From Sulfitobacter geojensis (GTDB taxonomy: Bacteria > Pseudomonadota > Alphaproteobacteria > Rhodobacterales > Rhodobacteraceae), in NCBI RefSeq assembly GCF_000622325.1, contig NZ_JASE01000005.1, forward strand, positions 3,224,001-3,288,000: a stretch of DNA of 64,000 nt, read 5' to 3'. Positions within the stretch are counted from its first letter, which is position 1. Each line of letters opens with the position of its first letter. Both the position numbers and the translations under genes were made by a program. This document shows, one piece after another, positions 1 through 64,000 of the stretch. A model generated the notes under the pieces. That model ran no database searches. It saw only the letters and a list, made by a program, of their open reading frames with translations, and had not been told where the DNA came from.

Positions 1-1
1 G

Positions 2-181
2 CGCAGCAACACAGGCACCGTGACCCCCGGCATCGTTCAGCGCAACCCGGAGACAGGCGGGCCCCGCCTTGCCTTCACGTTTCAGCCCGAAGATGCCCCA
101 TTGGTTGAATTCCGCGCCCAGCTGCGGATCGACGGTGAACCCCTTAGCGAAGTCTGGATGTACCGGTGGACCGCCACATGA
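2..181 (+). CDS. opgG: Glucan biosynthesis protein G, C-terminal fragment
   Basis: Only the last 59 codons are inside the window; the gene runs in from the left edge. The frame ends ...LSEVWMYRWTAT and stops with TGA, and the ending 'LSExWxYRW' is the typical C-terminus of periplasmic OpgG/MdoG proteins, which act in backbone assembly and branching of osmoregulated periplasmic glucans. The stop overlaps the ATG of the next gene (ATGA), the usual opgG-opgH coupling, which strongly supports the call. Signal peptide and main domain lie outside the window. Confidence 0.85.
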   Translation, partial: RSNTGTVTPGIVQRNPETGGPRLAFTFQPEDAPLVEFRAQLRIDGEPLSEVWMYRWTAT

Positions 182-2052
182 GCACCCCGCATCCCAACCA
201 TGACGCAATGCCCCCTCCTGCGCCGTTGCAGATGCAGGTACAGGATTTTGCCACAGCCCCGACATCGCGCAGCTGCGACACCGCAGAAACGCGTTCCACC
301 CCGTGGCGGATTGCCGTGTTCATCCCCGCCCTGATCGCCACTGCCTGTCTGATGTACGGCATGTATAGCTGGCTGGCGGGCATGGGCATGACAGGGTTGG
401 AATGGGCGCTGTTGATGATGATCGGTGCAACATTTGTCTGGGTCACCCTATCGGTCAGCACCGTGGGCGTCGCCATCGCTGGCATCCTTGCCCGCGAAGA
501 GGCCGACACACGCGCCCCGACAGATGTGACACCGATTGATGTGGCCCTGCTGGTGCCGGTTTACAACGAGGTGCCTTGGGACGTGTTCGGCAATGCCGCT
601 GCCATGCTCGACGATCTGGCCGCACGCAAAACTGCGCATCGTTACACGTTGTTTATCCTGTCAGACACACGCGATGACACCATCGCCGCGCAGGAACAAC
701 AGGCCTTTGCGCGTTTGCGTCAAACCGCGCCGTATCCGGTGCACTACCGTCGCCGCGCGGACAATACTGACAAGAAGGTCGGTAATCTGGTGGATTGGAT
801 CACCGGTTGGGGCGCCGCTTATGAGGGGATGTTGGTACTGGACGCCGACAGCCTGATGACAGGGCGTGCCATTGACCGGCTCGCCTCCGAATTGTCGGTC
901 GCGCCTGACACCGGTTTGATCCAGACATTCCCAATGCTAATCGGTGCCGAAACCCTGTTCGCGCGCCTGCAACAATTCTCCAATATCGCCTACGGCTGGC
1001 TGCTGGCCGAGGGTCTGGCCCTTTGGTCGCGGTCGGAAGGCAATTATTGGGGCCATAACGCCATCATCCGCACCCGCGCCTTTGCCCAAAGCGCGGGGCT
1101 GCCGCATCTGACCACACGGGGTCGCGACGATCTGATCCTAAGCCATGATTTCGTCGAGGCCGGATTGCTGCGCCGTGCGGGCTGGCGCGTGCGTTTTCTG
1201 CCCCGCGTCACCGGCAGTTTTGAAGAAACCCCCGGCACCTTGATTGATTACACCCTGCGCGACCGGCGCTGGTGTCGCGGCAACCTGCAACATCTGCGCC
1301 TGCTGGCAACGCGCGGGCTGCACCCTGTGTCGCGCTTCCATCTGTTTCATGGCGCAGTCAGCTATCTGCTGTCGCCTGCATGGTTTCTGCTGCTGGTGAT
1401 CTGGGCCTTGCTGGGCAAGGATGCCGAAACAAACGTGGTGCGCTATTTTAACGAGGCGAATCCCTATTTCCCCGACTGGCCTCCCGCGATGAGTCATATC
1501 GACTCAGCCGTTTTCCTGTTCATCATGTACGCCATGTTGCTGACCCCCAAGATGGCAGCCGCTGCGATGATCGCTGCAACCCCTGCGGCCACGCGGATCT
1601 TTGGCGGGCACGGTGCCTTCCTGACCGCCTTCGTAACCGAGGTTTTGCTGTCCGTGGCCTATGCCCCCGTGATGATGATCCAGCAAACCAAAGCCGTGTT
1701 GCGGGCGGTATTCACCCGATCAGAACCCTGGGCGCCACAAATGCGCGATGCGCAGCACTACCCGCTGATAACACTGGTAAAATTCCACTGGGTTGAAACA
1801 GCCTTAGGGTTCATCCTGAGTTTAGGTTTAGGGGCTGGTCTGATATCGCTATGGCTTTTGCCCATCGCGGCAAGCCTGCTGTTGGCGGTCCCCTTGTCGG
1901 CGCTCTCTGCACTGAACCTCGCTCAATGCGCGCCGCGTAGCCTTGCGATGAACAGCCCCTACACCCTGCGCGAACCGGCGATTGTAACCCGTGCAAAATC
2001 GGCGCGGGCCGAGATTAAAACACAGCTGACCGTAAAAAGCCCCGCCGAATAA
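178..2052 (+). CDS. opgH: Glucans biosynthesis glucosyltransferase H
   Basis: This 624-residue inner-membrane protein is a family 2 glycosyltransferase that makes the beta-glucan backbone of osmoregulated periplasmic glucans from UDP-glucose. Two N-terminal membrane segments (about residues 45-105) precede a cytoplasmic GT2 domain with the metal-binding VLDADS motif near residue 222 and the RDRRWCRGN (Q/RxxRW-type) motif near residue 365, followed by several C-terminal hydrophobic segments. The length is close to but shorter than enterobacterial OpgH (about 850), as in other alphaproteobacteria. The ATG at 178 overlaps the opgG stop; an in-frame GTG at 166 is less likely because it would extend the overlap without a better ribosome site. 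A strong hairpin follows the stop. Confidence 0.93.
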   Translation: MSTPHPNHDAMPPPAPLQMQVQDFATAPTSRSCDTAETRSTPWRIAVFIPALIATACLMYGMYSWLAGMGMTGLEWALLMMIGATFVWVTLSVSTVGVAIAGILAREEADTRAPTDVTPIDVALLVPVYNEVPWDVFGNAAAMLDDLAARKTAHRYTLFILSDTRDDTIAAQEQQAFARLRQTAPYPVHYRRRADNTDKKVGNLVDWITGWGAAYEGMLVLDADSLMTGRAIDRLASELSVAPDTGLIQTFPMLIGAETLFARLQQFSNIAYGWLLAEGLALWSRSEGNYWGHNAIIRTRAFAQSAGLPHLTTRGRDDLILSHDFVEAGLLRRAGWRVRFLPRVTGSFEETPGTLIDYTLRDRRWCRGNLQHLRLLATRGLHPVSRFHLFHGAVSYLLSPAWFLLLVIWALLGKDAETNVVRYFNEANPYFPDWPPAMSHIDSAVFLFIMYAMLLTPKMAAAAMIAATPAATRIFGGHGAFLTAFVTEVLLSVAYAPVMMIQQTKAVLRAVFTRSEPWAPQMRDAQHYPLITLVKFHWVETALGFILSLGLGAGLISLWLLPIAASLLLAVPLSALSALNLAQCAPRSLAMNSPYTLREPAIVTRAKSARAEIKTQLTVKSPAE

Positions 2053-2063
2053 CCTGCGCTGTC

Positions 2064-2099
2064 GCAAGACTTTTGCAAAAGTCTTGCCTCGATTTTTTT
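2064..2099. terminator. Bidirectional-type terminator after opgH
   Basis: A perfect 24-bp palindrome (2064-2087, core TTTTGCAAAA) is followed on plus by a run of seven T (2093-2099). It lies between the convergent opgH and rhodanese genes and fits a rho-independent terminator for opgH. A related palindrome with the same core occurs at 58935-58952. Confidence 0.75.
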
Positions 2100-2116
2100 G
2101 TCAGAAAGGGACCACC

Positions 2117-2614
2117 CTAATCCGGCTGCACCAGCGGTAATCCACGCTTGATCCACCCCGGCCCGGCACCGGAGCCTGACATGCCTTCAGGAACGTCCAG
2201 AACCTGTGTAAAACCAGCAGCATCAAGACGCGCGGACATTTTCGCGGACCGCACCCCGCGCGCACAGATCAGCGCAACAGGTACGTCCCTGCGCCCGCCC
2301 ATCTGCCCCAACAGTACCTCGATGAAATCCGCCCGCCGCATGTCAATTGCAACCGCGCCCTGCCCGATACCGGTACGTGCCCATTCATCGGGCCTGCGGA
2401 TGTCGACCAATAGGATTTCGCCGGCTTGGGTTGCCGCCAGCGCTTCGGGTGCCGTCAGATCGCGTTCCTGCACTGTCGCAGCAATATTGAACCACCGCGC
2501 GCCGGCCGCCAGCCCAACGGCACCAATTGCCGCGCCTGCGCCAAGCAAAAATCCCCGCCGCGCAAAACGCGACGGGGTGGGCCCGCTTGGCAAAGGGGCA
2601 CCCGCGGCGGCCAT
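2117..2614 (-). CDS. Rhodanese-like protein with Tat-type N-terminus
   Basis: This 165-residue protein carries an N-terminal ARRGFLLGAG stretch (arginines at 19-20) followed by a hydrophobic, alanine/glycine-rich helix, which looks like a twin-arginine signal or a membrane anchor. A single rhodanese domain follows (about residues 50-162) with the active-site cysteine at 117 in LICARGVRS, so it could carry persulfide sulfur. The start codon overlaps the stop of the upstream YHS gene (TAATG), so the two are translationally coupled and probably act together outside the cytoplasm. Substrate and partner are unknown. Confidence 0.85.
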   Translation of the reverse strand: MAAAGAPLPSGPTPSRFARRGFLLGAGAAIGAVGLAAGARWFNIAATVQERDLTAPEALAATQAGEILLVDIRRPDEWARTGIGQGAVAIDMRRADFIEVLLGQMGGRRDVPVALICARGVRSAKMSARLDAAGFTQVLDVPEGMSGSGAGPGWIKRGLPLVQPD

Positions 2615-3138
2615 TATTTGATTGGCGCTGCTGAGGTGTATTGCGGGATCACACTGTCTGAACCGGGGGCAGGTTCGATTGAAGGCCAGTTGTTTTCGGC
2701 CAGATCAAGGTTGCCCGGAATGTCCTCTTCCCAAAACCCCACTACGTTTTTCGTGATGTTCAGGTACAGCTTGTCATCCACGATGCGCCACAGGTTCGGA
2801 TTGCCCGGTACCTTGCCACCTTTGGACACGCCATAGGCACAGTGGCCGTCATACTGGGGCGCATATTTCACCGGATCGGCCAGAAACGCGTCGCGGTTGG
2901 CTTCGGTCGAAAAGGCAAAGGTGGCGCCGTTATGTTCGGCAGTGATGTCGGCTTTTCCCGGAATTGCAGCAGGTTGCGATTGCCCGACAGGGTTCTGCGC
3001 AAGGCTGAAATAAGCAACCACGTCATGGCCCGACGCGGCATACCCTGTGCCATCAATATATTGCTCGCCTGCAAAGGCCTGTCCGGCCATGCCAAGTGCA
3101 GTTGCGGCGGCAGCGATGGTAAGTGTGAAACGGTTCAT
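2614..3138 (-). CDS. Exported YHS domain-containing protein
   Basis: This 174-residue protein has a clear Sec signal peptide (positive start, hydrophobic stretch, AFA|G cleavage about residue 23). A YHS-type domain follows (about 35-110), recognisable by GHDVVAYF, the ADPVKYAPQYDGHCAYGV block (Cys100) and the downstream lines typical of the 'YHS domain-containing protein' family. YHS domains are linked to metal binding, but the ligand here is not known. A strong Shine-Dalgarno (AGGAGGA) sits just before the ATG. It is the first gene of a two-gene unit with the rhodanese. Confidence 0.85.
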   Translation of the reverse strand: MNRFTLTIAAAATALGMAGQAFAGEQYIDGTGYAASGHDVVAYFSLAQNPVGQSQPAAIPGKADITAEHNGATFAFSTEANRDAFLADPVKYAPQYDGHCAYGVSKGGKVPGNPNLWRIVDDKLYLNITKNVVGFWEEDIPGNLDLAENNWPSIEPAPGSDSVIPQYTSAAPIK

Positions 3139-3268
3139 TGTCGGTCCTCCTGTCCGATGGTGTCTGTGACATCAAGCTAGGCAGGTGCTGCGCCCATTGC
3201 ACCCCACGAGCCCGTGACCTCTCGGCCACGTGAGCGACCGGCACAGAAACGCGATCAAACCGCCCTGA

Positions 3269-4051
3269 TTATTTCAAAATCGGCGGTTTCGAGGGATCAG
3301 ACCCCGGTGGCATGCGCGGTGTATGTTGCAAACCTTCTCCTTGAGGCAGGTCAAAGCGCAGACCCACCTTGGCCAGTTTCGCCACGGTCGGATCATCAGG
3401 ACCAAAGAAACCCACGTCCATTGCCCCCGCTTCGATCCCCGAAAACGTCAGCGCCTCGGAGGCGGCCCGCACCAGCGCGTCTTGCGCACGCGGGATCGCC
3501 CCGACGAAAGCCAACAAATGCCCACGCCCGCCGCCCTGATATTCGACCGCAACCAGAAACGCGCCGGCTGCCATACCCGTCGCTGTGGCCAGTTTGCCGT
3601 CAATCGCAGTGATCAACGCCTCTGGCAGACCTTTGGGCGGCAAAACGGTTTCAATCCGTGCCTCAACCTCGCCCGCCTGCTGCGACAGCGTATCGCGCAG
3701 CCACGCCATCGCTCCGGCAGGCAGCAGAATTTCGGACGGAGCCACGCCGATGTTCACCGCCAGCCCCAGATCCTGCCCGTCCAGCATGCCGGCAATCGCG
3801 CGGCCCGACAGCGCCACATAGGGTGCTGCATCCCCAACATAGGCGGCCAAACGCTCGGCGCGGTCGAACACAATAACATAGCCGTCGTCCAGCAACACCG
3901 GATTGATCTGATCCTCGTCCGGCTCCGCCTCCAGCAGCAGATACAGTTCGACATCGGCAATCCGTTCATAGAACCGCAACCGTGCGGCATCGTCCTGCTC
4001 TGCGGCTATCATCGCGGCATGGGCCACATCCAGCGGGGTCATCTCAGCCAT
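3269..4051 (-). CDS. SseB-family protein
   Basis: This 260-residue soluble protein has an N-terminal half (about 1-130: MTPLDVAHAAMIA..., VIVFDRAERLAAYVG, YVALSGRAIAGML) that matches the SseB N-terminal domain; members of this family affect serine sensitivity in E. coli by an undefined mechanism. The C-terminal half resembles the SseB C-terminal domain and ends in a proline-rich tail. It overlaps the upstream UDG-family gene by 8 bases, so both are probably on one mRNA. Function in this organism is unknown. Confidence 0.75.
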   Translation of the reverse strand: MAEMTPLDVAHAAMIAAEQDDAARLRFYERIADVELYLLLEAEPDEDQINPVLLDDGYVIVFDRAERLAAYVGDAAPYVALSGRAIAGMLDGQDLGLAVNIGVAPSEILLPAGAMAWLRDTLSQQAGEVEARIETVLPPKGLPEALITAIDGKLATATGMAAGAFLVAVEYQGGGRGHLLAFVGAIPRAQDALVRAASEALTFSGIEAGAMDVGFFGPDDPTVAKLAKVGLRFDLPQGEGLQHTPRMPPGSDPSKPPILK

Positions 4052-4631
4052 TCAGCACCTCTTTTACAGCACCCTGTAGCCGCGGCAGGACATCCGCCGC
4101 AAACCACGGGTTTTTCTTGAGCCATCCGGTATTGCGCCACGAAGGGTGAGGCAAGCAAAACACGCCCGTCGGATGATCGCGCCAGCCCGCGACAGCCTCC
4201 GTCACCTTGGTAAAACCTTCCAGATGGTATTTCATCGCATAGCCACCGATCAGAACCGTTAAGCGCACGTCGGGCAGCATCGCCAAGGCATCCGCCCGCC
4301 AAGTGCGCGCACAAACCGGTGGTGGCGGTAAATCACTGCCCTTTGCATCATAGCCCGGAAAGCAAAAGCCCATCGGCAGGATCGCGACCTTGTTGCGGTC
4401 ATAAAATGTGTCTTCATCCATGCCAAGCCACGCGCGCAGGCGCTGGCCCGACGCATCCCAGAAAGGGGTGTTTGCTTCATGAACGCGCAAACCGGGCGCT
4501 TGGGACGCAATCAGAATGCGCGCTTTTGGCGCAAACCAGACGATCGGATTGGGCCGATGCGCCGTTGCGGTGGCGGCAAACCTATCTGCACAAAGGGTGC
4601 AGGCCCTCAGATCATCGCGCATATCTTTCAT
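4044..4631 (-). CDS. Uracil-DNA glycosylase superfamily protein
   Basis: This 195-residue protein shows the UDG-superfamily motif A-like segment IASQAPG (about 41-47) and the C-terminal LPHPSWRN motif (about 160-167), with the fold's central block between. Cysteines at 11, 14, 90 and 107 (CxxC near the N-terminus, then two more) have the spacing of family-4 type [4Fe-4S] glycosylases, so an iron-sulfur cluster is plausible. Family-4 enzymes excise uracil from DNA; whether this variant is active, and on which base, cannot be told from sequence. It overlaps the SseB-like gene downstream and is divergent from the ArsR regulator. Confidence 0.8.
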   Translation of the reverse strand: MKDMRDDLRACTLCADRFAATATAHRPNPIVWFAPKARILIASQAPGLRVHEANTPFWDASGQRLRAWLGMDEDTFYDRNKVAILPMGFCFPGYDAKGSDLPPPPVCARTWRADALAMLPDVRLTVLIGGYAMKYHLEGFTKVTEAVAGWRDHPTGVFCLPHPSWRNTGWLKKNPWFAADVLPRLQGAVKEVLNG

Positions 4632-4684
4632 GGGGACGTGATACCCGATGTCCGGGGCGTGCCAACCCCTCGACGTGGAAAAAC

Positions 4685-4730
4685 ATTTCGAAATCTGCCG
4701 AAATAAGCCTTGCGCCAGCGTTTTATTTCG
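4685..4730. promoter_or_regulatory. Candidate ArsR operator/promoter region
   Basis: Upstream of the ArsR-type gene lie a 10-bp palindrome ATTTCGAAAT (4685-4694) and a perfect 8-bp inverted repeat CGAAATAA / TTATTTCG (4699-4706 and 4723-4730, 16-base spacer). The AT-rich half sites stand out from the GC-rich surroundings. ArsR-type repressors usually bind such dyads over their own promoter, so this is the likely autoregulatory site; it also faces the divergent UDG-family gene. Confidence 0.55.
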
Positions 4731-4744
4731 ATACTTCTAGAAAC

Positions 4745-5089
4745 ATGAAAACGGAATCGTCCCCCACACCGCCCCTTACCCTTGCGGCTGCCAGCTTTGC
4801 CGCGCTCGGGTCCGAACAACGTCTGTCCGTGCTGCGCTGTCTGGTGCGCGCGGGACCGGAGGGGTTAAGCATTGGTGAACTCGGCACGCGTACTGATGTA
4901 ACCGGTTCCACGCTGACCCATCACCTTAAGCTGTTGAATGCCGCTGGCCTTGTGAAACAAAAGCGTCAGGGCCGCAGCACCATTTGTGCCGCTGTCGCCT
5001 ATGCCGAGGTCGAAGCCCTCGCCCATTTCCTTTTAACCGAATGCTGCGCGGATGCCCCCGCCCCCTGCAAGGATCACGATCATGCCTGA
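4745..5089 (+). CDS. ArsR/SmtB-family transcriptional regulator
   Basis: This 114-residue winged-helix protein has the ArsR core (LGSEQRLSVLRCLV, then recognition helix TGSTLTHHLKLL about residues 53-64 and the wing KQKRQGRSTIC). The classical arsenic motif CxC in helix alpha-3 is absent; instead the C-terminus is rich in potential metal ligands (Cys100, Cys101, Cys108, His111, His113), suggesting an alternative metal or metalloid sensing site. Its stop overlaps the start of the permease by 8 bases, so it very likely controls that permease. The ATG at 4745 follows the operator-like dyads; the longer upstream reading frame has no ribosome site. Confidence 0.87.
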   Translation: MKTESSPTPPLTLAAASFAALGSEQRLSVLRCLVRAGPEGLSIGELGTRTDVTGSTLTHHLKLLNAAGLVKQKRQGRSTICAAVAYAEVEALAHFLLTECCADAPAPCKDHDHA

Positions 5090-6122
5090 TACCACACATG
5101 CCCCAAGCGCGCCCGCTGGCACCCTGTTCAAACGCTGGAACCCCGGCGCATGGGGGATCATTGCGCTGCTCCTCGCACTGGTTGCGGTTTTCGCCCCTCA
5201 AACTCTGGGCGAAACGATCACCTTCACGCTCAAGGCACTTGGCGGTACGGCGCCCTTCATCGCCTTCGCCGTGCTCGCGGTCGCCTACCTCAAGGCATCG
5301 GGCGCGGAAAGCTTGCTGGCCCGCGCGTTCGAGGGCAACCCCGCGCGAATGGTCGTGATGGCAGCCCTTTTGGGCGGGATATCACCCTTTTGCTCATGCG
5401 AAGTCATCCCGTTTATCGCCGCACTTCTCGCTGTCGGGGCCCCTTTGGGCGCGGTTATGGCGTTCTGGCTGGCCTCTCCCCTGATGGACCCCGCGATGTT
5501 CGCCATCACCTCCGGCACGCTTGGGTTTGATTTTGCACTGGCCAAAACCGTGGCGGCGGTCAGCCTTGGCATGTTCGGCGGATTTGGTGTGATGCTGATG
5601 GCGAATACCGCGATATTCGCCAATCCGTTGCGCGAAGCGCCTGCGACAAGCAGCTGTTGTTCTTCGTCAAAACCGTTTTCCGGTGCGCCGGTCTGGCAAT
5701 TCTGGAACCACAGCGACCGGCGTGCAACCTTTGCCGATACCGCCCGCAGCAACGCCTTGTTCCTTACCAAATGGTTGACGCTCGCTTATCTGATCGAAGC
5801 TTTGATGCTGCGCTATGTGCCTGCAGATATGATTGCCGGTTTCCTTGGCGGCAGCGGCTTCATGCCGATCCTGCTGGGCGCATTGGTGGGGGCACCCGCT
5901 TACCTGAACGGCTATGCCGCCGTGCCGTTGATTGACGCCTTGCTCGCCCAAGGCATGAGCAACGGTGCTGCCATGTCATTCGTGATCGCGGGCGGGGTCA
6001 GCTGTATTCCTGCCGCAATCGCCGTCTGGGCATTGGTGAAACCCCGCGTTTTTGCCGCCTATCTCGGGTTTGCATTGACCGGTGCCCTTGCGGCCGGTCT
6101 GGTCTGGCAGGCCATCGCCTGA
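5082..6122 (+). CDS. ArsP-like (DUF318 family) permease
   Basis: This 346-residue membrane protein has about eight to ten hydrophobic segments. The conserved GGISPFCSCEVIPF segment (about 98-111, Cys104 and Cys106) is diagnostic for the ArsP/DUF318 permease family, which includes efflux permeases for organoarsenicals and related Cu/Zn transporters. A cytosolic loop near residues 190-198 contains a further CC pair (SSCCSSSK). The start at 5082 overlaps the ArsR stop. The substrate cannot be fixed: trivalent organoarsenicals, Cu/Zn or another thiophilic species are possible, and the cysteine-rich regulator fits any of them. Confidence 0.85.
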   Translation: MPDTTHAPSAPAGTLFKRWNPGAWGIIALLLALVAVFAPQTLGETITFTLKALGGTAPFIAFAVLAVAYLKASGAESLLARAFEGNPARMVVMAALLGGISPFCSCEVIPFIAALLAVGAPLGAVMAFWLASPLMDPAMFAITSGTLGFDFALAKTVAAVSLGMFGGFGVMLMANTAIFANPLREAPATSSCCSSSKPFSGAPVWQFWNHSDRRATFADTARSNALFLTKWLTLAYLIEALMLRYVPADMIAGFLGGSGFMPILLGALVGAPAYLNGYAAVPLIDALLAQGMSNGAAMSFVIAGGVSCIPAAIAVWALVKPRVFAAYLGFALTGALAAGLVWQAIA

Positions 6123-6167
6123 GGGCAAGGGGAGGAAATGGTTAACAACTTTTCCTCCCTTGTGCCC
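6123..6167 (+). terminator. Stem-loop after the ArsP-like permease
   Basis: A long imperfect inverted repeat (6123-6138 with 6151-6167, one bulge plus a small mismatch) directly follows the permease stop, with GTTAAC in the loop. It has no T-tract, so it may be a Rho-assisted terminator or an mRNA 3'-end stabiliser. The rest of the interval up to 6312 shows no gene. Confidence 0.5.
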
Positions 6168-6312
6168 GTTGGAATGCTGCGCCAATACATCGTGACTTGG
6201 ACATTTGTTTCCATCTAGGACATAATGTCGCCTAAGTCGCGGTGTAGGCCGCTGAACGACCCTTTGGTACAAGAGGGCGAGGCGCATCACACAGGCAGCA
6301 ACCGGAGCAGGC

Positions 6313-6972
6313 ATGCTGGAATTCGAAAATGTTTCAAAGTCCTATTGGACAGGCACCCAGCACAAGGTGATCCTGGACAAGGTCTCGTTCAAGGTTGAAC
6401 TGGGCCGGTCTTTGGGCATTCTCGCGCCCAATGGCACCGGCAAAACAACGCTGATCAATATGATGGCAGGCTTGGAAAAACCTGACGAGGGCGAAATCCG
6501 GCGCAGCTGCAACATCTCCTTTCCGCTCGGGTTTATGGGCGGTGTTGTGGGCAAGGTTTCCGCCATGGAAAACGCCCGTTATATCGCGCGGCTCTACGGG
6601 CTTGATCCCGATTATGTCGAAAGCTTTTGCCGCTGGTTGTGCAACCTTGGTGAATATTTTGACCAGCCGCTGGGCACCTATTCCGCCGGTATGCGGGCGC
6701 GGTTTTCGTTTGCCTTGATGCTGGCGCTTGATTTCGACATGTACCTGATTGACGAGGGCATGCCCTCCACCACCGATGTGGAGTTCAACCGCAAGGCCGG
6801 GGAAATCCTGCAAGAGCGGCTGCGCACCACAACGATCATCATCGTCGCGCACCAGCCCGAGACGTTACAAAAATTCGCGCGCTCTGCCGCTGTCCTGCTG
6901 GATGGCCAGTTGCGCATGTTCGATACCTTGGAAGAAGCGAAACAGCTGTATGACTACGAAACCCAAGGCTAG
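6313..6972 (+). CDS. kpsT: Capsular polysaccharide export ABC transporter, ATP-binding protein (KpsT type)
   Basis: This 219-residue ATPase has Walker A APNGTGKTT (about 38-46), the degenerate signature TYSAGMRAR (about 121), Walker B-like MYLIDEG (about 142) and the switch histidine in IIVAHQPET (about 176). The YSAGM signature and short length are typical of KpsT/Wzt-like exporters that drive capsule or O-polysaccharide across the inner membrane. The gene has a GGAG ribosome site. The usual membrane partner KpsM is not upstream, where an unrelated permease lies, and must be encoded elsewhere. It overlaps the KpsE-like gene. Confidence 0.88.
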   Translation: MLEFENVSKSYWTGTQHKVILDKVSFKVELGRSLGILAPNGTGKTTLINMMAGLEKPDEGEIRRSCNISFPLGFMGGVVGKVSAMENARYIARLYGLDPDYVESFCRWLCNLGEYFDQPLGTYSAGMRARFSFALMLALDFDMYLIDEGMPSTTDVEFNRKAGEILQERLRTTTIIIVAHQPETLQKFARSAAVLLDGQLRMFDTLEEAKQLYDYETQG

Positions 6973-8641
6973 AAAATTCCGCATTAAGCGGAACACGCCC
7001 CCCTCGGATGCTGTGGCCCAGGACACGCCGGTTGCGGCCCCCAAAGCCGTGTCGCAGCCCAACCAACCGCCTGCGACCCCGCCAAAAGCAGCCCCTGCGG
7101 CACCGATGCCGCCGAAAGCCGCGGCACCCGTGGCGGACGCACCAGCGCCGCCGCGCGACGGGGCTGTTTCCTCGGCCGCAGAAGTGGCTGGAGAAACCGA
7201 TATCGATGCCATCCGCCGCGAGGGGCTGACAGGGCGCCAGTTGCGCATGGCGCGACGCGTTGCACAGAAACACGATCTGGCCCCGATCTCCGATTTCGAT
7301 GCCGTACGCCTGCTGCGGACCAAGGGCATCGACCCGTTTCAACGGTCGAACATGCTTGAGCTTGTGGTGCCCGAAGGTGACGGCGCGGACGGGCCCCAAC
7401 AGTTGGGCCGGATCGAAACGGCCCGAAACCAGCTGCCCCAGACAGTGCCCGCAGGCGGCAACACCCTGCCCGCCGTTGACGGCAGTCCCGCAGAACGGCG
7501 CGCGCGGGAGATTTCCCAGATCCAGCGCGACATCTCGAACCGCAGGCGGCGCAAGCTGGGCCTGCTGCTGGTGCGTCTGGCGTTTTTCGTCATGCTGCCG
7601 ACCTTCGCCGCCGGATACTACTTTTACAACGTGGCGACCCCGATGTACGCCACCAACAGCCAGTTTCTGATCATCCAAAGCGAAGGCGGCGGCGGGGCCA
7701 GCCCCTTCGGGAACATCTTGCCCACGCAGTTTGCCAACTCCGCCGACAGCATCGCAACGCAGGCCTATCTGCAATCAAAAGACGCGATGCTGCGTCTGGA
7801 TCAGGATGTGGGCTTTACCGACCATTTCTCCGATCCAAACATAGATCCGATCCAGCGGCTGGAGGCAGGAGCGACCAATGAACAGGCGTATAAGATCTAT
7901 AAAAAGAACGTCAAAATCGGATATGATCCCACCGAAGGTGTGATCCGTATGGAGGTCATTGCCGGTGATCCCAATATATCCGCCTCCTTTTCCGAAAGCC
8001 TGATCGATTATGCCGAAGAGCGTGTGAACAACCTGTCCAAGCAAAAGCGTGAAGACGGCATGAAAGATGCCTTGGAGGGGTTTGCAACGGCGCAGCAAAA
8101 ACGCCGCGATGCGCAAGAAGCCCTGATCCGCATGCAGGTCGAAAACGGCGTGGATCCGCAGGCAGAGATCGTCGCGATCCGCACGCAGATTACCACCTAC
8201 GAGGGTCTGTTGATCGAAAAAGAACTGGAGCTGTCTGCCCTGCTCGACAATGCCCGCCCCAACCGCGCCAAAGTAGACGGCGCGCGCGGCGATGTGCGCC
8301 GACTGGAGGAACAGCTTGAGAAACTGAAAGACAAAATGAGTTCCTCGACCACCGGTGACAATTCGCTTGCCGAACAATCCGTGCGCATGCAGCTTGCCCA
8401 GACCGATCTGGCCGCTGCGGATATGGTGCTTCAGTCCGCACAAACCGCGATGGATCAGGCCCGCTCAGAAGCCAGCCGTCAGGTCCGCTATCTGACGGTC
8501 GCCGTTGAACCTGTCGCGCCGGAAGAACCCACCTATCCGCGCAAATTCGAAAACACGATCTTGGCATTTCTGATCTTTGCAGGCATCTATCTTATGTTGT
8601 CGCTTACAGCATCGATCCTCAGAGAACAGGTAACCTCATGA
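6950..8641 (+). CDS. kpsE: Capsule polysaccharide export protein (KpsE/Wzz-like)
   Basis: The most probable start is the ATG at 6950 (563 residues), overlapping kpsT by 23 bases with a purine-rich GAAGAAG upstream; earlier in-frame starts would bury the gene deep in kpsT. Residues 1-200 are a Pro/Ala-rich, charged cytoplasmic tail, then a transmembrane helix (about 201-225), a large periplasmic domain with long coiled-coil helices (about 355-530) and a second membrane helix (about 536-556). This is the polysaccharide co-polymerase/export architecture that spans the periplasm with the ABC exporter. The gene ends ATGA, overlapping kdsA. Confidence 0.85.
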   Translation: MTTKPKARKFRIKRNTPPSDAVAQDTPVAAPKAVSQPNQPPATPPKAAPAAPMPPKAAAPVADAPAPPRDGAVSSAAEVAGETDIDAIRREGLTGRQLRMARRVAQKHDLAPISDFDAVRLLRTKGIDPFQRSNMLELVVPEGDGADGPQQLGRIETARNQLPQTVPAGGNTLPAVDGSPAERRAREISQIQRDISNRRRRKLGLLLVRLAFFVMLPTFAAGYYFYNVATPMYATNSQFLIIQSEGGGGASPFGNILPTQFANSADSIATQAYLQSKDAMLRLDQDVGFTDHFSDPNIDPIQRLEAGATNEQAYKIYKKNVKIGYDPTEGVIRMEVIAGDPNISASFSESLIDYAEERVNNLSKQKREDGMKDALEGFATAQQKRRDAQEALIRMQVENGVDPQAEIVAIRTQITTYEGLLIEKELELSALLDNARPNRAKVDGARGDVRRLEEQLEKLKDKMSSSTTGDNSLAEQSVRMQLAQTDLAAADMVLQSAQTAMDQARSEASRQVRYLTVAVEPVAPEEPTYPRKFENTILAFLIFAGIYLMLSLTASILREQVTS

Positions 8642-9471
8642 CCCAAGTCACAATTGGTGATGTCATCATTGGCAACGATTGCCCGCTTACGGTTATTGCC
8701 GGCCCCTGCCAGCTGGAAAGCGAAACCCACGCCCAGATGATCGCAGGCCAGATGAAAGAAGCCTGTGCCGCCGTCGGCGCGCAATATGTTTTTAAGGCCA
8801 GCTATGACAAGGCCAACCGCACGTCGCTGGCCGGCATTCGTGGTCTGGGCATCGACGAGGGTCTCAAGGTTCTGCAATCCGTCGCGCGCGCCAATGATGT
8901 GCCCGTGCTGACCGATGTTCACACCGAAGCACAATGCGCCATCGCCGCCGAAGTCGTTGATGTCCTGCAGATTCCCGCATTCCTGTGTCGCCAGACCGAT
9001 ATGCTGCTGGCCGCAGGCAACACAGGCAAAGTCGTGAATGTGAAAAAGGGCCAATGGCTCGCCCCATGGGAAATGGGCAACATCGTCGACAAGATCAAAT
9101 CAACAGGCAACGAACGCATCCTGCTGACCGAACGCGGCACCTCCTTTGGCTATAATACGCTTGTTGCCGACATGCGTTCCCTGCCCCAAATGGCGCAAAC
9201 CGGTTATCCGGTTGTCATGGACGCGACCCATTCTGTCGCCCAACCCGGCGGCCTTGGCGGATCCTCTGGCGGCCAGCGTGAATTTGCCCCTGTGATGGCG
9301 CGCGCTGCTGTCGCCATCGGTGTCGCGGCTGTCTTCCTCGAAACCCACGAAGACCCCGACAATGCGCCCAGCGACGGCCCCAATTCCATTTACCTTGACC
9401 AGATGCCAAACCTCATCGCGACGCTGATGCAGTTTGACGCTTTGGCCAAAAAACATCCCCTTACATTCTAA
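8638..9471 (+). CDS. kdsA: 3-deoxy-8-phosphooctulonate synthase
   Basis: The 277-residue enzyme condenses phosphoenolpyruvate and arabinose 5-phosphate to Kdo 8-phosphate, the precursor of the Kdo used in lipid A-core and in capsule linkers. Diagnostic KdsA segments are visible: IAGPCQLES near the N-terminus, FKASYDKANRTS (about 54-65), LTDVH, QIPAFLCRQTD and MDATHSVAQPGG. Length equals the family norm. The start overlaps the kpsE-like gene (ATGA), tying Kdo supply to surface polysaccharide export. Confidence 0.96.
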   Translation: MTQVTIGDVIIGNDCPLTVIAGPCQLESETHAQMIAGQMKEACAAVGAQYVFKASYDKANRTSLAGIRGLGIDEGLKVLQSVARANDVPVLTDVHTEAQCAIAAEVVDVLQIPAFLCRQTDMLLAAGNTGKVVNVKKGQWLAPWEMGNIVDKIKSTGNERILLTERGTSFGYNTLVADMRSLPQMAQTGYPVVMDATHSVAQPGGLGGSSGGQREFAPVMARAAVAIGVAAVFLETHEDPDNAPSDGPNSIYLDQMPNLIATLMQFDALAKKHPLTF

Positions 9472-9502
9472 AGCCCCATTTTCTAGAAGAAGGCATCCCG
9501 AC

Positions 9503-10999
9503 GTGAGCAAACCCGCCCCTACCGTTTCCCAGAATACGTGGGAATTCCTGCGTGACGCGATGATCACGCCCACCGGTTTTCGCGAATATGATGCCCGTTG
9601 GAAATATCCTGACGACATCAACCTCCCCGGCATCACCGCCCTTGGCCTTGGCCTTGGCACGCAAATGCACCGCCGTGGCATCGAACCGGTGATTGCTGTC
9701 GGCAACGATTATCGCGACTATTCCCTGTCGATCAAAAACGCGCTGATGCTGGGCCTGATGCAGGCCGGAATTCACGTCAAAGATATCGGCCCCGCCGTGT
9801 CCCCAATGGCCTATTTCGCGCAGTTCCACCTGAACGCGCCTGCTGTCGCGATGGTTACAGCGTCGCATAACCCCAACGGCTGGACCGGCGTGAAAATGGG
9901 TTTTGAACGCCCCCTCACCCATGGCCCGGACGAAATGGCCGAACTGCGCGACATCGTGCTGAATGGCGAAGGCATGCCGCGCGACGGTGGCAAATACGAA
10001 TTCGTCGATGGCGTGCGCGAAGCCTATCTTGACGATCTTGTGGGTGATTTCAAAATGACCCGCAAACTCAAAGTGGTCTGCGCCACCGGCAACGGTACGG
10101 CCTCCGCTTTCGGGCCGGAACTGTTTAAACGCATCGGCGTCGAAGTGGTCGATAGCCACAACACGCTTGATTACACCTTCCCTCACTACAACCCTAATCC
10201 CGAAGCCATGGAAATGCTGCATGACATGAGCGCCTCTGTGAAAGCTTCGGGGGCTGATCTGGCCCTTGGCTTTGACGGTGACGGCGACCGCTGCGGCGTG
10301 GTGGATGATGAAGGCGAAGAAATTTTTGCCGATAAGGTCGGCGTGATCATGGCCCGTGATCTGGCCAAGATCTATCCTAACGCGACCTTCGTGGCCGATG
10401 TGAAATCCACCGGCCTGTTTGCCTCCGACCCCGAGTTGATCAAACACGGTGTGACGGCGGATTATTGGAAAACCGGTCACTCACACATGAAGCGGCGGGT
10501 CAAAGAAATCGGTGCTCTGGCCGGTTTCGAAAAATCCGGTCACTATTTCCTCGCCGAACCTATCGGGCGCGGCTACGATTGCGGCATGCGGGTGGCTGTG
10601 GAAATCTGCAAACTGATGGACCGCAACCCAGATATGTCCATGTCAGACCTGCGCAAAGCCCTGCCGCAAACATGGGCCACGCCCACCATGTCGCCCTATG
10701 CGTCGGACGAGGACAAATATGACATCCTCGACCGCATCGTCGCTAAATTGGTCGCCAAACATGAAGCCGGCGAACAGATCGCGGGCCGCGCGATCAAAGA
10801 GGTCGTCACAGTCAACGGCGCACGCGTGATCCTTGAAAACGGGGCATGGGGCCTCGTGCGGGCGTCGTCCAACACGCCGAACCTTGTGGTCGTTTGCGAA
10901 AGCCCCGACTCCGACGCTGAAATGCGCGCCATTTTTAAAGATGTCGACGCAGTCATCCGCACCGAAGAAGGCGTCGGCGATTACGACCAGACCATCTAA
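9503..10999 (+). CDS. Phosphomannomutase/phosphoglucomutase
   Basis: This 498-residue alpha-D-phosphohexomutase interconverts hexose 6-phosphate and 1-phosphate, feeding GDP-mannose or UDP-glucose to polysaccharide synthesis. The phosphoserine loop VTASHNPNGW (about 117-126) and the metal-binding loop GFDGDGDRCG (about 254-263) are intact, with the C-terminal phosphate-binding RASSNTPNL. The GTG at 9503 is chosen because an AGAAGG ribosome site lies about nine bases upstream and longer starts run into kdsA. It may be ManB/AlgC-like; sugar preference is not decidable here. Confidence 0.9.
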   Translation: MSKPAPTVSQNTWEFLRDAMITPTGFREYDARWKYPDDINLPGITALGLGLGTQMHRRGIEPVIAVGNDYRDYSLSIKNALMLGLMQAGIHVKDIGPAVSPMAYFAQFHLNAPAVAMVTASHNPNGWTGVKMGFERPLTHGPDEMAELRDIVLNGEGMPRDGGKYEFVDGVREAYLDDLVGDFKMTRKLKVVCATGNGTASAFGPELFKRIGVEVVDSHNTLDYTFPHYNPNPEAMEMLHDMSASVKASGADLALGFDGDGDRCGVVDDEGEEIFADKVGVIMARDLAKIYPNATFVADVKSTGLFASDPELIKHGVTADYWKTGHSHMKRRVKEIGALAGFEKSGHYFLAEPIGRGYDCGMRVAVEICKLMDRNPDMSMSDLRKALPQTWATPTMSPYASDEDKYDILDRIVAKLVAKHEAGEQIAGRAIKEVVTVNGARVILENGAWGLVRASSNTPNLVVVCESPDSDAEMRAIFKDVDAVIRTEEGVGDYDQTI

Positions 11000-11010
11000 A
11001 CCGGCCTCTT

Positions 11011-11086
11011 CTCTTTTTGGCCCTAAATCCTGCGGGGTTTGGGGCAGCGCCCCAATTGAATCTTATCGAATGCAGGCTTTGCCTGC
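11011..11086 (+). repeat. Dispersed intergenic repeat, copy A
   Basis: It starts with CTCTTTTTGGCCCTAAATCC (11011-11030) and contains two small hairpins, GGGGC-AGC-GCCCC (11041-11053) and GCAGGC-TTT-GCCTGC (11072-11086), the second abutting the trpF stop. The same leader and the TCGAATGCrGGCTT...GCCyGC module recur in copy B (18959); shorter copies are at 25050 and 37107. It sits between convergent genes, so it may act as terminator for both. Confidence 0.7.
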
Positions 11087-11734
11087 TCAATCGGCCAGGG
11101 CTGCGTCACAAAACGCCTGTATCAAACCGGCATCCTTTACACCGGGTGCCGATTCTACCGCTGATGACAGATCGACCTGACGGGCCCCTGTCACGCGAAT
11201 GGCTTCGGCTACCGTGCCGGCATTCAACCCGCCTGCCAGCATCCACGGCACGTTCCAGCGCCGGCCGGCAATCAAGGTCCAGTCGAACGCCAGTCCGTTC
11301 CCGCCAGGCAGTTTCGCATCTTTCGGCGGCTTGGTATCCACCAGCAGCTGGTCCGCCACCGTCGCATAGCTGTCCAACACAAGCAGGTCATCTGCCGTAG
11401 CGACGCCCACGGCCTTCATCACCGGCAACCCGTAGCGCTGTTTGACCTCGGCCACCCGTTCGGGCGTCTCGCTCCCGTGCAGCTGGATCATATCAAGGGG
11501 CACGGTTGCCGTCAGCGCGTCCAGTTCGGGGTTCGTCGGGTTCACAACCAGACCGACCTTGCAGATTCCCTCGGCCGTGCCCAACGCCAGGTCCCGCGCC
11601 TGTTCCAGCGTCGTAAACCGCGGTGATTTCGGAAAAAAGTTCAGCCCGATATAGCGGGCCCCGGCCTTGACCGACGCGTCAATATCCTGCGCCCGCGTAA
11701 CGCCGCAAATCTTTACATTGATGTTCGAAGGCAT
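11087..11734 (-). CDS. trpF: Phosphoribosylanthranilate isomerase
   Basis: This 215-residue TIM-barrel enzyme performs the Amadori rearrangement of N-(5'-phosphoribosyl)anthranilate in tryptophan synthesis. The catalytic cysteine is in VKICGVT (about residue 10) and the catalytic aspartate in LLVDTKPP (about 133); the phosphate-binding [10 protein letters not shown] is near the C-terminus. Length is normal. It is nine bases downstream of the LapA-like gene and co-directional, giving the alphaproteobacterial order ihfB-lapA-trpF. Confidence 0.95.
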
Positions 11735-11742
11735 GGCGCGGC

Positions 11743-12093
11743 TCAGCTGGCCTCGTCCAACAGCGCGAGGACTTCATCCTTGCCCTGATGCTTTTCGCCC
11801 TTCAGCCGCGCAATTTCGCGCTCCAGCTTGCGGGTTTCGCGCGCCAACCGCGCCTTTTCGGCCCGTTCGCCGTATTCGCGGATCCATTCCCAGACAAAGC
11901 CGACCAAAAGGCCAGCAACGATGCTGCCAAGGATCACCAGAAACAGCGGCAGTTGCACCGAAGGGTTCACCGCAAACCAGCCGGCAACTTCTTGTGGCAG
12001 GACCTGCAAGGTCACAACACCGCGGTTCGCCAAGGCGACCGAAATAAGGGCGACAGCAAAAACCGCGATGCATAGGTAACGCACGTAACGCAT
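11743..12093 (-). CDS. LapA/DUF1049-family membrane protein
   Basis: A 116-residue protein with an N-terminal membrane helix (about 3-22), a short periplasmic loop with [11 protein letters not shown], a second helix (about 48-70) and a charged C-terminal coiled coil (about 75-105). This two-helix plus coiled-coil plan matches LapA-domain (lipopolysaccharide assembly protein A) proteins. The ATG overlaps the ihfB stop (TAATG), so expression is coupled. LapA proteins work with LPS assembly and LpxC control in enterobacteria; that role is only inferred here. Confidence 0.78.
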
Positions 12094-12377
12094 TAGGAAT
12101 TCCCGTTCAGGCGGTCGCGAAGCAGTTTACCGGTTTTGAAAAACGGCACGTGTTTCTCTTCGACATGAACCGTTTCGCCGGTGCGCGGGTTACGCCCCAC
12201 GCGCGCGTCACGTTTTTTTACCGAAAACGCGCCAAATCCGCGTAGCTCTACACGGTTGCCGCCGGACATGGCCGTCGTGATCTCGTCAAAGATGGTATTC
12301 ACAATCCGTTCGACATCGCGTTGATAAAGATGTGGATTATCGTCCGCAATCTTCTGGATCAGTTCTGACCGGATCAT
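12093..12377 (-). CDS. ihfB: Integration host factor subunit beta
   Basis: This 94-residue HU/IHF-fold DNA-bending protein pairs with IhfA. It starts [19 protein letters not shown] and has the DNA-arm signature [20 protein letters not shown] with the intercalating proline in RNPRTG. The ATG at 12377 is chosen because longer in-frame starts add a non-conserved segment. It lies downstream of rpsA on the same strand, as in most proteobacteria, but a strong terminator at 12598-12628 separates them, so ihfB probably has its own promoter in 12378-12597. Confidence 0.95.
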
Positions 12378-12597
12378 TTTCGCATCCCCCCACGAGACAT
12401 TTGTTGTTGGCAGATCGTACCTGACTATAGGAAGAAACCTTTCACACGGGAAGCCGGTGCACCACCGTAGACAGCACTTTTTCGAGGGGAACATGCTGTT
12501 TTTGGACGTTATTTTACGCCCTGCACGAAGGGGTGGCGCAAAGTAGCGTCAGATGACTGCCAAATCCGCGCCCCGCACAAAGGCGATTCGCCACGAA

Positions 12598-12628
12598 AAA
12601 GGCCCCCCGCATTACGCGAAGGGCCTTT
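12598..12628 (-). terminator. Rho-independent terminator of rpsA
   Basis: AAAGGCCC (12598-12605) pairs with GGGCCTTT (12621-12628); read on minus the stem is followed by TTTTTC. It lies 28 bases beyond the rpsA stop. Confidence 0.85.
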
Positions 12629-12655
12629 CCTGTTCATACCTTACGGCAGAGTAGC

Positions 12656-14329
12656 TTATTCGTCGCCCTTCAGAGCTGCACCAAGGATATCACCCAAGGA
12701 TGCGCCGGAGTCAGAGGAGCCATACTGCTCAACCGCTTCCTTCTCTTCTGCGATCTCACGCGCCTTGATGGAGACGCCAAGACGGTGTGCTTTTGCATCC
12801 ACGTTTGTGATGCGCACGTCGACTTTGTCACCAACGGAGAAACGCTCTGGGCGCTGCTCTGCACGGTCACGGGACAGATCGGAGCGGCGGATAAAGGCTT
12901 TCATGCCTTCGTATTCCACTTCGATGCCGCCATCTTCGATGGAGGTCACGTTTACAGTCACAACAGAGCCGCGCTTCACGCCGCCCACTGCTTCTGCGAA
13001 CTTGTCACCGCCGACACCTTTGATCGAGAGGCTGATGCGCTCTTTCTCAACGTCAACTTCGGAGACAACGGCCTGAACCGTGTCGCCCTTGCGGTAATCC
13101 TGAATGGCTTCTTCGCCACGCTGGTCCCATGACAGGTCGGACAGGTGCACCATGCCGTCGATGTCGCCGTCGAGGCCAACAAACAGACCGAATTCGGTGA
13201 TGTTCTTGACTTCGCCTTCGACTTCCGTGCCCTCGGGGTGTGTTTCTGCAAACACTTCCCATGGGTTGCGCATTGTCTGCTTGAGGCCAAGGGAAACGCG
13301 GCGCTTGGCACCGTCGATTTCCAGAACCATGACTTCGACTTCCTGAGACGTAGACACGATCTTGCCGGGGTGTACGTTCTTCTTTGTCCAGGACATTTCG
13401 GAAACGTGAACCAGTCCTTCAACGCCCGGCTCCAGCTCAACAAAGGCACCGTAGTCGGTGATGTTGGTGACGCGGCCAGTGTGTGAGGATTCCAGCGGGT
13501 ATTTCGCCGCAACCAGATCCCATGGATCTTCTTGCAACTGCTTCATGCCGAGAGAGATACGGTGTGTCTCTTTGTTGATCTTGATGACCTGCACCTTGAT
13601 CGTTTCGCCAATGGCGAGGATCTCGGACGGGTGGTTCACACGACGCCATGCCATGTCTGTGACGTGCAACAGGCCGTCAACACCGCCCAGATCAACAAAC
13701 GCACCGTATTCGGTGATGTTCTTGACCACACCGTCAACTTCCTGACCTTCGGTCAGGTTGCCGATAACTTCGGCACGCTGTTCGGCACGTGATTCTTCAA
13801 GGATTGCACGACGCGATACAACGATGTTGCCACGACGACGGTCCATTTTCAGAACCTGGAACGGCTGCTTGAGACCCATCAGCGGGCCGGCATCGCGCAC
13901 GGGGCGCACATCGACCTGAGAGCCGGGCAGGAACGCAACAGCGCCGCCAAGATCTACAGTGAAACCACCTTTGACACGGCCAAAGATCGCACCTTCGACG
14001 CGCTCTTCTGCAGCGTAGGCTTTTTCCAGACGGTCCCATGCTTCCTCGCGACGGGCCATCTCGCGTGAGATAACCGCTTCACCGCGGGAGTTTTCGACCT
14101 GACGAAGGAATACTTCGACTTCGTCGCCAACAGCAATTTTCGGGGATTCGCCGGGATCAGCAAATTCTTTAAGCTCGACACGGCCTTCCATTTTGTAGCC
14201 GACGTCGATGATGGCCTGGCCCGCTTCGATTGCGATCACCTTGCCTTTAACAACGGAACCCTCTTCGGGGGTGTCCATCTCGAAGCTCTCGTTCAAAAGG
14301 GCTTCAAATTCGTCCATAGCATTTGACAT
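12656..14329 (-). CDS. rpsA: 30S ribosomal protein S1
   Basis: This 557-residue protein contains six consecutive S1 RNA-binding repeats (for example GSVVKGKVIAIEAGQAIIDVG, GQEVDGVVKNITEYGAFVDLG, GRVTNITDYGAFVELEPG, GEVKNITEFGLFVGLDG). The full-length six-repeat form binds mRNA leaders and is needed for initiation on structured mRNAs. Codon use is strongly biased toward a few codons, as expected for a highly expressed gene. The upstream 290-base leader contains a terminator-like hairpin, and a clear terminator follows the gene. Confidence 0.97.
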   Translation of the reverse strand: MSNAMDEFEALLNESFEMDTPEEGSVVKGKVIAIEAGQAIIDVGYKMEGRVELKEFADPGESPKIAVGDEVEVFLRQVENSRGEAVISREMARREEAWDRLEKAYAAEERVEGAIFGRVKGGFTVDLGGAVAFLPGSQVDVRPVRDAGPLMGLKQPFQVLKMDRRRGNIVVSRRAILEESRAEQRAEVIGNLTEGQEVDGVVKNITEYGAFVDLGGVDGLLHVTDMAWRRVNHPSEILAIGETIKVQVIKINKETHRISLGMKQLQEDPWDLVAAKYPLESSHTGRVTNITDYGAFVELEPGVEGLVHVSEMSWTKKNVHPGKIVSTSQEVEVMVLEIDGAKRRVSLGLKQTMRNPWEVFAETHPEGTEVEGEVKNITEFGLFVGLDGDIDGMVHLSDLSWDQRGEEAIQDYRKGDTVQAVVSEVDVEKERISLSIKGVGGDKFAEAVGGVKRGSVVTVNVTSIEDGGIEVEYEGMKAFIRRSDLSRDRAEQRPERFSVGDKVDVRITNVDAKAHRLGVSIKAREIAEEKEAVEQYGSSDSGASLGDILGAALKGDE

Positions 14330-14434
14330 GTAGTTATACGTTTCCTTTAGGTTTTGTTTCTGGCCGTGCGGTTGTCTCCGCCGGTCTTGGATGTGAATTG
14401 GTCGTTCGTTACGGCACCTAGACGCAAAAGAAAG

Positions 14435-14456
14435 AGGGCCGGAAGACTCCGACCCT
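14435..14456 (-). promoter_or_regulatory. Terminator-like hairpin in the rpsA leader
   Basis: AGGGCCGGA (14435-14443) pairs with TCCGACCCT (14448-14456), nine pairs around a four-base loop; on minus it is followed by CTTTCTTTTG. It lies about 105 bases upstream of the rpsA start, inside the gap 14330-14621 that otherwise holds only the rpsA leader and the promoter side of the ZIP-like gene. It could be an attenuator of rpsA or a terminator of antisense or upstream transcription. Confidence 0.5.
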
Positions 14457-14621
14457 GCCTGAATGATGCGCCCGTGGCTTGTTTCCGCCCCTTAGACAGA
14501 CGCGCGTATAGGGCAGTTTTGCCAGTGCTGCAAGGGGCTGGGCCACCTTCCCCGCTGAAAGGCGGGCACTTGCCGCTCGCCCCTCTTGGCAGGACCGCGG
14601 AAAACTGGTCAATCTGGCGTC

Positions 14622-15317
14622 ATGTTGATTGTTGCAGTGATCTGCGCCACCTCGGGCGCTTTGATTCTCGGGGCCGCTTGGGGGCTTTGGGGCCGGTTTC
14701 CGGCCAAGCTTGAAGGGTTCCTTGTCGCGATGGCAGGCGGGGCCTTGATCATTTCCGTTGTCAGCGAACTCCTTGAGCCGGCAAGTGAAAAGGCGGCGCT
14801 GTGGCTGGTGCTGGCCGCGTTCGGCTGCGGGTCGGTTGTGTTCACCGCCGTGGACACATGGATCGACAATCGGGTGGGCGAAGACAGCGGTGCGGGCCTG
14901 CTGGCCGCGATCGTGCTCGACGGTATACCCGAAAACGTCGCCTTGGGGGTGGTTCTGATCACCGTCGAACCCATGGCCGTTCTCGCCCTGGCCGGGTCGA
15001 TATTCCTGTCCAACCTGCCCGAAGCGGCCGGTGGCGCGCGCGAAATGGCCAATAACGGCTGGTCGCGGGGCAAGATTTTGGGTGTCTGGGCGCTGACCGC
15101 CGCAGTGCTGAGCGCTGCGGCGATCCTCGGCTATTTGTTGTTGTCGCCTGTGGCAGAGATACCGCTGGCGATCATACAGGCCTTCGCCGCGGGCGCGGTT
15201 GTTTCCTCGCTCGCGACTGAAGTGTTTCCCAAAGCCTACAAGCAGGATCAGGAATTAACCGGTATTGCGGTGGCAATAGGTGTCATCCTCGCCTTTGCCC
15301 TCCACCAGATCGGCTAG
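14622..15317 (+). CDS. ZIP-family-like metal transporter (atypical motifs)
   Basis: This 231-residue protein has about seven to eight membrane helices arranged like ZIP (SLC39-type) transporters. The helix IV motif is LDGIPENVALG (about residues 97-107) instead of the classical HSxPEG, and the helix V motif is SNLPEAAGG (about 129) instead of HExPHE, so the canonical metal-ligand histidines are replaced while the proline-glutamate cores remain. ZIP proteins move divalent metals into the cytoplasm; metal and direction are uncertain in this histidine-poor variant. It points opposite to its neighbours and splits the usual cmk-rpsA neighbourhood. Confidence 0.72.
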   Translation: MLIVAVICATSGALILGAAWGLWGRFPAKLEGFLVAMAGGALIISVVSELLEPASEKAALWLVLAAFGCGSVVFTAVDTWIDNRVGEDSGAGLLAAIVLDGIPENVALGVVLITVEPMAVLALAGSIFLSNLPEAAGGAREMANNGWSRGKILGVWALTAAVLSAAAILGYLLLSPVAEIPLAIIQAFAAGAVVSSLATEVFPKAYKQDQELTGIAVAIGVILAFALHQIG

Positions 15318-15321
15318 CCTC

Positions 15322-15702
15322 TCAGCCCGCTTCGACCGGCCCGCCCGCTTCTTTCCAGCCCGGAAAGCCGCCGATATTGGTGACGTTGGTATATCCCATA
15401 TCCATCAGGGTCTTGCCGCTTAGCGCCGCCTGACCGCCCGCGCCACAGATCAGATACAACTCTGCATGCTGTTCAAAAATCGGGTTGTGAAAGTCCTTCA
15501 TTGCGGGGTCGGCGCGAAATTCGATCATGCCGCGCGGAATCCGGTGCGCCCCTTTGATGGTGCCGGTTTTGGCGATGTCAGCACTGTCGCGCACGTCAAT
15601 GAACGCGCCCGTTCCGTTGTTATACTTCTCGATCGCCTCTGCGGCGTTCAATGTCGGCACAACGGCGTTTGCGGCATCAAGATAGTCTTTTGCAGTCATC
15701 AT
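15322..15702 (-). CDS. Single-domain rhodanese-like protein
   Basis: This 126-residue protein has no signal peptide and consists of one rhodanese domain: GAFIDVRDSADIAKTGTIKGAHRIP, then the active-site loop LICGAGGQAAL (cysteine near residue 86) and the C-terminal NIGGFPGWKEAGGPV. It can be expected to bind a persulfide and move sulfur in the cytoplasm. It converges closely with the ZIP-like gene (four bases between stops). A GAGGAAA ribosome site precedes the ATG pair at 15697-15702. Confidence 0.88.
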   Translation of the reverse strand: MMTAKDYLDAANAVVPTLNAAEAIEKYNNGTGAFIDVRDSADIAKTGTIKGAHRIPRGMIEFRADPAMKDFHNPIFEQHAELYLICGAGGQAALSGKTLMDMGYTNVTNIGGFPGWKEAGGPVEAG

Positions 15703-15760
15703 GGTCTGTATTTCCTCTTATTGCTATTCCATGATGTAGGCCTGACCGACGGCCCTGCAA

Positions 15761-16306
15761 TCACAGGGCCTCCCCTTTCTTGCGCAACTCTTCAAACAGG
15801 TCCTGATAGATCGTGCCGGAATCTCCCCCGCCAAAGATCGCAGCGCCCCCGGTGTAGGCGGTACCATATGTCTTGGCGACGGTGATGGTCTGAACCAGCC
15901 CCGACAGGAACTGATCCTTTTCCAGCGGTGACAGCGGGTGAATAAACACCCCCCACAACCGCCCGTGCGCCACCGCGTATCGCGCATCCAGTGCGGCATC
16001 AAAATTCGCCTGCATCAGGCGCAGCAGATCCGCCTCGCCCAAACCCTCGACGCTGGCAATCGGCACCATCGCCCGCATCCTGTCGGCCCGTTGGTCGGCA
16101 ATCACGATGACCGGAATATCGTCCAGCGTGAATTCCAGCGCCGGTCCGCGGGCGATCACATCAGGATCCAGCGCCTGAACAATCTGCGCCAGCCGCTGCA
16201 ACGTCATCGCCGGTTCACCAGACGGGGCCGGCCCGGGGGCGGCAGTCTGGGCAGCAGCAATGCCGGCCCACCCCAAGATAACAAATGTCAGGATCAATTT
16301 CTTCAC
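15761..16306 (-). CDS. Secreted protein of unknown function
   Basis: This 181-residue protein has a signal peptide (MKKLILTFVILGWAGIAAAQ, cleavage after AAA/AQ about residue 19-20), a short Pro/Ala linker and a mature domain of alternating strands and helices (FTLDDIPVIVIADQRADRMRAMVPIA, YAVAHGRLWGVFIHPLSPL). The segment order recalls the YbjN/type-III-chaperone-like fold, but this is a weak impression only. It lies between cmk and the rhodanese on the same strand. Family not recognised. Confidence 0.7.
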   Translation of the reverse strand: MKKLILTFVILGWAGIAAAQTAAPGPAPSGEPAMTLQRLAQIVQALDPDVIARGPALEFTLDDIPVIVIADQRADRMRAMVPIASVEGLGEADLLRLMQANFDAALDARYAVAHGRLWGVFIHPLSPLEKDQFLSGLVQTITVAKTYGTAYTGGAAIFGGGDSGTIYQDLFEELRKKGEAL

Positions 16307-16400
16307 GGCAGCATCCTTTCGGCTGGAAACACCCCAAGCCTAGCCTGCCATCCGTTCACGCGCCAAGCACCCTTTGGTGATCAGCGCAGGCGCACGGGTA

Positions 16401-17024
16401 CTACTTGCCCATCACAGCCTTGATCACGGCAATCGTCTGGGCCACCGCTTCTTCGATACTCAACGACGAGGTATCAATCTCGACCGCATCCGCCGCAGGG
16501 CGCAAGGGCGCGTCAGCACGGCCCATATCGCGTTCATCGCGGGTCTGCACATCGGCCAGCACGTCCTCGAAACTGGTATCGATCCCCTTGCCCGACAGCT
16601 CCTCGAACCGGCGGCGCGCGCGCACAACCGCATCGGCAATCACGAACAGCTTCACCTGCGCGCCGGGGCAAATTACCGTGCCGATATCGCGACCGTCCAA
16701 CACCGCGCCCCCTGCACGCGCCGCAAAACTACGCTGGAAATCAACCAGTGCCGCGCGGACGTCTGGCAAAGCGGCCACTTTGCTGGCTTCTTGCGCGACA
16801 TCAGGCGTGCGCAAGGCGTCGCCGTCCAGATCATCAGGGACAAGTGCACGCGCCGCGTCCAAGGCATCCACCCCCAGCAAAACCTTGGCCCCGACCGCGC
16901 GGTACAATAACCCTGTGTCCAGATGCGCAAACCCGAAATGTGCCGCCACCGCTTTGGAAATCGTACCTTTACCCGATGCTGCCGGCCCGTCGATGGCGAC
17001 GGTGAACCCTTGTGTCGTGCTCAT
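16401..17024 (-). CDS. cmk: Cytidylate kinase
   Basis: This 207-residue NMP kinase phosphorylates CMP and dCMP. The P-loop [18 protein letters not shown] (about 9-26), [11 protein letters not shown] (substrate site) and [19 protein letters not shown] are all diagnostic of Cmk. Length is slightly shorter than E. coli Cmk (227). Its start overlaps the stop of the upstream membrane-protein gene (ATGA), placing it last in an aroA-membrane protein-cmk transcription unit. Confidence 0.95.
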
Positions 17025-17530
17025 GATGACGCCCCGTTTCTAGGCGACAACCGCCACGCCCAAACAGCCAGCAACATTGCCAGCGCCAGACAAATCCATT
17101 TGGCCACGGTATAGGCACTTGCCTGTAAAATAGCCCCTGCCGACACCTGCGGCCCGAACTGCAACATATGCGCAATCGCCGCATTTTCCGCCAGGTCAAG
17201 CCCCAGATAAAAACACGGCGTCAGCGCCACCAACCCGCGCACCGCAACCGGCATGCCCCATGCCTGGGTCCAGATCACGCCCGCCAAAGTAAACGATAAA
17301 AGCAGCGGAAAAGCCGTATCTACCCAACGAAAAACGCCCAGATACAAATCCGTGCGACCCGCCTGCGCCAGTTCGGCAAGGTATTCCCGCGCGCCCTCGA
17401 CGGAATAGCCGCCGAAATGTGCATCAAAGACAGCAAAGCCGCCTTGCTCCAGCCACCCCTTGCCAAGAACCACGAGAAACACAAACAAAACTGCCGACAG
17501 CCCGCCCGTGATTTTCAGGATCCGGCTCAT
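17021..17530 (-). CDS. Four-helix membrane protein of unknown function
   Basis: This 169-residue protein has four predicted membrane helices (about 8-24, 70-90, 97-117, 137-160) and a loop with the [18 protein letters not shown] segment. It overlaps aroA by four bases upstream and cmk by four bases downstream, so it is translationally coupled to both. The family is not recognised beyond a general impression of small conserved Rhodobacteraceae membrane proteins; no catalytic motif is visible. Confidence 0.8.
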
Positions 17531-18879
17531 GCGTCCGTTCTCTCCACTTGCGCACCGAGTTGCTGCATCAAGGGCTCGAAAATCGGAAACGACGTGGCAA
17601 TTGGCCCGCCGTCATCCACGCGCACCGGTTTTTGCGCTGCCATTCCAAGGATCAGGAACGACATCGCGATCCGGTGATCCAAATGGCTCGCACAGATCGC
17701 CCCACCGGGGACCTCACCATGCCCGCGCCCTGTGACGATCCACCAATCAGGCCCCTCGTCAACCTCGATCCCGTTGGCACGCAATCCGACAGCCATTGCA
17801 TCAATCCGGTCACTTTCTTTAACCCGCAGCTCTTTCACGCCGCGCATCACCGTCTGACCCTGCGCATAAGACGCCACAACCGAGAGCACCGGATATTCAT
17901 CAATCATCGACGCGGCCCGTTCGGGGGGCACTTCAATGCCCTTCAGGTCTGGCGAAAACCGCGCCCGCAGGTCCGCCACCGGCTCACCGCCCTCGACCCG
18001 TTCATTTTCATATGTCAAATCAGCGCCCATTTCGCGCAGCGTGGTAAACAACCCCGCCCGCGTCGGGTTCAACCCGATACCGGGGACCAGCACATCCGAC
18101 CCCGGTACGATCAGCGCCGCACAAACCGGAAACGCCGCTGAACTTGGATCACGCGGCACTTCAATATGCTGCGCCTGCAACTCGGGCTGACCGGTCAGGG
18201 TAATCACCCGTCCCTCGTCGGTCTGCTCCGTTGTAATCTCTGCCCCGAACCCTGCCAACATCCGCTCGGTGTGGTCGCGCGTCGCCTCGGCCTCTATCAC
18301 CACGGTCTTTCCAGGTGCGTTCAACCCCGCCAACAATACGGCCGATTTTACCTGCGCCGACGGCACCGGCACGACATAACGCACAGGCAACGCTTCCGTG
18401 GCCCCCACCAACGTCATCGGCAATCGCCCGCCGCTGCGGCCAACCGAACGGCACCCGAAGGCCGACAAAGGATCCGTGACCCGCGCCATCGGCCGCCCGT
18501 TCAAACTGGCATCTCCGGTGAATGTTGCCACAATCGGTGATGTCGCCATCGCTCCCATGATCAACCGCACACCGGTGCCGGAGTTGCCGCAATCAATCAC
18601 ACCGTCCGGCTCGGCAAAGCCGCCAACACCGACACCTTCAACCGACCATGATCCACCACCATGATCCGTCACCTCCGCGCCGAACGCCCGCATCGCCTTG
18701 GCGGTATCCAGAACGTCCTGCCCCTCCAGCAATCCTTCGATCGTGGTCTTGCCAATACACATGGCCCCAAGGATCAGCGAGCGATGCGAAATCGACTTGT
18801 CCCCCGGCACCTCGGCGGTTCCCGAAAGCGGCCCACAAGCGCTCGACATCATTGGAATTGGATCACCATGGCCCGACAT
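17527..18879 (-). CDS. aroA: 3-phosphoshikimate 1-carboxyvinyltransferase (EPSP synthase)
   Basis: The 450-residue enzyme transfers the enolpyruvyl group of PEP to shikimate 3-phosphate in aromatic amino-acid synthesis. Motifs: [13 protein letters not shown] (about 24-36), [33 protein letters not shown] and the C-terminal [12 protein letters not shown] and [15 protein letters not shown]. The ATG at 18879 is preferred over the GTG at 18894 because the GAAGGA between them is the ribosome site. The NSGTG loop contains the residues linked to class I/II glyphosate response; no prediction is made. Confidence 0.96.
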
Positions 18880-18958
18880 AAACCCGTCCTTCACTATTTT
18901 TAAAAACTTCTAGCCCAGCAAAAGACATGCGTCCATGCCAAGGCACACCACATGTCGT

Positions 18959-19052
18959 CTCTTTTTGGCCCTATATCCTGCGGAGCGCGAGGCAGAGCCT
19001 CGTACAAATTTTCCTAGGAAAATTAATAAAATCGAATGCGGGCTTGCCCGCA
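18959..19052 (+). repeat. Dispersed intergenic repeat, copy B
   Basis: Begins CTCTTTTTGGCCCTATATCC (18959-18978), then three hairpins: CGAGGC-AGA-GCCTCG (18988-19002), the perfect 18-bp palindrome AATTTTCCTAGGAAAATT (19007-19024) and TGCGGGC-TT-GCCCGCA (19037-19052). The last, read on minus, is followed by TTCGATTTTATT and lies eight bases past the trmB stop, so it likely terminates trmB. Relative to copy A (11011) it carries the AATTTTCC palindrome as an extra module. Confidence 0.7.
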
Positions 19053-19060
19053 CCTTTCGC

Positions 19061-19762
19061 TCACTGCCTGCGAAACGTCAGATAATGCGGCACACGGCCT
19101 TCGCGCAGCGCCTTTTGCTCGTAGCGCGTCGAAATCCAGTCATCCCAAGGCCTGCGCCAATCTGCGGGTCCCTCGGCAAGCCATTCAAACCCGAACTTCG
19201 GCACCTCTTCCAAGGTTTGGCGCACGTAATCTTCAATATCTGTCGCGACACGAAAAATACTGCCGGGCTTGAGCGCCCGCGCCAACGGCACCAAATGCTC
19301 CTCGGTCACAAACCGGCGCCGGTGGTGGCGGGATTTTGGCCATGGGTCAGGATACAGCAGGAAAGCGCGATCGATTGAGGCTTCGGGCAAGACGTCAAAC
19401 ATGTCCCGCACATCATTGGGATAGACCGAAACATTTTCGACCGCCGCCTTGCGGATCTTGCCCAACAGCATCGCCACACCATTGATATAGGGTTCGCACC
19501 CGATGATGCCGACGTCAGGGTTTGTTGCTGCCTGATGCACCATGTGCTCGCCGCCGCCAAAACCGATCTCAAGCCAGACAGGTTTGCCGTCAAATAGCGC
19601 CCCCAGATCCAGAAGGTCGCGCGCGGGGTTGTCCTCCCAGGACACCGGACCGGGCGAAAGCCCATCCAGGTCCTCGGCCAGATGTCTGCGCTGTGCGGGT
19701 TTCAGGGTCTTGCCCTTAAGGCGACCATAGAAATTGCGGTGGGGGCGTGTGGGTTGCGTCAT
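19061..19762 (-). CDS. trmB: tRNA (guanine-N7)-methyltransferase
   Basis: This 233-residue Rossmann-fold enzyme makes m7G46 in tRNA. Diagnostic segments are WLEIGFGGGEHMVHQA (SAM motif I, about 79-94), GCEPYINGVAMLL, and LLYPDPWPKSRHHRRRF (the PDPWPKxRHxxRR signature, about 164-180). The ATG at 19762 gives the standard N-terminus; a longer reading frame to 19822 adds a non-conserved basic stretch. In related genomes trmB sits next to metK; here a response-regulator gene lies between them. Confidence 0.95.
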   Translation of the reverse strand: MTQPTRPHRNFYGRLKGKTLKPAQRRHLAEDLDGLSPGPVSWEDNPARDLLDLGALFDGKPVWLEIGFGGGEHMVHQAATNPDVGIIGCEPYINGVAMLLGKIRKAAVENVSVYPNDVRDMFDVLPEASIDRAFLLYPDPWPKSRHHRRRFVTEEHLVPLARALKPGSIFRVATDIEDYVRQTLEEVPKFGFEWLAEGPADWRRPWDDWISTRYEQKALREGRVPHYLTFRRQ

Positions 19763-19965
19763 GGCGGGGGCTTTAGCCTGCGACGCGCCCCGCTGCAATG
19801 GTCTGCTTTTGCGCAGGCGCATTTCGCGATCCGCTTAAAGGCACAGCAGAGAAAGGTAAAATCGCGACAATCATCCGTATTATCAGGTGTATTGGCTCAA
19901 AGTCTTAATTCGCGGTTAAGCCTGCACTCTTAAACATATCAGAGCTTTGCCCAAAGGATCTGCTG

Positions 19966-20742
19966 ATGCCCGCGTTTCAAACCAGCCCGGTTTCTCCCTT
20001 TAAACCTGTCGGTACCCGCACCAGCCTTGAGGTGCTGATCCTTGATGACGAACGTTTTGACAGGCATCGACTGGCACGGCTTTGTTCGGGGCTCGAATTT
20101 ACCTGCACCGTAAGCAATGCCACCTCCTTGACCGAATTCCGCAACCTGCTGGATCAAACGACCTTCGGGCTGATCCTGCTGGATTACTCCTTGCCCGATG
20201 GTACCGGACTTGATGCGCTCGATATGATGCACCTTTGTGCCCGCAATATGAACACGCCCGCGCTCATGGTGTCGGGGCTGGCAGAAAGCGGTATTGTTGA
20301 CCGTGCAGAAGCCGCCGGATGTTGCGGGTTTCTGGAAAAAGATGCCCTGTCGTCAGACGCCTTTGCCCGTGCGGTCAGGGAGGCGCTGGTCATGACGGCC
20401 CCTCTGTCCCCTGCAAGCGCCAAGCATTTCGATGCCGAAGAAGTCGCGCAGTTGCTGGCGCGGGCAGTCGCGCACAGCGCACAGGACATCAAACCAATGG
20501 TCAGCAGGCTGATGCGGCACATGCGGAACCTAAGGGCACAACACGTCTTGAACGACTGCCCCGCGACCGATGCCGCTGAACAGAATTGCCTCAGCCTCTG
20601 GTCTTTCCTGATCGAAATGGAGCGGCAGGACGGTGCCACTTTGCTGGCCCATTTCACGGATGCAGCCGGCACCACCAAGGAAGCGCAAAGTGAACCGAAG
20701 TCCAACAGACCCCCGTCGCCCTTCAGTTCCGGCCCCCATTAA
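19966..20742 (+). CDS. Orphan response regulator with non-DNA-binding C-terminal domain
   Basis: This 258-residue protein has an N-terminal receiver domain (about 20-145) with acidic pocket LILDDE, phospho-acceptor Asp in LILLDYSLPDG (about residue 69), Ser in ALMVSG and Lys in FLEKDALSS. The C-terminal third (about 160-250) is alpha-helical (LLARAVAHSAQDIKPMVSRL...), with no recognisable helix-turn-helix, GGDEF or EAL motif. The helical hairpin with AHSAQDI could be dimerisation or phosphotransfer related, but this is a guess. No histidine kinase is adjacent. An AAAGGA ribosome site precedes the ATG. Confidence 0.82.
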   Translation: MPAFQTSPVSPFKPVGTRTSLEVLILDDERFDRHRLARLCSGLEFTCTVSNATSLTEFRNLLDQTTFGLILLDYSLPDGTGLDALDMMHLCARNMNTPALMVSGLAESGIVDRAEAAGCCGFLEKDALSSDAFARAVREALVMTAPLSPASAKHFDAEEVAQLLARAVAHSAQDIKPMVSRLMRHMRNLRAQHVLNDCPATDAAEQNCLSLWSFLIEMERQDGATLLAHFTDAAGTTKEAQSEPKSNRPPSPFSSGPH

Positions 20743-20750
20743 TGCAAAAA

Positions 20751-20769
20751 CGGGGCGCAAAACGCCCCG
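20751..20769. terminator. Terminator between response regulator and metK
   Basis: CGGGGCG (20751-20757) pairs with CGCCCCG (20763-20769) around a CAAAA loop. On minus the stem is followed by TTTTT, which fits an intrinsic terminator of metK; it lies just past the stop of the convergent response-regulator gene. Confidence 0.85.
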
Positions 20770-20797
20770 CCTTGACCAATAGAAACGGCCCGTTGGC

Positions 20798-21979
20798 TTA
20801 AACTTCGGCTTTCAACTTGTCCGCCAAATCCAGTTTTTCCCACGAAAAACCACCATCTTCGTCCGGTGCACGCCCGAAGTGCCCATAGGCCGCCGTGCGC
20901 TGATAGATCGGTTTGTTCAGTTGCAGATGCTCGCGAATACCGCGCGGCGTCAGGCTCATCACCTTGCGGATCGCGCGCTCCACTTCTGCGTCATCGACTT
21001 CGCCGGTGCCGAAAGTATCGCAATAGATGGACAGCGGTTCGGACACGCCAATGGCATAGCTCAGCTGGATGGTACATTTGGTCGCCATTCCCGCTGCAAC
21101 CACGTTCTTTGCTAGATAACGTGCAGCATAGGCGGCCGAACGGTCCACCTTGGTCGGGTCCTTGCCGGAAAATGCACCGCCACCATGCGGGGCCGCGCCG
21201 CCGTAGGTATCCACGATGATCTTGCGCCCGGTCAGGCCCGCATCGCCGTCCGGCCCGCCAATGACGAATACGCCAGTGGGGTTCACATGCCACTGGGTAT
21301 CCTTGTCGATCCAGCCTTCGGGCAGCACTTCGCGAATGTAGGGCTCTACGATCTCGCGAATGTCCGCGCTGGTCTGGGTCTCGAATTCATGCTGCGTCGA
21401 CAGAACGATGGAGGACACGCCTACGGGCTTGCCGCCCTCATAGCGCACGGAAAGCTGGCTTTTTGCGTCGGGGCGCAATGTCGGCTCTGTGCCGTCCTTG
21501 CGCACTTCGGCCAGCCGGCGCAGGATCGCGTGGGCATAGTGGATCGGTGCCGGCATCAGATGTTCGGTTTCATCCGTGGCAAAGCCGAACATGATGCCCT
21601 GATCGCCAGCGCCTTCGTCCTTGTTACCAGAGGCATCGACGCCTTGGGCAATATGGGCGGATTGTTCGTGCAACAGGTTGGTGATTTCCACGGTCTCGTG
21701 GTGGAACTTATCCTGTGCGTAACCGATGTCCTTGATGCAGGCGCGGGCGATGTCCTCGATCTGGCCCATGTAGTGGGTCAGCTTTGCCTGATCGCTCAGC
21801 CCGACTTCGCCGCCGATCACCACACGGTTGGTGGTTGCAAATGTCTCCGCGGCGACCCGTGCTTCGGGTTCCTCGCTGAGAAATGCATCAAGCACGGCGT
21901 CGGAAATACGGTCACAAACCTTGTCGGGGTGACCTTCCGAGACGGACTCGGACGTGAATATATAGTTCTGTCGGGACAT
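20798..21979 (-). CDS. metK: S-adenosylmethionine synthase
   Basis: This 393-residue enzyme makes SAM from methionine and ATP. All signature blocks are present: [15 protein letters not shown] at the N-terminus, [12 protein letters not shown] (about 120-131), and [19 protein letters not shown] (about 256-275). Length equals the family norm. A GGAGCA ribosome site five bases before the ATG is part of a SAM/SAH riboswitch, so translation should fall when SAM or SAH is high. A clear terminator follows. Confidence 0.97.
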
Positions 21980-21982
21980 ATC

Positions 21983-22028
21983 TGCTCCAGTAAAAAATGA
22001 AATGCCACGTCAGGAAGCCGTTGTGACA
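21983..22028 (-). promoter_or_regulatory. SAM/SAH riboswitch controlling metK
   Basis: Read on minus, the leader contains GTCACAACGGCTTCCTG, then ACGTGGC, an A/T-rich linker and TGGAGCA just before the metK ATG. The CACAACGGCUUCCUG core, the closing stem (GUCAC with GUGGC, one wobble) and a ribosome-binding GGAGCA that can pair into a pseudoknot match the SAM/SAH riboswitch class described upstream of metK in Rhodobacterales. The Shine-Dalgarno is inside the aptamer, so the control is translational. Confidence 0.93.
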
Positions 22029-22064
22029 TTAGTTGCGCTGGCTTAACGACCCCCTTCATAGGCG

Positions 22065-23570
22065 TCAATTCTTAAGCCCGTCCTCACGGTTTCGTGCGCC
22101 GATTGCCGCCGCGACGAGTCCCAGAAGCAACACAACTGCAAAAGGCAGATCACCCGTGCGGCTGTATAGCGTCGGCTTTCGCGGCAATGGCAGGTTCGCA
22201 TCGATAAACCCCGCCTCGTTCAGCGGTAGCGCGGCCAGCACGCGACCATAGGGATCAATCATCGCGGAAATGCCCGTATTGGCGGCGCGCGCCAGCGGCA
22301 GCCCCTGTTCGATCGCCCGCATCCGCGCCTGTGCCAGATGCTGGCGCGGACCGGCGGCTTTGCCGAACCACGCGTCATTGGTGATCTGGATCAGGAAATC
22401 GGGTCGTTCGGGTGCCGCATTAACGTCGTGCGCAAACACCGCCTCATAGCAGATCAACGGCAAAGCACGGCCCAAATCGCCAAATTCCAGCAACTGCGGG
22501 CCGAGGCCGGATGCATAGCCGCCAAGCGCGCGCTGTGCGAGACCGAAGACACCGACGCGGGCGAATAAATCCGCGAAAGGCATATATTCCCCGAACGGCA
22601 CAAGATGATGCTTGTCATAGGTCTGTGCCACGCTACCCGCGCTATCCAGCACCACCATCGAATTGAAATACTGGTCGGGATTGCGGCGTTGCACCCCCAG
22701 CGCGACATCGGCCGTGTCGCCCGCTTGCGCAATTTGATCCAGTGCCGGAGCAGCCCGATCAAGCACCCAAGGTATTGCCGTTTCCGACCACAAAACCAGA
22801 TCGGGGCGCGCACGCCCATCCGTTGGCGATGCCGACGTATATTTTAACTGGCGATCGAAAAAGACCGGGATTTGCGCCGGATCCCATTTGTCGCGCTGTG
22901 CGGCATTGGGTTGGATCAAGCGGATGATGCCATCGCCCGATACGGCGTCAGGGGCCATCACCGGAAGGACCACGCCGCCCAGACCCAGTAAAATCGCACC
23001 ATAGCGCAGGGTGCGCCCCACCCAGGTTTGGACCGTCTGGCTCAGGGGGACTGCGACGGCGATCATCACAAGATTCAGCGCATATGGCCCAATCCACGAC
23101 AAGGCCTGCCCGCCGCTGCTATCCACCAGAGACTGGGAAAACATCGCCCAAGGAAAACCCGTAAAGATATAGGCGCGGACAAGTTCCACAGCGGGGAAGG
23201 TCAACACCAGCCCCCATGCGCTGTGCCCGCTTAAGCGCCGCGCCAGCCAGAACGCCAGCCCCCAGAACAACGCCAGCCCCGCCGCCAGAAACAACAGCGC
23301 AAACGGGGCCATCCAGCCGTGGCGCGCCACATCCACCATAAAAGGCGAGACGATCCATTGCAGGGCATGGGCGAAATATCCGGTCCCGAAGGCCCAGCCG
23401 AAGACCGCCGCCTGACGGGGGCTTTCTGCTTGGGAAAAGAAATAGAGCGCACCGACCAGCGCGGCCATCAGGATCAGCGGTTGGTCATAAGGGGCCTGCC
23501 CGAATGCCGCGATGGCCCCGAGTGCCGCGGCCAAACACATCATTTGCCACACCGCCAAGCGGAGTGTCAC
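22065..23570 (-). CDS. lnt: Apolipoprotein N-acyltransferase
   Basis: This 501-residue inner-membrane enzyme N-acylates lipoproteins as the last maturation step. The N-terminal half has about six to seven membrane helices; the C-terminal nitrilase-like domain shows the catalytic triad: glutamate in VLWSETAIPW, lysine in DKHHLVPFGEYMPF and cysteine in PLICYEAVF, followed by TNDAWFG. A final membrane helix closes the protein. The start overlaps the CorC-like gene stop by four bases, in the common order ybeY-corC-lnt. Confidence 0.95.
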   Translation of the reverse strand: MTLRLAVWQMMCLAAALGAIAAFGQAPYDQPLILMAALVGALYFFSQAESPRQAAVFGWAFGTGYFAHALQWIVSPFMVDVARHGWMAPFALLFLAAGLALFWGLAFWLARRLSGHSAWGLVLTFPAVELVRAYIFTGFPWAMFSQSLVDSSGGQALSWIGPYALNLVMIAVAVPLSQTVQTWVGRTLRYGAILLGLGGVVLPVMAPDAVSGDGIIRLIQPNAAQRDKWDPAQIPVFFDRQLKYTSASPTDGRARPDLVLWSETAIPWVLDRAAPALDQIAQAGDTADVALGVQRRNPDQYFNSMVVLDSAGSVAQTYDKHHLVPFGEYMPFADLFARVGVFGLAQRALGGYASGLGPQLLEFGDLGRALPLICYEAVFAHDVNAAPERPDFLIQITNDAWFGKAAGPRQHLAQARMRAIEQGLPLARAANTGISAMIDPYGRVLAALPLNEAGFIDANLPLPRKPTLYSRTGDLPFAVVLLLGLVAAAIGARNREDGLKN

Positions 23571-24466
23571 CGGACCGCCCCGTTCGTGCGCACCCGCAAA
23601 CGTTTGATGCGGCGCGGATCAGCATCGATGACTTCGAATTCAAAGCCATCGGGATGCACCACAACTTCGCCCCGTGTCGGCACCCGCCCTGACAGCATAA
23701 AGACCAAGCCGCCCAATGTGTCGATTTCTTCCTCATCAACATCATCGTGATCGGTCAAGGAATGGCCGATCTCGGCCTCGAAATCTTCCAACGGGGTCTT
23801 GGCCAGCGCCAGATAGGTGCCGGGTTTCTCGACGCTCCAGAAAGTGGCTTCGTCGATGTCATGTTCGTCTTCGATTTCACCGATGACCTGTTCGATCAGA
23901 TCTTCGATGGTGACCAACCCGTCAACACCCCCATATTCGTCGATCACCAACGCCATGTGCCGGCGTTCTGCCTGCATTTTTGTCAGCAACACGCCGATCC
24001 CCATCGACGGGGGTACAAACAGCAGCGGACGTAGCAAAGCGGCCAGATCGAAGTCCTTGGGCTTGCCGTTAAAGCCATATTGCAGAGCCAGATCCTTGAG
24101 GTGGGCCATGCCAACAGGGGTGTCCAATGTGCCGTCAAATACCGGCAGTCGGGTCAACCCGCTGTCTTTGAACACCGCCACCAGTTCTTCCATGGTGATG
24201 GTGACCGGCACTGCGGTGATATCGGCCTTGGGAATAGACACGTCATCGACCCGCATCCGCCGCAGGTTCATCATGCCGCGCGCAGAGACCCGATCGACGG
24301 GCAGCGGGGTCATTTCCGAACTGGGATCGCCTTCAGACGGGCTGAGTGCGCCAATGACGCGAGAGAAAAAGCCGCCCGTTTTCGAGGCTGCATCGTCTGG
24401 TGAAGCAGTGTTTTCATCCGGTAGCGCGCTCTGCGCCGCGTCAGATGGTCCGTCAGTGTCGCCCAT
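23567..24466 (-). CDS. CorC/TlyC-type CBS-domain protein
   Basis: This 299-residue soluble protein has a low-complexity N-terminus, two CBS domains (about 60-190; MVPRADITAV-like start at [23 protein letters not shown] and the second at [18 protein letters not shown]...[25 protein letters not shown]) and the C-terminal CorC_HlyC domain ending [11 protein letters not shown]. The DEYGGxxGxVTxEDxxExxxGEI motif is diagnostic. Homologues are annotated hemolysin C or magnesium/cobalt efflux CorC; the true role is often in membrane or ion homeostasis. It lies between ybeY and lnt in the usual order. Confidence 0.9.
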   Translation of the reverse strand: [299 protein letters not shown]

Positions 24467-24501
24467 TGGGTCCTGTCATGCAAATTCACGGCCGAAACCG
24501 T

Positions 24502-25005
24502 CTACGATTCCCTATATGGGTCATCCAGACCCATTTTACCAAGTATTTCGACTTCGAGCCCTTCCATCAAGGCAGCATCTTGCTCGTTTTCGTGATCATA
24601 ACCCAGCAAATGCAGGGTGCCATGAACAACCAGATGGGTCACGTGATGGGCGATATTCTTGCCGGCAGTGCGGGCCTCTGCGGCGCAGGTGTCATAGCTG
24701 ATGGCGATATCACCCAGTTCGATCATCCCGCCCGGATCGGGTTCGGGGGGACTTGGCAGACCGCCAGCGCGCGTCGCGGCCCGCTCTTCGCTGGGCCAGC
24801 TAAGCACATTGGTAGGCGTGACTTTTGCGCGAAATTCCGCGTTTAGGGTTGCAATGCGGGCGTCGTCACAGGCGAGAATGCTGACTTCTGCGTCAAGGGG
24901 CAGGCCGAGATGGGTGAGGGTTGCGCCGATAGCTGTCTCGCAAAGCGCCTCGATATCAAGGGCGGCCCAGCGGGGGTCTTCGATGTCGATGTCCATGTTC
25001 TGCAT
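24502..25005 (-). CDS. ybeY: Endoribonuclease YbeY (rRNA maturation)
   Basis: This 167-residue zinc-dependent endoribonuclease processes the 16S rRNA 3' end and takes part in ribosome quality control. The [11 protein letters not shown] motif (about residues 129-139) supplies the three zinc-binding histidines, and the [19 protein letters not shown] block is conserved. Length is typical. It follows the PhoH-like gene with 86 bases between, which hold a dispersed repeat. Confidence 0.95.
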
Positions 25006-25020
25006 TTAACGTCTTCTTTT

Positions 25021-25076
25021 GGGGCTCTGCCCCGTCAGCAAAGCTGACTCCCCGCAGGATATAAGGCCAAAAAGAG
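25021..25076 (-). repeat. Dispersed intergenic repeat, copy C
   Basis: On minus it reads CTCTTTTTGGCCTTATATCC TGCGGGG (25076-25050), then two hairpins, GTCAGC-TTT-GCTGAC and GGGGC-AGA-GCCCC. It follows the phoH-like stop and precedes ybeY, so it may trim or partly terminate the phoH-ybeY message. Leader sequence is shared with copies A, B and D. Confidence 0.7.
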
Positions 25077-25091
25077 CAAGAAAGAGTGGCA

Positions 25092-26102
25092 TCACGAGGC
25101 GGGGTTGTCCGCCTCGTAAGCTTCGATGATTGCGGCAACCAAAGGATGGCGTACCACATCTTTGGAGGTGAAATAATTGAAGCTGATTTTGGGGATCTTG
25201 TTCAGCAGGCGTTCCGCGTCGGCAAGCCCCGAGGGCACGCCGCGCGGCAGGTCGATCTGTGTACGGTCACCCGTAATGACCATGCGCGATCCTTTGCCAA
25301 GACGTGTAAGGAACATCTTCATTTGCATCGACGTCGCGTTCTGCGCCTCGTCCAGCACGACAAAAGCATTGGACAGGGTGCGCCCGCGCATAAAGGCCAA
25401 AGGCGCGATTTCAATACGTTTTTCTTCGATCAGCTTGGCCAGTTGTTTGCCCGGCAGGAAGTCGTTCAGCGCGTCGTAAAGCGGCTGCATGTAAGGATCG
25501 ACCTTGTCCTTCATATCCCCGGGCAAGTACCCCAGCTTTTCGCCCGCTTCGACCGCGGGACGGCTGAGAATAATCTTGTCCACATGCCCGCCGATGAACA
25601 TGTTAATGCCCACCGCGACGGCCAGATAGGTTTTGCCGGTGCCCGCAGGGCCGATGCCGAAAGTCAGTTCATCATCAAACAGCGATTTGACGTAGGCTTT
25701 CTGCGCATCTGTGCGCGGCTCTACCCGTTTCTTGCGGGTCTGGATTTCAAAGGTGTCGCCCACCGGCATCTCCAGCTGGCCGCCCGTCTGGGGGCGTGTT
25801 CCCGCCATCGGGCTGCCCATGCGCAGCAGGCTTTCGACTTCGGCAGGGGCCACAGTGCGTCCGCTTTCAAGGCGGGCATAGAGGGTGTTCAGCACGCCTT
25901 CGGCCCGCTGTTTGCTATCGGTGTCACCCAGAATGCTTAGCTGGTTCCCGCGCCGGATGATCTGGACGTCCAGCGCTTTTTCAATGGCCGCCAGATGTGC
26001 ATCATAGGCACCGCAGAGATCAATCAGCAGACGGTTGTCGGCGAATTCAAGCACAATAGGGTCAGCAGCAGGTACTGCCGTCATTTGGTCGCTTGGGGGC
26101 AA
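25092..26102 (-). CDS. PhoH-like ATPase
   Basis: This protein (336 residues from the TTG at 26102; 330 from the ATG at 26084) has an N-terminal KH-like segment (VLEFADNRLLIDLCGAYDAHLAAIEKAL...) and a PhoH ATPase domain with Walker A FGIGPAGTGKTYLAVA and Walker B VVLDEAQNA. The TTG is chosen because AAGGAG lies six bases upstream, whereas the ATG lacks a ribosome site. Family members are thought to be RNA-related ATPases or helicases. The order miaB...phoH-ybeY-corC-lnt is conserved in alphaproteobacteria. Confidence 0.9.
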   Translation of the reverse strand: MPPSDQMTAVPAADPIVLEFADNRLLIDLCGAYDAHLAAIEKALDVQIIRRGNQLSILGDTDSKQRAEGVLNTLYARLESGRTVAPAEVESLLRMGSPMAGTRPQTGGQLEMPVGDTFEIQTRKKRVEPRTDAQKAYVKSLFDDELTFGIGPAGTGKTYLAVAVGINMFIGGHVDKIILSRPAVEAGEKLGYLPGDMKDKVDPYMQPLYDALNDFLPGKQLAKLIEEKRIEIAPLAFMRGRTLSNAFVVLDEAQNATSMQMKMFLTRLGKGSRMVITGDRTQIDLPRGVPSGLADAERLLNKIPKISFNYFTSKDVVRHPLVAAIIEAYEADNPAS

Positions 26103-26176
26103 GGGAAGCTCCTTGGGTTGAGGCGTGTCACAAGCAGGTAGGGTCGAACGGGGGAAATTGCACCCCTGAAACGCAA

Positions 26177-26209
26177 ATCGGGCCAGAGTGATAAACACTC
26201 CGGCCCGAT
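26177..26209 (-). terminator. Terminator-like hairpin after the lipoprotein gene
   Basis: ATCGGGCC and GAGTG at 26177-26190 pair with CACTC and GGCCCGAT at 26196-26209 around ATAAA, with one A-C mismatch. It follows the stop of the small lipoprotein on minus. Only TTTGCG follows, so termination may be partial; phoH lies downstream. Confidence 0.7.
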
Positions 26210-26232
26210 GATGCTGACAATTTGAGCCAAAA

Positions 26233-26559
26233 TCAGTTTGGATCCGCAATGTTTGAGCCGCCTTTGAAGTCGCCGACTGTGTGTGTGGGCGGTGCGACGC
26301 CAGAGCAAACGGGCTTGCCGTATTTGTCCAGACGGGCGGAGAGGTATCCTTCGACACCGTCGTCGATGATCCAGTGGTCACAGCCGTTCGGGTCAACCCA
26401 GATACCAGCCTGAAGCGTGCTCAGGTGATGGGCGTTGATGCCACCGTCGACGGTTTTGTCCGACGGCAAGCCGCGGAACGGAATACCGGTCTCAACATCG
26501 CTACAGGCACCCAGCCCGATGGCACAGGCCGTCACAAGAAGAATTTTTGTTTTGATCAC
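26233..26559 (-). CDS. Small lipoprotein with IWVDPxGCxHW domain
   Basis: This 108-residue protein has a lipoprotein signal (IKTKILLVTACAIGLGAC, lipobox LGAC, lipidated Cys about 19). The mature part contains GIWVDPNGCDHWIIDDGVEGY and GKPVCSG, closely matching a block in the adjacent OmpA-family protein (IWVDPDGCEHWVMDDGAEGY ... GIPVC). The two cysteines of each block could form a disulfide in the periplasm. The gene is 11 bases downstream of the OmpA-family gene and probably co-transcribed. Function unknown; a role in envelope structure is inferred from company and lipobox. Confidence 0.85.
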   Translation of the reverse strand: MIKTKILLVTACAIGLGACSDVETGIPFRGLPSDKTVDGGINAHHLSTLQAGIWVDPNGCDHWIIDDGVEGYLSARLDKYGKPVCSGVAPPTHTVGDFKGGSNIADPN

Positions 26560-26570
26560 GTCATGTCCCC

Positions 26571-27158
26571 TTAGCGAATACAGATGATTTCGACGCGACG
26601 GTTTTTGGCCATCCCATGCGATGAGTTATTGGCCGCAACCGGCAGGCGTTCGCCATAGCCGCGCACATCGGCGATACGTGCCCCGTTTGCCACAGCAATG
26701 GCCGCAACGGCGTTGGCGCGGTTATAGCTGAGTTTCATATTATAGGCATCAGACGCGCGGCTGTCCGTGTGACCGGTAATGATATAGGACACAGCGCCGG
26801 TTTTCTTGAAGAACTCGGACAGACGCGCCTTGCCCGCTTTGTGAATGCGGTAGCTGTCGGTGGAGAAAAACTGATCCGATTTCATCACGCCACAAACGTT
26901 GCCACGGCGGCAGACCGGGATACCCTGACGTGTGGTGTGGGGCGTCATGTAGCCTTCGGCACCGTCGTCCATCACCCAGTGTTCGCAGCCGTCGGGATCA
27001 ACCCAGATGGTCGGTGTATAAACACCTTTGTCACGGCCACCCTGCGAACGTGTTTGTGCGTCTGCACTTGTTGGCGCAAAAGCCATCGGCATCGCAATCG
27101 CGGCTGCAAGTGACAGGCTCGCCACCGCGCGGATTGCTTTGGAGATTGTGTTCACCAC
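26571..27158 (-). CDS. OmpA-family protein with N-terminal IWVDPxGCxHW domain
   Basis: From the GTG at 27158 (195 residues) or 27155, with AAGGA about seven bases upstream. A signal peptide (ISKAIRAVASLSLAAAIAMPMAFAPTSADA) is followed by the IWVDPDGCEHWVMDDGAEGY...GIPVCRRGNVCG domain (about 48-95) and a C-terminal OmpA-like peptidoglycan-binding domain (about 95-195) with VSYIITGHTDSRASDAYNMKLS and NRRVEIICI. OmpA domains anchor the outer membrane to peptidoglycan. The N-terminal domain is shared with the next gene's lipoprotein. A longer ATG start at 27203 would place a charged stretch before the signal and is less likely. Confidence 0.87.
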   Translation of the reverse strand: MVNTISKAIRAVASLSLAAAIAMPMAFAPTSADAQTRSQGGRDKGVYTPTIWVDPDGCEHWVMDDGAEGYMTPHTTRQGIPVCRRGNVCGVMKSDQFFSTDSYRIHKAGKARLSEFFKKTGAVSYIITGHTDSRASDAYNMKLSYNRANAVAAIAVANGARIADVRGYGERLPVAANNSSHGMAKNRRVEIICIR

Positions 27159-27373
27159 AGCATTTTCCTTCTTATGTTCCCCCACGAAAGGCATGTCCGG
27201 CATCTAGGCTGGCCATCCCCGCTTAGTCACACACGTTAGGTAAAAATTTGCAGGGTGTGAAGCACTGTTCTCTACATTTAGTGGTTTATTGTGGGGCAAA
27301 CACATGGAATTAAGGCAGCAATGTGGCAAACTCGCACCAAACGGGCACGCACTCCCTAAGGTTGAACGCGCCC

Positions 27374-28693
27374 TTAAAGATGTCGCGCGGTCAGCGAATT
27401 GGTTTTGGCCTCCGCGATTCTGACATTTACGATATCTCCAATTTGCGCGGTGCAGTTTTCGATATGCACCGAATGCAGGTATTCCGATTTGCCCAGCATC
27501 TGCCCCGCTTCGCGGCCTGCCCGTTCAATCAGAACCGAAACGTCACGCCCGACCATGCTGTTCTGGATCTCGCGCTGGTGCCCGGTGATCAAGGCCTGCA
27601 GGCGTTGCAACCGCGCATCCGCCACATCGGCATCCACCAAGGCGCGTTCGGCGGCAGGTGTGCCCGGGCGGGTCGAGTATTTGAACGAATAGGCGTAGCC
27701 GTATTTCACTTCGCGCACCAAATCCATCGTCGCCTCGAAATCAGCATCGGTTTCTTCGGGGAAACCGACAATGAAATCACCTGACAGGATGATATCGGGA
27801 CGCGCGGCGCGAATGCGCTCCAGCAAGCGCAGATAGCTGTCCGCGGTATGGCTGCGGTTCATCCGTTTCAAAATCCGGTCCGATCCCGATTGCACCGGCA
27901 GATGCAGATAGGGCATCAGCTCGGGCACTTCGCCATGGGCCGCAATCAGGTCATCGTCCATGTCGTTGGGATGGCTTGTTGTGTAGCGGATCCGCTCCAG
28001 CCCGTCGACCTTGGCCAAGGCGCGGATCAGCTGCGCAAGCGTCATGTCGCCCGCATCCCCTGCCCCGTGATAGGCATTTACGTTCTGGCCCAGCAACGTC
28101 ACTTCGCGTACGCCACGTTCAACCAGATCGCGGGCTTCCTGCAAGACGCGGCTGGCAGGGCGGCTAACTTCGGCACCGCGGGTGTAGGGCACAACACAAA
28201 AGGCGCAGAACTTGTCGCAGCCTTCCTGAACCGTCAAAAACGCCGCCGGGGCGCGTTTTGCCTTGGGGCGCGATTTCAGGTGCTCGAATTTATCCTCTTC
28301 CGGGAAATCCGTATCAAGCGCGGTTTCACCCTTGCGGACCTTTGTCTCCATCTCCGGCAGACGATGATAGCTTTGCGGGCCGACCACCAGATCAACAGCG
28401 GGCTGGCGACGCATGATTTCTTCGCCTTCCGCCTGCGCCACACATCCTGCCACGCCGATTTTCAAATCGGGGTTCAATTCTTTCAACGGCTTCAGGCGGC
28501 CCAGTTCGGAATAGACCTTTTCAGCTGCTTTCTCGCGAATGTGGCAGGTATTCAGCAGAATCATATCTGCATCATCCGCTGTCGACGTCTCGACATAGCC
28601 CTGTCCGCCCAGCGCTTCGGCCATGCGTTCGCTGTCATAGACATTCATCTGACAGCCATAGGTCTTGATAAACAGCTTTTTGGGCGCAGTCAT
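27374..28693 (-). CDS. miaB: tRNA-2-methylthio-N6-dimethylallyladenosine synthase
   Basis: This 439-residue radical-SAM methylthiotransferase adds the 2-methylthio group to i6A37 of tRNA. The N-terminal UPF0004 domain has the three cluster cysteines in TYGCQMN, NTCHIR and AGCVAQ; the radical SAM motif [15 protein letters not shown] is near residue 158; a TRAM domain closes the protein. The gap downstream to the OmpA-family gene (27159-27373) holds no other gene. It is divergent from the glycosyltransferase-like gene. Confidence 0.95.
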
Positions 28694-28808
28694 AGCATCG
28701 GTCCAACGTGTGCGGGAAATCTACCGCGACATAACAGGGCCACCCTGCGCTTGCAATGCACGCCGATTTAACCGATTCTACTGCAAAACCGCGCCGACAA
28801 GAGGCCCC

Positions 28809-29678
28809 ATGCAGTACACCAGCCTATCGCAGATGATCACAGCAGAGGCCGCGACCCTTGCCAAGGGGCCGCTGGCGATTGTCATGATCGAAGATGACGT
28901 CGAGGTTGCCACAACCCTGCGTCATCACCAGCAGATGGGTTTCAAAGCTGTGATCGCCTTGATGCCTGCAGTGTTCGAGTTGCCCCGTGACCTTGCACAA
29001 ACCGTCATCCGCGTTGATTATAACATGTCTGCCGATCACGCGATGGAACAGGCGGTGAATGCGCTGATGGAACCGGCGGCGGGGCAATGGGTCTATTATT
29101 GCTATAACGCCGAATTCTTCTTTTTTCCGTTCTGCGAAACCCGCAATGTGGCCGAAATGCTGGCCTTTCACACCGAAGAACGCCGCGACGCGATGCTGGC
29201 CTATGTGATCGACCTCTATTCTGACAATCTGGATGTGCACCCGAATGCCGTCTCATTGGACAATGCCCATATGGACCGGTCCGGGTATTACGCGCTGGCG
29301 CGCCCCGATGCGGACAACCATGGCCACCCCAAGGACCGGCAACTGGATTTCTTTGGCGGTTTGCGCTGGCGCTTTGAAGAACATGTGCCCGTGTTGCGCC
29401 GCAAAATTGACCGTATCCCGCTGTTTCGCGCCAAGAAGGGCTTGAAAATCCGCTGGGATCACACGTTTTCCGACGAAGAATACAACACTTTCGCCTGTCC
29501 ATGGCACCACAACATCACCGCGGCGATCTGTTCGTTTCGCACTGCAAAAGCGTTGAAAAGCAATCCGGGCAGCAAGTTCGAGATCGACAGTTTCAAATGG
29601 CATAACTCCGCCCCTTTCGAGTGGCATTCGCGCCAGCTGCTTGATCTGGGGCTGATGGAACCGGGGCAGTGGTTTTAG
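28809..29678 (+). CDS. Glycosyltransferase family 2/92-like protein
   Basis: This 289-residue cytoplasmic protein starts at the ATG at 28809 with AGAGG upstream; an earlier reading frame has no ribosome site. The N-terminal block (LAIVMIEDDVEVATTLRHHQQMGFKAVIAL), the AVNAL...WVYYCYNAEFFFFPF block and the DFFGGLRWRFEEHV block resemble GT2/GT92-like proteins, where WxxxxDxDEFxxxP is the metal site; here YNAEFFFFPF replaces DxDEFL, so catalysis is uncertain. It lies alone between miaB and the PhyH gene. The family call is tentative. Confidence 0.6.
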   Translation: MQYTSLSQMITAEAATLAKGPLAIVMIEDDVEVATTLRHHQQMGFKAVIALMPAVFELPRDLAQTVIRVDYNMSADHAMEQAVNALMEPAAGQWVYYCYNAEFFFFPFCETRNVAEMLAFHTEERRDAMLAYVIDLYSDNLDVHPNAVSLDNAHMDRSGYYALARPDADNHGHPKDRQLDFFGGLRWRFEEHVPVLRRKIDRIPLFRAKKGLKIRWDHTFSDEEYNTFACPWHHNITAAICSFRTAKALKSNPGSKFEIDSFKWHNSAPFEWHSRQLLDLGLMEPGQWF

Positions 29679-29750
29679 CAGATCAGGACGCCGAACGCCA
29701 AAGTTCTGCGATGATGTTTCCGCATTAAATACAGGATTGTCGTCGCAGGT

Positions 29751-30548
29751 TCAGTTTTGCGGCCATAACAACGGGAACCAATCGCGGCGCAGCTTCTGCC
29801 CCGCGCGCATATCATGTCCGGGAAACGGCGGAGAGGTCGGACCGGGGCGCTCGACATAGCGCGCATCATCCCCCACCAGCCGCAGCGAAAACGCCCGCCG
29901 CCGCGCATTGGCGGTATTGCCACGCGCCCCGTGCAGAATGCCATAGTTGAACGCCACCGCATCGCCGGGTTCCATGTGCCATTCCCGCACGTCCATGCCT
30001 TCGGCGTCGGGATCTGGCACCGGCATATAGGGCGCGGGATCGAAAAACGCGTCGCCCTTGGCCCAACGTGTTGGCAACACCGGCTTTTCCCACAGATGCG
30101 ACCCCGCGACACAGCGCAAGGTTGCTTCTGTCACCGGATCAAGCGGCGACCAGAAACTGACCGTCTGACGCCCCTCGACAAAATAATAAGGCCCGTCCTG
30201 ATGCCACGGCGTTGCCATCGAGGTACCAGGCTCCTTGACCAGCACGTGATCGTGAAACAGCTGCGCGGTCTCGCTTTGCATCAACGCGGCACCGACCTGC
30301 GCCGCAGCACTGTCGCGGATCACCTGTTCAAATTCGGGAATGCGCTGCCAGTTGCAATAATCGTCAAAAAACCGGCCCGTTTCGCCCGCCTTGTCGTTGT
30401 TGGATGCATAGGGGCCGGGCTGCGCCATGTTACGCGCGACACCGGAGCGGAGTTTGTCGACGTGATCCGCGAACAGACCTTTGATCAGCACAACACCGTC
30501 GCGCTTATAGGTGTCGATCTGGTTCTGTGTAAGAAGTGGGTGAGGCAC
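29751..30548 (-). CDS. Phytanoyl-CoA dioxygenase (PhyH) family protein
   Basis: This 265-residue Fe(II)/2-oxoglutarate oxygenase-type protein has the iron ligands HxD in TPWHQDGPYYF (about 130) and the distal histidine in GILHGARGN (about 212), with the 2-oxoglutarate-binding arginine in RRRAFSLRLVGDD. Substrates of bacterial PhyH enzymes are diverse (hydroxylation of acyl or amino-acid derivatives), so none is assigned. The GTG at 30548 is the best start available, though the ribosome site is weak. It lies 16 bases downstream of irr, whose stop sits in a GC-rich hairpin, so it could be iron-responsive. Confidence 0.83.
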   Translation of the reverse strand: MPHPLLTQNQIDTYKRDGVVLIKGLFADHVDKLRSGVARNMAQPGPYASNNDKAGETGRFFDDYCNWQRIPEFEQVIRDSAAAQVGAALMQSETAQLFHDHVLVKEPGTSMATPWHQDGPYYFVEGRQTVSFWSPLDPVTEATLRCVAGSHLWEKPVLPTRWAKGDAFFDPAPYMPVPDPDAEGMDVREWHMEPGDAVAFNYGILHGARGNTANARRRAFSLRLVGDDARYVERPGPTSPPFPGHDMRAGQKLRRDWFPLLWPQN

Positions 30549-30564
30549 TACCGTAGGGCGGGGT

Positions 30565-30993
30565 TTACCCCGCCGCCCCTTTGCGCCGCAGACGGATTAC
30601 CACATCGACGCTGGCAATCTCCGCCCCCGCAGGCGCGTCAGGGAGCCCCGAAATCACCAGTTGATCAGCAGGCGCATCGGTCAATTTGCTGTCGTCTTCC
30701 CAATAGAAATGCGGATGTTCATGGGTGTTGGTGTCAAAATAGCTTTTGGAACCGTCAACTGTCACCTCCTGCAACAACCCCGCCCCGCAAAAGGCGCGTA
30801 ACGTGTTGTAAACAGTTGCCAAAGACACGGCATCGCCCTGTCCCTTGGCCGCTTCGAACAGGCTTTCGGCGGTGACGTGACGGTGCTGTCCGTCCCCCAC
30901 CAGCAGGCTGGCCAAAGTCACCCGTTGACGGGTCGGCCGCACACCGGCCTGTTCCAGCCAGCGGATGCCGTTTTCCTGAAGGGTCTGCGTCAT
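30565..30993 (-). CDS. irr: Iron response regulator Irr (Fur family)
   Basis: This 142-residue Fur-type repressor has winged-helix segments RPTRQRVTLASLLVGDGQHRHVTAESLF and LATVYNTLRAFCGAGLLQEV, and the metal/heme-site segment DTNTHEHPHFYWEDD. The short length, the C-terminus without CxxC zinc motifs and the location next to fabA are typical of alphaproteobacterial Irr, which senses heme/iron. The ATG at 30993 gives the standard N-terminus; the frame extending to 31050 is not conserved. A GTTTTC/GAAAAC dyad in the irr-fabA gap may be an operator. Confidence 0.9.
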   Translation of the reverse strand: MTQTLQENGIRWLEQAGVRPTRQRVTLASLLVGDGQHRHVTAESLFEAAKGQGDAVSLATVYNTLRAFCGAGLLQEVTVDGSKSYFDTNTHEHPHFYWEDDSKLTDAPADQLVISGLPDAPAGAEIASVDVVIRLRRKGAAG

Positions 30994-31042
30994 GGATCGC
31001 TCCGTTACGTGTTGCGATGTAATATAGGGCCTAATGCGCATT

Positions 31043-31059
31043 GTTTTCAATTCGAAAAC
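31043..31059. promoter_or_regulatory. Inverted repeat in the irr-fabA divergent promoter region
   Basis: GTTTTC and GAAAAC flank AATTC (6-bp arms, 17 bp in all), in the AT-rich part of the irr|fabA gap, about 50 bases upstream of irr and 130 upstream of fabA. It could be an operator for Irr or another regulator of fatty-acid synthesis. It is not a perfect match to a known box. Confidence 0.4.
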
Positions 31060-31186
31060 CGAAAACTGGCACTAGAGTGCATCATTGCCGCCGGTGCTGT
31101 ACGCATCCCCCGCGGTACACTTGCGGTAAAGGCCCGCGCAGGGTAGACCGCCAACGACCAATTTGCCCAGCAGGAGAACCCGACGC

Positions 31187-31696
31187 ATGGCCGACTATCC
31201 CACCAGCTTTGACAAGGAAGCACTGTTGAAATGCGCCGCCGGCGAATTGTTCGGCCCCGGTAATGCGCAGCTGCCCGCGCCACCGATGTTGATGATGGAC
31301 CGGATCACGGACGTGTCCGGCGATGGCGGTGCACATGGCAAGGGTCATATCACTGCCGAATTCGATATCACCCCGGATTTGTGGTTCTTTGACTGCCATT
31401 TCCCCGGCAACCCGATCATGCCGGGCTGTCTGGGCCTCGATGGCTTGTGGCAACTGACCGGTTTTAACCTTGGCTGGCGCGGCTGGCAGGGGCGCGGTTA
31501 CGCGCTGGGTGTGGGCGAGGTCAAATTGACCGGTATGGTCCGCCCTGACCGCAAGATGCTGACGTATAAGATTGACTTCACCAAGGCGATCCAGACCCGC
31601 CGCCTGACCATGGGTGTGGCCGACGGCATCGTCGAAGCTGACGGCGAAGTGATTTATCAGGTCAAAGACATGAAGGTCGCTCTTTCAGAGAGCTGA
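31187..31696 (+). CDS. fabA: 3-hydroxydecanoyl-ACP dehydratase/isomerase
   Basis: This 169-residue hot-dog enzyme dehydrates 3-hydroxydecanoyl-ACP and isomerises the trans-2 to the cis-3 product, starting unsaturated fatty-acid synthesis. The active-site His is in [14 protein letters not shown] (about residue 70) and the Asp in CLGLDGLWQ (about 84). AGGAGA precedes the ATG at 31187. In related genomes fabA is followed directly by fabB and fabI; here fabB begins 3.3 kb away. A strong hairpin at 31703-31749 ends the unit. Confidence 0.96.
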
Positions 31697-31702
31697 CATA
31701 AA

Positions 31703-31749
31703 AATGCCCTGCCCCGCAGCAGCGCAAAGCGCTGTCGGGACAGGGCATT
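31703..31749. terminator. Hairpin between fabA and the NAD(P)-binding protein gene
   Basis: AATGCCCTG pairs with CAGGGCATT at the base, and CAGCGC-AAA-GCGCTG forms the tip, with CCCG/CGGG between and one bulge each side. It lies between convergent genes and can end both. Confidence 0.8.
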
Positions 31750-31770
31750 AAGACTGTAATCCAAAGCGAT

Positions 31771-32373
31771 CTAGGCCGACTGCATATCCAGCGCCTTGCC
31801 GTCATATGTGCCGTTCACGGCAGCTTCGGCCAGAACATGTGCAACATCTGCGCGGCTCGCCTCGGCGGATTTATCAACCTCTGCACCCAGCGTAATGTTG
31901 TCGCTACGCCCGTCATCGGTCAGCGCCACGGGGCGCAAGATGGAGAAGTTCAGGCTTGACGCTTTGAGGTGCTCATCTGCGGCGTGTTTCGCTTCAAGGT
32001 AATGCGCCATTTCGCCCCCTTGGCTGGGGTTGTCTGCACCGATCGAGCTGAGCATCACAAAGCGGGACACACCCGACTTTTCAGCCAGATCAATCAGGTT
32101 CTTGGCACCGTCACGATCAACCTTGTCCGTCATTTCCTGTCCGGTGCCGCTGCCAGAGCCTGCGGCGAATACGACCACATCGGTATCGGCACAGACATCA
32201 TCATTGAGATCCGTCAGATCGCCGAGGCGCTGTTCGACACCATCAGGCAGACCACTGGTGTCAGAACTCTCGCGCACCAATGCGACGGGGTTATGACCCA
32301 TCTGTTTGATTTCTTTTACAAGCTGGGTTCCGGTTTTGCCGGTTGAACCGGCGACAAGTACATTCATCGTCAT
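31771..32373 (-). CDS. NAD(P)H-binding (NmrA/atypical SDR) protein
   Basis: This 200-residue Rossmann protein starts MTMNVLVAGSTGKTGTQLV, with the glycine-rich motif GSTGKTG and VRFVMLSSIG/YLEAKHAAD, the YxxxK pattern (about 127-131) of atypical SDR/NAD(P)H-binding family proteins. Such proteins often act as oxidoreductases or redox sensors. AAGGAGA lies just upstream of the ATG at 32373. It follows the aldehyde dehydrogenase gene on the same strand with a 73-base gap, so the two may be co-expressed. Substrate unknown. Confidence 0.83.
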   Translation of the reverse strand: MTMNVLVAGSTGKTGTQLVKEIKQMGHNPVALVRESSDTSGLPDGVEQRLGDLTDLNDDVCADTDVVVFAAGSGSGTGQEMTDKVDRDGAKNLIDLAEKSGVSRFVMLSSIGADNPSQGGEMAHYLEAKHAADEHLKASSLNFSILRPVALTDDGRSDNITLGAEVDKSAEASRADVAHVLAEAAVNGTYDGKALDMQSA

Positions 32374-32446
32374 TGTATTCTCTCCTTCTGGGATAGGGGC
32401 GGCGCAAAAACGCTGCACCCCATGGATTTTTCAAGTAAAGGGTGGC

Positions 32447-33823
32447 TTAGGACGGCAGGTACACGGCCTTGGCGTTCACGAACTCTTTCATGCCAAAGCC
32501 GCCATGTTCGCGGCCGTAGCCGGAATCTTTTACGCCGCCGAAGGGCATATTGGGGTCTGCGGCACCAAACGAATTGATGCGCACCATGCCGGTGTCGAAA
32601 TGCTCGCGCGCCAACTTCAGCGCGTGCTCTTCATCCTTACAGAAGATGCCGCCGCCCAGGCCATATCGGCTGTCGTTCGCAATCCGCATCGCGTCTTCGT
32701 CATCCTTTGCGCGGATGACAGAGGCGACCGGCCCGAAAATTTCATCGTCATATGCTGGCATACCGGGTTTCACGTCGCCCAGCACGGTCGCGGGGTAATA
32801 GGCACCCGTCCGGTCCGGCACTTCGCCGCCGCACAACACTTTCGCACCGTTTGCGACACTTTCCTTGACTTGATCGCGGACAGTCTCGAACTGCTCGATG
32901 CTCGACAGTGGCCCCAGCTTGGTGCCTTCCTCCATCGGATCGCCCATCTTGATTTCGCTCATCTTCGCGACGAATGCCTCTACAAAGGCATCATAGACCT
33001 TGTCAGCCACAACGAAGCGTTTTGCGGACACACAGGTTTCGCCGTTGTTATACAGCCGCCCAATGACCGAAAACTTTACAGCGGTTTCGATGTCGGCGTC
33101 TTCAAGAACGAGGTAAGCGTCGTTTGACCCCAGCTCCAGCACGGTTTTCTTCAATGCTTTTGCAGCTGTCGCGCCGATGTGACGGCCAGCGCCATCGCTG
33201 CCTGTCATGGTGACGCCGCGCACAAGCTTGTGTTCGATCAGTTTGTCGCTCACGTCGTGGCCAATCAGAACAACCTGAAACAGGTCTTCCGGCAGGCCCG
33301 CCTCAATGCACAATTCACGCAAACGCAGACCGGAACCGGTACAGATAGAGGCGTGTTTGAGGATACAACCGTTACCAGCGATCAGGTTTGCCGCCAGCAC
33401 CCGTACCGGCTGGTACAGGGGGAAGTTCCACGGCTGAATGGAATAAATCACGCCGATGGGCTGGAATGTGACCACACCACGTTTGCCGTCACCGTGCACG
33501 CGTTCTTCATCGCCCAACATATCGGCGCCGTGATCCGCGCTGTATTCGAAAATCTGGGCGCACAGCTCGACCTCGGTTTTGCCGTCTTTCAGCAGCTTGC
33601 CCATCTCACGGGTCATCAGCTCTACCAGCTCGTCCTTGTTCTCGCGCAGCTTCTCGGCAATCGCTCTGAGGTACGGCGCGCGTTCTTCGTGTGATTTCTT
33701 GCGCCACTCCAGAAACGCTGCATGACAGGCTTCGACCGCATCAAACGCCTGTTCCTGCGACATCTTGGGGTAGCTGTTGATGGCCTCTTCTGTGGCCGGG
33801 TTCATTGTTTCGATCTTTGACAT
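32447..33823 (-). CDS. NAD(P)-dependent aldehyde dehydrogenase (succinate-semialdehyde dehydrogenase type)
   Basis: This 458-residue enzyme belongs to the ALDH superfamily and resembles GabD/SsdH-type NAD-dependent enzymes. It has VIYSIQPWNFPLYQPVRVLA near the N-terminus, the catalytic glutamate block VLELGSNDAYLVLEDADI and the nucleophile Cys in YNNGETCVSAKRF (about residue 262). The ATG at 33823 gives a normal N-terminus. Succinate semialdehyde is a likely but unproven substrate. It lies between fabA and fabB on the opposite strand. Confidence 0.87.
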   Translation of the reverse strand: MSKIETMNPATEEAINSYPKMSQEQAFDAVEACHAAFLEWRKKSHEERAPYLRAIAEKLRENKDELVELMTREMGKLLKDGKTEVELCAQIFEYSADHGADMLGDEERVHGDGKRGVVTFQPIGVIYSIQPWNFPLYQPVRVLAANLIAGNGCILKHASICTGSGLRLRELCIEAGLPEDLFQVVLIGHDVSDKLIEHKLVRGVTMTGSDGAGRHIGATAAKALKKTVLELGSNDAYLVLEDADIETAVKFSVIGRLYNNGETCVSAKRFVVADKVYDAFVEAFVAKMSEIKMGDPMEEGTKLGPLSSIEQFETVRDQVKESVANGAKVLCGGEVPDRTGAYYPATVLGDVKPGMPAYDDEIFGPVASVIRAKDDEDAMRIANDSRYGLGGGIFCKDEEHALKLAREHFDTGMVRINSFGAADPNMPFGGVKDSGYGREHGGFGMKEFVNAKAVYLPS

Positions 33824-34045
33824 TGGATACTTCCTTTGCTCTGTTGAGAACCCAACAGCCCACATCCAGCAAAGTTCCACCCGCCATACCGGGTGCGGCA
33901 GGCTGCCGCGCATCCGGTGGTGCAATCAGCGGCTGTATCTCCGTTTTCTGCCCCCGGAATTCTTGCAACAAAGCGCCCGCAAATCTAAAGTCGCAGCATA
34001 ATTGCACAAACGCTATTTCCCTTCCCGCTGCGGAGAACATGTTTT

Positions 34046-34924
34046 ATGGCCACGGCCCACGTCCTGATTGCCGATATTACCGGCAGCACAAGTTTGTATG
34101 ACAGGCTATCCGATCAGGACGCTTTGGCGCAGATCAGCACGATTTTGGCGCAGATGCGCAGCATCATCGAAGACAATGGCGGACACTGCGTGAAATCGCA
34201 GGGCGACGACACGCTCAGCTTTTTCGGCGATGCCGAAAGCGCCTTCAAAGCGGCGCGATCGATGATTCAGGCGGATTGGGGCGAAGGGTTGGGTGTGCAT
34301 GCCGGTGCCCACTGCGGGGATGTTTTAAGTCAGGATTCAGATATTTACGGGGACGCCGTGAACACCGCCGCGCGTCTGGCGGCACTGGCCAAACCCGGCG
34401 AGGTACTGGTCGGCGATACGGTTTTTGAACAGCTGACTGCGCCTTTACAGGCGCTTTTTGTCTCGATGGGGGGCGTGAAGCTGAAGGGCAAACGCGACGC
34501 GACGCGGGTGCATTCCTTCGCCGTCAGTGATCTGTCCACACAGACCGTTTTGTTCGGGATGAAGGACTCGCCCATCGGGCCGCGCACTGAATCTGCGGTG
34601 CTGAGTTGTGATGCGCAGGAGTGGTCCCTGCTGGATGGTGAAAGCGTGATGGTGGGGCGGTCGTCAGATTGTCAGGCGGTGGTGGAGCATCCTTGGGTCT
34701 CGCGCAAGCACGGTATTTTCGAGCTGCGGGCCGCACAACTGGAATATACCGATCACAGTTCCTCGGGCAGTACGGTGATCACATCAGGCGGGCAGGAATA
34801 TACGCTGCAACGCCGTTCGATGCTGTTAAGTGGCGAAGGCGTGGTGTTGGTCGGCACACGTGACAAAACCGTCAGCAGCTCGATTATTCGTTATAGCACG
34901 AATGATCTTGTGCCGGATCAATAG
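34046..34924 (+). CDS. Class III adenylate cyclase fused to an FHA domain
   Basis: This 292-residue cytoplasmic protein has a class III nucleotidyl cyclase domain (about 1-165): the two metal aspartates in LIADITGSTSLYD (Asp10) and SQGDDTLSFF (about 53), a substrate lysine just before (VKSQGDD) and the adenine-selecting SDIYGDAVNTAARL block. An FHA phosphothreonine-binding domain follows (about 205-275: VMVGRSSDCQ, HPWVSRKHGIFEL). The arrangement suggests cAMP production regulated by Ser/Thr phosphorylation or by a phosphopeptide partner. It starts at 34046 with GGAG ten bases upstream. It lies alone between the ALDH gene and fabB. Confidence 0.88.
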   Translation: MATAHVLIADITGSTSLYDRLSDQDALAQISTILAQMRSIIEDNGGHCVKSQGDDTLSFFGDAESAFKAARSMIQADWGEGLGVHAGAHCGDVLSQDSDIYGDAVNTAARLAALAKPGEVLVGDTVFEQLTAPLQALFVSMGGVKLKGKRDATRVHSFAVSDLSTQTVLFGMKDSPIGPRTESAVLSCDAQEWSLLDGESVMVGRSSDCQAVVEHPWVSRKHGIFELRAAQLEYTDHSSSGSTVITSGGQEYTLQRRSMLLSGEGVVLVGTRDKTVSSSIIRYSTNDLVPDQ

Positions 34925-35005
34925 GCCAAGCCCGCCCGCTAACCGCTTGCACCGCCAAGCCTTGCCGTCCTAGATAGACATAGAATTAGTAAGGGAGTGC
35001 AGTCC

Positions 35006-35038
35006 ATGCGCCGCGTCAAGCCAGAGGTTTGCTCATGA
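35006..35038 (+). CDS. Possible 10-codon leader ORF overlapping fabB
   Basis: ATG at 35006 encodes [10 protein letters not shown] and stops with TGA overlapping the fabB ATG (ATGA). A good AAGGGAG ribosome site lies eight bases upstream. It begins MRRV, like the usual FabB N-terminus, so it may be a remnant of an older FabB start or a coupling leader. Too short to call a functional peptide. Confidence 0.35.
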
Positions 35039-36264
35039 AACGGGTCGTCGTCACAGGTCTTGGCATTGTTTCATCCATCGGGAACAACGCCGAAGAAGTC
35101 ACAGCCGCGCTCAAAGCGGGTACATCAGGTATTGAAGCAAGCCCCGAGATGACGGAGCACGGTTTCCGCTCTCAGGTCGCAGGCACGCTCAAGATCAATG
35201 TCGCGGATCACATCGACAAACGTACCCTGCGTTTCATGGGACAAGGCGCGGCCTATGCCTATATCGCCATGCAGCAGGCCATTGCCGATGCAGGTCTGGA
35301 CGAGGAAACAATCAGCAATCCGCGCACCGGACTCATTGCAGGTTCCGGCGGGCCCTCCACTTCTGCCATGAAGACAGCGCATGATATCGTTGACAAGACC
35401 GGTGCGACCAAGCGCATCGGGCCTTTTGCAGTACCGAAATGCATGTCCTCGACCATCAGCGCCAACCTTTCCACCGCGTTCAAGATCAAAGGGATCAACT
35501 ATTCGATCACCTCGGCCTGCTCGACCTCGCTGCATTGCATCGGGTCCGCTGCGGAACAAATCATGCTGGGCAAACAGGATGTGATGTTTGCAGGTGGCGG
35601 TGAAGAACTGGACTGGACGCTGTCTTGTCTGTTCGACGCCATGGGCGCGATGAGTAGCAAATATAACGATACGCCAGAGAAAGCCTCCCGCGCTTTCGAC
35701 GCCAACCGCGACGGCTTTGTGATCACCGGCGGTGGCGGCATGGTTGTGCTGGAAGACCTCGATCATGCGCTGGCGCGTGGAGCCACGATCTATGCCGAAG
35801 TGACCGGCTTTGCTGCCACATCCGACGGGCACGACATGGTCGCGCCGTCGGGCGAAGGCGGCACACGCGCCATGCAACTGGCATTAGAAACCCTGCCCGA
35901 AGGCCGCAAGGTCAGCTATATCAACGCGCACGGCACCTCGACCCCTGTAGGTGATGTGGGCGAGATCGAAGCAGTCCGCCGTGTATTTGGTCAAGGCAGC
36001 ACACCACCTGTCAGCTCCACCAAGTCTATGACTGGCCACGGTCAGGGTGCTGCTGGGGCGATGGAAGCGATCTTCTGCTTGTTGATGCTCAAGGATGATT
36101 TCATCACACCGTCGATTAACGTCGAAACGCTCGATCCCGCGCTGGAAGCCTCCGAAATCGCCACGACGCTGGTCGAGAATGCGGGCCTCGATTCCGTGAT
36201 GACTAATTCATTCGGATTTGGCGGCACCAACGGATCAATGATCCTGTCGAAATACAAAGGATAG
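35035..36264 (+). CDS. fabB: Beta-ketoacyl-ACP synthase I
   Basis: This 409-residue thiolase-fold enzyme condenses malonyl-ACP with acyl-ACP in elongation, including the unsaturated branch. Active-site Cys162 is in SACSTSLHC; the histidines are in [12 protein letters not shown] and [14 protein letters not shown], and the C-terminus ends [21 protein letters not shown] lies about nine bases before the ATG. It is co-directional with fabI nine bases downstream. A 10-codon ORF overlaps its start. Confidence 0.96.
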
Positions 36265-36273
36265 GATCACAAT

Positions 36274-37065
36274 ATGTCTGACCTGCTCAAAGGAAAACGC
36301 GGCCTGATTATGGGGGTCGCCAACGAACGCTCCATCGCTTGGGGCATCGCAAAAGCGATGGCCAAAGCCGGTGCGGAGCTGGCGTTCACCTATCAGGGCG
36401 AGGCTTTCGGCTCGCGGCTGAAACCGCTGGCTGAAAGTGTCGGGTCAGATTTCATGGTCGATGTCGACGTGACGGATGACGCGTCACTCGATGCCGCGTT
36501 CGAACAGTTAGGTGTCCGCTGGCCGACAATTGATTTTGTCGTCCACGCCATCGCGTTTTCGGATAAATCCGAGCTGACGGGGCGCTTTCTGAACACCAGC
36601 CGTGCGAATTTCAAGCATTCGATGGATATCTCTGCCTACAGCTTTATCGAAGTTGCACGCCGCGCCCATCCGATGATGGTTGAAAACGGCGGCACCTTGA
36701 TGACGCTGACCTATCAGGGCAGCAACCGCGTTGTACCGAACTACAATGTGATGGGTGTGGCCAAGGCCGCGCTGGAAAGTGCCACACGCTATCTGGCAAA
36801 TGATCTGGGCCCCGAAGGCATCCGCGTGAACGCCATTTCCCCCGGTCCGATGAAAACACTGGCCGGTGCGGCCATTGGTGGTGCGCGTAAAACCTACAAA
36901 CACACCGACCAGAATGCTCCGATGCGCAGCAATGCGACTTTGGAAGCCGTGGGTGGTACTGCGGTTTATCTCGCCTCGGACGCCGGGGCTTGCACCACGG
37001 GTGAGATCATCCGCGTGGACGGCGGATTTCACGTTCTCGGCATGCCGCAGCAGGAGTTTCTGTAA
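36274..37065 (+). CDS. fabI: Enoyl-ACP reductase (NADH)
   Basis: This 263-residue SDR-type reductase completes each fatty-acid elongation cycle. It shows the FabI signatures GLIMGVANERSIAWGIA (about 11-27), the catalytic Tyr/Lys in NYNVMGVAKAALE and the RVNAISPGPMKTLAG block. FabI is the target of triclosan; the residues of the inhibitor site were not examined. Nine bases separate it from fabB, so both are on one mRNA. A dispersed repeat follows its stop. Confidence 0.96.
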   Translation: MSDLLKGKRGLIMGVANERSIAWGIAKAMAKAGAELAFTYQGEAFGSRLKPLAESVGSDFMVDVDVTDDASLDAAFEQLGVRWPTIDFVVHAIAFSDKSELTGRFLNTSRANFKHSMDISAYSFIEVARRAHPMMVENGGTLMTLTYQGSNRVVPNYNVMGVAKAALESATRYLANDLGPEGIRVNAISPGPMKTLAGAAIGGARKTYKHTDQNAPMRSNATLEAVGGTAVYLASDAGACTTGEIIRVDGGFHVLGMPQQEFL

Positions 37066-37106
37066 GGCGTTGAACGCTGGCACCTGCATTATGTGGTGAG
37101 TGCGGA

Positions 37107-37127
37107 CAGTATATAAGGCCAAAAAGA
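37107..37127 (-). repeat. Dispersed intergenic repeat, copy D (short)
   Basis: On minus it reads CTCTTTTTGGCCTTATATAC, matching the leader of copies A-C, and lies between the convergent fabI and RNA methyltransferase genes. The hairpin modules are missing. The gap 37066-37174 holds nothing else recognised. Confidence 0.6.
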
Positions 37128-37174
37128 GGAGGGGCGTGGGGGTATACTTGCGCACGCGGCCCTCGGATCAAACC

Positions 37175-38290
37175 TTAGCGCAGCGCGGGGGTCTGCCACA
37201 GCCAGACCTTCATGCCGCCATGTGCAATCGGCGGCCCTTGGGGTTTCCATGGCAGCCCGGTGGCCTTTGCCAATGCCGGTTCGGACGTTACCATGCCCAC
37301 GCGCCAGCCTTTGAACTCCGCCAGCATCGTCGCGCCGAAGGAGCCGTATAGCGCATAAAGAAGTTTTTTATTGCCGATCCGCCCGCCGTAGGGTGGATTT
37401 ACCATGACCAGACCGGCCGGGCCTGCAGGCGGGCGCACTTCTGCCGCGCCGTGGCAGGAAAAGGCTGTGCATTCTGAAACTCCTGCGCGTTCGGCATTCT
37501 TTGCGGCGTTGCGCACAGCGCCTGCGTCGCGATCGGAGCCGAAAAAGCGCAAGCCATGCGGCGTTTTTGTCTGCGTGCGCCTTAGTGTTTCGTAAATTGC
37601 AGGATCAAAAGAAGCGAGTTGTTGAAAGGCAAAGCCGCGGCTGCGTCCCGGTTGCAAACCTGCCGCGATTTCAGCAGCTTCGATCACGAAGGTGCCTGAT
37701 CCGCACATCGGGTCGACCAGTGGCTCTGTGCCTGTATAACCGCATTGGCGCAGCATCAGCGCCGCAAGGTTTTCGCGCATCGGCGCTTTGCCAACCGCTT
37801 CCTTGTGGCCACGGATATGCAGCGCCTCGCCGGTTGTATCCAGACTGATTGTCACCTGATTGTCGTTGATCCGTACCTTCACCATCATCTCGGCTTCGGG
37901 GGACAGAGTAATGCCATGGCTTTCTGTCAAAGCCCGCTCGATCCGTTCGGACGCGGCCTTGGCGTGATAGATTTTGGAGGCTTTACAGGTCACTTGCACC
38001 CGCACAGGCACATCGGCCCGCAGCACTGCGCCCCAGTCGAATTTGCGCGCACGTTTATCCAGCTGCGCAAGGTGAAAGGCCATAAACGCGCCGATCCGCA
38101 CCAGCACGCGCACAGCTCCACGCAAGTTCAGGTTGGCGCGCCACACGTCGGGCCACCCCCCTGTGATCGTGACGCCGCCGGCGCCCGCAACGGGGTTGGT
38201 GAACCCTTGTTCAACAACTTCCTGCAACAGGACGGGTTCGAGACCGGGGGCGCAGACGAGGAATATCTCAAAGGGATCAGCGGTGTTCAT
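37175..38290 (-). CDS. THUMP-domain RNA methyltransferase
   Basis: This 371-residue protein has an N-terminal THUMP domain (about 45-155: RVQVTCKASKIYHAKAASERIERAL) and a C-terminal UPF0020/Rossmann methyltransferase domain with LVDPMCGSGTFVIEAAEIA (SAM motif I, about 193-211) and the catalytic VMVNPPYGGRIG. This is the plan of RlmL-type 23S rRNA guanine-N2 methyltransferases (m2G2445); the second RlmK domain is absent. Target base is inferred only. It converges with fabI. Confidence 0.9.
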   Translation of the reverse strand: MNTADPFEIFLVCAPGLEPVLLQEVVEQGFTNPVAGAGGVTITGGWPDVWRANLNLRGAVRVLVRIGAFMAFHLAQLDKRARKFDWGAVLRADVPVRVQVTCKASKIYHAKAASERIERALTESHGITLSPEAEMMVKVRINDNQVTISLDTTGEALHIRGHKEAVGKAPMRENLAALMLRQCGYTGTEPLVDPMCGSGTFVIEAAEIAAGLQPGRSRGFAFQQLASFDPAIYETLRRTQTKTPHGLRFFGSDRDAGAVRNAAKNAERAGVSECTAFSCHGAAEVRPPAGPAGLVMVNPPYGGRIGNKKLLYALYGSFGATMLAEFKGWRVGMVTSEPALAKATGLPWKPQGPPIAHGGMKVWLWQTPALR

Positions 38291-38414
38291 CTGCTCTCTT
38301 TAGAGACAATTTTTGGCGGGCACGAGCACCGTTTTGCGTAACATTTGCTTTGCCCAACGCTAATATTCCAGAATCCGCCACGATTTCGCCAGCATCACAG
38401 CCTATCCCGCACCT

Positions 38415-38825
38415 ATGAGTTTTCGTGACATTTATTCAAACGAGGTGCTGGAATCGCGCCGCGCGCGGTCGCAACGGGCACGGTTCTGGGGAAAGGTTGT
38501 CAGCATTGTTTTGATGTTGACCGTTGCCGTGACCCTGCGCACCGAACCGCAGTTGCGCAGCGCACTGGTATCGGCGGCAATGGCCGGCGCAATGCAGGTG
38601 ACAGGCCGATCAGTGCCCGCAACATCCCCCGATTTGACCGCCGCCTTTCAGGCCGTCCCGGCGAATACGCCCCCACCTGCAAGCGGCACACGCATGCGCG
38701 ACCGGATCAAGATCAACCGGCCGGGGTCCGGTGCCGACGCCGCCCCGCAGCAGGTCGACATGCAGGCACTCGCACGGGACTTGCAGAAAAAAATGGCGGC
38801 GCTCAACCGGAACGGCGATAAGTAA
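38415..38825 (+). CDS. Small single-helix membrane protein, unknown
   Basis: This 136-residue protein has a short basic N-terminal tail, one membrane helix (about 27-42) followed by an Ala/Pro-rich segment and a charged C-terminal coil (ALARDLQKKMAALNRNG). It lies between the RNA methyltransferase and the FKBP gene, pointing in the opposite direction from both. No family is recognised. Confidence 0.65.
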   Translation: MSFRDIYSNEVLESRRARSQRARFWGKVVSIVLMLTVAVTLRTEPQLRSALVSAAMAGAMQVTGRSVPATSPDLTAAFQAVPANTPPPASGTRMRDRIKINRPGSGADAAPQQVDMQALARDLQKKMAALNRNGDK

Positions 38826-38858
38826 CTGGTTCAAAACACGTCTGAACCAGACTTAAAC

Positions 38859-39290
38859 CTAACTTGAGATCGACATCAATTCGATGTCAAACTGCAAATC
38901 CTTACCGGCCAGCGGGTGATTGGCATCCAATGTGACCGTCGCCTCATCCAGTTCCACAACCATCACCGGCATTGCCTGACCGTCCGGCGTTTGCATTTCC
39001 AATGTTGTCCCCACTTCGATGGCCAGATCTGCCGGAATGCCTTCGCGCGGGATGGCCTGACGCATTTCAGGGTTCAGCGGGCCATAGGCATCGGCACAGG
39101 CGATCTGAACCGTTTTCTTGTCACCAACGCTCATGCCCGGCAGCGCCACGTCAAGGCCGGGAATGATCTGGCCGGAACCGACTTCGAATTCCAGCGGGTC
39201 GCGCCCTTGGGAACTGTCAAAGGTCGTGCCGTCCAGCAAGGTGCCGGTATAGTGGATAGCGACTGTGTCGCCTGATTTAACTTCAGTCAT
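38859..39290 (-). CDS. FKBP-type peptidyl-prolyl isomerase (SlyD-like)
   Basis: This 143-residue protein has an FKBP fold with VAIHYTGTLLDGTTFDSSQGRDPLEFEVGSGQIIPGLDVALPGM, and a SlyD-like insert-in-flap (about 70-120: PREGIPADLAIEVGTTLEMQTPDGQAMPVMVVELDE) followed by DANHPLAGKDLQFDIELMSI. It lacks the histidine-rich metal tail of E. coli SlyD. It likely assists folding through proline isomerisation. It stands alone. Confidence 0.92.
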   Translation of the reverse strand: MTEVKSGDTVAIHYTGTLLDGTTFDSSQGRDPLEFEVGSGQIIPGLDVALPGMSVGDKKTVQIACADAYGPLNPEMRQAIPREGIPADLAIEVGTTLEMQTPDGQAMPVMVVELDEATVTLDANHPLAGKDLQFDIELMSISS

Positions 39291-39482
39291 CGGTGTCTCC
39301 GAATTTCAGGGGAATGGGGGGAGGCCGCGTATCTGCGCGGGTGCTCCGGATTGGGGCGCAACCTGTCAAAGCCCCCGCATGATGTAAACCCCGCTGCAGT
39401 CACTTGCGCTTTGGTACAATTTCAGGGGTTTTTCACGCGTGCTTGCCGTGACAATCTGACCCTAAATCAGGAAAGGCCGACC

Positions 39483-40169
39483 ATGCCCATCACCACATGT
39501 GTTTTCGACGCTTACGGCACCTTGTTCGATGTCGGAGCCGCCGCCCGCCAAGCCGCCGCAGAACCGGATTTCGCCGCCATAAAAGACGACTGGATGGCCT
39601 TGGCCGAACATTGGCGCCAAAAACAGCTGTCCTATTCATGGCTGCGTGCCGTTGCAGGGGCGCATACGGATTTTTGGGAGGTTACCGAAAACGGGTTGGA
39701 CTGGGCATTGGAAAAAACAGGCCATGCGCGCGATCCAGAATTGCGCGAACGCTTGCTGGCGCTTTATTGGGAATTACAGGCCTACCGCGAAGTGCCCGAG
39801 ATGCTGACACGCCTAAAAGCTGCCGGATTGAACACCGCCATCCTGTCCAACGGATCGCCAGAGATGCTGGAAGGTGCTGTGCGCTCGGCTGGTATTGAAG
39901 GCGTGGTTGATGTGTCCCTGTCGGTACAAAGCGTTGGCATCTTCAAACCGGATTCCCGTGTTTACGATCTGGTTGGTGGCCATTTCGGGTGCGAAAAATC
40001 GGAAGTTTTGTTTGTGTCCTCCAACGGCTGGGACGCGGCGGCGGCGACGGGGTACGGGTTTACCACGGCGTGGGTCAACCGCGCTGGCGATCCGATGGAC
40101 CGCCTGCCCTGGTCGCCGAAACATGTGTTGACGGATCTGACTGGCATTCCAGCGCTGGCAGGCATCTGA
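39483..40169 (+). CDS. Haloacid dehalogenase type II
   Basis: This 228-residue HAD hydrolase starts MPITTCVFDAYGTLFD; the nucleophile Asp (about residue 9), the WRQKQLSYSW block, SNGSPEML and FVSSNGWDAAAATGYG follow the pattern of type II (S)-2-haloacid dehalogenases. The nucleophilic Asp replaces chlorine or bromine on 2-halocarboxylates by hydroxyl; natural halogenated acids are common in the sea. AAAGG lies before the ATG. The stop overlaps the next gene's start (TGATG), beginning a tightly packed plus-strand series. Confidence 0.88.
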   Translation: MPITTCVFDAYGTLFDVGAAARQAAAEPDFAAIKDDWMALAEHWRQKQLSYSWLRAVAGAHTDFWEVTENGLDWALEKTGHARDPELRERLLALYWELQAYREVPEMLTRLKAAGLNTAILSNGSPEMLEGAVRSAGIEGVVDVSLSVQSVGIFKPDSRVYDLVGGHFGCEKSEVLFVSSNGWDAAAATGYGFTTAWVNRAGDPMDRLPWSPKHVLTDLTGIPALAGI

Positions 40170-40993
40170 TGGCGCGGTTCACCACCTCTGACGGGCTGGC
40201 GATCCACTACACGGACGAAGGGTCCGGCCTGCCAATCCTGTGTCTGGCCGGCTTGACGCGCACCGAAGCGGATTTTGATTACGTCACCCCGCATCTGTCC
40301 GGTAACCGTTTGATCAAGATGGATTATCGTGGGCGCGGGCAGTCGGATTTCGATCCTGACTGGCAAAACTATGCGCTGCCGGTTGAATGCCGTGACGTGC
40401 TGGAGCTGCTGGCCCATCTGGGGCTGGAAAAGGTGGCGGTGCTGGGCACCTCACGCGGCGGGCTGAATGCCATGGGGCTGGCCGCTGCCGCCAAGGACCG
40501 CCTGTTGGGGGTGGCCCTGAATGACGTCGGACCGGTGATCGAACCCGCAGGGCTGGACATGATCCGCCACTACATCGGTCGCCCGCCGGCGGCGAAAACC
40601 CATGCAGACGCCGCCGCCGCCATGGCACGCGCCTTTCCAGAATTTCGCGATGTGCCTGACAGCCGTTGGATGGCGGAGGCCGAAAAGCACTACGTGCAGA
40701 CCGATACCGGTCTTGCCATCACATATGATCCGCATCTGCGCGACGCGGTACTGGCCGCCATGGACGGACCTGACGTTGATCTTTGGCCGTTCTTTGATGC
40801 TTTGGCTGGTTTGCCGCTGGCCTGTATCTGGGGCGAAGGATCAAACTTGCTGAGCGAAGCGACCGTGCGTGAGATGCAATCGCGCCGGCCTGATATGATC
40901 CTCGGCTCTGTCCCGGGGCGGGGCCATGTGCCGTTTCTGGACGAACCCCAGTCGATAGCTGCCTTGCACAAATGGATCGGAGAAATGCAATGA
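40169..40993 (+). CDS. Alpha/beta-hydrolase fold protein
   Basis: This 274-residue protein has the nucleophile elbow VLGTSRGGLNA (Ser about 96), an oxyanion-type segment near PILCLAGLTR and the catalytic histidine in GRGHVPFLDEP near the C-terminus. The ATG overlaps the dehalogenase stop, so translation is coupled. Family members hydrolyse esters, lactones or C-C bonds; the enol-lactonase-like length and its operon partners suggest lactone or ester cleavage, which is inference. Confidence 0.85.
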   Translation: MARFTTSDGLAIHYTDEGSGLPILCLAGLTRTEADFDYVTPHLSGNRLIKMDYRGRGQSDFDPDWQNYALPVECRDVLELLAHLGLEKVAVLGTSRGGLNAMGLAAAAKDRLLGVALNDVGPVIEPAGLDMIRHYIGRPPAAKTHADAAAAMARAFPEFRDVPDSRWMAEAEKHYVQTDTGLAITYDPHLRDAVLAAMDGPDVDLWPFFDALAGLPLACIWGEGSNLLSEATVREMQSRRPDMILGSVPGRGHVPFLDEPQSIAALHKWIGEMQ

Positions 40994-41961
40994 ACATCGA
41001 AATGATCCGCGCTGCGGCAAAACGGATTGAAGGGCACGCACGGCGCACGCCTTTACTGAATTCGCCGTTTCTCGACGAACACGCGGGGCGGCGCGTCTGG
41101 GTCAAGGCGGAATGCCTGCAACACACCGGCAGCTTCAAATTCCGCGGCGCATGGTCGGCGCTATCCGCGCTTTATCCGGCGATACGCGCCAAAGGGGTCA
41201 TCGCCTTTTCCAGCGGGAATCACGCGCAGGGTGTGGCCTTGGCCGCCAAGAAACACGGCGTTTCGGCCGTCATCGTAATGCCAGCTGACAGCCCTGCCCT
41301 GAAACTGGCCAACACCCGCGCTTACGGGGCCGAAGTGATCACCTATGATCGCGCTACCGAAGACCGCGACGCGATCGGTGAACGGCTAAGCGAAGAGCGC
41401 GGCCTGACCTTGATCAAACCCTTTGACGAACCACAGGTGATCGCAGGGCAAGGTACTTGCGGGCTGGAAATCGCCGCGCAAGCCGCCGAACAAGGCATTG
41501 AAAACGCGGACGTTATCGTATGCTGCGGCGGGGGTGGTCTGACCTCCGGCATTGCCTTGGCACTTGAGGCTGACGCCCCTACCCTGCGCGTGCGCCCTGC
41601 AGAACCCGAAGGGTTCGAAGACGTGGCCCGCTCGCTTGCTTCTGGCAAAATCGAACGCAATGCACAGCTTTCGGGCAATATTTGCGATGCGATTATCACG
41701 CCGCAACCCGGTCATATCACCTTTCCCATCATGCAGCGGCTGTGCGGCAGCGGGCTGGCGGTTACCGAAGACGAGGCACTGCGCGCAATGGCCCATGCGT
41801 GGAACCGGTTGAAGATCGTTGTCGAACCCGGCGGGGCAGTCGCCCTCGCCGCCGCACTGTTTCATGCAGACAAGATTGAAGGTGACGATGTGATCGTCAC
41901 TGTTTCGGGGGGCAACGTAGATGCACCAATGTTCGCCCGCGCCTTGGAGACCCTGACATGA
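40990..41961 (+). CDS. Threonine/serine dehydratase (PLP-dependent, no ACT domain)
   Basis: This 323-residue fold-type II PLP enzyme has the PLP lysine in TGSFKFRGAWSAL (about residue 50), AFSSGNHAQGVALAA and the phosphate-binding glycine-rich VVCCGGGGLTSGIALALE. It lacks the C-terminal ACT-like regulatory domain of biosynthetic IlvA, so it resembles catabolic threonine/serine dehydratases or hydroxy-amino-acid dehydratases (3-hydroxyaspartate type). It overlaps the hydrolase gene (ATGA) and the next gene (ATGA). Confidence 0.87.
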   Translation: MNIEMIRAAAKRIEGHARRTPLLNSPFLDEHAGRRVWVKAECLQHTGSFKFRGAWSALSALYPAIRAKGVIAFSSGNHAQGVALAAKKHGVSAVIVMPADSPALKLANTRAYGAEVITYDRATEDRDAIGERLSEERGLTLIKPFDEPQVIAGQGTCGLEIAAQAAEQGIENADVIVCCGGGGLTSGIALALEADAPTLRVRPAEPEGFEDVARSLASGKIERNAQLSGNICDAIITPQPGHITFPIMQRLCGSGLAVTEDEALRAMAHAWNRLKIVVEPGGAVALAAALFHADKIEGDDVIVTVSGGNVDAPMFARALETLT

Positions 41962-43157
41962 CTGAATTCACCATCGCCAGTTTCAACGTGAAAAACCTGA
42001 TCGGGGCGGACAAGGAATATTACAAATTCCAATCCTACACGCCGGAAGAATACGCGTGGAAAGAGGACTGGCTGGCCGATCAATTGGTGACTCTGAACGC
42101 CGATATCGTTGGTTTTCAAGAGATTTTTGAAGAGGACGCCCTGCGCAGCACCATCGCACGTGCAGATCGCAACGGGGCGGAAAACAACGCCGAAGCCCTG
42201 CCCGGCCCTGATAAGCGATACCGCAAACGCGCGATTTTCCAACATCTGAGCTATGGTGCCTACACGGATGCCGCCCTCGCATTTGCCCCCAATATCCATG
42301 ACGGGGAGGCAGGAAACAGACGCCCCGGTGTCGCCATCCTGTCACGGCTTGGATTTGCCGAAGACCCTGAAATCATTCAGGATCTAGGTGCCCCTTTCAA
42401 AATACCGTTCCAGAAATTTGGCGGGGATGAAGGTGGATTTTTCACCATACAGAAACTAAGCCGACCGATCCTGAAAGTGCGCGTGCCAGTAGGCGATGAG
42501 GTTGTCACAGTTTTTAACTGCCACCTGAAATCCAAGCTCGGCGAATTCATCCGTCCCGATGGTGCCGAATTCGCCCATGAGTCCGATCTGACCAACTACG
42601 ATCCCGTGGGCCGCGCTTTGGGGGCCGCACGCGCTGCGATGCGCCGCATGGCCGAAGCCTGGGTTTTGCGCGGTGCCATCATCGGTGAATTGCGACGGGG
42701 ACGCCCCGTGATTGTGCTGGGCGATCTGAACGACAGCGAGAATGCCGTGAGTTCCGAAATCATCAGCGGCGAGGTGCCGTTCAAAAACTACGCGTGGATG
42801 CTGCGCCACGACGCGGAACATCGCGCAGATCGCTATTCTGACGCCGAAAGCGCACAGATCACCGAAGACATCGAAAGCGTCCGTCTGCATTCCGCCGAAC
42901 GCATCTTCGTCAAGAAATCGCTGCGCGACATGGTCTATACCTCGGCCTTTGGCGGCATCTACGAAAGCATTGACCAGATCCTGATGTCACGCCATTTCAT
43001 CCCGGACTGGGCGGGGCATATTGGCGAAATGTCATATTTTTCCGTTCTCAACGACCATCTGACCGATGGCAGCCACCCCGAAGCCCCCTATAACAAGCTT
43101 GCCTCCGATCACGGTCAGATCATGGCAACCATCCAATTGCGAAGGGCCCCCAAATGA
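41958..43157 (+). CDS. Endonuclease/exonuclease/phosphatase family protein
   Basis: This 399-residue protein has the EEP-family motifs: FNVKNL (start), GFQEIFEE (metal glutamate), VFNCHLKSK (catalytic histidine), VLGDLNDSENA and the C-terminal SDHGQIMA. EEP members cleave nucleic acids or phosphoesters of lipids and sugars. No signal peptide is seen, so it is cytoplasmic. It overlaps both neighbours by four bases, unusual company for a nuclease; a phosphodiesterase role on a metabolite would fit better. Substrate unknown. Confidence 0.82.
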   Translation: MTEFTIASFNVKNLIGADKEYYKFQSYTPEEYAWKEDWLADQLVTLNADIVGFQEIFEEDALRSTIARADRNGAENNAEALPGPDKRYRKRAIFQHLSYGAYTDAALAFAPNIHDGEAGNRRPGVAILSRLGFAEDPEIIQDLGAPFKIPFQKFGGDEGGFFTIQKLSRPILKVRVPVGDEVVTVFNCHLKSKLGEFIRPDGAEFAHESDLTNYDPVGRALGAARAAMRRMAEAWVLRGAIIGELRRGRPVIVLGDLNDSENAVSSEIISGEVPFKNYAWMLRHDAEHRADRYSDAESAQITEDIESVRLHSAERIFVKKSLRDMVYTSAFGGIYESIDQILMSRHFIPDWAGHIGEMSYFSVLNDHLTDGSHPEAPYNKLASDHGQIMATIQLRRAPK

Positions 43158-43942
43158 AAATGTTCGATACCGGCGATGTCCGCCTGCACTACCGCATTGA
43201 CGGGCCTGATGATGGACCCACGGTGGTCTTTGCCAACTCTTTGGGCACCGATATGCGCCTGTGGGATCCGATTCTGCCGATGCTGCCTGCGGGGTTGCGC
43301 CTGATCCGTTATGACAAGCGCGGGCACGGGTTATCGTCCTGCCCGGACGGGCCCTATTCGATGGGGGCTTTGGTCACCGATGTGGAACGTTTGCTGGACC
43401 ATCTGGGCGTCAGGGAATGCGTTTTTGTCGGCCTGTCGATTGGCGGCATGATCGCACAGGGGCTGGCCGTCAAACGGCTGGATCTGATGCGCGCGATGGT
43501 GTTGTCCAACACCGCAGCAAAAATCGGCACCCCCGCGATGTGGGACGACCGTATTGCAGCCGTGAATGCGGGTGGTGTTGAGGCCTTGGCAGACGCCGTG
43601 ATGGAACGCTGGTTCTCGGCCGGTTTTCGCAAAACACCTGAGCTTGAGTTATGGCGCAACATGTTGGTGCGGGGCGAAGACGCTGGATATGCCGGATGTT
43701 CCGCCGCGATTTCTGGAACGGATTTCTATTCTCCCACCGCTAGTTTGCGCCTGCCGACGCTGGGCATCGCCGGTGCCGAAGACGGATCAACCCCGCCCGA
43801 TCTGGTGCGCGAAACAACCGATCTGATTCCCGGTTCGAAATTTCACCTGATCCGCAAAGCGGGCCATTTGCCCTGTGTCGAACAACCGGTTGAATATGCC
43901 GCGGTGCTTAGCGATTTCCTGAAAGGCGTTGGCCATGTCTGA
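43154..43942 (+). CDS. pcaD: 3-oxoadipate enol-lactonase
   Basis: This 262-residue alpha/beta hydrolase resembles PcaD, which opens 3-oxoadipate enol-lactone in protocatechuate degradation. N-terminal MFDTGDVRLHYRIDGPDDGPTVVFANSLGTDMRLWDP, the serine elbow VGLSIGGMIAQGLA (Ser about 95) and the catalytic histidine in RKAGHLPCVEQP match. It overlaps the EEP gene. The pca genes normally following pcaD (pcaC, pcaH, pcaG) are absent; a short ORF and then pcaB come next. Confidence 0.87.
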   Translation: MKMFDTGDVRLHYRIDGPDDGPTVVFANSLGTDMRLWDPILPMLPAGLRLIRYDKRGHGLSSCPDGPYSMGALVTDVERLLDHLGVRECVFVGLSIGGMIAQGLAVKRLDLMRAMVLSNTAAKIGTPAMWDDRIAAVNAGGVEALADAVMERWFSAGFRKTPELELWRNMLVRGEDAGYAGCSAAISGTDFYSPTASLRLPTLGIAGAEDGSTPPDLVRETTDLIPGSKFHLIRKAGHLPCVEQPVEYAAVLSDFLKGVGHV

Positions 43943-43994
43943 TCATTCGCCCCGCGTTTCGGTCCGGCCCTTTCTCTCAACAACGGACGTCTGA
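43935..43994 (+). pseudogene. 19-codon ORF between pcaD and pcaB (possible deletion scar)
   Basis: ATG at 43935, overlapping the pcaD stop, opens MSDHSPRVSVRPFLSTTDV and ends TGA at 43992-43994, three bases before pcaB. In the alphaproteobacterial order pcaQDCHGB, pcaC-H-G lie exactly here. The ORF may be the scar of a deletion joining a start-like and an end-like piece, but it could also be a chance ORF. Confidence 0.3.
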
Positions 43995-43996
43995 AC

Positions 43997-45322
43997 ATGG
44001 CCGCATCGCTTTTTGACAGCCCGCTTTACGCACAGCTTTTTGCCACCTCTGACGCGGGCCGTCTGTTTTCCGACAGCGCTGCAATCCGCGCGATGTTGCT
44101 GGTCGAAGGGGCCCTAGCCAAGGTGCAGGGCAATCTGGGCGTGATCCCCGAACTTTCTGCCGCCGCCATCCATCGCGCCAGTTTGGAAATCCAGATCGAC
44201 CCTGGTGCGATTGCAAAAGCCACCGGCGAGAACGGCGTGTGCGTTCCCGGACTGATCGCCGCCTTTCGCGCGGAAATGAACGCCCCGGAACATGCGCAAT
44301 TCGTGCATTGGGGGGCGACATCGCAGGATATCATCGACACCGCGTTGATGTTGCGGCTGCGACAGGCGCTCACTCTTGCAGAAGCGGACTTGCGCGAGAT
44401 CCTAGCCGCATTGGGACAACAAGCCCAAGAGCACGCCCATGTCCCGATGGTCGCGCGCACCTATGGACAACAGGCAACACCGACCTCTTGGGGCGCGGTG
44501 CTTGCACAATTCGGAACGCCGCTGCTTGACGCATTGGGGGCACTTGAAGGGGTGCGCAGCTCCTCCTTGTTTGTCTCCCTTGCGGGTGCGGCGGGTACGG
44601 GGTCCGCGCTGGGACCAAAAGGTGCGCAAACGCGCAGCGCGCTGGCAGAGGCCTTGGGACTGCATGACCCCGACAGGACGTGGCACACGGATCGCGGTCC
44701 GGTGCTGCGCATCACGGATTGGCAGGCACAAGTGGTCGCAGCCCTTGCGCATATGGGTCAGACATTAATCGGCTTGACCGCCAGCGAAGCAGGCGAGGTC
44801 AGCTTGGGCGGCACCGGTGTATCTTCAACCATGCCACAAAAGCAAAATCCGGTGCGCCCCTCGGCACTTGTGTCGCTGCAAATTCAGGCCAGCGGGCTCA
44901 AGGCCGGGCTACAGGCCGCCGCCATGCATCAACATCAACGCGATGGTGCCGCATGGTTCGCCGAATGGATGATGGTGCCGCAAATGGCGCTTAACCTTGC
45001 CGCGGCATTGCAACACGCCAAAGCGCTCAGCGCAGGACTGGCCCCGCACCCGGTTCAAATGCGCGCCGCTCTGGATGGCAATCTGGGACTGATCCACGCC
45101 GAAACGCTCAGCTTTGCCTTGGCCGACATCATGCCCCGCCCCGAAGCGCAGGCGGCGTGCAAAGCGCTATGTCTTGAGGCACGCAAATCACAGACCCCCC
45201 TGCCAAAACTGGCGCTGGCGGATTACCCCGATCTTGACCCTGACATATTTGATGCGACGAACAGCATGGGCGATGCACCAACGCAGGCGCTTGCCTTTGC
45301 CAATCGCGCCTCAGCGCTCTGA
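43997..45322 (+). CDS. pcaB: 3-carboxy-cis,cis-muconate cycloisomerase (fumarase/aspartase superfamily)
   Basis: This 441-residue protein belongs to the superfamily of argininosuccinate lyase/adenylosuccinate lyase/CMLE. The signature is VSSTMPQKQNPVRPSA (about 276-291), close to the CMLE version, with HWGATSQDIIDTAL earlier in the chain. PcaB cyclises 3-carboxymuconate to 4-carboxymuconolactone. With no protocatechuate dioxygenase nearby, it may use another cis,cis-muconate-like or succinyl-type substrate. The MFS gene begins three bases after the stop. Confidence 0.82.
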   Translation: MAASLFDSPLYAQLFATSDAGRLFSDSAAIRAMLLVEGALAKVQGNLGVIPELSAAAIHRASLEIQIDPGAIAKATGENGVCVPGLIAAFRAEMNAPEHAQFVHWGATSQDIIDTALMLRLRQALTLAEADLREILAALGQQAQEHAHVPMVARTYGQQATPTSWGAVLAQFGTPLLDALGALEGVRSSSLFVSLAGAAGTGSALGPKGAQTRSALAEALGLHDPDRTWHTDRGPVLRITDWQAQVVAALAHMGQTLIGLTASEAGEVSLGGTGVSSTMPQKQNPVRPSALVSLQIQASGLKAGLQAAAMHQHQRDGAAWFAEWMMVPQMALNLAAALQHAKALSAGLAPHPVQMRAALDGNLGLIHAETLSFALADIMPRPEAQAACKALCLEARKSQTPLPKLALADYPDLDPDIFDATNSMGDAPTQALAFANRASAL

Positions 45323-45325
45323 TCC

Positions 45326-46543
45326 ATGCGCCCTGCCGTTGCGTTTGTGATGATCACCGTGATGATCGATTCGATGGGGATCGGTTTGATGATTCCGGTG
45401 ATGCCCGACCTTATCCGCGAGGTGAACGGCGGCGATCTTAGTCAAGCCGCCGTCTGGGGCGGGCTTTTGGCCACAACCTTTGCCGTGATGCAGTTTCTGT
45501 TCGGCCCCGTACTGGGCGGATTGTCGGACCGGTTTGGGCGCCGGCCTGTGCTTTTGACATCGCTTGCGGTGATGGCGGCAGATTATGTCGTTATGGCGTT
45601 GGCGGGCAGCATCTGGTTGCTTTTGCTGGGCCGTGTCATCGGTGGCATCACCGCTGCCACTCATGCCACCGCATCCGCCTTCATGGCCGATATTTCAGCG
45701 CCCGAAGAGCGCAGCAAGAACTTTGGCCTGATCGGTGCCGGTTTTGGTGTCGGCTTCCTGCTTGGCCCAACGATGGGCGGCTTTCTGGCCGAATACGGGA
45801 CCCGAGCGCCGTTTTGGGCCGCGGCAGTTCTGGCAGCAGGCAACTTTATTCTTGGCTGGTTTGTACTGAAAGAAACCCTGCGCCCAGAACATGCACGCTC
45901 TTTCGAGTGGCGGCGTGCCAATCCCTTCGGAGCGTTGAAACAGCTTGGAAACCTGCCCGGCGTGCGTCCGCTATTGTTCGTGTATTTCTTCTATAGCGTT
46001 GCATTTGCGGTCTATCCTGCGGTCTGGTCCTTCTTTGGGCAGGAGCGGTTTGGCTGGCAACCCTCGGTGATCGGTCTGTCGCTGGCGCTGTTTGGCGTGG
46101 CAATGGCCGTGGTGCAGGGCGGGATCATCCGATGGGCACTGGACCGATTGGGCGAACGTGGCACGGTGATTGCGGGCCATTTGTTCGCCATCGGCACGTA
46201 TATCGGCATCGCGCTGATCCCCTCGGGCCTGATCACATTGGCGCTGACGCCAATCGCTGCCATCGCAGGCGTCATTCCCCCTGCCCTGACCGGCATCATG
46301 TCGCGCAAAGTGGCGGACAACGCACAAGGCGAATTGCAAGGGGTGCTGACTTCGGCCAACGCGTTGGCGATGATCCTGTCGCCGCTGGCCATGACGGCCA
46401 CATTCGCCCAATTCACCCGCGACGGCACCCCGTTTTATCTGCCGGGTGCGCCGTTCCTGCTGGCCGCTGCCTTGATGGTGCTGGCGCTTGGCCTGTTTTT
46501 GTTTCGGGTTCACCGGTCGGACGTCACGTCACCAGCGCCATGA
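45326..46543 (+). CDS. MFS transporter, Tet/TCR-like
   Basis: This 405-residue protein has 12 membrane helices and the MFS motif A between helices II and III (GGLSDRFGRRPVLL, about 66-79) with DSMGIGLMIPVMPDLI in helix I, as in the TetA-type drug/H+ antiporters. In these organisms such genes often export metabolites or take up aromatic acids. It lies three bases past pcaB, so its cargo could be the pca-like substrate or product. A tetracycline phenotype is not implied. Confidence 0.87.
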   Translation: MRPAVAFVMITVMIDSMGIGLMIPVMPDLIREVNGGDLSQAAVWGGLLATTFAVMQFLFGPVLGGLSDRFGRRPVLLTSLAVMAADYVVMALAGSIWLLLLGRVIGGITAATHATASAFMADISAPEERSKNFGLIGAGFGVGFLLGPTMGGFLAEYGTRAPFWAAAVLAAGNFILGWFVLKETLRPEHARSFEWRRANPFGALKQLGNLPGVRPLLFVYFFYSVAFAVYPAVWSFFGQERFGWQPSVIGLSLALFGVAMAVVQGGIIRWALDRLGERGTVIAGHLFAIGTYIGIALIPSGLITLALTPIAAIAGVIPPALTGIMSRKVADNAQGELQGVLTSANALAMILSPLAMTATFAQFTRDGTPFYLPGAPFLLAAALMVLALGLFLFRVHRSDVTSPAP

Positions 46544-46618
46544 CAGGTCGCATACGTGCTTGCGCGGCGCATCATTCCCCGTCAGCCTGATCGAAGTACC
46601 GACACAGGGGAACGACAC

Positions 46619-47707
46619 ATGCCAAAGATCAAAGCCGCCGTTGCACATGAATTCGGCGCACCGCTGGTCATTGAAGACGTCGAATTGCGCGCACCCGCGG
46701 GCAGCGAAGTCGAGGTGATACTGGACGCCGTGGCGATTTGCCATTCCGACATCTCTTTTGCCGAGGGCGCGTGGGGCGGATCCCTGCCCGCGGTCTACGG
46801 CCATGAGGCGGCAGGACGCGTCAGCGCCGTTGGCGCAGGCGTGCGTGGATTGGCGGCAGGCGACAGCGTGATCGTGACATTGATCCGCGCCTGCGGTACC
46901 TGCCCCTCTTGTGCGGGCGGTAAACCGACGGTGTGCGAAACCCCTTACGACGGCGATCACGGACCGCTGAAAACCGCCGATGGTGGCAAGTTGCATCAGG
47001 CGATGGCGGCGGGTGCTTTTGCCGAAAAGGTCGTGGTGGAACAGGCGCAAGTGGTCAAGATTTCCGATGACATCCCCAAAGATGCAGCGGCGCTGATCGC
47101 TTGTGGCGTGATCACCGGTGTGGGTGCGGTGGTTAATGCCGCCGGTCTGCGCGCCGGTCAGGATGTGGTAGTGATCGGTGCCGGCGGTGTCGGACTGAAC
47201 GCCATTCAGGGCGCACGGATTGCCGGTGCCCGCCGGATCGTGGCCGTCGACATGAGCGAGGAAAAGCTGGCCGTCGCCAAAGAATTTGGTGCCACCGACG
47301 GGGTGCTGGCATCACAGGCGAAGCCATGGCGCGCAGCCCTCAAAGCGATGGGCCGCGGCGCTGACGCGGTGATCGTAACGGTCGGCGCAATTCCGGCCTA
47401 TGACGCGGCCCCGCGCTATCTGGCAGGCGGCGGCAAGGTGATCATGGTGGGCATGCCCCATTCGGGCGACATGTCCAGTTACGAACCGGTAACGATGGCC
47501 TTTATGGGCCAAGGCATGGTGGGGTCCAAAATGGGCGATGTGGTGATCCAGCGCGATATTCCGTGGATGGTCGACCTTTATCTGCAAGGGCGGCTGAAGC
47601 TGGACGAGTTGATTTCCGACCGCTGGTCGCTGGATCAGATCAACGAAGCGATTGCAGACACAAAAACCGGTGCTGCACGGCGCAACGTGATCATGTTCAA
47701 CCGCTAA
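46619..47707 (+). CDS. Zinc-binding alcohol dehydrogenase
   Basis: This 362-residue MDR enzyme has the catalytic zinc site (CHSDISF near residue 40 and GHEAAGR about 62), the structural-zinc lobe CGTCPSCAGGKPTVC (about 98-112) and the NAD-binding GAGGVGLNAIQGA (about 183-195). The length and lobe resemble class III-type/aryl-alcohol dehydrogenases. It begins 75 bases after the MFS gene and precedes the enolase-superfamily gene by 43 bases, suggesting the pair oxidise then dehydrate a polyol or sugar acid. Substrate unknown. Confidence 0.85.
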   Translation: MPKIKAAVAHEFGAPLVIEDVELRAPAGSEVEVILDAVAICHSDISFAEGAWGGSLPAVYGHEAAGRVSAVGAGVRGLAAGDSVIVTLIRACGTCPSCAGGKPTVCETPYDGDHGPLKTADGGKLHQAMAAGAFAEKVVVEQAQVVKISDDIPKDAAALIACGVITGVGAVVNAAGLRAGQDVVVIGAGGVGLNAIQGARIAGARRIVAVDMSEEKLAVAKEFGATDGVLASQAKPWRAALKAMGRGADAVIVTVGAIPAYDAAPRYLAGGGKVIMVGMPHSGDMSSYEPVTMAFMGQGMVGSKMGDVVIQRDIPWMVDLYLQGRLKLDELISDRWSLDQINEAIADTKTGAARRNVIMFNR

Positions 47708-47750
47708 ACCGGCGCGCCAACCTATCCCTACTTCCGTGAAAGGCACCGCA

Positions 47751-48983
47751 ATGAAACTGCAGGACCTCGACGTTATCATAACCGCGCCCCCTGCCCCCGG
47801 TTGGGGCGGGCGTTACTGGATCCTTGTTAAGGTAACCACCGACACCGGCATCACCGGCTGGGGCGAATGTTATGCCGCCTCAATCGGGCCAGAGGCCATG
47901 CGCCATGTGATCGAGGATGTCTTTGCCCGTCACATGCAGGGCGAAAACCCGGAAAACATCGAACGCATGTTCCGCCGCGTCTATTCCTCGGGCTTTACCC
48001 AGCGCCCCGATCTGACCGTCATGGGGGCGTTTTCAGGGCTTGAAATTGCCTGTTGGGACATATTGGGTAAGGACCGCGACCGCCCCGTCTACGCCTTGCT
48101 GGGCGGCGTCATGAACGAACGGATCCGCGCCTATACCTATCTATATCCGCTGCCCCATCACGATCTGACAGAGTTCTGGACCTCACCGGAAATGGCTGCC
48201 GAATCCGCAGCCGACTGCGTTGCGCGCGGCTATACAGCCGTCAAATTCGACCCTGCGGGGCCCTACACCATGCGCGGCGGGCATATGCCGGCGATGTCCG
48301 ACATCAGCCAATCCGTCGCTTTTTGCAAGGCCATCCGCGAAGCTGTAGGCGACAGGGCGGACCTGCTGTTTGGCACCCACGGCCAGTTTTCGACAGCGGG
48401 TGCAATCCGCTTGGGCCAAGCTATTGAACCCTACTCCCCGCTTTGGTTCGAGGAACCGATCCCGCCGGACAACACCGGCGAAATGGCCAAGGTCGCGAGT
48501 GCCGTGCGTATTCCTATCGCCACCGGCGAACGCCTGACCACCAAAGCCGAATTCGCTCCTGTGCTGCGCTCTGGCGCCGCGACGATACTGCAACCGGCGC
48601 TGGGACGCGCAGGTGGTATTTGGGAGATGAAGAAGGTCGCGGCCATGGCCGAAGTCTATAACGCACAGCTCGCGCCGCATCTGTATGCGGGTCCGGTGGA
48701 ATGGGCCGCAAACATCCATCTGGGCGTCAGCATCCCCAACCTGCTGATGGCGGAAACCATCGAAACACCTTTCCATGACCAGCTGATCAAAAGCAGCCTG
48801 CGGGTCGAGGACGGGTTTATCACCGCCCCGACCGCCGCCGGTCTGGGGATCGACGTGGACGAAGAACTGGCGCGCAGCCATCCGTATACCGGTGAGGGGT
48901 TGCATCTGGAAATGCGGGATGCGCCCTGTGATTACGTCAACGGCAACGCGTTTGAAGGCGGCGCGCCTGCGCCCAAAACCTGA
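47751..48983 (+). CDS. Mandelate racemase/muconate lactonizing enzyme family protein
   Basis: This 410-residue enolase-superfamily enzyme has a capping domain then a TIM barrel; the lysine acid/base area is GYTAVKFDPAGP, and the metal-binding glutamates are in WFEEPIPPDN and IATGERLTT, with a catalytic histidine in LAPHLYAGP. This histidine pattern fits the acid-sugar dehydratase or mandelate racemase subgroup rather than true muconate cycloisomerases. AAAGG precedes the ATG at 47751. It is the last gene before the convergent end at about 49 kb. Confidence 0.88.
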   Translation: MKLQDLDVIITAPPAPGWGGRYWILVKVTTDTGITGWGECYAASIGPEAMRHVIEDVFARHMQGENPENIERMFRRVYSSGFTQRPDLTVMGAFSGLEIACWDILGKDRDRPVYALLGGVMNERIRAYTYLYPLPHHDLTEFWTSPEMAAESAADCVARGYTAVKFDPAGPYTMRGGHMPAMSDISQSVAFCKAIREAVGDRADLLFGTHGQFSTAGAIRLGQAIEPYSPLWFEEPIPPDNTGEMAKVASAVRIPIATGERLTTKAEFAPVLRSGAATILQPALGRAGGIWEMKKVAAMAEVYNAQLAPHLYAGPVEWAANIHLGVSIPNLLMAETIETPFHDQLIKSSLRVEDGFITAPTAAGLGIDVDEELARSHPYTGEGLHLEMRDAPCDYVNGNAFEGGAPAPKT

Positions 48984-49056
48984 CGCGGTTGCGGCCAGCA
49001 GACGAGGCGTGCCGCAGATGTGCCGACCCGACCAGCCCGCCTGTATGAGTCTAAGA

Positions 49057-49091
49057 GCAAGATGAAACGACGCCTTCGCCCTTCATCTTGC
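49057..49091. terminator. Hairpin between convergent gene clusters
   Basis: GCAAGATGAA (49057-49066) pairs perfectly with TTCATCTTGC (49082-49091) in the gap 48984-49159 between the enolase-superfamily gene and the RraA-like gene, which converge. It probably ends transcription of both clusters; T-tracts are not obvious. No gene is called in the gap. Confidence 0.55.
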
Positions 49092-49159
49092 CTGTAATCT
49101 CAAAAACAATGGTCGCCCTGAACACACCGTCCGCAGCTGTTAAAGCAACTGCTCTGCCC

Positions 49160-49852
49160 TCAGGTGCGCGAGGCCTCGAAAGCCGCCCATGCCGTTTCAA
49201 ACTCGGCAAATCCGATGCGCTTGCCCTTGGTTGCGTCCAGCACCACCTTTTCCGATTTGAACAGCTGGGCAATCGCCGCCTCAAGACGTGGAATAACATC
49301 ATCCGGGATCACCACAGCACCGTGGCGGTCGGCATGGATCAATGCGCCCGGTGCAACGCGCATGCCCATCACCTCAATCGGCGTATCAAAATCGATGACA
49401 TGTACAAAACCGTGGCTTGGCCCCACAGATCCCGCGACGACCGTGAACCCATCAGGCAGATCGCCCAGATCACGCATCACACCGTTCGTAAGCGCGCCGG
49501 TCAATCCGAAAGCTTTGTGAACATTGGTGTTTATTTCACCCCAAAAGGCACCGATGGCGTTCGGCACATCCATGTCCTGCACCACGGCAACAGCGGGGCG
49601 CGGACCCTGCGACATATATTTGTAGTAGGCCATGCGCCGTGCTTTGATCACTTCGGGCGGCTCTGACGGCGGGGTCACCGCCGCAATGCGGGCCGTGCGG
49701 GCGTAGCCCACCATCACCCCGTCCAAGGCGGAGGCAAACATGGTACCGCGTGTGAAATCGTCAAAGCCACGCTTGCCCTGCGCCACCTCGATGGCGTTGC
49801 AGACCGTGGGGGTATCGACCCGTTTCAGCAGATCAAACAAGCTGTCCTTCAT
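49160..49852 (-). CDS. RraA/HMG-CHA aldolase-like protein
   Basis: This 230-residue protein belongs to the RraA-like fold that also contains 4-hydroxy-4-methyl-2-oxoglutarate/4-carboxy-4-hydroxy-2-oxoadipate (HMG/CHA) aldolases. Segments include VDTPTVCNAIEVA (start), GALTNGVMRDL (GxxxDGxxRD-like site, with N for D) and IHADRHGAVVIPDD. In catabolic operons this fold usually cleaves oxo acids to pyruvate or oxaloacetate. The ATG at 49852 overlaps the MetE-like gene (ATGA). It is the last gene of the long minus-strand cluster. Confidence 0.85.
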   Translation of the reverse strand: MKDSLFDLLKRVDTPTVCNAIEVAQGKRGFDDFTRGTMFASALDGVMVGYARTARIAAVTPPSEPPEVIKARRMAYYKYMSQGPRPAVAVVQDMDVPNAIGAFWGEINTNVHKAFGLTGALTNGVMRDLGDLPDGFTVVAGSVGPSHGFVHVIDFDTPIEVMGMRVAPGALIHADRHGAVVIPDDVIPRLEAAIAQLFKSEKVVLDATKGKRIGFAEFETAWAAFEASRT

Positions 49853-50979
49853 GTTCTCTCTCCGGCCAAACGCGCACCCTGCGCCATAGCTTCCAGCTTG
49901 GCATAGGCGATTTGCGGATCGACCGCGCCGAAGCCTGCAAAGGTGCCGAAACCACAATCACTGCCGGCAATCACACGCTCTTGGCCGACGATATCCACAA
50001 AGCGTTCGATCCGTTGCGCCACGACCTCGGGATGTTCGACGAAATTGGTTTTTGTATCGACCACCCCGGGCACCAGCACCTTGTCATCGGGAATATCAGC
50101 GCGGCGATCGCGGAACACTGTCCACTCATGGGCATGGCGCGGATTGGAAGTTTCGAACAACACATATCGCGCCTTTGCGCCCATCAGCGTATCGAACACC
50201 TTGTCCATACCAATGTCACAGACATGGGGGCCTTCGTAATTCCCCCAACAGATATGAATGCGCACGCGGTCCTGCGGCACATCCTGCAAGGCATGGTTCA
50301 AGGCCTCAACATGGCCGCCCGCGATTTTCAGGAATTCTGCGTCTGTCAGATCGTTGAACAACATGTGGCGAGATAGGGCGAGGTCGGGGCAATCCAGTTG
50401 GACATCCAGCCCCGCGGCCACGATCGTCTCGTACTCCGCCTTCATCGCGTCGGCCAAAGCGGCCAGATAGGCGTCTCGGGTTTTGTAATAATCGTTCTGT
50501 AAGAACAGGGAAATCACCCCCGGCGAGGCCGCATTCATAAAGCCGCGTTCAACGCCGTGGGTCGCCATTGCATCCTTGAGGTTGGCAATGTCCTTTTGCA
50601 ATTCGCCCTGCCCTTTGCTTTTCACCTCACCGGTGCACATCGGACGGGCGTATTGCGGGGTGCCCCCGTCATCTGCCAGACGTTTCAGGAACGACGGGAA
50701 TTGTTTAAGGTCTGCGGGCGCATTGCGGGGACTGTCACCCGAGAAACCGGTGTAGCGGTCTTTCACGTAAGTGGCGTAACTGATTTTGGAGGTCTCGCCA
50801 TCACTCACGATATCGACGCCCGCCGCCACCTGCCGCGCCACAGTTTCTGCGACGGCAGTGGTCATGCAGGTGTCGAACGCCTGTGGGTCGTATGGGGCTT
50901 CATTCTCGCGGGCAAAGATAAAATCAACGACCTCCTGTTTGCGCGGCAACGATCCGACATGGGTGGATTTGATAGTCAT
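49849..50979 (-). CDS. MetE-like zinc-dependent alkyl/methyl transferase (cobalamin-independent type)
   Basis: This 376-residue protein corresponds to the C-terminal catalytic half of MetE and to related stand-alone enzymes (methionine synthase II-like, epoxyalkane:CoM transferase-like). All four zinc ligands are visible: His and Cys in RIHICWGN, Glu in VLFETSN and Cys in IAGSDCGFGTF. HVGSLPR at the N-terminus is typical. It lacks the N-terminal folate domain of MetE, so it may move an alkyl group from a non-folate donor to a thiol. It overlaps the RraA-like gene. Confidence 0.85.
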   Translation of the reverse strand: MTIKSTHVGSLPRKQEVVDFIFARENEAPYDPQAFDTCMTTAVAETVARQVAAGVDIVSDGETSKISYATYVKDRYTGFSGDSPRNAPADLKQFPSFLKRLADDGGTPQYARPMCTGEVKSKGQGELQKDIANLKDAMATHGVERGFMNAASPGVISLFLQNDYYKTRDAYLAALADAMKAEYETIVAAGLDVQLDCPDLALSRHMLFNDLTDAEFLKIAGGHVEALNHALQDVPQDRVRIHICWGNYEGPHVCDIGMDKVFDTLMGAKARYVLFETSNPRHAHEWTVFRDRRADIPDDKVLVPGVVDTKTNFVEHPEVVAQRIERFVDIVGQERVIAGSDCGFGTFAGFGAVDPQIAYAKLEAMAQGARLAGERT

Positions 50980-50980
50980 T

Positions 50981-51601
50981 TCAGATGTCCTTGTCTTTAT
51001 GGGCCATCAGCACAGAATGCTGTTGGGTTTCAGGATCTTCGGCCAGAAATCCGGTCAAACGCAGGCCACAGTTTTCAAGCGCCGTTGCATATTCCGCTGG
51101 GGAAAGGGACGCGTGATAAACCGTTTCGCCGCCTACGGTGCCGGTGGTTTCGCCCTCGCGCGGGCCCACAGTCACCAGCAATGTGCCCCCCGTTTTGAGA
51201 TGGCGGGCAAAGCGGGGCAGCACCACGCGCTGTTCGTCCTGTGTAAGATGGAAAAAGCTATTCCACGCGATCAACCCGTCAAAGCATTCCCCCAGTTCAA
51301 GGGACCGCATGTCCGCCAGCCTCCAGTCACCGGAAGGCCAGCGGTCACGCAGGATGTCCAGCATAGGTGGGGAAAAATCGGTCCCCGTGACAGAAAACCC
51401 TTCCGCGATGAACCACCGCGCAATGGGATCGCCGCTGCCACAACCCACATCCAGAACGCGACCACCGGGCGGCAGACAGGCCGTGAAACGGGCCAGCCAA
51501 CGGGCCTCGAACAGGGACTTCGACCTTTGGGCGTCAAAGGTCGAGGCCTGCCTGTCATAGACATCGCGCGTCTGGTTTGCCGGGTCGCTTACCCTTTCCA
51601 C
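50981..51601 (-). CDS. Class I SAM-dependent methyltransferase
   Basis: This 206-residue protein has SAM motif I VLDVGCGSGDPIARWF (about 49-64), motif II TGTDFSPPMLDI and CFDGLIAWNSFFHL, as in small-molecule methyltransferases. The GTG at 51601 overlaps the end of the bicupin gene by 13 bases. One base separates it from the MetE-like gene downstream, so methyl or alkyl handling by the two is likely linked; the acceptor is unknown. Confidence 0.85.
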   Translation of the reverse strand: MERVSDPANQTRDVYDRQASTFDAQRSKSLFEARWLARFTACLPPGGRVLDVGCGSGDPIARWFIAEGFSVTGTDFSPPMLDILRDRWPSGDWRLADMRSLELGECFDGLIAWNSFFHLTQDEQRVVLPRFARHLKTGGTLLVTVGPREGETTGTVGGETVYHASLSPAEYATALENCGLRLTGFLAEDPETQQHSVLMAHKDKDI

Positions 51602-52557
51602 GTCGGTCCCGCTGCATCGTCCGTGCCGATAATGTGGTAAAGCGCCGCCTCGCCGGTCATGGCCGGCACGGCGGTATGATCAAGATTTTCGGGCACCGAC
51701 ATGGTATCACCCGGAGCCAGTGTGGCGGAACCGCCCTCATAATCAACGCGCCAATGTCCTTTGACCGGCATCAGCACAGACGGGCGATCGTGCCGGTGGG
51801 GCTGCGCACGGGCAGAGGCACGCGTGAGCAGATCGATCTCAAAGCCGGGCTTGTCGCGGATGATCCCCTGCGCACCGATCACCTTGCACGGCGTGCCGGA
51901 TTGGGCCAATGCCACCATATCAAGGTAGCGGCGCACATATCCGCCAACCACCTGCATCGGCGACGGCGTATCGACCTGCGCCAATTCATCAGCCGTCAGC
52001 AAGGGCATCGGGTCCACCCCGTCAGGCAATGTCTGTCCCTGCTTGCTATCATAAAGCTTGCCATCGTTCCCCAGAACCAGCCCGTGCGCGCGGGCATCTT
52101 CGATCACATGCGGTGCCCAGATCACGCCCCCGCCGGCATCGTCACCGCCCAGCACAGCCATGATCATTCCGTAATCGGTGCCAACGTTTTCAAACCCGCG
52201 AAAGATGTTGGTTGGAATGTTAAAGATATCGCCCTCTTCAAGGATCACCTCGCCCGCATCGCCATGTTCGCCCCAAAAGAACCGCCAGCGGCCTTTGAGA
52301 ACAAAGAACACCTCGGCCGTACGGTGGTTGTGCAACGAGTTACGGCATTTAGGCGGCTGACCTGCTGCCCCGATGTTAAATCCGTGCGGCAGTGCGATAT
52401 GCACATGCTGGTCGGGGCTTTCCGACACACCGCCCCCGATGATCGTGAAGTTTTCCTTTTGATCGCTGCCGGGCGTGTGGGCGTCGATAAATGCGGTCTT
52501 GCAAGGGCGCAGATCGCCGTAACGTACGATCCGGTTTTCCATTTCAATCGGGGTCAT
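51589..52557 (-). CDS. Bicupin protein
   Basis: This 322-residue protein has two cupin domains. The first (about 65-135) has the metal-binding LHNHRTAEVFFVLKGRW (HxH and Glu) but its second motif, NIPTNIFRGFEN, has Arg in place of the usual histidine. The second (about 240-305) has PHRHDRPSVLMPVKG (HxH) and VPENLDHTAV (final His). Bicupins of this type include dioxygenases (gentisate-like) and isomerases. The gene overlaps its upstream neighbour and the methyltransferase. Function unknown. Confidence 0.82.
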   Translation of the reverse strand: MTPIEMENRIVRYGDLRPCKTAFIDAHTPGSDQKENFTIIGGGVSESPDQHVHIALPHGFNIGAAGQPPKCRNSLHNHRTAEVFFVLKGRWRFFWGEHGDAGEVILEEGDIFNIPTNIFRGFENVGTDYGMIMAVLGGDDAGGGVIWAPHVIEDARAHGLVLGNDGKLYDSKQGQTLPDGVDPMPLLTADELAQVDTPSPMQVVGGYVRRYLDMVALAQSGTPCKVIGAQGIIRDKPGFEIDLLTRASARAQPHRHDRPSVLMPVKGHWRVDYEGGSATLAPGDTMSVPENLDHTAVPAMTGEAALYHIIGTDDAAGPTWKG

Positions 52558-53182
52558 TTCTGGTCCTTAGTTGATCACGCAGCCTGGCCACTTCGGCCTC
52601 AAGCTCGGTATTGCGGGTCTCCAGCCGCGAAAGTTCCGGCCCGACGAGGGCTGTCATCTCGGCTGTGTCAAATCGGGGTGTGATGAATTGCGGGCAGTTC
52701 CAGTCCCACGCAGCAACGCGGATAAGCATCACGCGTTGCACCCGCCCCTGTCCTTCGGTGGACAGCTGCGCGACAAGATCGGGCGCTTCTTCGGCGTTAA
52801 GCAGCGTCGCGTGCCCCTGTAGTTTCAGCCGCGTCTGCCGCGCGTAATCTATTGCGAAAACCGAGATACGGTCGTCACCGGCAAGATTGCCCTTGGTAAT
52901 CACCTGCCGGTTGCCAAGATAATCGGCAAACCCGATGGTGAAGGGGTCCAGCACCTTGAGAAATCCCACAGGGCCGCCGCGGTGCTGGATATACGGCCAG
53001 CCCATGCTGTTCACCGTGGCAATATAAAGCGTGCTACGGGCCGTCAGAAACGCCTGTTCCGGTTGGCCGAGCGGCTCATCCTGTTTTGCCTGATAGCGGG
53101 CGTCATATTTGCCCTTGCTGCCGATCTCGGCCTGCTGGGCCAATACGTCGGGCGTGAACATGATATCTGCGTAAGACGTCAT
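52544..53182 (-). CDS. Pyridoxamine 5'-phosphate oxidase-family (FMN-binding split barrel) protein
   Basis: This 212-residue protein has a PNPOx-like FMN domain (ARSTLYIATVNSMGWPYIQHRGGPVGFLKVLDPFTIGFADYLGNRQVITKGN, about 45-100) and a C-terminal coiled coil (ELSRLETRNTELEAEVARLRDQL, about 180-206). Most relatives are FMN-dependent redox enzymes with small substrates. It overlaps the bicupin gene and follows the SnoaL gene by 13 bases. A role in the cluster's redox chemistry is plausible but not shown. Confidence 0.82.
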   Translation of the reverse strand: MTSYADIMFTPDVLAQQAEIGSKGKYDARYQAKQDEPLGQPEQAFLTARSTLYIATVNSMGWPYIQHRGGPVGFLKVLDPFTIGFADYLGNRQVITKGNLAGDDRISVFAIDYARQTRLKLQGHATLLNAEEAPDLVAQLSTEGQGRVQRVMLIRVAAWDWNCPQFITPRFDTAEMTALVGPELSRLETRNTELEAEVARLRDQLRTRNDPD

Positions 53183-53195
53183 CGTCGTGCCCCGC

Positions 53196-54164
53196 TCAGC
53201 CGGTTTGCAGCAATATCTGTTTCCAGATCATCGCGTCGTCATAAAGTGTGTATTCGCGCCGCAATCCCCAAGGGCCGAATTCCGCGTGACTGATGCCCAG
53301 CACGTAAACCTCCTTGCCAGTCGGTGTGCCAAACGCGCCCCACCCGTCATGCTTGCCCGTCAAGGACCAGCGCACCGCAGCGCGCGGCGGCATCAAGGGA
53401 TCATCCCGCCCGATCGCGTGATCGATCTTGAATTCGGCGTTCGGGAAGGACGCGCGCAATCCCATCCAGAATGCATCAACCGATCCGTGACTGTGGCCCG
53501 TCGCCCCACCGGGATATTGCGTCACCACCGCGCGGTCGTATTCCGACGGGATCAGCGCCATATCGGCCCCCATGATCGCGGTCAGGATATCCGCGTATTT
53601 TTGCCCCCACGGGTTGTCATTACCGCGCCCCTTATACGGGCCCGGCTGATCAATTGCCGGTGTCAAAGGGCGCGTGCAATGATCCGGCCCGCCTTCGCGT
53701 TCGATCAGATCAGCGGCGTATTGTTTCGGCTCCTGCCCCATTTGCCGCAGGATTGCGCCCTGATCGCGGATCAACCATTCATCATTGATCTGATTGTTGA
53801 TCGCGTGACAGTCGGCCATGATCCGGTAGACCAGTTTCTTGCCCGTCGCGGTCCCGTACACTCCGTCATTCATGTGGGTCGCTGTCGATAACAGCCGGTG
53901 CGAGGACAACATCCCCTGCTCGGGCGTGCCCGACCAGATCACGTCTTCGCCCAACAGCGTGCGGTCGGGAAACTCCGCCAATGTTGCCATCGTCGCCCCG
54001 ATCACCGATTTATTGCCAATGACCACCGATCCCGGAGAGCGCACCACAATATCATCCGAGTAGTACCGGTGCAGGGTCGCAATCCCGCGATCTTCCCAGA
54101 TTTCCTTGGTGATGCCGATGATGTAGTCGGGGAAGTCTTTGAATTTAGGGTCAAACCCTTGCAT
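53196..54164 (-). CDS. Two-domain SnoaL/NTF2-like protein
   Basis: This 322-residue protein is made of two SnoaL-like (NTF2-fold) domains (about 10-155 and 170-320). The first ends in the cluster signature IxDxWxxxDxxxxLxQxG (INDEWLIRDQGAILRQMG); the second contains RAAVRWSLTGKHDGWG and SHAEFGPWGLRREYTLYDD. SnoaL folds catalyse aldol-type cyclisation, isomerisation, dehydration or simply bind ligands; no catalytic residue is assigned. It lies five bases downstream of the LacI gene and is the third SnoaL gene of the cluster. Confidence 0.85.
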   Translation of the reverse strand: MQGFDPKFKDFPDYIIGITKEIWEDRGIATLHRYYSDDIVVRSPGSVVIGNKSVIGATMATLAEFPDRTLLGEDVIWSGTPEQGMLSSHRLLSTATHMNDGVYGTATGKKLVYRIMADCHAINNQINDEWLIRDQGAILRQMGQEPKQYAADLIEREGGPDHCTRPLTPAIDQPGPYKGRGNDNPWGQKYADILTAIMGADMALIPSEYDRAVVTQYPGGATGHSHGSVDAFWMGLRASFPNAEFKIDHAIGRDDPLMPPRAAVRWSLTGKHDGWGAFGTPTGKEVYVLGISHAEFGPWGLRREYTLYDDAMIWKQILLQTG

Positions 54165-54168
54165 GTCG

Positions 54169-55176
54169 TTATCCTTGTAGTGTGCGGGCAGAGCCGCGAA
54201 TGATCAAAGGTCCGTCGATGCAAATCCGCTGCGGCGGCGCGTCGACATTTTCAATACGAGTCATCAAAAGTTCGATGGTTTTGGACACCATTTCATTGGC
54301 GCGCTGGCGCACCGTGGTCAGGTTGTAACTGGGCCATGCCGCGATTTGCACATCGTCATAGCCGACAACGGACACATCGTCGGGAACGCAAATTCCCAAT
54401 TCAAAGCGCAGCACATCCATCACGGCAAAGGCCATGTGATCGTTGGTCACAAACACCGCTTCGGGGGGATCGTCACGATCAAACATCGCCCGTGCCGCAT
54501 CCTGCGCCGTTTCGAAATCGAAGTTTCCGATAGAGCGCATGGCCAGTTTGATTCCCCCGGCCATCAACCCCGCTTTAAACCCCGCCTCGCGGTCAATCTG
54601 CGTTGATGCGCCTTCCCACCCTGCAATATGTCCGATCCTGCGATGCCCGCCGGCAAGCAAAAACTCGGCCAGCTTGCGCCCGCCTGCCATATTGTCAGAA
54701 GTCACGCTGGACAGCCGGTCGTCAAACTGGTCGCGGTTGAACAGGACAATCGGGATACCGGCATCCTCGCACCGCCGTGTCAGGTCGTTGGACACCCCGA
54801 CAGAGGCAATGACAATCCCGTCCACCTGATAATCCAGCAGCTCGTCAATCACCGTCTGCGTCGCGTCGTTGTCGTTGGACGCCATAAACACCAGCACGTG
54901 ATATCCTTGCGCTTGCAGGCTTTTGGACAGGCGTTCGATCGCTTCGGGATAGAACTGGTTCTCAAGGTACGCGACCACCAGACCGATGATACGGCTGCGT
55001 CCGGTGATCAGACTACGGGCCAGCACATTAGGACGATACCCCAGTGCGCGTGCCGCCGTGCGTACCTTGGTCGCCGTCGCAGGGCTGACACTGGCACCCG
55101 GCGTGAAAACGCGGCTTACCGCCGAGCGGCTGACCCCCGCCAGCGCTGCCACATCAATAGAAGTCACTTTTGCCAT
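54169..55176 (-). CDS. LacI-family transcriptional regulator
   Basis: This 335-residue regulator has the N-terminal LacI HTH SIDVAALAGVSRSAVSRVF with the hinge helix region ARSLITGRSRIIGLVV, and a periplasmic-binding-protein-like effector domain (VVAYLENQFYPEAIERLSKSL...; VEAVFVTNDHMAFAVMDVLRFE; DDVSVVGYDDVQIAAWPSYNLTTVRQ). These bind sugars or related compounds. It is inside the cluster it probably controls; the operator candidate is the palindrome at 63713-63726. Its start overlaps the SDR stop by one base. Confidence 0.93.
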   Translation of the reverse strand: MAKVTSIDVAALAGVSRSAVSRVFTPGASVSPATATKVRTAARALGYRPNVLARSLITGRSRIIGLVVAYLENQFYPEAIERLSKSLQAQGYHVLVFMASNDNDATQTVIDELLDYQVDGIVIASVGVSNDLTRRCEDAGIPIVLFNRDQFDDRLSSVTSDNMAGGRKLAEFLLAGGHRRIGHIAGWEGASTQIDREAGFKAGLMAGGIKLAMRSIGNFDFETAQDAARAMFDRDDPPEAVFVTNDHMAFAVMDVLRFELGICVPDDVSVVGYDDVQIAAWPSYNLTTVRQRANEMVSKTIELLMTRIENVDAPPQRICIDGPLIIRGSARTLQG

Positions 55177-55943
55177 CAGTCCGCCGTCCAGCCCCCGTCC
55201 ACCATCATTGCTGTTCCCGTCACCATCGCTGACGCGTCAGAGGCCAGAAATAATGCCGCCCCCATGATGTCTTCGACCTCGGCCACACGTGGCAATTTGA
55301 TCTTGTCCATGATCCATGCAAACCGTTCGGGATTGTCGAACGTGGGTTGGGTCAGGGCCGTGCGCACAAAGGTCGGGCAAATCGTGTTAATCCGTATACC
55401 CGCCTTGCCCCATTCAACGGCCATCGCTTTGACCATGCCCTCAACCGCGTGTTTGGAGGTGCAGTAAACCGATCGCTCGATGCCGCCCACATGCCCCATC
55501 TGGCTCGAGATATGGATGATCGAGCCGCCCTTGCCCGCCGCAATCATGCCCTGCGCCGCTTCGACCGACAGAAAATACGCCGCCCGTACATTCACATTCA
55601 TCACCGCATCAAAATCCTCTGGCGTGGCGTCAAGCGCTGGCGCATGGCGCGCCATGCCAGCGGCGTTCAGCACGACGTCAAAGGTTTCTTGCGCCTTCAT
55701 CGCAGCACTCAGGGCCGGTTGATCGGCAATGTCCAGTTCCAGGGCCTCCGCCGAAAAACCCTTGGCAGTCATGGCACTGACCAGCTTCTCCAACACATCA
55801 CCCCGGCGCGCGGCGCAAACCACATGGGCACGGGCCTCGGCCAGCGCCACCGCACAGCCCAATCCAATGCCCGAGGAGGCACCGGTGACCAAGGCCCGCT
55901 TGCCCGTCAAATCGAATTTGGGCGTCTGGGGAAGGGTTTTCAC
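55176..55943 (-). CDS. SDR-family oxidoreductase
   Basis: This 255-residue classical SDR has the coenzyme motif TGASSGIG (about 20-27), NAAG (about 92), the catalytic Ser in IIHISSQMG and Tyr/Lys in YCTSKHAVEG, and C-terminal MMVDGGWTAD. AARR after beta-2 is compatible with NADP(H) or NAD(H). It probably oxidises or reduces a hydroxyl/keto intermediate. It overlaps the upstream SnoaL gene by four bases and the LacI start by one. Confidence 0.92.
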   Translation of the reverse strand: MKTLPQTPKFDLTGKRALVTGASSGIGLGCAVALAEARAHVVCAARRGDVLEKLVSAMTAKGFSAEALELDIADQPALSAAMKAQETFDVVLNAAGMARHAPALDATPEDFDAVMNVNVRAAYFLSVEAAQGMIAAGKGGSIIHISSQMGHVGGIERSVYCTSKHAVEGMVKAMAVEWGKAGIRINTICPTFVRTALTQPTFDNPERFAWIMDKIKLPRVAEVEDIMGAALFLASDASAMVTGTAMMVDGGWTAD

Positions 55944-56986
55944 AATGCGACTCCTGTGTCTGGATCAAAGCCCGCGCGCGCCTTGTTGAATTCCCGCATG
56001 CGCGCAAAGACATCGACGCCGATTTGGTCATAGACGTGGAGCAGGTCCACCAACACCCAATTCTCCCGGATCAGCCCCTGCTCGATCCGCCAGAAATCAA
56101 GACTGCGCATCTGCACCTTTTGCCCCGCGGGCGCGATGCCCAGCCATCCGTCGCAGGTGATCGACTGTGACATATCCGGCCATCCCGTGACGGCGGCATA
56201 ATTGCGGTCCCCGAAGAAGTGGAACGTCACCTCATCGCTGTTCAACCCCCGATCCGGCATGGCATTCAAAAACGGGATCTGGTGCCAATTACGAAACCCC
56301 TTGATGCCGCGCGCCGTGCCGATCCCCGCAGGCCCGTACCACGTCATACGCGGGTGCCAGAAGCGCGGCATCTGCATCACCTCGGGCCCTCCCTGGCTGG
56401 GATAGCGCTGCAAATGGTCCAGCATATCCACGACAAGCTGGCAACTCGCAGCCCCCAGTGCCGCATCATAAGGCGCGGCCACAATCCCGTCATTGCTCGC
56501 CGGTGCCGGCACATGCCACTCGCGCCCCAGCGACGGCACCATCGGCCAGGCCCCGGCCTGCATCATCACCTCGGGAATATCCCAAAGCGCCTGCATCTCC
56601 ACCACCTTGCCCTCAACCACACGGTAAAATTCGTGAAACCGCATGTGCACCAGATGCCCTGTCGGCGGAATGTCCAACCACGGCCCCACAAATGTTCCGC
56701 AATAAAATCCGCCGCAGCCGATCCAGTCGTCCGCTTGCGCCGTTGGCCCCGCCATCACGATATGATCGCGCCTTTCCAGATCCGGCACCGCCGCAAACAA
56801 GGGCGCATAGACCGCATCGAAATAGGCATCCACACCAACGATGGTTTCAAAGGGAAACGCCAGACGGAACACCACGTCCGGCGCACAGATTTCATGCAAA
56901 GCCGCGCGCACGGCAACTGCATCAAAATCATACATCGCAGCCCTTAACCCCGCGAATGTTGTCTTATGCCCTGTCGGCCTGTCCAT
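55940..56986 (-). CDS. Two-domain SnoaL/NTF2-like protein
   Basis: This 348-residue protein contains two NTF2-fold domains (about 20-165 and 185-325), both of the 'ester cyclase' type. The second domain ends DFWRIEQGLIRENWVLVD then LLHVYDQIGVDVF; the first ends VVEMQALWDIPEVMMQAG, an altered version of the same signature. The single-domain protein at 58384 is clearly homologous to the second domain. It lies between hisD-like and SDR genes and overlaps the SDR. Activity is unknown. Confidence 0.85.
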   Translation of the reverse strand: MDRPTGHKTTFAGLRAAMYDFDAVAVRAALHEICAPDVVFRLAFPFETIVGVDAYFDAVYAPLFAAVPDLERRDHIVMAGPTAQADDWIGCGGFYCGTFVGPWLDIPPTGHLVHMRFHEFYRVVEGKVVEMQALWDIPEVMMQAGAWPMVPSLGREWHVPAPASNDGIVAAPYDAALGAASCQLVVDMLDHLQRYPSQGGPEVMQMPRFWHPRMTWYGPAGIGTARGIKGFRNWHQIPFLNAMPDRGLNSDEVTFHFFGDRNYAAVTGWPDMSQSITCDGWLGIAPAGQKVQMRSLDFWRIEQGLIRENWVLVDLLHVYDQIGVDVFARMREFNKARAGFDPDTGVAL

Positions 56987-57052
56987 TCTTCATCTTGCCT
57001 TTAAATTTCGGAAAGTTTGAGGGTCAGCACCTCTCAAAGATCGCAAAGCGAT

Positions 57053-58381
57053 CTAATCCGCCGCCCTCAAAACCGGCGCGCCTTCACCATAAGGCACATT
57101 CACCCCGCCATAGCGCCGCACCCTGACGTTGCACTGCTCGGCGTGCCCGACGAAGCCTTCCAACATACACAACCGCGACCCATAGGCCCCGATCTCTGCC
57201 GCAGCCTCATCTGTAGTGATTTTCTGGTAAGAGTGGGTTTTCAGATATTTACCAACCCAAAGCCCCCCCGTATAGCGCCCCGCCTTTTTGGTCGGCAAAG
57301 TATGGTTGGTCCCGATCACCTTATCCCCGTTAGCAACATTGGTGCGCGCGCCAAGGAACAGCGCCCCGTAACAGGTCATCTTTTCCAAAAACCAGTCGTC
57401 GCGGTCGGTCATCACCTGCACGTGTTCGGATGCAATATCATCCGCCACCGCCAGCATCTCGTCATAGGTGTCACAGACAATCACCTCGCCGTATTCCTCC
57501 CAAGACACCCGCGCTGTGCCCGCCGTTGGCAAAACCTCCAGCAGCCGGTCAATCTCTGCCAAGGTTTCATCAGCAAGCTTGCGCGAATTCGTGAGCAAAA
57601 CGCAGGGGCTGTTATACCCGTGTTCCGCCTGCCCCAGCAAATCCGTTGCACAGATTTCCGCATCCACGGTTTCGTCAGCAATCACCATTGTTTCCGTCGG
57701 TCCCGCGAACAGATCAATGCCGACACGACCGAACAACTGCCGCTTGGCCTCCGCAACAAAGGCGTTCCCCGGTCCGACAAGCAGATGCACAGGATCAATC
57801 GTTTCCGTGCCGATGGCCATGGCCCCCACAGCCTGTATACCGCCCAGCACGTAAATCTCGTGCGCGCCGCCAAGGTGCATCGCCGCGATCACCGCCGGGT
57901 TCGGTTCGCCGTCGAAAGGCGGCGTGCAGGCGATGATGCGCGGCACCCCTGCCACCGCAGCCGTTGCCACCGACATATGCGCCGACGCCACCATCGGGAA
58001 TTTGCCACCCGGCACATAACAGCCCACCGATTGCACCGGAATGTTCTTATGCCCGAGGATCACGCCCGGTTGCATTTCAACCTCGATGTCCAGCATGGAA
58101 TCGCGCTGTGCCTGTGCAAAGCGGCGCACGTTCTCTTGCGCAAACTTCAAATCGGCCATCTCTTGCGGGGAAACGCGGGCGATCAACGCCTCAATCTCTG
58201 CCGCGCTCAACTTGAAAGCGGGCGGCGCATAGCTGTCGAACTTTTGCGACAACTCCCGCACGGCAGCATCCCCGCGCACTTCGATGTCTTTCAGCGTCGC
58301 CTCGACCACGTCACGTGTACGCGCATCGTCTTCGCTGCGCGCGTCATCCGGTTTGCCGCGCTTGAGATAGGTGACTGCCAT
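57053..58381 (-). CDS. Histidinol dehydrogenase-superfamily NAD+-dependent dehydrogenase (catabolic type)
   Basis: This 442-residue enzyme has the HisD fold. Zinc ligands are conserved: Gln and His in GQAEHGYNS (about 249-252), Asp in GDKVIGTNH (about 351) and His in EGFVGHAEQ (about 412); the catalytic Glu-His pair is in IASEHVQVM (about 317-318). Histidine-biosynthetic genes are absent, and the operon is catabolic, so a different primary or vicinal alcohol is likely to be oxidised to a carboxylate, as in the related 2,3-dihydroxypropanesulfonate dehydrogenase HpsN. Two bases separate it from the SnoaL gene upstream. Substrate unproven. Confidence 0.86.
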
Positions 58382-58383
58382 TC

Positions 58384-58923
58384 TTAAACCTCTTTATTGT
58401 CGGGACGGGGCGGCGTTTTCTCTCCGCGATCAAAGGCTTCCCAGCCCTCTCCGCCAAAAACATCTACACCGAGCTGCGCCAGTACATGAGGGAAATCGAC
58501 CATCACCCAATTGTCCTCGATCTTGCCCTCACTGACTTTCCAGAAATCCATATAGCGGATTTCGATACGCTTGCCGGTTGGTGCCACGCCCATGAATTCA
58601 CCCGAATGGGTCGCCTCCTGACGGCCAAAGGCCGCCGCCCATTCGCCCATGAACATGCGCGCCTCATCCACGCAAACCTTGTCCGAAAATGCGGCCTGAA
58701 ACGGACGTTGCCAGTTATCCTGAAACGCCTTTAGCCCCGTTTTCGTGCCGCAGCCGGTATTGCCCATCCATCTAAAGCTCTCGTGGAAGAATGCGCCGAT
58801 CCCGTCAATGGTGTGGTCATTCAACCCGTCCACCATGCCTTCGATCACGCGCTTGGTCTCGGCAGTTTTGCTCATATCCGTGTCGCGCGTCAGCACCGCC
58901 TGTTCTGGTCTGGCCCCTTTCAT
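58384..58923 (-). CDS. Single-domain SnoaL/NTF2-like protein
   Basis: This 179-residue protein (or 163 residues from the ATG at 58875) is one NTF2 domain ending [18 protein letters not shown] then [13 protein letters not shown], which aligns residue by residue with the second domain of the protein at 55940. The upstream gap to the ABC permease holds the palindrome at 58935-58952. It is the first SnoaL gene in transcription order. Function unknown; it may be a ligand-binding isomerase or dehydratase. Confidence 0.85.
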
Positions 58924-58934
58924 CCGCGCACCAC

Positions 58935-58952
58935 AGGCTTTTGCAAAAGCCT
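58935..58952. repeat. TTTTGCAAAA-centred palindrome
   Basis: AGGCTTTTGCAAAAGCCT is a perfect 18-bp palindrome in the 55-base gap between the permease and SnoaL genes, with the same core as the opgH terminator palindrome (2064-2087). Inside the operon it may be an mRNA processing or partial-termination hairpin. Confidence 0.6.
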
Positions 58953-58978
58953 CCCCAAAATTCGTTCCCGAATTTGCT

Positions 58979-60139
58979 TCATCCCTTCACCGCTCCCGCT
59001 GTTAATCCACTGACAATCTGACGCTGGAAAACCATGACCAGCAAAAACAACGGCGCGGTGATCGACACCGCAGCCGCGACCGCTTCGACCTGATCTGTTG
59101 TGGTGGTCTCGCGGTTGAAATAACCCGCAATCGCCGGGACCATCGTCTGGTTCTGCGCATCCAGCAGCAACGAAGTCACAAGAAAATCGTTGTATCCCAG
59201 CAGAAAGCTGAACAGCCCCGTGGTGATGACACCGGGCCACATCACCGGCATGATCACACGGCGAAATGCCTGAAAATGCGAACAGCCATCTACGCGCGCA
59301 GCTTCATCCAACTCTGCTGGAATGTTCTGGAAGAATGATCGCAGCATCCATATCGTAAACGGCTGGTTGATCGACACCAACACGGCAATCACCGCCCAGG
59401 GTTGACCATAAAGCGTTGGCGACAGATCGCCAAAGATCGGCCGCAGAATTTCGGCGGAGTTGATGAACCACGGCAAATATCCCGCCACCAAAACCGAATG
59501 CGGCAAAGCACGGAAAATCAGCGCGAGGATCAGCAACCAGAATGCGAGATCCGAGCCCGACCGCGCCAACCCGTATCCCGCAAGCGTGCCCACTGTCAGC
59601 GAAATCGTCACAACACCGGCCGTCACCAACATCGAGTTCATAAAATTACGATAGAATTCGTTTTCGCCCCAGACGGCGACGTAATGCTGCGTGGTAAAGC
59701 CAACAACCGGCTGCCCCAAGGGGCCAAGCACCGCATTCAAAGGTTCAAGGACCAGCGGCAAAAGGCCAAAGAAGAGCAACAAAAACACCAGGCCATAAAC
59801 CGCCGCTCCCAAGAGCCAGCCAAGCACGGTCCAGCCTGCGGGGCTGTAGCGGTTCACCAGTTGTGGCAACCGCGTGAACATCCAGCGAATAGCGACGTAC
59901 AAAACCGCCAGTCCCGCAAGCAGATCAAGGATCGACAGCCCATCGCCGCGCGCCAGAGTATTGGGACCAAAAATCACACTCCACGGATTTTGAGCAAAGG
60001 CATCGACCGGCGATTTCACACTCATCACCGCAATCCACAGGATCGGGAAAGCAGCGATCGCGCACCAGAACACCAGAAACGTGTTTGAGGAAAGCCGCAG
60101 GGCGAGCGACTGGCGCATGGCTTTGGACGTGGTGCTCAT
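58979..60139 (-). CDS. Sugar-type ABC transporter permease (MalG/UgpE-like)
   Basis: This 386-residue inner-membrane protein has a type I ABC importer permease plan, with the EAA-loop DEAARVDGCSHFQAFRRVIMPVMWPG (about 277-302) that docks the ATPase. It is longer than typical MalG (about 280) because of an extra N-terminal membrane pair and a large loop (about 40-145). TGATG overlap couples it to the first permease. It belongs with the neighbouring ATPase, permease and binding protein as one uptake system. Confidence 0.92.
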   Translation of the reverse strand: MSTTSKAMRQSLALRLSSNTFLVFWCAIAAFPILWIAVMSVKSPVDAFAQNPWSVIFGPNTLARGDGLSILDLLAGLAVLYVAIRWMFTRLPQLVNRYSPAGWTVLGWLLGAAVYGLVFLLLFFGLLPLVLEPLNAVLGPLGQPVVGFTTQHYVAVWGENEFYRNFMNSMLVTAGVVTISLTVGTLAGYGLARSGSDLAFWLLILALIFRALPHSVLVAGYLPWFINSAEILRPIFGDLSPTLYGQPWAVIAVLVSINQPFTIWMLRSFFQNIPAELDEAARVDGCSHFQAFRRVIMPVMWPGVITTGLFSFLLGYNDFLVTSLLLDAQNQTMVPAIAGYFNRETTTTDQVEAVAAAVSITAPLFLLVMVFQRQIVSGLTAGAVKG

Positions 60140-61164
60140 CAGTGCGCGCCTCCTTTGTGGTCCCGCCACGTGCGGCGCAGCGGCAAGATCAACAGCAAAA
60201 CAATCCCGATCATCGTCAGCATGGCGCTGGCCGACGCCCGTGCAATCGCCCTGTTGCCTGCATCATCCGGCGTCAGGAAATCAACGGTCAGCCACTGCAG
60301 CGAAATAACATGGGCCTGTGATCTGAAACCGATGATCTCGTCAAACACACGATAACAATCCATCAAATGGATCAGCGCGATAAACACGATCAGGGGCATC
60401 AGATGGGGGATGATCACATGGCGCAGACGTTCCCAACGCGACGCGCCGTCGATCACGGCCGATTCCAGTGTGTCCATGTTCACGGTCTGTAAACCCGCGT
60501 AGAAAATCACAAAGGCAAAGGGCGCGACGTGCCAAACGCGGTAGAAGTACATTAGTAATTCAATCGTCCAGGCCTGCGCGAACATAGAGATATTGGTGCC
60601 TGTCCACTGCTCCATCATCGCAGTCAAAATGCCGTCGCCCACAAACAACCAGTAGATCGACAGCGACCCGATGACCGGTGTGATAATGAAGGGCAGCAGC
60701 GATATGAAAATCACCGGTCCGCGCAACGCTCTGGCGGCATTGTTAACCGTCAGCGCGATCAGCAATCCAACCCCGATCACCAGTGGCAGCGTCAACAGGG
60801 TGAACATCAACGTGAACCGCAGCGCCTTCCAAAAGTCGATTTGCAGGATTTCGCGGAACTGGCCGGAGCCGAGGGCGTTCCAGACCTTATCCATTTGCAG
60901 AACGTTGCGATAGCTTTGCAGGCCGACCCATTGCGTTGTTGTCTGGATCTTACCGTCATCCCCGATAACCGGCACGGTTTTCAGCTCTGTCACACAGGTT
61001 TGCGTGATGAAACCGGGCGTGCATGTTTCGACCTCAAGCTGTTGCATCACAGGTTGGGTAATCTGGAATGACTGAATGAAAACCGACACCAAAGGCAGCG
61101 CAATAAAGAGAAACATCATAAAGACGGAGGGGCCAATGAAGGCAAAGAAGGTCTTGGATTTCAC
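60139..61164 (-). CDS. Sugar-type ABC transporter permease (MalF/UgpA-like)
   Basis: This 341-residue permease starts at the GTG at 61164 (AAAGGGAA upstream); the ATG at 61218 would add a basic stretch without membrane character. It has six or more membrane helices, a periplasmic insert (VETCTPGFITQTCVTELKTV, two cysteines) after helix I, and the EAA-like loop LESAVIDGASRWERLRHVIIPHLMP. It pairs with the MalG-like permease. An 11-bp stem-loop separates it from the binding-protein gene. Confidence 0.92.
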   Translation of the reverse strand: MKSKTFFAFIGPSVFMMFLFIALPLVSVFIQSFQITQPVMQQLEVETCTPGFITQTCVTELKTVPVIGDDGKIQTTTQWVGLQSYRNVLQMDKVWNALGSGQFREILQIDFWKALRFTLMFTLLTLPLVIGVGLLIALTVNNAARALRGPVIFISLLPFIITPVIGSLSIYWLFVGDGILTAMMEQWTGTNISMFAQAWTIELLMYFYRVWHVAPFAFVIFYAGLQTVNMDTLESAVIDGASRWERLRHVIIPHLMPLIVFIALIHLMDCYRVFDEIIGFRSQAHVISLQWLTVDFLTPDDAGNRAIARASASAMLTMIGIVLLLILPLRRTWRDHKGGAH

Positions 61165-61251
61165 AGGCTTCCCTTTCTTTCTTGATGTCTTGGATGAGCT
61201 TGGCTGCAGGCATCGCAATGCCCCCGGCGAAACACATCATCAGGGGGGCGC

Positions 61252-61279
61252 GGGCAGGTCGGATGGCACCGACCTGCCC
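61252..61279 (-). promoter_or_regulatory. Intercistronic stem-loop after the binding-protein gene
   Basis: GGGCAGGTCGG (61252-61262) pairs perfectly with CCGACCTGCCC (61269-61279) around ATGGCA, a few bases after the binding-protein stop. Without a T-tract it looks like the stabilising hairpin often found between binding-protein and permease genes, which raises binding-protein mRNA levels. Confidence 0.6.
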
Positions 61280-61285
61280 TAAAGC

Positions 61286-62506
61286 TTACTTTAGCACACC
61301 GGCCTCTTTGGCAGCGGTGGCATAGGCTTCTTCAATCGCAACAAGTGTTGCTGCGGCATCGCGCTCACCGGTCAAAAAGGCCGGAATTTCGTTGCCGAGC
61401 GCGGTATGCAACAGGCCCATCTGCGTGGTGGACGGATAGGCAGGCGGCGCGGGGTTTGCGGTTGCTGTGGCAATTGCACCTTCCGACAGAGGGCCGGGTG
61501 TGAAACCGGGCACCAGCCAGATCGCGGCGTCATTGTTGGCCGTGACCATCTCTGTGTCCATGCCTTCCATCGCAAGCTTAAAGGCCGCATCTGCCTCTTC
61601 ATCGGAAATATTGGCGGCAACCACGATACCGTCCCACCACAACGTCGTGGCAGGCGCACCCCCCGCCATCGCAGTCGGTGCCGCGGCCATCTTGACCTTG
61701 CCGACAACCTGACTTTCGGCTTCGTCATTCATCGCCCCTGCGCGGGACGCCCAAAGGTTCGCCATTGCGATTTTGCCCTGCTGGAACTGCTGCTGCACAT
61801 AGGTTGAATCGCTCACAAGAACTTCGGGGTCCATGAATTCCATACCCGCTTTCATTGTTTCAAGTGCCTTGAGGCCAGCATCGGAATTCACGGCGGTCGT
61901 GTTGTCCGCGTTGAACAGATTGCCGCCAAAACCGGGATACATGTTCACGAATTCTTGCGCGAGGTTCCAACCGGATTTCATCGTCGCACCCAATGGATAT
62001 TCGACCACACCCGCTTCCTTGATCTTAGCCGCTGCGGCATAGACCTCGTCCCAAGACGTGGGCGTGGCAATGCCCAGATCAGACAGAATATCCTCACGGT
62101 ACATCAAGTGCTGTGTGTTCACCATCATTGCGACGGCCATGATTTTGCCGTCGATGCGGATCAACTGGTTGGGCGTCAGGTTCGCACCGTATTTCGCGAC
62201 CAGATCATCCAGCGGGCGGATCGTTTCTGCGTTCAGCAGCGGTGTCACAGTGCCGTTCGATACGCCACCAAGGTGATAGAGTGACGGGTTCGCTTCAAAA
62301 GCTGCGGGTTGTTTCGTGCGGAATTCCTGATCCAGCTCCGCTTGAAAATTGCCGCATTCGGCCATCGCATCAGTGACCGCTTTCCATGCTTCGAACCCTG
62401 CCGACAACATTTTGACTTCGGTCTTGTTTTCATAGGAACATGCTGCAAATGCAGTGCTTCCCATCAAGCTAATCGCACCTGCAAGTGCTAGTTTTTTCAA
62501 CATCAT
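61286..62506 (-). CDS. Extracellular solute-binding protein of sugar-type ABC importer
   Basis: This 406-residue protein has a signal peptide (MMLKKLALAGAISLMGSTAFA, cleavage about 21) and a family 1 binding-protein body (LVAKYGANLTPNQLIRIDGKIMAVAMMVNTQHLMYREDILSDLGI..., TPTSWDEVYAAAAKIKEAG). GGGAG lies before the ATG at 62506. Such proteins capture sugars, sugar alcohols or sugar acids in the periplasm. The ligand cannot be read from sequence. It is second in the operon after the ATPase. Confidence 0.93.
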   Translation of the reverse strand: MMLKKLALAGAISLMGSTAFAACSYENKTEVKMLSAGFEAWKAVTDAMAECGNFQAELDQEFRTKQPAAFEANPSLYHLGGVSNGTVTPLLNAETIRPLDDLVAKYGANLTPNQLIRIDGKIMAVAMMVNTQHLMYREDILSDLGIATPTSWDEVYAAAAKIKEAGVVEYPLGATMKSGWNLAQEFVNMYPGFGGNLFNADNTTAVNSDAGLKALETMKAGMEFMDPEVLVSDSTYVQQQFQQGKIAMANLWASRAGAMNDEAESQVVGKVKMAAAPTAMAGGAPATTLWWDGIVVAANISDEEADAAFKLAMEGMDTEMVTANNDAAIWLVPGFTPGPLSEGAIATATANPAPPAYPSTTQMGLLHTALGNEIPAFLTGERDAAATLVAIEEAYATAAKEAGVLK

Positions 62507-62583
62507 TTTGCAAACTCCCTGTTGCATTTCATTGGGTGCACCTTGCAAGACTGCACCTGCCTTTTCCCCATTCGGGGACGTCC

Positions 62584-63636
62584 CTAACCCAAACTGATCC
62601 GCGCGCCTGTGGCTTTATCAAACACATGACAAATATCCGCCGGCACAGAAAACGACACAGCATCCCCGATGCCCGCGCGATATTCCTTATGCGCTTTGAC
62701 CGACACCATCTGCCCGCCCGCCTTGACCGCCAACATGACCGCATCCCCAAGCAATTCGATGGTATAAACCGGTGCATTGATCTGTGCCGGTGCGTCGACC
62801 ACATCCGCATCCTCTGCACGAAAGCCCAAGGTGACCTCGCCATCGGCAGCCCTAAGCCCCTCAATGCGCACGTTCGCCCCTTCGAAAACACCACCGCGGA
62901 TCGTGCCGTCCATCAGGTTCATCGCAGGTGACCCGATGAAGGATGCCACAAAGGTATTCGCGGGATTGTCATAGATTTCCGTTGGGGTGCCGACCTGCTG
63001 AATACGCCCTTGCTTCATCACGACGACGCGGTCGGCGAGCGTCATCGCCTCGATCTGGTCGTGGGTTACGTAAACGGTCGTCACCTTCAGCTCATGGCTG
63101 AGGTTCTTGATCTGTGCCCGCGTGCTGACCCGCAGTTTGGCATCCAGATTGGACAGCGGTTCGTCCATCAGAAAAACGTTGGGTTCGCGCACAATCGCCC
63201 GCGCCAGGGCCACCCGCTGGCGCTGTCCGCCCGACAGTTCAGCAGGCTTGCGATGCAGGAAATCATCAAGTTCGACCATGGCACTGGCGCGGCGCACCCG
63301 CGCGTCATGGGTCGCGGGATCCGCTTTGCGCACCTTCAGCGGGAACCGGATGTTCTCGTAAACATTCATATGCGGGTACAACCCGTATGACTGGAACACC
63401 ATCGCAACATCGCGGTCTTTCGGGTCCAGATCGTTCACCACCTTGCCGTCGATGATGATCTCGCCCTCGGTGATGTCCTCAAGCCCTGCAATCATCCGCA
63501 TGGTTGTGGTTTTGCCGCAGCCCGAAGGGCCGAGCAGCACCAGAAACTCCTCATCCGCGATTGTCAGGTCAAAATTTTCGACACCAACAAAACTGCCCCA
63601 ACGTTTGTTGATATTGCGCAGTTGAATTTCAGCCAT
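62584..63636 (-). CDS. Sugar-type ABC transporter ATP-binding protein (UgpC/MalK type)
   Basis: This 350-residue ATPase has Walker A GPSGCGKTTTMRM (about 37-49), signature LSGGQRQRVALARAI, Walker B VFLMDEPLSNLDAKL and the MalK-type C-terminal TOBE domain (about 240-350: IGSPAMNLMDGTIRG, VTLGFRAEDADV). Such ATPases energise uptake of sugars, polyols or glycerol 3-phosphate. AAAGGGAC precedes the ATG at 63636. It is the first gene of the long cluster; a 14-bp palindrome lies 78 bases upstream. Confidence 0.95.
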   Translation of the reverse strand: MAEIQLRNINKRWGSFVGVENFDLTIADEEFLVLLGPSGCGKTTTMRMIAGLEDITEGEIIIDGKVVNDLDPKDRDVAMVFQSYGLYPHMNVYENIRFPLKVRKADPATHDARVRRASAMVELDDFLHRKPAELSGGQRQRVALARAIVREPNVFLMDEPLSNLDAKLRVSTRAQIKNLSHELKVTTVYVTHDQIEAMTLADRVVVMKQGRIQQVGTPTEIYDNPANTFVASFIGSPAMNLMDGTIRGGVFEGANVRIEGLRAADGEVTLGFRAEDADVVDAPAQINAPVYTIELLGDAVMLAVKAGGQMVSVKAHKEYRAGIGDAVSFSVPADICHVFDKATGARISLG

Positions 63637-63712
63637 GGATGTCCCTTTCGACCGACCAGCAGCGGTACCAATCATACGTTCGGTCAAGTCGGGAACATTT
63701 TCAACATATTTT

Positions 63713-63726
63713 TGCACACGTGTGCA
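63713..63726. promoter_or_regulatory. Candidate LacI-family operator
   Basis: TGCACACGTGTGCA is a perfect 14-bp palindrome with a central CG, the usual form of LacI/GalR-family operators, 77 bases upstream of the first gene of the ABC/SnoaL cluster, which itself encodes a LacI-family regulator. Confidence 0.7.
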
Positions 63727-63742
63727 TCGCCAGCTAAAAGAA

Positions 63743-63775
63743 GTGGTAGTTGCTTTTAAATCAAGCAACTACCAC
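63743..63775 (-). terminator. Terminator of the right-edge gene
   Basis: GTGGTAGTTGCTT (63743-63755) pairs perfectly with AAGCAACTACCAC (63763-63775) around TTAAATC. Read on minus the stem is followed by TTCTTTTAG, about 60 bases past the stop of the partial gene at the right edge, so it fits that gene's intrinsic terminator. Confidence 0.75.
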
Positions 63776-63836
63776 GCTTTCTGAACGTATGAAGTGAAGT
63801 AACTGAAACTGCGTCTCAGGCCGGAGCGATTCGAAA

Positions 63837-64000
63837 TCAGTCCGTTTTCTGCGCCAATAGCGCCTGCGCTGCGGCAACGATCCCGCTGCGCGAAGGCAAA
63901 GTCGCCCCGTATGCGGGACCGGTCGCGATAAAGCTGTCTTCCGCCGTCAGCCGCGCAAATTGCTTCACGCCAGCCTCCGCCATGACCGCCATCAAGGCTT
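63837..64000 (-). CDS. C-terminal end of an unidentified protein
   Basis: An open minus-strand frame enters from the right edge and ends with TGA at 63837-63839, giving at least 53 residues (ending IVAAAQALLAQKTD) with codon use like its neighbours. The segment FIATGPAYGATLPSRSG is notable but I do not recognise the family. A terminator follows at 63743-63775, which supports it as a real gene end. Confidence 0.55.
   Translation of the reverse strand, partial: ALMAVMAEAGVKQFARLTAEDSFIATGPAYGATLPSRSGIVAAAQALLAQKTD

Follow-up and report, generated by a model that had tools for sequence, protein, structure and literature searches.

The window analysed here, a stretch of 64,000 nucleotides of Sulfitobacter geojensis (contig NZ_JASE01000005.1), carries a run of 15 open frames at 49160-63636, all of them on the minus strand (ORF coordinates). 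The initial annotation had described a compact cluster of 15 minus-strand genes with named families, and this description holds: all the frames are present, and the families assigned by Pfam and NCBIfam profile searches agree with the earlier naming. The features are as follows.

63743..63775, minus strand: terminator-like hairpin 5' of the first gene (13-bp stem, T-rich tail)
62584..63636, minus strand: ABC importer ATPase, UgpC/MalK type (NF008653, 456 bits, cutoff 432; ATG at 63636)
61286..62506, minus strand: periplasmic solute-binding protein, SBP_bac_1 (PF01547, E 7.6e-23)
60139..61218, minus strand: ABC permease 1, start uncertain (weak UgpA/GlcT-type matches)
58979..60139, minus strand: ABC permease 2 (MalG/GlcU-type matches under cutoff; start inferred from gene length in relatives)
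58384..58923, minus strand: SnoaL-fold protein, single domain, 179 aa (PF07366, E 6e-21)
57053..58381, minus strand: HisD-superfamily dehydrogenase, neither HisD nor HpsN (PF00815)
55940..56986, minus strand: SnoaL-fold protein, two domains, 348 aa (PF07366, two stretches)
55176..55943, minus strand: SDR oxidoreductase (PF13561; NCBIfam KduD/gluconate-dehydrogenase-like, under cutoff)
54169..55176, minus strand: LacI-family regulator (PF00356, PF13377)
53196..54164, minus strand: SnoaL-fold protein, two domains, 322 aa (PF07366, E 1e-12; PF12680)
52544..53182, minus strand: PNPOx-type flavoprotein, accessory, non-core (PF01243, E 6.5e-9)
51589..52557, minus strand: bicupin with a conserved N-terminal HxH...E site (PF07883 twice)
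50981..51601, minus strand: SAM methyltransferase, accessory, non-core (PF13649)
49849..50979, minus strand: MetE-like zinc methyltransferase (PF01717, E 1.7e-12)
49160..49852, minus strand: RraA-like protein, class II pyruvate aldolase fold (PF03737, E 4.6e-16)

With refined starts, nine of the 14 junctions overlap or lie at most 4 bases apart. The overlaps are found between the two permeases (1 base), the 348-aa SnoaL protein and the SDR (4), the SDR and the LacI regulator (1), PNPOx and bicupin (14), bicupin and SAM methyltransferase (13), and the MetE- and RraA-like genes (4). The short gaps separate the 179-aa SnoaL protein from the HisD-like gene (2 bases), LacI from the 322-aa SnoaL protein (4) and the SAM methyltransferase from the MetE-like gene (1). 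The other five junctions measure 13, 55, 66, 67 and 77 bases, the 67 becoming about 124 if permease 1 starts later. The RraA-like gene probably starts at 49852, giving 230 aa as in relatives. Three SnoaL-fold proteins had been named earlier; all three are present, and they can be refined further: one has a single domain (179 aa), the other two have two domains each (322 and 348 aa).

The hairpin is one of 18 terminator-like sites in the window, against 15.9 expected by chance, and the promoter scan gave 4 sites against 6.9. Both scans are thus at the level of chance and speak neither for nor against a single transcript. No Rfam match was found at 45000-64000. On the plus strand, the neighbours are a Zn alcohol dehydrogenase (46556-47707), whose relatives lie near the cluster in 2 of 40 regions, and an enolase-superfamily gene (47736-48983). 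The latter was rejected as a pathway member because it is present in 112 of 148 genomes, mostly at other places, even though five of the 40 regions have it close to the cluster, none of them together with a PcaD-like hydrolase. Frames resembling pcaD and pcaB, named by eye only, are also seen 4-6 kb from the cluster.

Five marker genes were followed through 148 genomes of the order. All five occur in 54 of them and any in 81, with Fisher p values for co-occurrence of 1e-40 to 7e-22, kinship being ignored. The bicupin is found in 75 genomes (the matches of two, G030 and G079, being partial at 45-48%), the 348-aa SnoaL type in 73 (in 12 of which no match reaches E 1e-75 and the best is paralogue-grade, with 31-41% identity where listed), the MetE-like gene in 68 and the RraA-like gene in 62. 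The genes had been treated as one set in the initial annotation, which named frequent separate occurrence of the SnoaL, bicupin and MetE-like genes as a refutation. Separation from HisD proved rare, and the set is not refuted in this way: an orthologue of the HisD-like gene is missing in only 2 of the 68 MetE, 3 of the 75 bicupin and 2 of the 73 SnoaL348-type genomes. The MetE-like gene never occurs without the bicupin; 7 of the 75 bicupin genomes are without MetE, and 14 are without RraA at its threshold.

Forty regions were fetched from genomes positive for the bicupin or SnoaL348, each trimmed to 20 kb or ending with its contig, and genes were called with a separate identity threshold for each. 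All 11 genes tested as core are present in 19 of the 40. The individual counts are 28 for the ATPase (at least 60% identity), 34 for the HisD-like gene, 31 for the SDR, 36 for LacI, 18 and 33 for the 179-aa and 322-aa SnoaL proteins, and 39 for the bicupin, through which most regions were themselves selected; region L077 was drawn from a SnoaL locus that lacks the bicupin. The PNPOx protein and the SAM methyltransferase, earlier counted as parts of the pathway, occur in just 4 and 1 of the regions and are therefore regarded as accessory. Plasmids of Roseobacteraceae, Martelella, Sinorhizobium and Roseibium also carry the core, and Vibrio and Halobellus have parts of it. In one genome (G009) the cluster is split, with HisD, SnoaL348 and MetE at one place and bicupin and RraA at another. 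It is thus well supported that the cluster is a conserved metabolic unit serving one dedicated pathway. The earlier claim of one functional unit is likewise borne out as far as the predicted functions go: uptake is joined to a dehydrogenase of the alcohol-to-acid type, an enzyme of the zinc/thiol methyl-transfer type and a protein of the aldolase type.

The HisD-like enzyme exceeds the TIGR00069 cutoff (425 against 243.8), and its nearest PDB chain is sulfopropanediol 3-dehydrogenase (HpsN). It was considered as the histidinol dehydrogenase of the genome and rejected, being the lowest-scoring of three PF00815 paralogues (443 against 562 and 453 bits) and having different motifs. A role as HpsN in the use of DHPS was rejected too: the HpsN-diagnostic His126 is replaced by Met (Met130) in 35 of 35 sequences, that of the window included, and a second HisD-family gene of the same genome retains the histidine. 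According to the excerpt of PMC11382572, His126 of the 122-126 motif recognises the sulfonate, and HpsN binds the hydroxyl beside the oxidised CH2OH at its zinc.

In the MetE-like protein H242, C244, E276 and C342, which correspond to the zinc ligands of MetE, are invariant and kept in 26 close sequences as well as in relatives of 40% and 26% identity. The protein is unlikely to serve housekeeping methionine synthesis. Since 80 of the 148 genomes are without the gene, it can hardly fill that role for the order, and this genome also has MetH-like sequence at other places, in three separate pieces (each with E 1e-32 or better). These are partial matches; since no full-length MetH over the cutoff was found in this genome, such a role of the gene, its sole PF01717 match, is possible there. 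The RraA-like profile matches the 4-carboxy-4-hydroxy-2-oxoadipate (CHA) aldolase 3NOJ (E 2.9e-4) with the catalytic Arg-Asp pair aligned.

In the bicupin H76, H78 and E82 are invariant over 33 sequences (32 of the 39 located homologues and that of the window). Its predicted model, of moderate quality (pLDDT 78.8), resembles 3-HAO, oxalate decarboxylase, quercetinase and salicylate dioxygenase, with both oxalate decarboxylase and the dioxygenases matching at a TM of about 0.5. Sequences with stops or under 45% identity were left out of the motif alignments (HisD 1, MetE 1, RraA 1, SnoaL348 3, SnoaL179 12).

The gene contexts of relatives add to this picture. The binding protein has weak PDB relatives, including sugar binders and SmoF, and is of two types among relatives (67-85% and 38-46% identical). 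There are three SnoaL genes in the cluster here, five in R. conchae and five in Halobellus. A PcaD-like hydrolase is present in 22 of the 40 regions and a lactonase-like amidohydrolase in 3. An amidase gene is found in the relatives from Martelella, S. medicae and Alloyangia, and one copy (G106) contains RidA-family and M19 dipeptidase genes. A TRAP importer adjoins the Roseibium module, next to an ABC importer. MetE is lacking in the stretches read of Paracoccus alcaliphilus, Roseibium, Alloyangia, Martelella and S. medicae, and the HisD+SDR pair is also met in quite different gene contexts. The substrate guessed in the initial annotation, a polyol, sugar acid or alkylated compound, is generic; the contexts would rather suggest a nitrogen-bearing, O-methylated carbocycle with a CH2OH on a tertiary alcohol.

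From the observed gene set, co-occurrence and motifs we infer, tentatively, that the cluster breaks down mycosporine-like amino acids (MAAs), which screen algae from UV, to pyruvate and oxaloacetate; the substrate, every step and the step order are proposals. The cluster would be a dedicated catabolic pathway exchanged horizontally. The ABC importer would take up the MAA, and the SnoaL-fold proteins would release the amino acids from the ring by hydrolysing their imine or enaminone links. Next, the 2-O-methyl group would pass to a thiol (homocysteine to methionine) through the MetE-like zinc enzyme, and the HisD-like enzyme may convert the CH2OH borne by the tertiary alcohol into a carboxylate. 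Opening of the resulting reductone ring to CHA would fall to the bicupin, in many relatives with the PcaD-like hydrolase, and the RraA-like aldolase would split CHA into pyruvate and oxaloacetate. After demethylation, CH2OH oxidation and ring cleavage the C7 core of an MAA would be exactly CHA, on a carbon map that we derived from the MAA structure. The SDR, the PNPOx protein and the SAM methyltransferase would stand outside this scheme.

The enzyme families fit the proposed C7-core steps, the bicupin activity and the SDR leaving gaps. Counted as support are the co-occurrence over 148 genomes, including the split layout; the 3NOJ match of the RraA-like protein, the kept MetE zinc ligands and the HpsN-related enzyme without the sulfonate histidine; the PcaD-like and lactonase-like genes and the nitrogen-bond enzymes (amidase, RidA, M19 dipeptidase) of relatives; and Vibrio pelagius, which has an importer with permease 1 and ATPase 64% identical together with four SnoaL-type genes. 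Counted against it are the MetE and RraA gaps in bicupin genomes, the stretches of relatives lacking MetE, the TRAP importer of Roseibium, the HisD+SDR pairs in other contexts, and the RraA- and MetE-like scores, far under the NCBIfam equivalog cutoffs. The bicupin, with its moderate model and an Arg where a third His would be canonical, and the possible role of the MetE-like gene in methionine synthesis in this genome also weigh against it.

Vibrios supply points on both sides. In the excerpt of the review PMC3083659, which also mentions bacterial formation of 4-deoxygadusol, V. harveyi is suggested, citing Dunlap and Shick, to hydrolyse shinorine and porphyra-334 to mycosporine-glycine. A scan with the Vibrio SnoaL protein, which finds close relatives only, gave nine loci, V. 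maritimus included, and none in V. harveyi; the V. harveyi prediction is thus unsupported, though not refuted. In V. pelagius no HisD or RraA relative was found in the 31 kb read, but its plasmid does carry a distant bicupin (32%) at another place. In V. maritimus, relatives of HisD (68%) and of the bicupin (44%) occur within 11 kb. The view that vibrios merely strip amino acids is therefore not a clean one.

Alternatively, the substrate may lack amino-acid groups and be a sugar, cyclitol or sugar acid that is O-methylated or branched (apiose- or valienol-like), with HisD oxidising the CH2OH, MetE demethylating and RraA cleaving. The sugar-type importer, the LacI regulator, an SDR nearest to KduD/gluconate dehydrogenases, the resemblance of some relatives' lactonase-like amidohydrolase to L-fucono-1,5-lactonase and an MGH1-like glycosidase within one gene run (L129) all favour this. 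It is nevertheless somewhat unlikely, as it leaves the many SnoaL genes unexplained, along with the genes for amidase, RidA and dipeptidase found in relatives, and the 15 genes include neither a kinase nor a sugar isomerase.

If the substrate were a methoxylated aromatic or phenylpropanoid, degradation would follow the style of protocatechuate 4,5-cleavage: the compound would be demethylated, its side-chain CH2OH oxidised and its ring cleaved by the cupin, before PcaD-like hydrolysis and the action of a CHA aldolase. We consider this improbable. Chemistry of the HisD/HpsN type calls for a group next to the CH2OH that can bind zinc (as inferred from the excerpt of PMC11382572), which benzylic alcohols do not offer; the importer is of the carbohydrate type and the SnoaL genes are unexplained. 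These points stand against a bicupin fold resembling, among others, aromatic-ring dioxygenases, the PcaD-like hydrolase of relatives, the CHA aldolase match and the pcaD- and pcaB-like frames nearby, named by eye.

Quite improbable, too, is another kind of nitrogenous substrate, betaine- or alkaloid-like and bearing N- or S-methyl groups. It would accommodate the sarcosine oxidase and PurU genes adjacent to the V. pelagius copy, the aminomethyltransferase-family gene near the Halobellus copy and the DMSP genes near that of Marinovum; however, such genes are absent from the extra families present in at least 3 of the 40 regions, and betaines would be an unusual cargo for a sugar-type importer. 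A DHPS-related sulfonate pathway, with a variant HpsN and the SDR as HpsO-like, is highly improbable: it has the nearest PDB relative and the HisD+SDR pairs found elsewhere with TRAP importers on its side, but the diagnostic histidine (motif from the excerpt of PMC11382572) is Met in all 35 sequences and kept in the other HisD-family gene of the genome, and no sulfo-lyase match is seen among the 15 genes.

Since the module is present in about half of the 148 genomes, its substrate must often be met by these bacteria. The records examined label cluster genes as histidinol dehydrogenase, ester cyclase and cobalamin-independent methionine synthase, which would mislead metabolic reconstruction. 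If the substrates are MAAs, genes would be named for clearing sunlit water of one of the major classes of UV-absorbing compounds, and SnoaL-fold and MetE-like proteins would gain new catabolic roles. The pathway would then be a common one in Rhodobacterales, with rhizobia, vibrios and possibly haloarchaea taking part in its exchange. Even without MAAs, the RraA/HisD/bicupin/MetE set makes a concrete, testable pathway with its last step proposed. That the pathway is undescribed is well supported within the literature searched: among the matches listed, none deals with this set of genes or with genes of MAA catabolism, most subscription journals and bioRxiv lying outside the search. The cluster may possibly be the first recognised complete bacterial pathway of MAA breakdown, with SnoaL-fold hydrolases, O-demethylation of the cyclohexenone core by the MetE-like enzyme, formation of a tertiary hydroxy acid by the HpsN-like dehydrogenase, ring opening to CHA and an RraA-type aldolase.

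Each of these proteins has a known counterpart from which it departs. HpsN, the DHPS 3-dehydrogenase (PDB 8v35, 8wwe; E about 1e-113), shares with the HisD-like enzyme the HisD fold and the invariant zinc and catalytic residues (Gln, His, Glu-His, Asp-Lys); the Met at the diagnostic position and a different gene context set the cluster enzyme apart. The MetE and core-MetE methionine synthases have the same four zinc ligands (His, Cys, Glu, Cys), whereas the MetE-like protein reaches a best equivalog score of 96.1 against a cutoff of 406 bits (NCBIfam), and its gene, which stands here among catabolic genes, is present in no more than 68 of the 148 genomes. With the HMG/CHA aldolases of the LigK/ProA type (3NOJ) the RraA-like protein has the family and the Arg-Asp pair in common, but it scores 19.7 against 304.5 bits on the LigK/PcmE equivalog TIGR02798. 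The cluster bicupin has the two-cupin architecture of 3-HAO, quercetinase, oxalate decarboxylase and salicylate dioxygenase, at 10-16% identity in the matches listed, and differs in its N-terminal HxH...E and an Arg at the third canonical His position; it may thus be no dioxygenase. Lastly, the SnoaL proteins belong to family PF07366 like the SnoaL/DnrD polyketide ester cyclases. On the methyl-ester cyclase subfamily NF033407 the 179-aa protein scores 39.3 against a cutoff of 200 bits, and the 322-aa and 348-aa proteins give no match. Unlike those cyclases, the cluster proteins have catabolic neighbours, and two of the three are double-domain.

The proposed uptake and breakdown cluster consists of 15 genes, assigned to families with Pfam and NCBIfam. 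Nine of its 14 gene junctions overlap or lie at most 4 bases apart, which bears out the compact minus-strand arrangement claimed in the initial annotation.

The cluster and its surroundings in the window (SnoaL-fold proteins named by length in aa; cluster genes in transcription order)
63775-63743: terminator-like 13-bp hairpin ahead of the first cluster gene (ATPase)
63636 (ATG of the ABC ATPase) to 49160 (end of the RraA-like gene), minus strand: the cluster
Positions 1-5: ATPase, binding protein, permease, permease, SnoaL179
Positions 6-10: HisD-like, SnoaL348, SDR, LacI regulator, SnoaL322
Positions 11-15: PNPOx, bicupin, SAM methyltransferase, MetE-like, RraA-like
46556-48983, plus strand: zinc alcohol dehydrogenase and enolase-superfamily gene, convergent with the cluster
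43154-45322, plus strand: pcaD- and pcaB-looking frames (protocatechuate pathway; by eye), then an MFS-like frame

In the scan that included the hairpin, totals of promoter- and terminator-like sites were not above those of shuffles, and the Rfam search gave no family match. The neighbouring enolase-superfamily gene is galactonate/gluconate-dehydratase-like and is present in 112 of 148 genomes of the order, mostly at other sites.

Five marker genes were counted over these 148 Rhodobacterales genomes, with a separate threshold for each gene. SnoaL348 was matched in 73 (12 of these only paralogue-grade), the bicupin in 75 (two matches partial and distant), the MetE-like gene in 68, a HisD orthologue in 78 and the RraA-like gene in 62. 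Every one of the 73 genomes with SnoaL348 also matched the bicupin, and all 68 with the MetE-like gene matched both of these. The initial annotation had proposed a co-occurrence search in the order, and this came out in favour of a common set, with all five markers in 54 genomes and at least one in 81. The exceptions are HisD without bicupin (six genomes), bicupin without HisD (three) and bicupin without RraA (14). Fisher tests gave p values from 1e-40 to 7e-22, kinship being ignored. Within Sulfitobacter the distribution is patchy, SnoaL348 and bicupin being found in four of eight genomes, including the one studied here. In one genome (G009), HisD, SnoaL348 and MetE occupy one site and bicupin and RraA another; because this pathway is split, the co-occurrence is not physical linkage alone. 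The cluster is one functional unit, and it very probably encodes a single dedicated pathway, whatever its substrate.

The constant and variable parts were examined in 40 stretches of 20 kb (the cut-off length) taken from positive genomes, which skews the sample towards bicupin and SnoaL348. Bicupin was present in 39, LacI in 36, HisD in 34, SnoaL322 in 33 and SDR in 31, followed by ATPase (28), binding protein and each permease (27), SnoaL348, MetE and RraA (26 each) and SnoaL179 (18). PNPOx occurred in four regions and the SAM methyltransferase in one, and the complete set of 11 genes tested as core in 19. An alpha/beta hydrolase gene was found in 22 regions; in annotated records it lies directly ahead of RraA in R. 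conchae (where it is closest to PcaD-type enol-lactonases), Martelella, Roseibium, Paracoccus, Marinovum and Octadecabacter, and none stands there in the window. The binding protein is of two types in relatives (67-85% and 38-46% identity to that of the window), as is permease 1, and the ATPase keeps 71-85% identity with either type; the catabolic part thus varies less than the uptake part. A TRAP importer directly precedes HisD-SDR-LacI-bicupin-hydrolase-RraA in Roseibium, with an ABC importer adjoining.

The set or its core lies on annotated plasmids in Ruegeria, Marinovum, Octadecabacter, Paracoccus, Alloyangia, Roseibium, Martelella and Sinorhizobium medicae. Vibrio pelagius has an importer with permease 1 and ATPase 64% identical to those of the window, four SnoaL-type genes and, elsewhere on the same plasmid, a distant bicupin (32%). 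Tetrameric sarcosine oxidase and PurU genes lie beside this importer and the SnoaL-type genes (L104, 6382-22984). In V. maritimus, relatives of HisD (68%, truncated at the locus end) and bicupin (44%) and an alpha/beta hydrolase occur within 11 kb of SnoaL genes. The haloarchaeon Halobellus limi carries five consecutive SnoaL-type genes and then a MetE-like gene (40% identical) on a plasmid (L105, 10608-17001), with an ABC importer nearby, suggesting transfer between domains. Taken together, this distribution looks like that of a mobile metabolic module. Martelella, Alloyangia and, in part, Roseibium (L107, L109, L110) have a further, paralogous module next to the main one, made up of a SnoaL of about 390 aa, an ABC importer and LacI; in L107 and L109 it also includes another HisD and an amidase.

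The nearest solved relatives of the HisD-like enzyme are the DHPS 3-dehydrogenases (HpsN), which are set apart by His126 according to an excerpt of PMC11382572. In the cluster enzyme, by contrast, Met takes this place in 35 of 35 aligned sequences, including that of the window. The genome holds three HisD-family genes, scoring 562, 453 and 443 bits; the last is the cluster enzyme and the first likely the histidine-biosynthesis enzyme. The 453-bit gene, outside the window (G000:C5:1516647-1517867, L139), has a motif ending in His like HpsN and is a candidate DHPS dehydrogenase. Judged from the HpsN kinship, the Met and these paralogues, the likely reaction of the cluster enzyme is oxidation of a CH2OH that neighbours a zinc-binding group, in a substrate other than a sulfonate.

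The MetE-like protein, the sole PF01717 match in the genome, has four zinc-ligand positions that are invariant in 26 close sequences and retained in two more remote relatives, 40% and 26% identical. Elsewhere in the genome are three separate partial MetH-like matches, none above the full-length cutoff. A family profile search with the RraA-like protein reached the 4-carboxy-4-hydroxy-2-oxoadipate (CHA) aldolase 3NOJ (E 2.9e-4), the Arg-Asp pair being aligned. All 33 bicupin sequences compared keep the N-terminal HxH...E, and they share an Arg at the third-His position of the cupin motif. Its AlphaFold model (pLDDT 78.8) resembles 3-hydroxyanthranilate dioxygenase, oxalate decarboxylase, quercetinase and salicylate dioxygenase at a TM of about 0.5; dioxygenase, decarboxylase or isomerase are candidate activities.

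Some relatives also carry genes for enzymes acting on nitrogen bonds: an amidase in Martelella, S. medicae (both Pfam-based) and Alloyangia, and, in one close relative (L063 of G106, 3602-5058), genes of the M19 dipeptidase and RidA families that sit between bicupin and MetE. Together with multiple SnoaL genes, an enzyme of methyl-transfer type, CH2OH oxidation and a CHA-type aldolase, these point to a putative carbocycle that is O-methylated and carries amino acids. A tentative proposal for this substrate, possible rather than probable, is the mycosporine-like amino acids (MAAs). Their core, 4-deoxygadusol, consists of C1=O, C2-OCH3, C3-OH, C4H2, C5(OH)(CH2OH) and C6H2. Demethylation at C2, oxidation of the CH2OH to COOH and C2-C3 cleavage would yield HOOC-CH2-C(OH)(COOH)-CH2-CO-COOH, which is CHA, and CHA aldolase would split it into pyruvate and oxaloacetate. 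Such a route would account for all seven core carbons. The MAA hydrolysis suggested for V. harveyi in an excerpt of a review (PMC3083659), from shinorine and porphyra-334 to mycosporine-glycine, would fit the importer and SnoaL genes of vibrios; however, V. harveyi itself was not found in the scan with the Vibrio SnoaL protein, which reaches close relatives only, and two other vibrios do hold bicupin or HisD relatives.

Other observations also speak against MAAs. MetE is absent from several otherwise similar modules, so either other demethylating enzymes act there or the substrate there is unmethylated. HisD-SDR pairs also turn up at three other loci (L116, L117, L119), alongside importers of the TAXI-TRAP kind and either AtuA-like/cyclase or aldolase/citrate-lyase genes, in a wider family of pathways without assignment; the pair may thus serve diol oxidation in general. 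The MGH1-like glycoside hydrolase inside an ABC/HisD gene run of G009 (L129, 4459-5754) would suit a glycosylated substrate, whatever its type.

Among the matches listed in the open-licence literature, no published description of this gene set was found. As far as searches of that literature show, it is the combination and its wide distribution that are undescribed; each family in this catabolic gene cluster is itself known.
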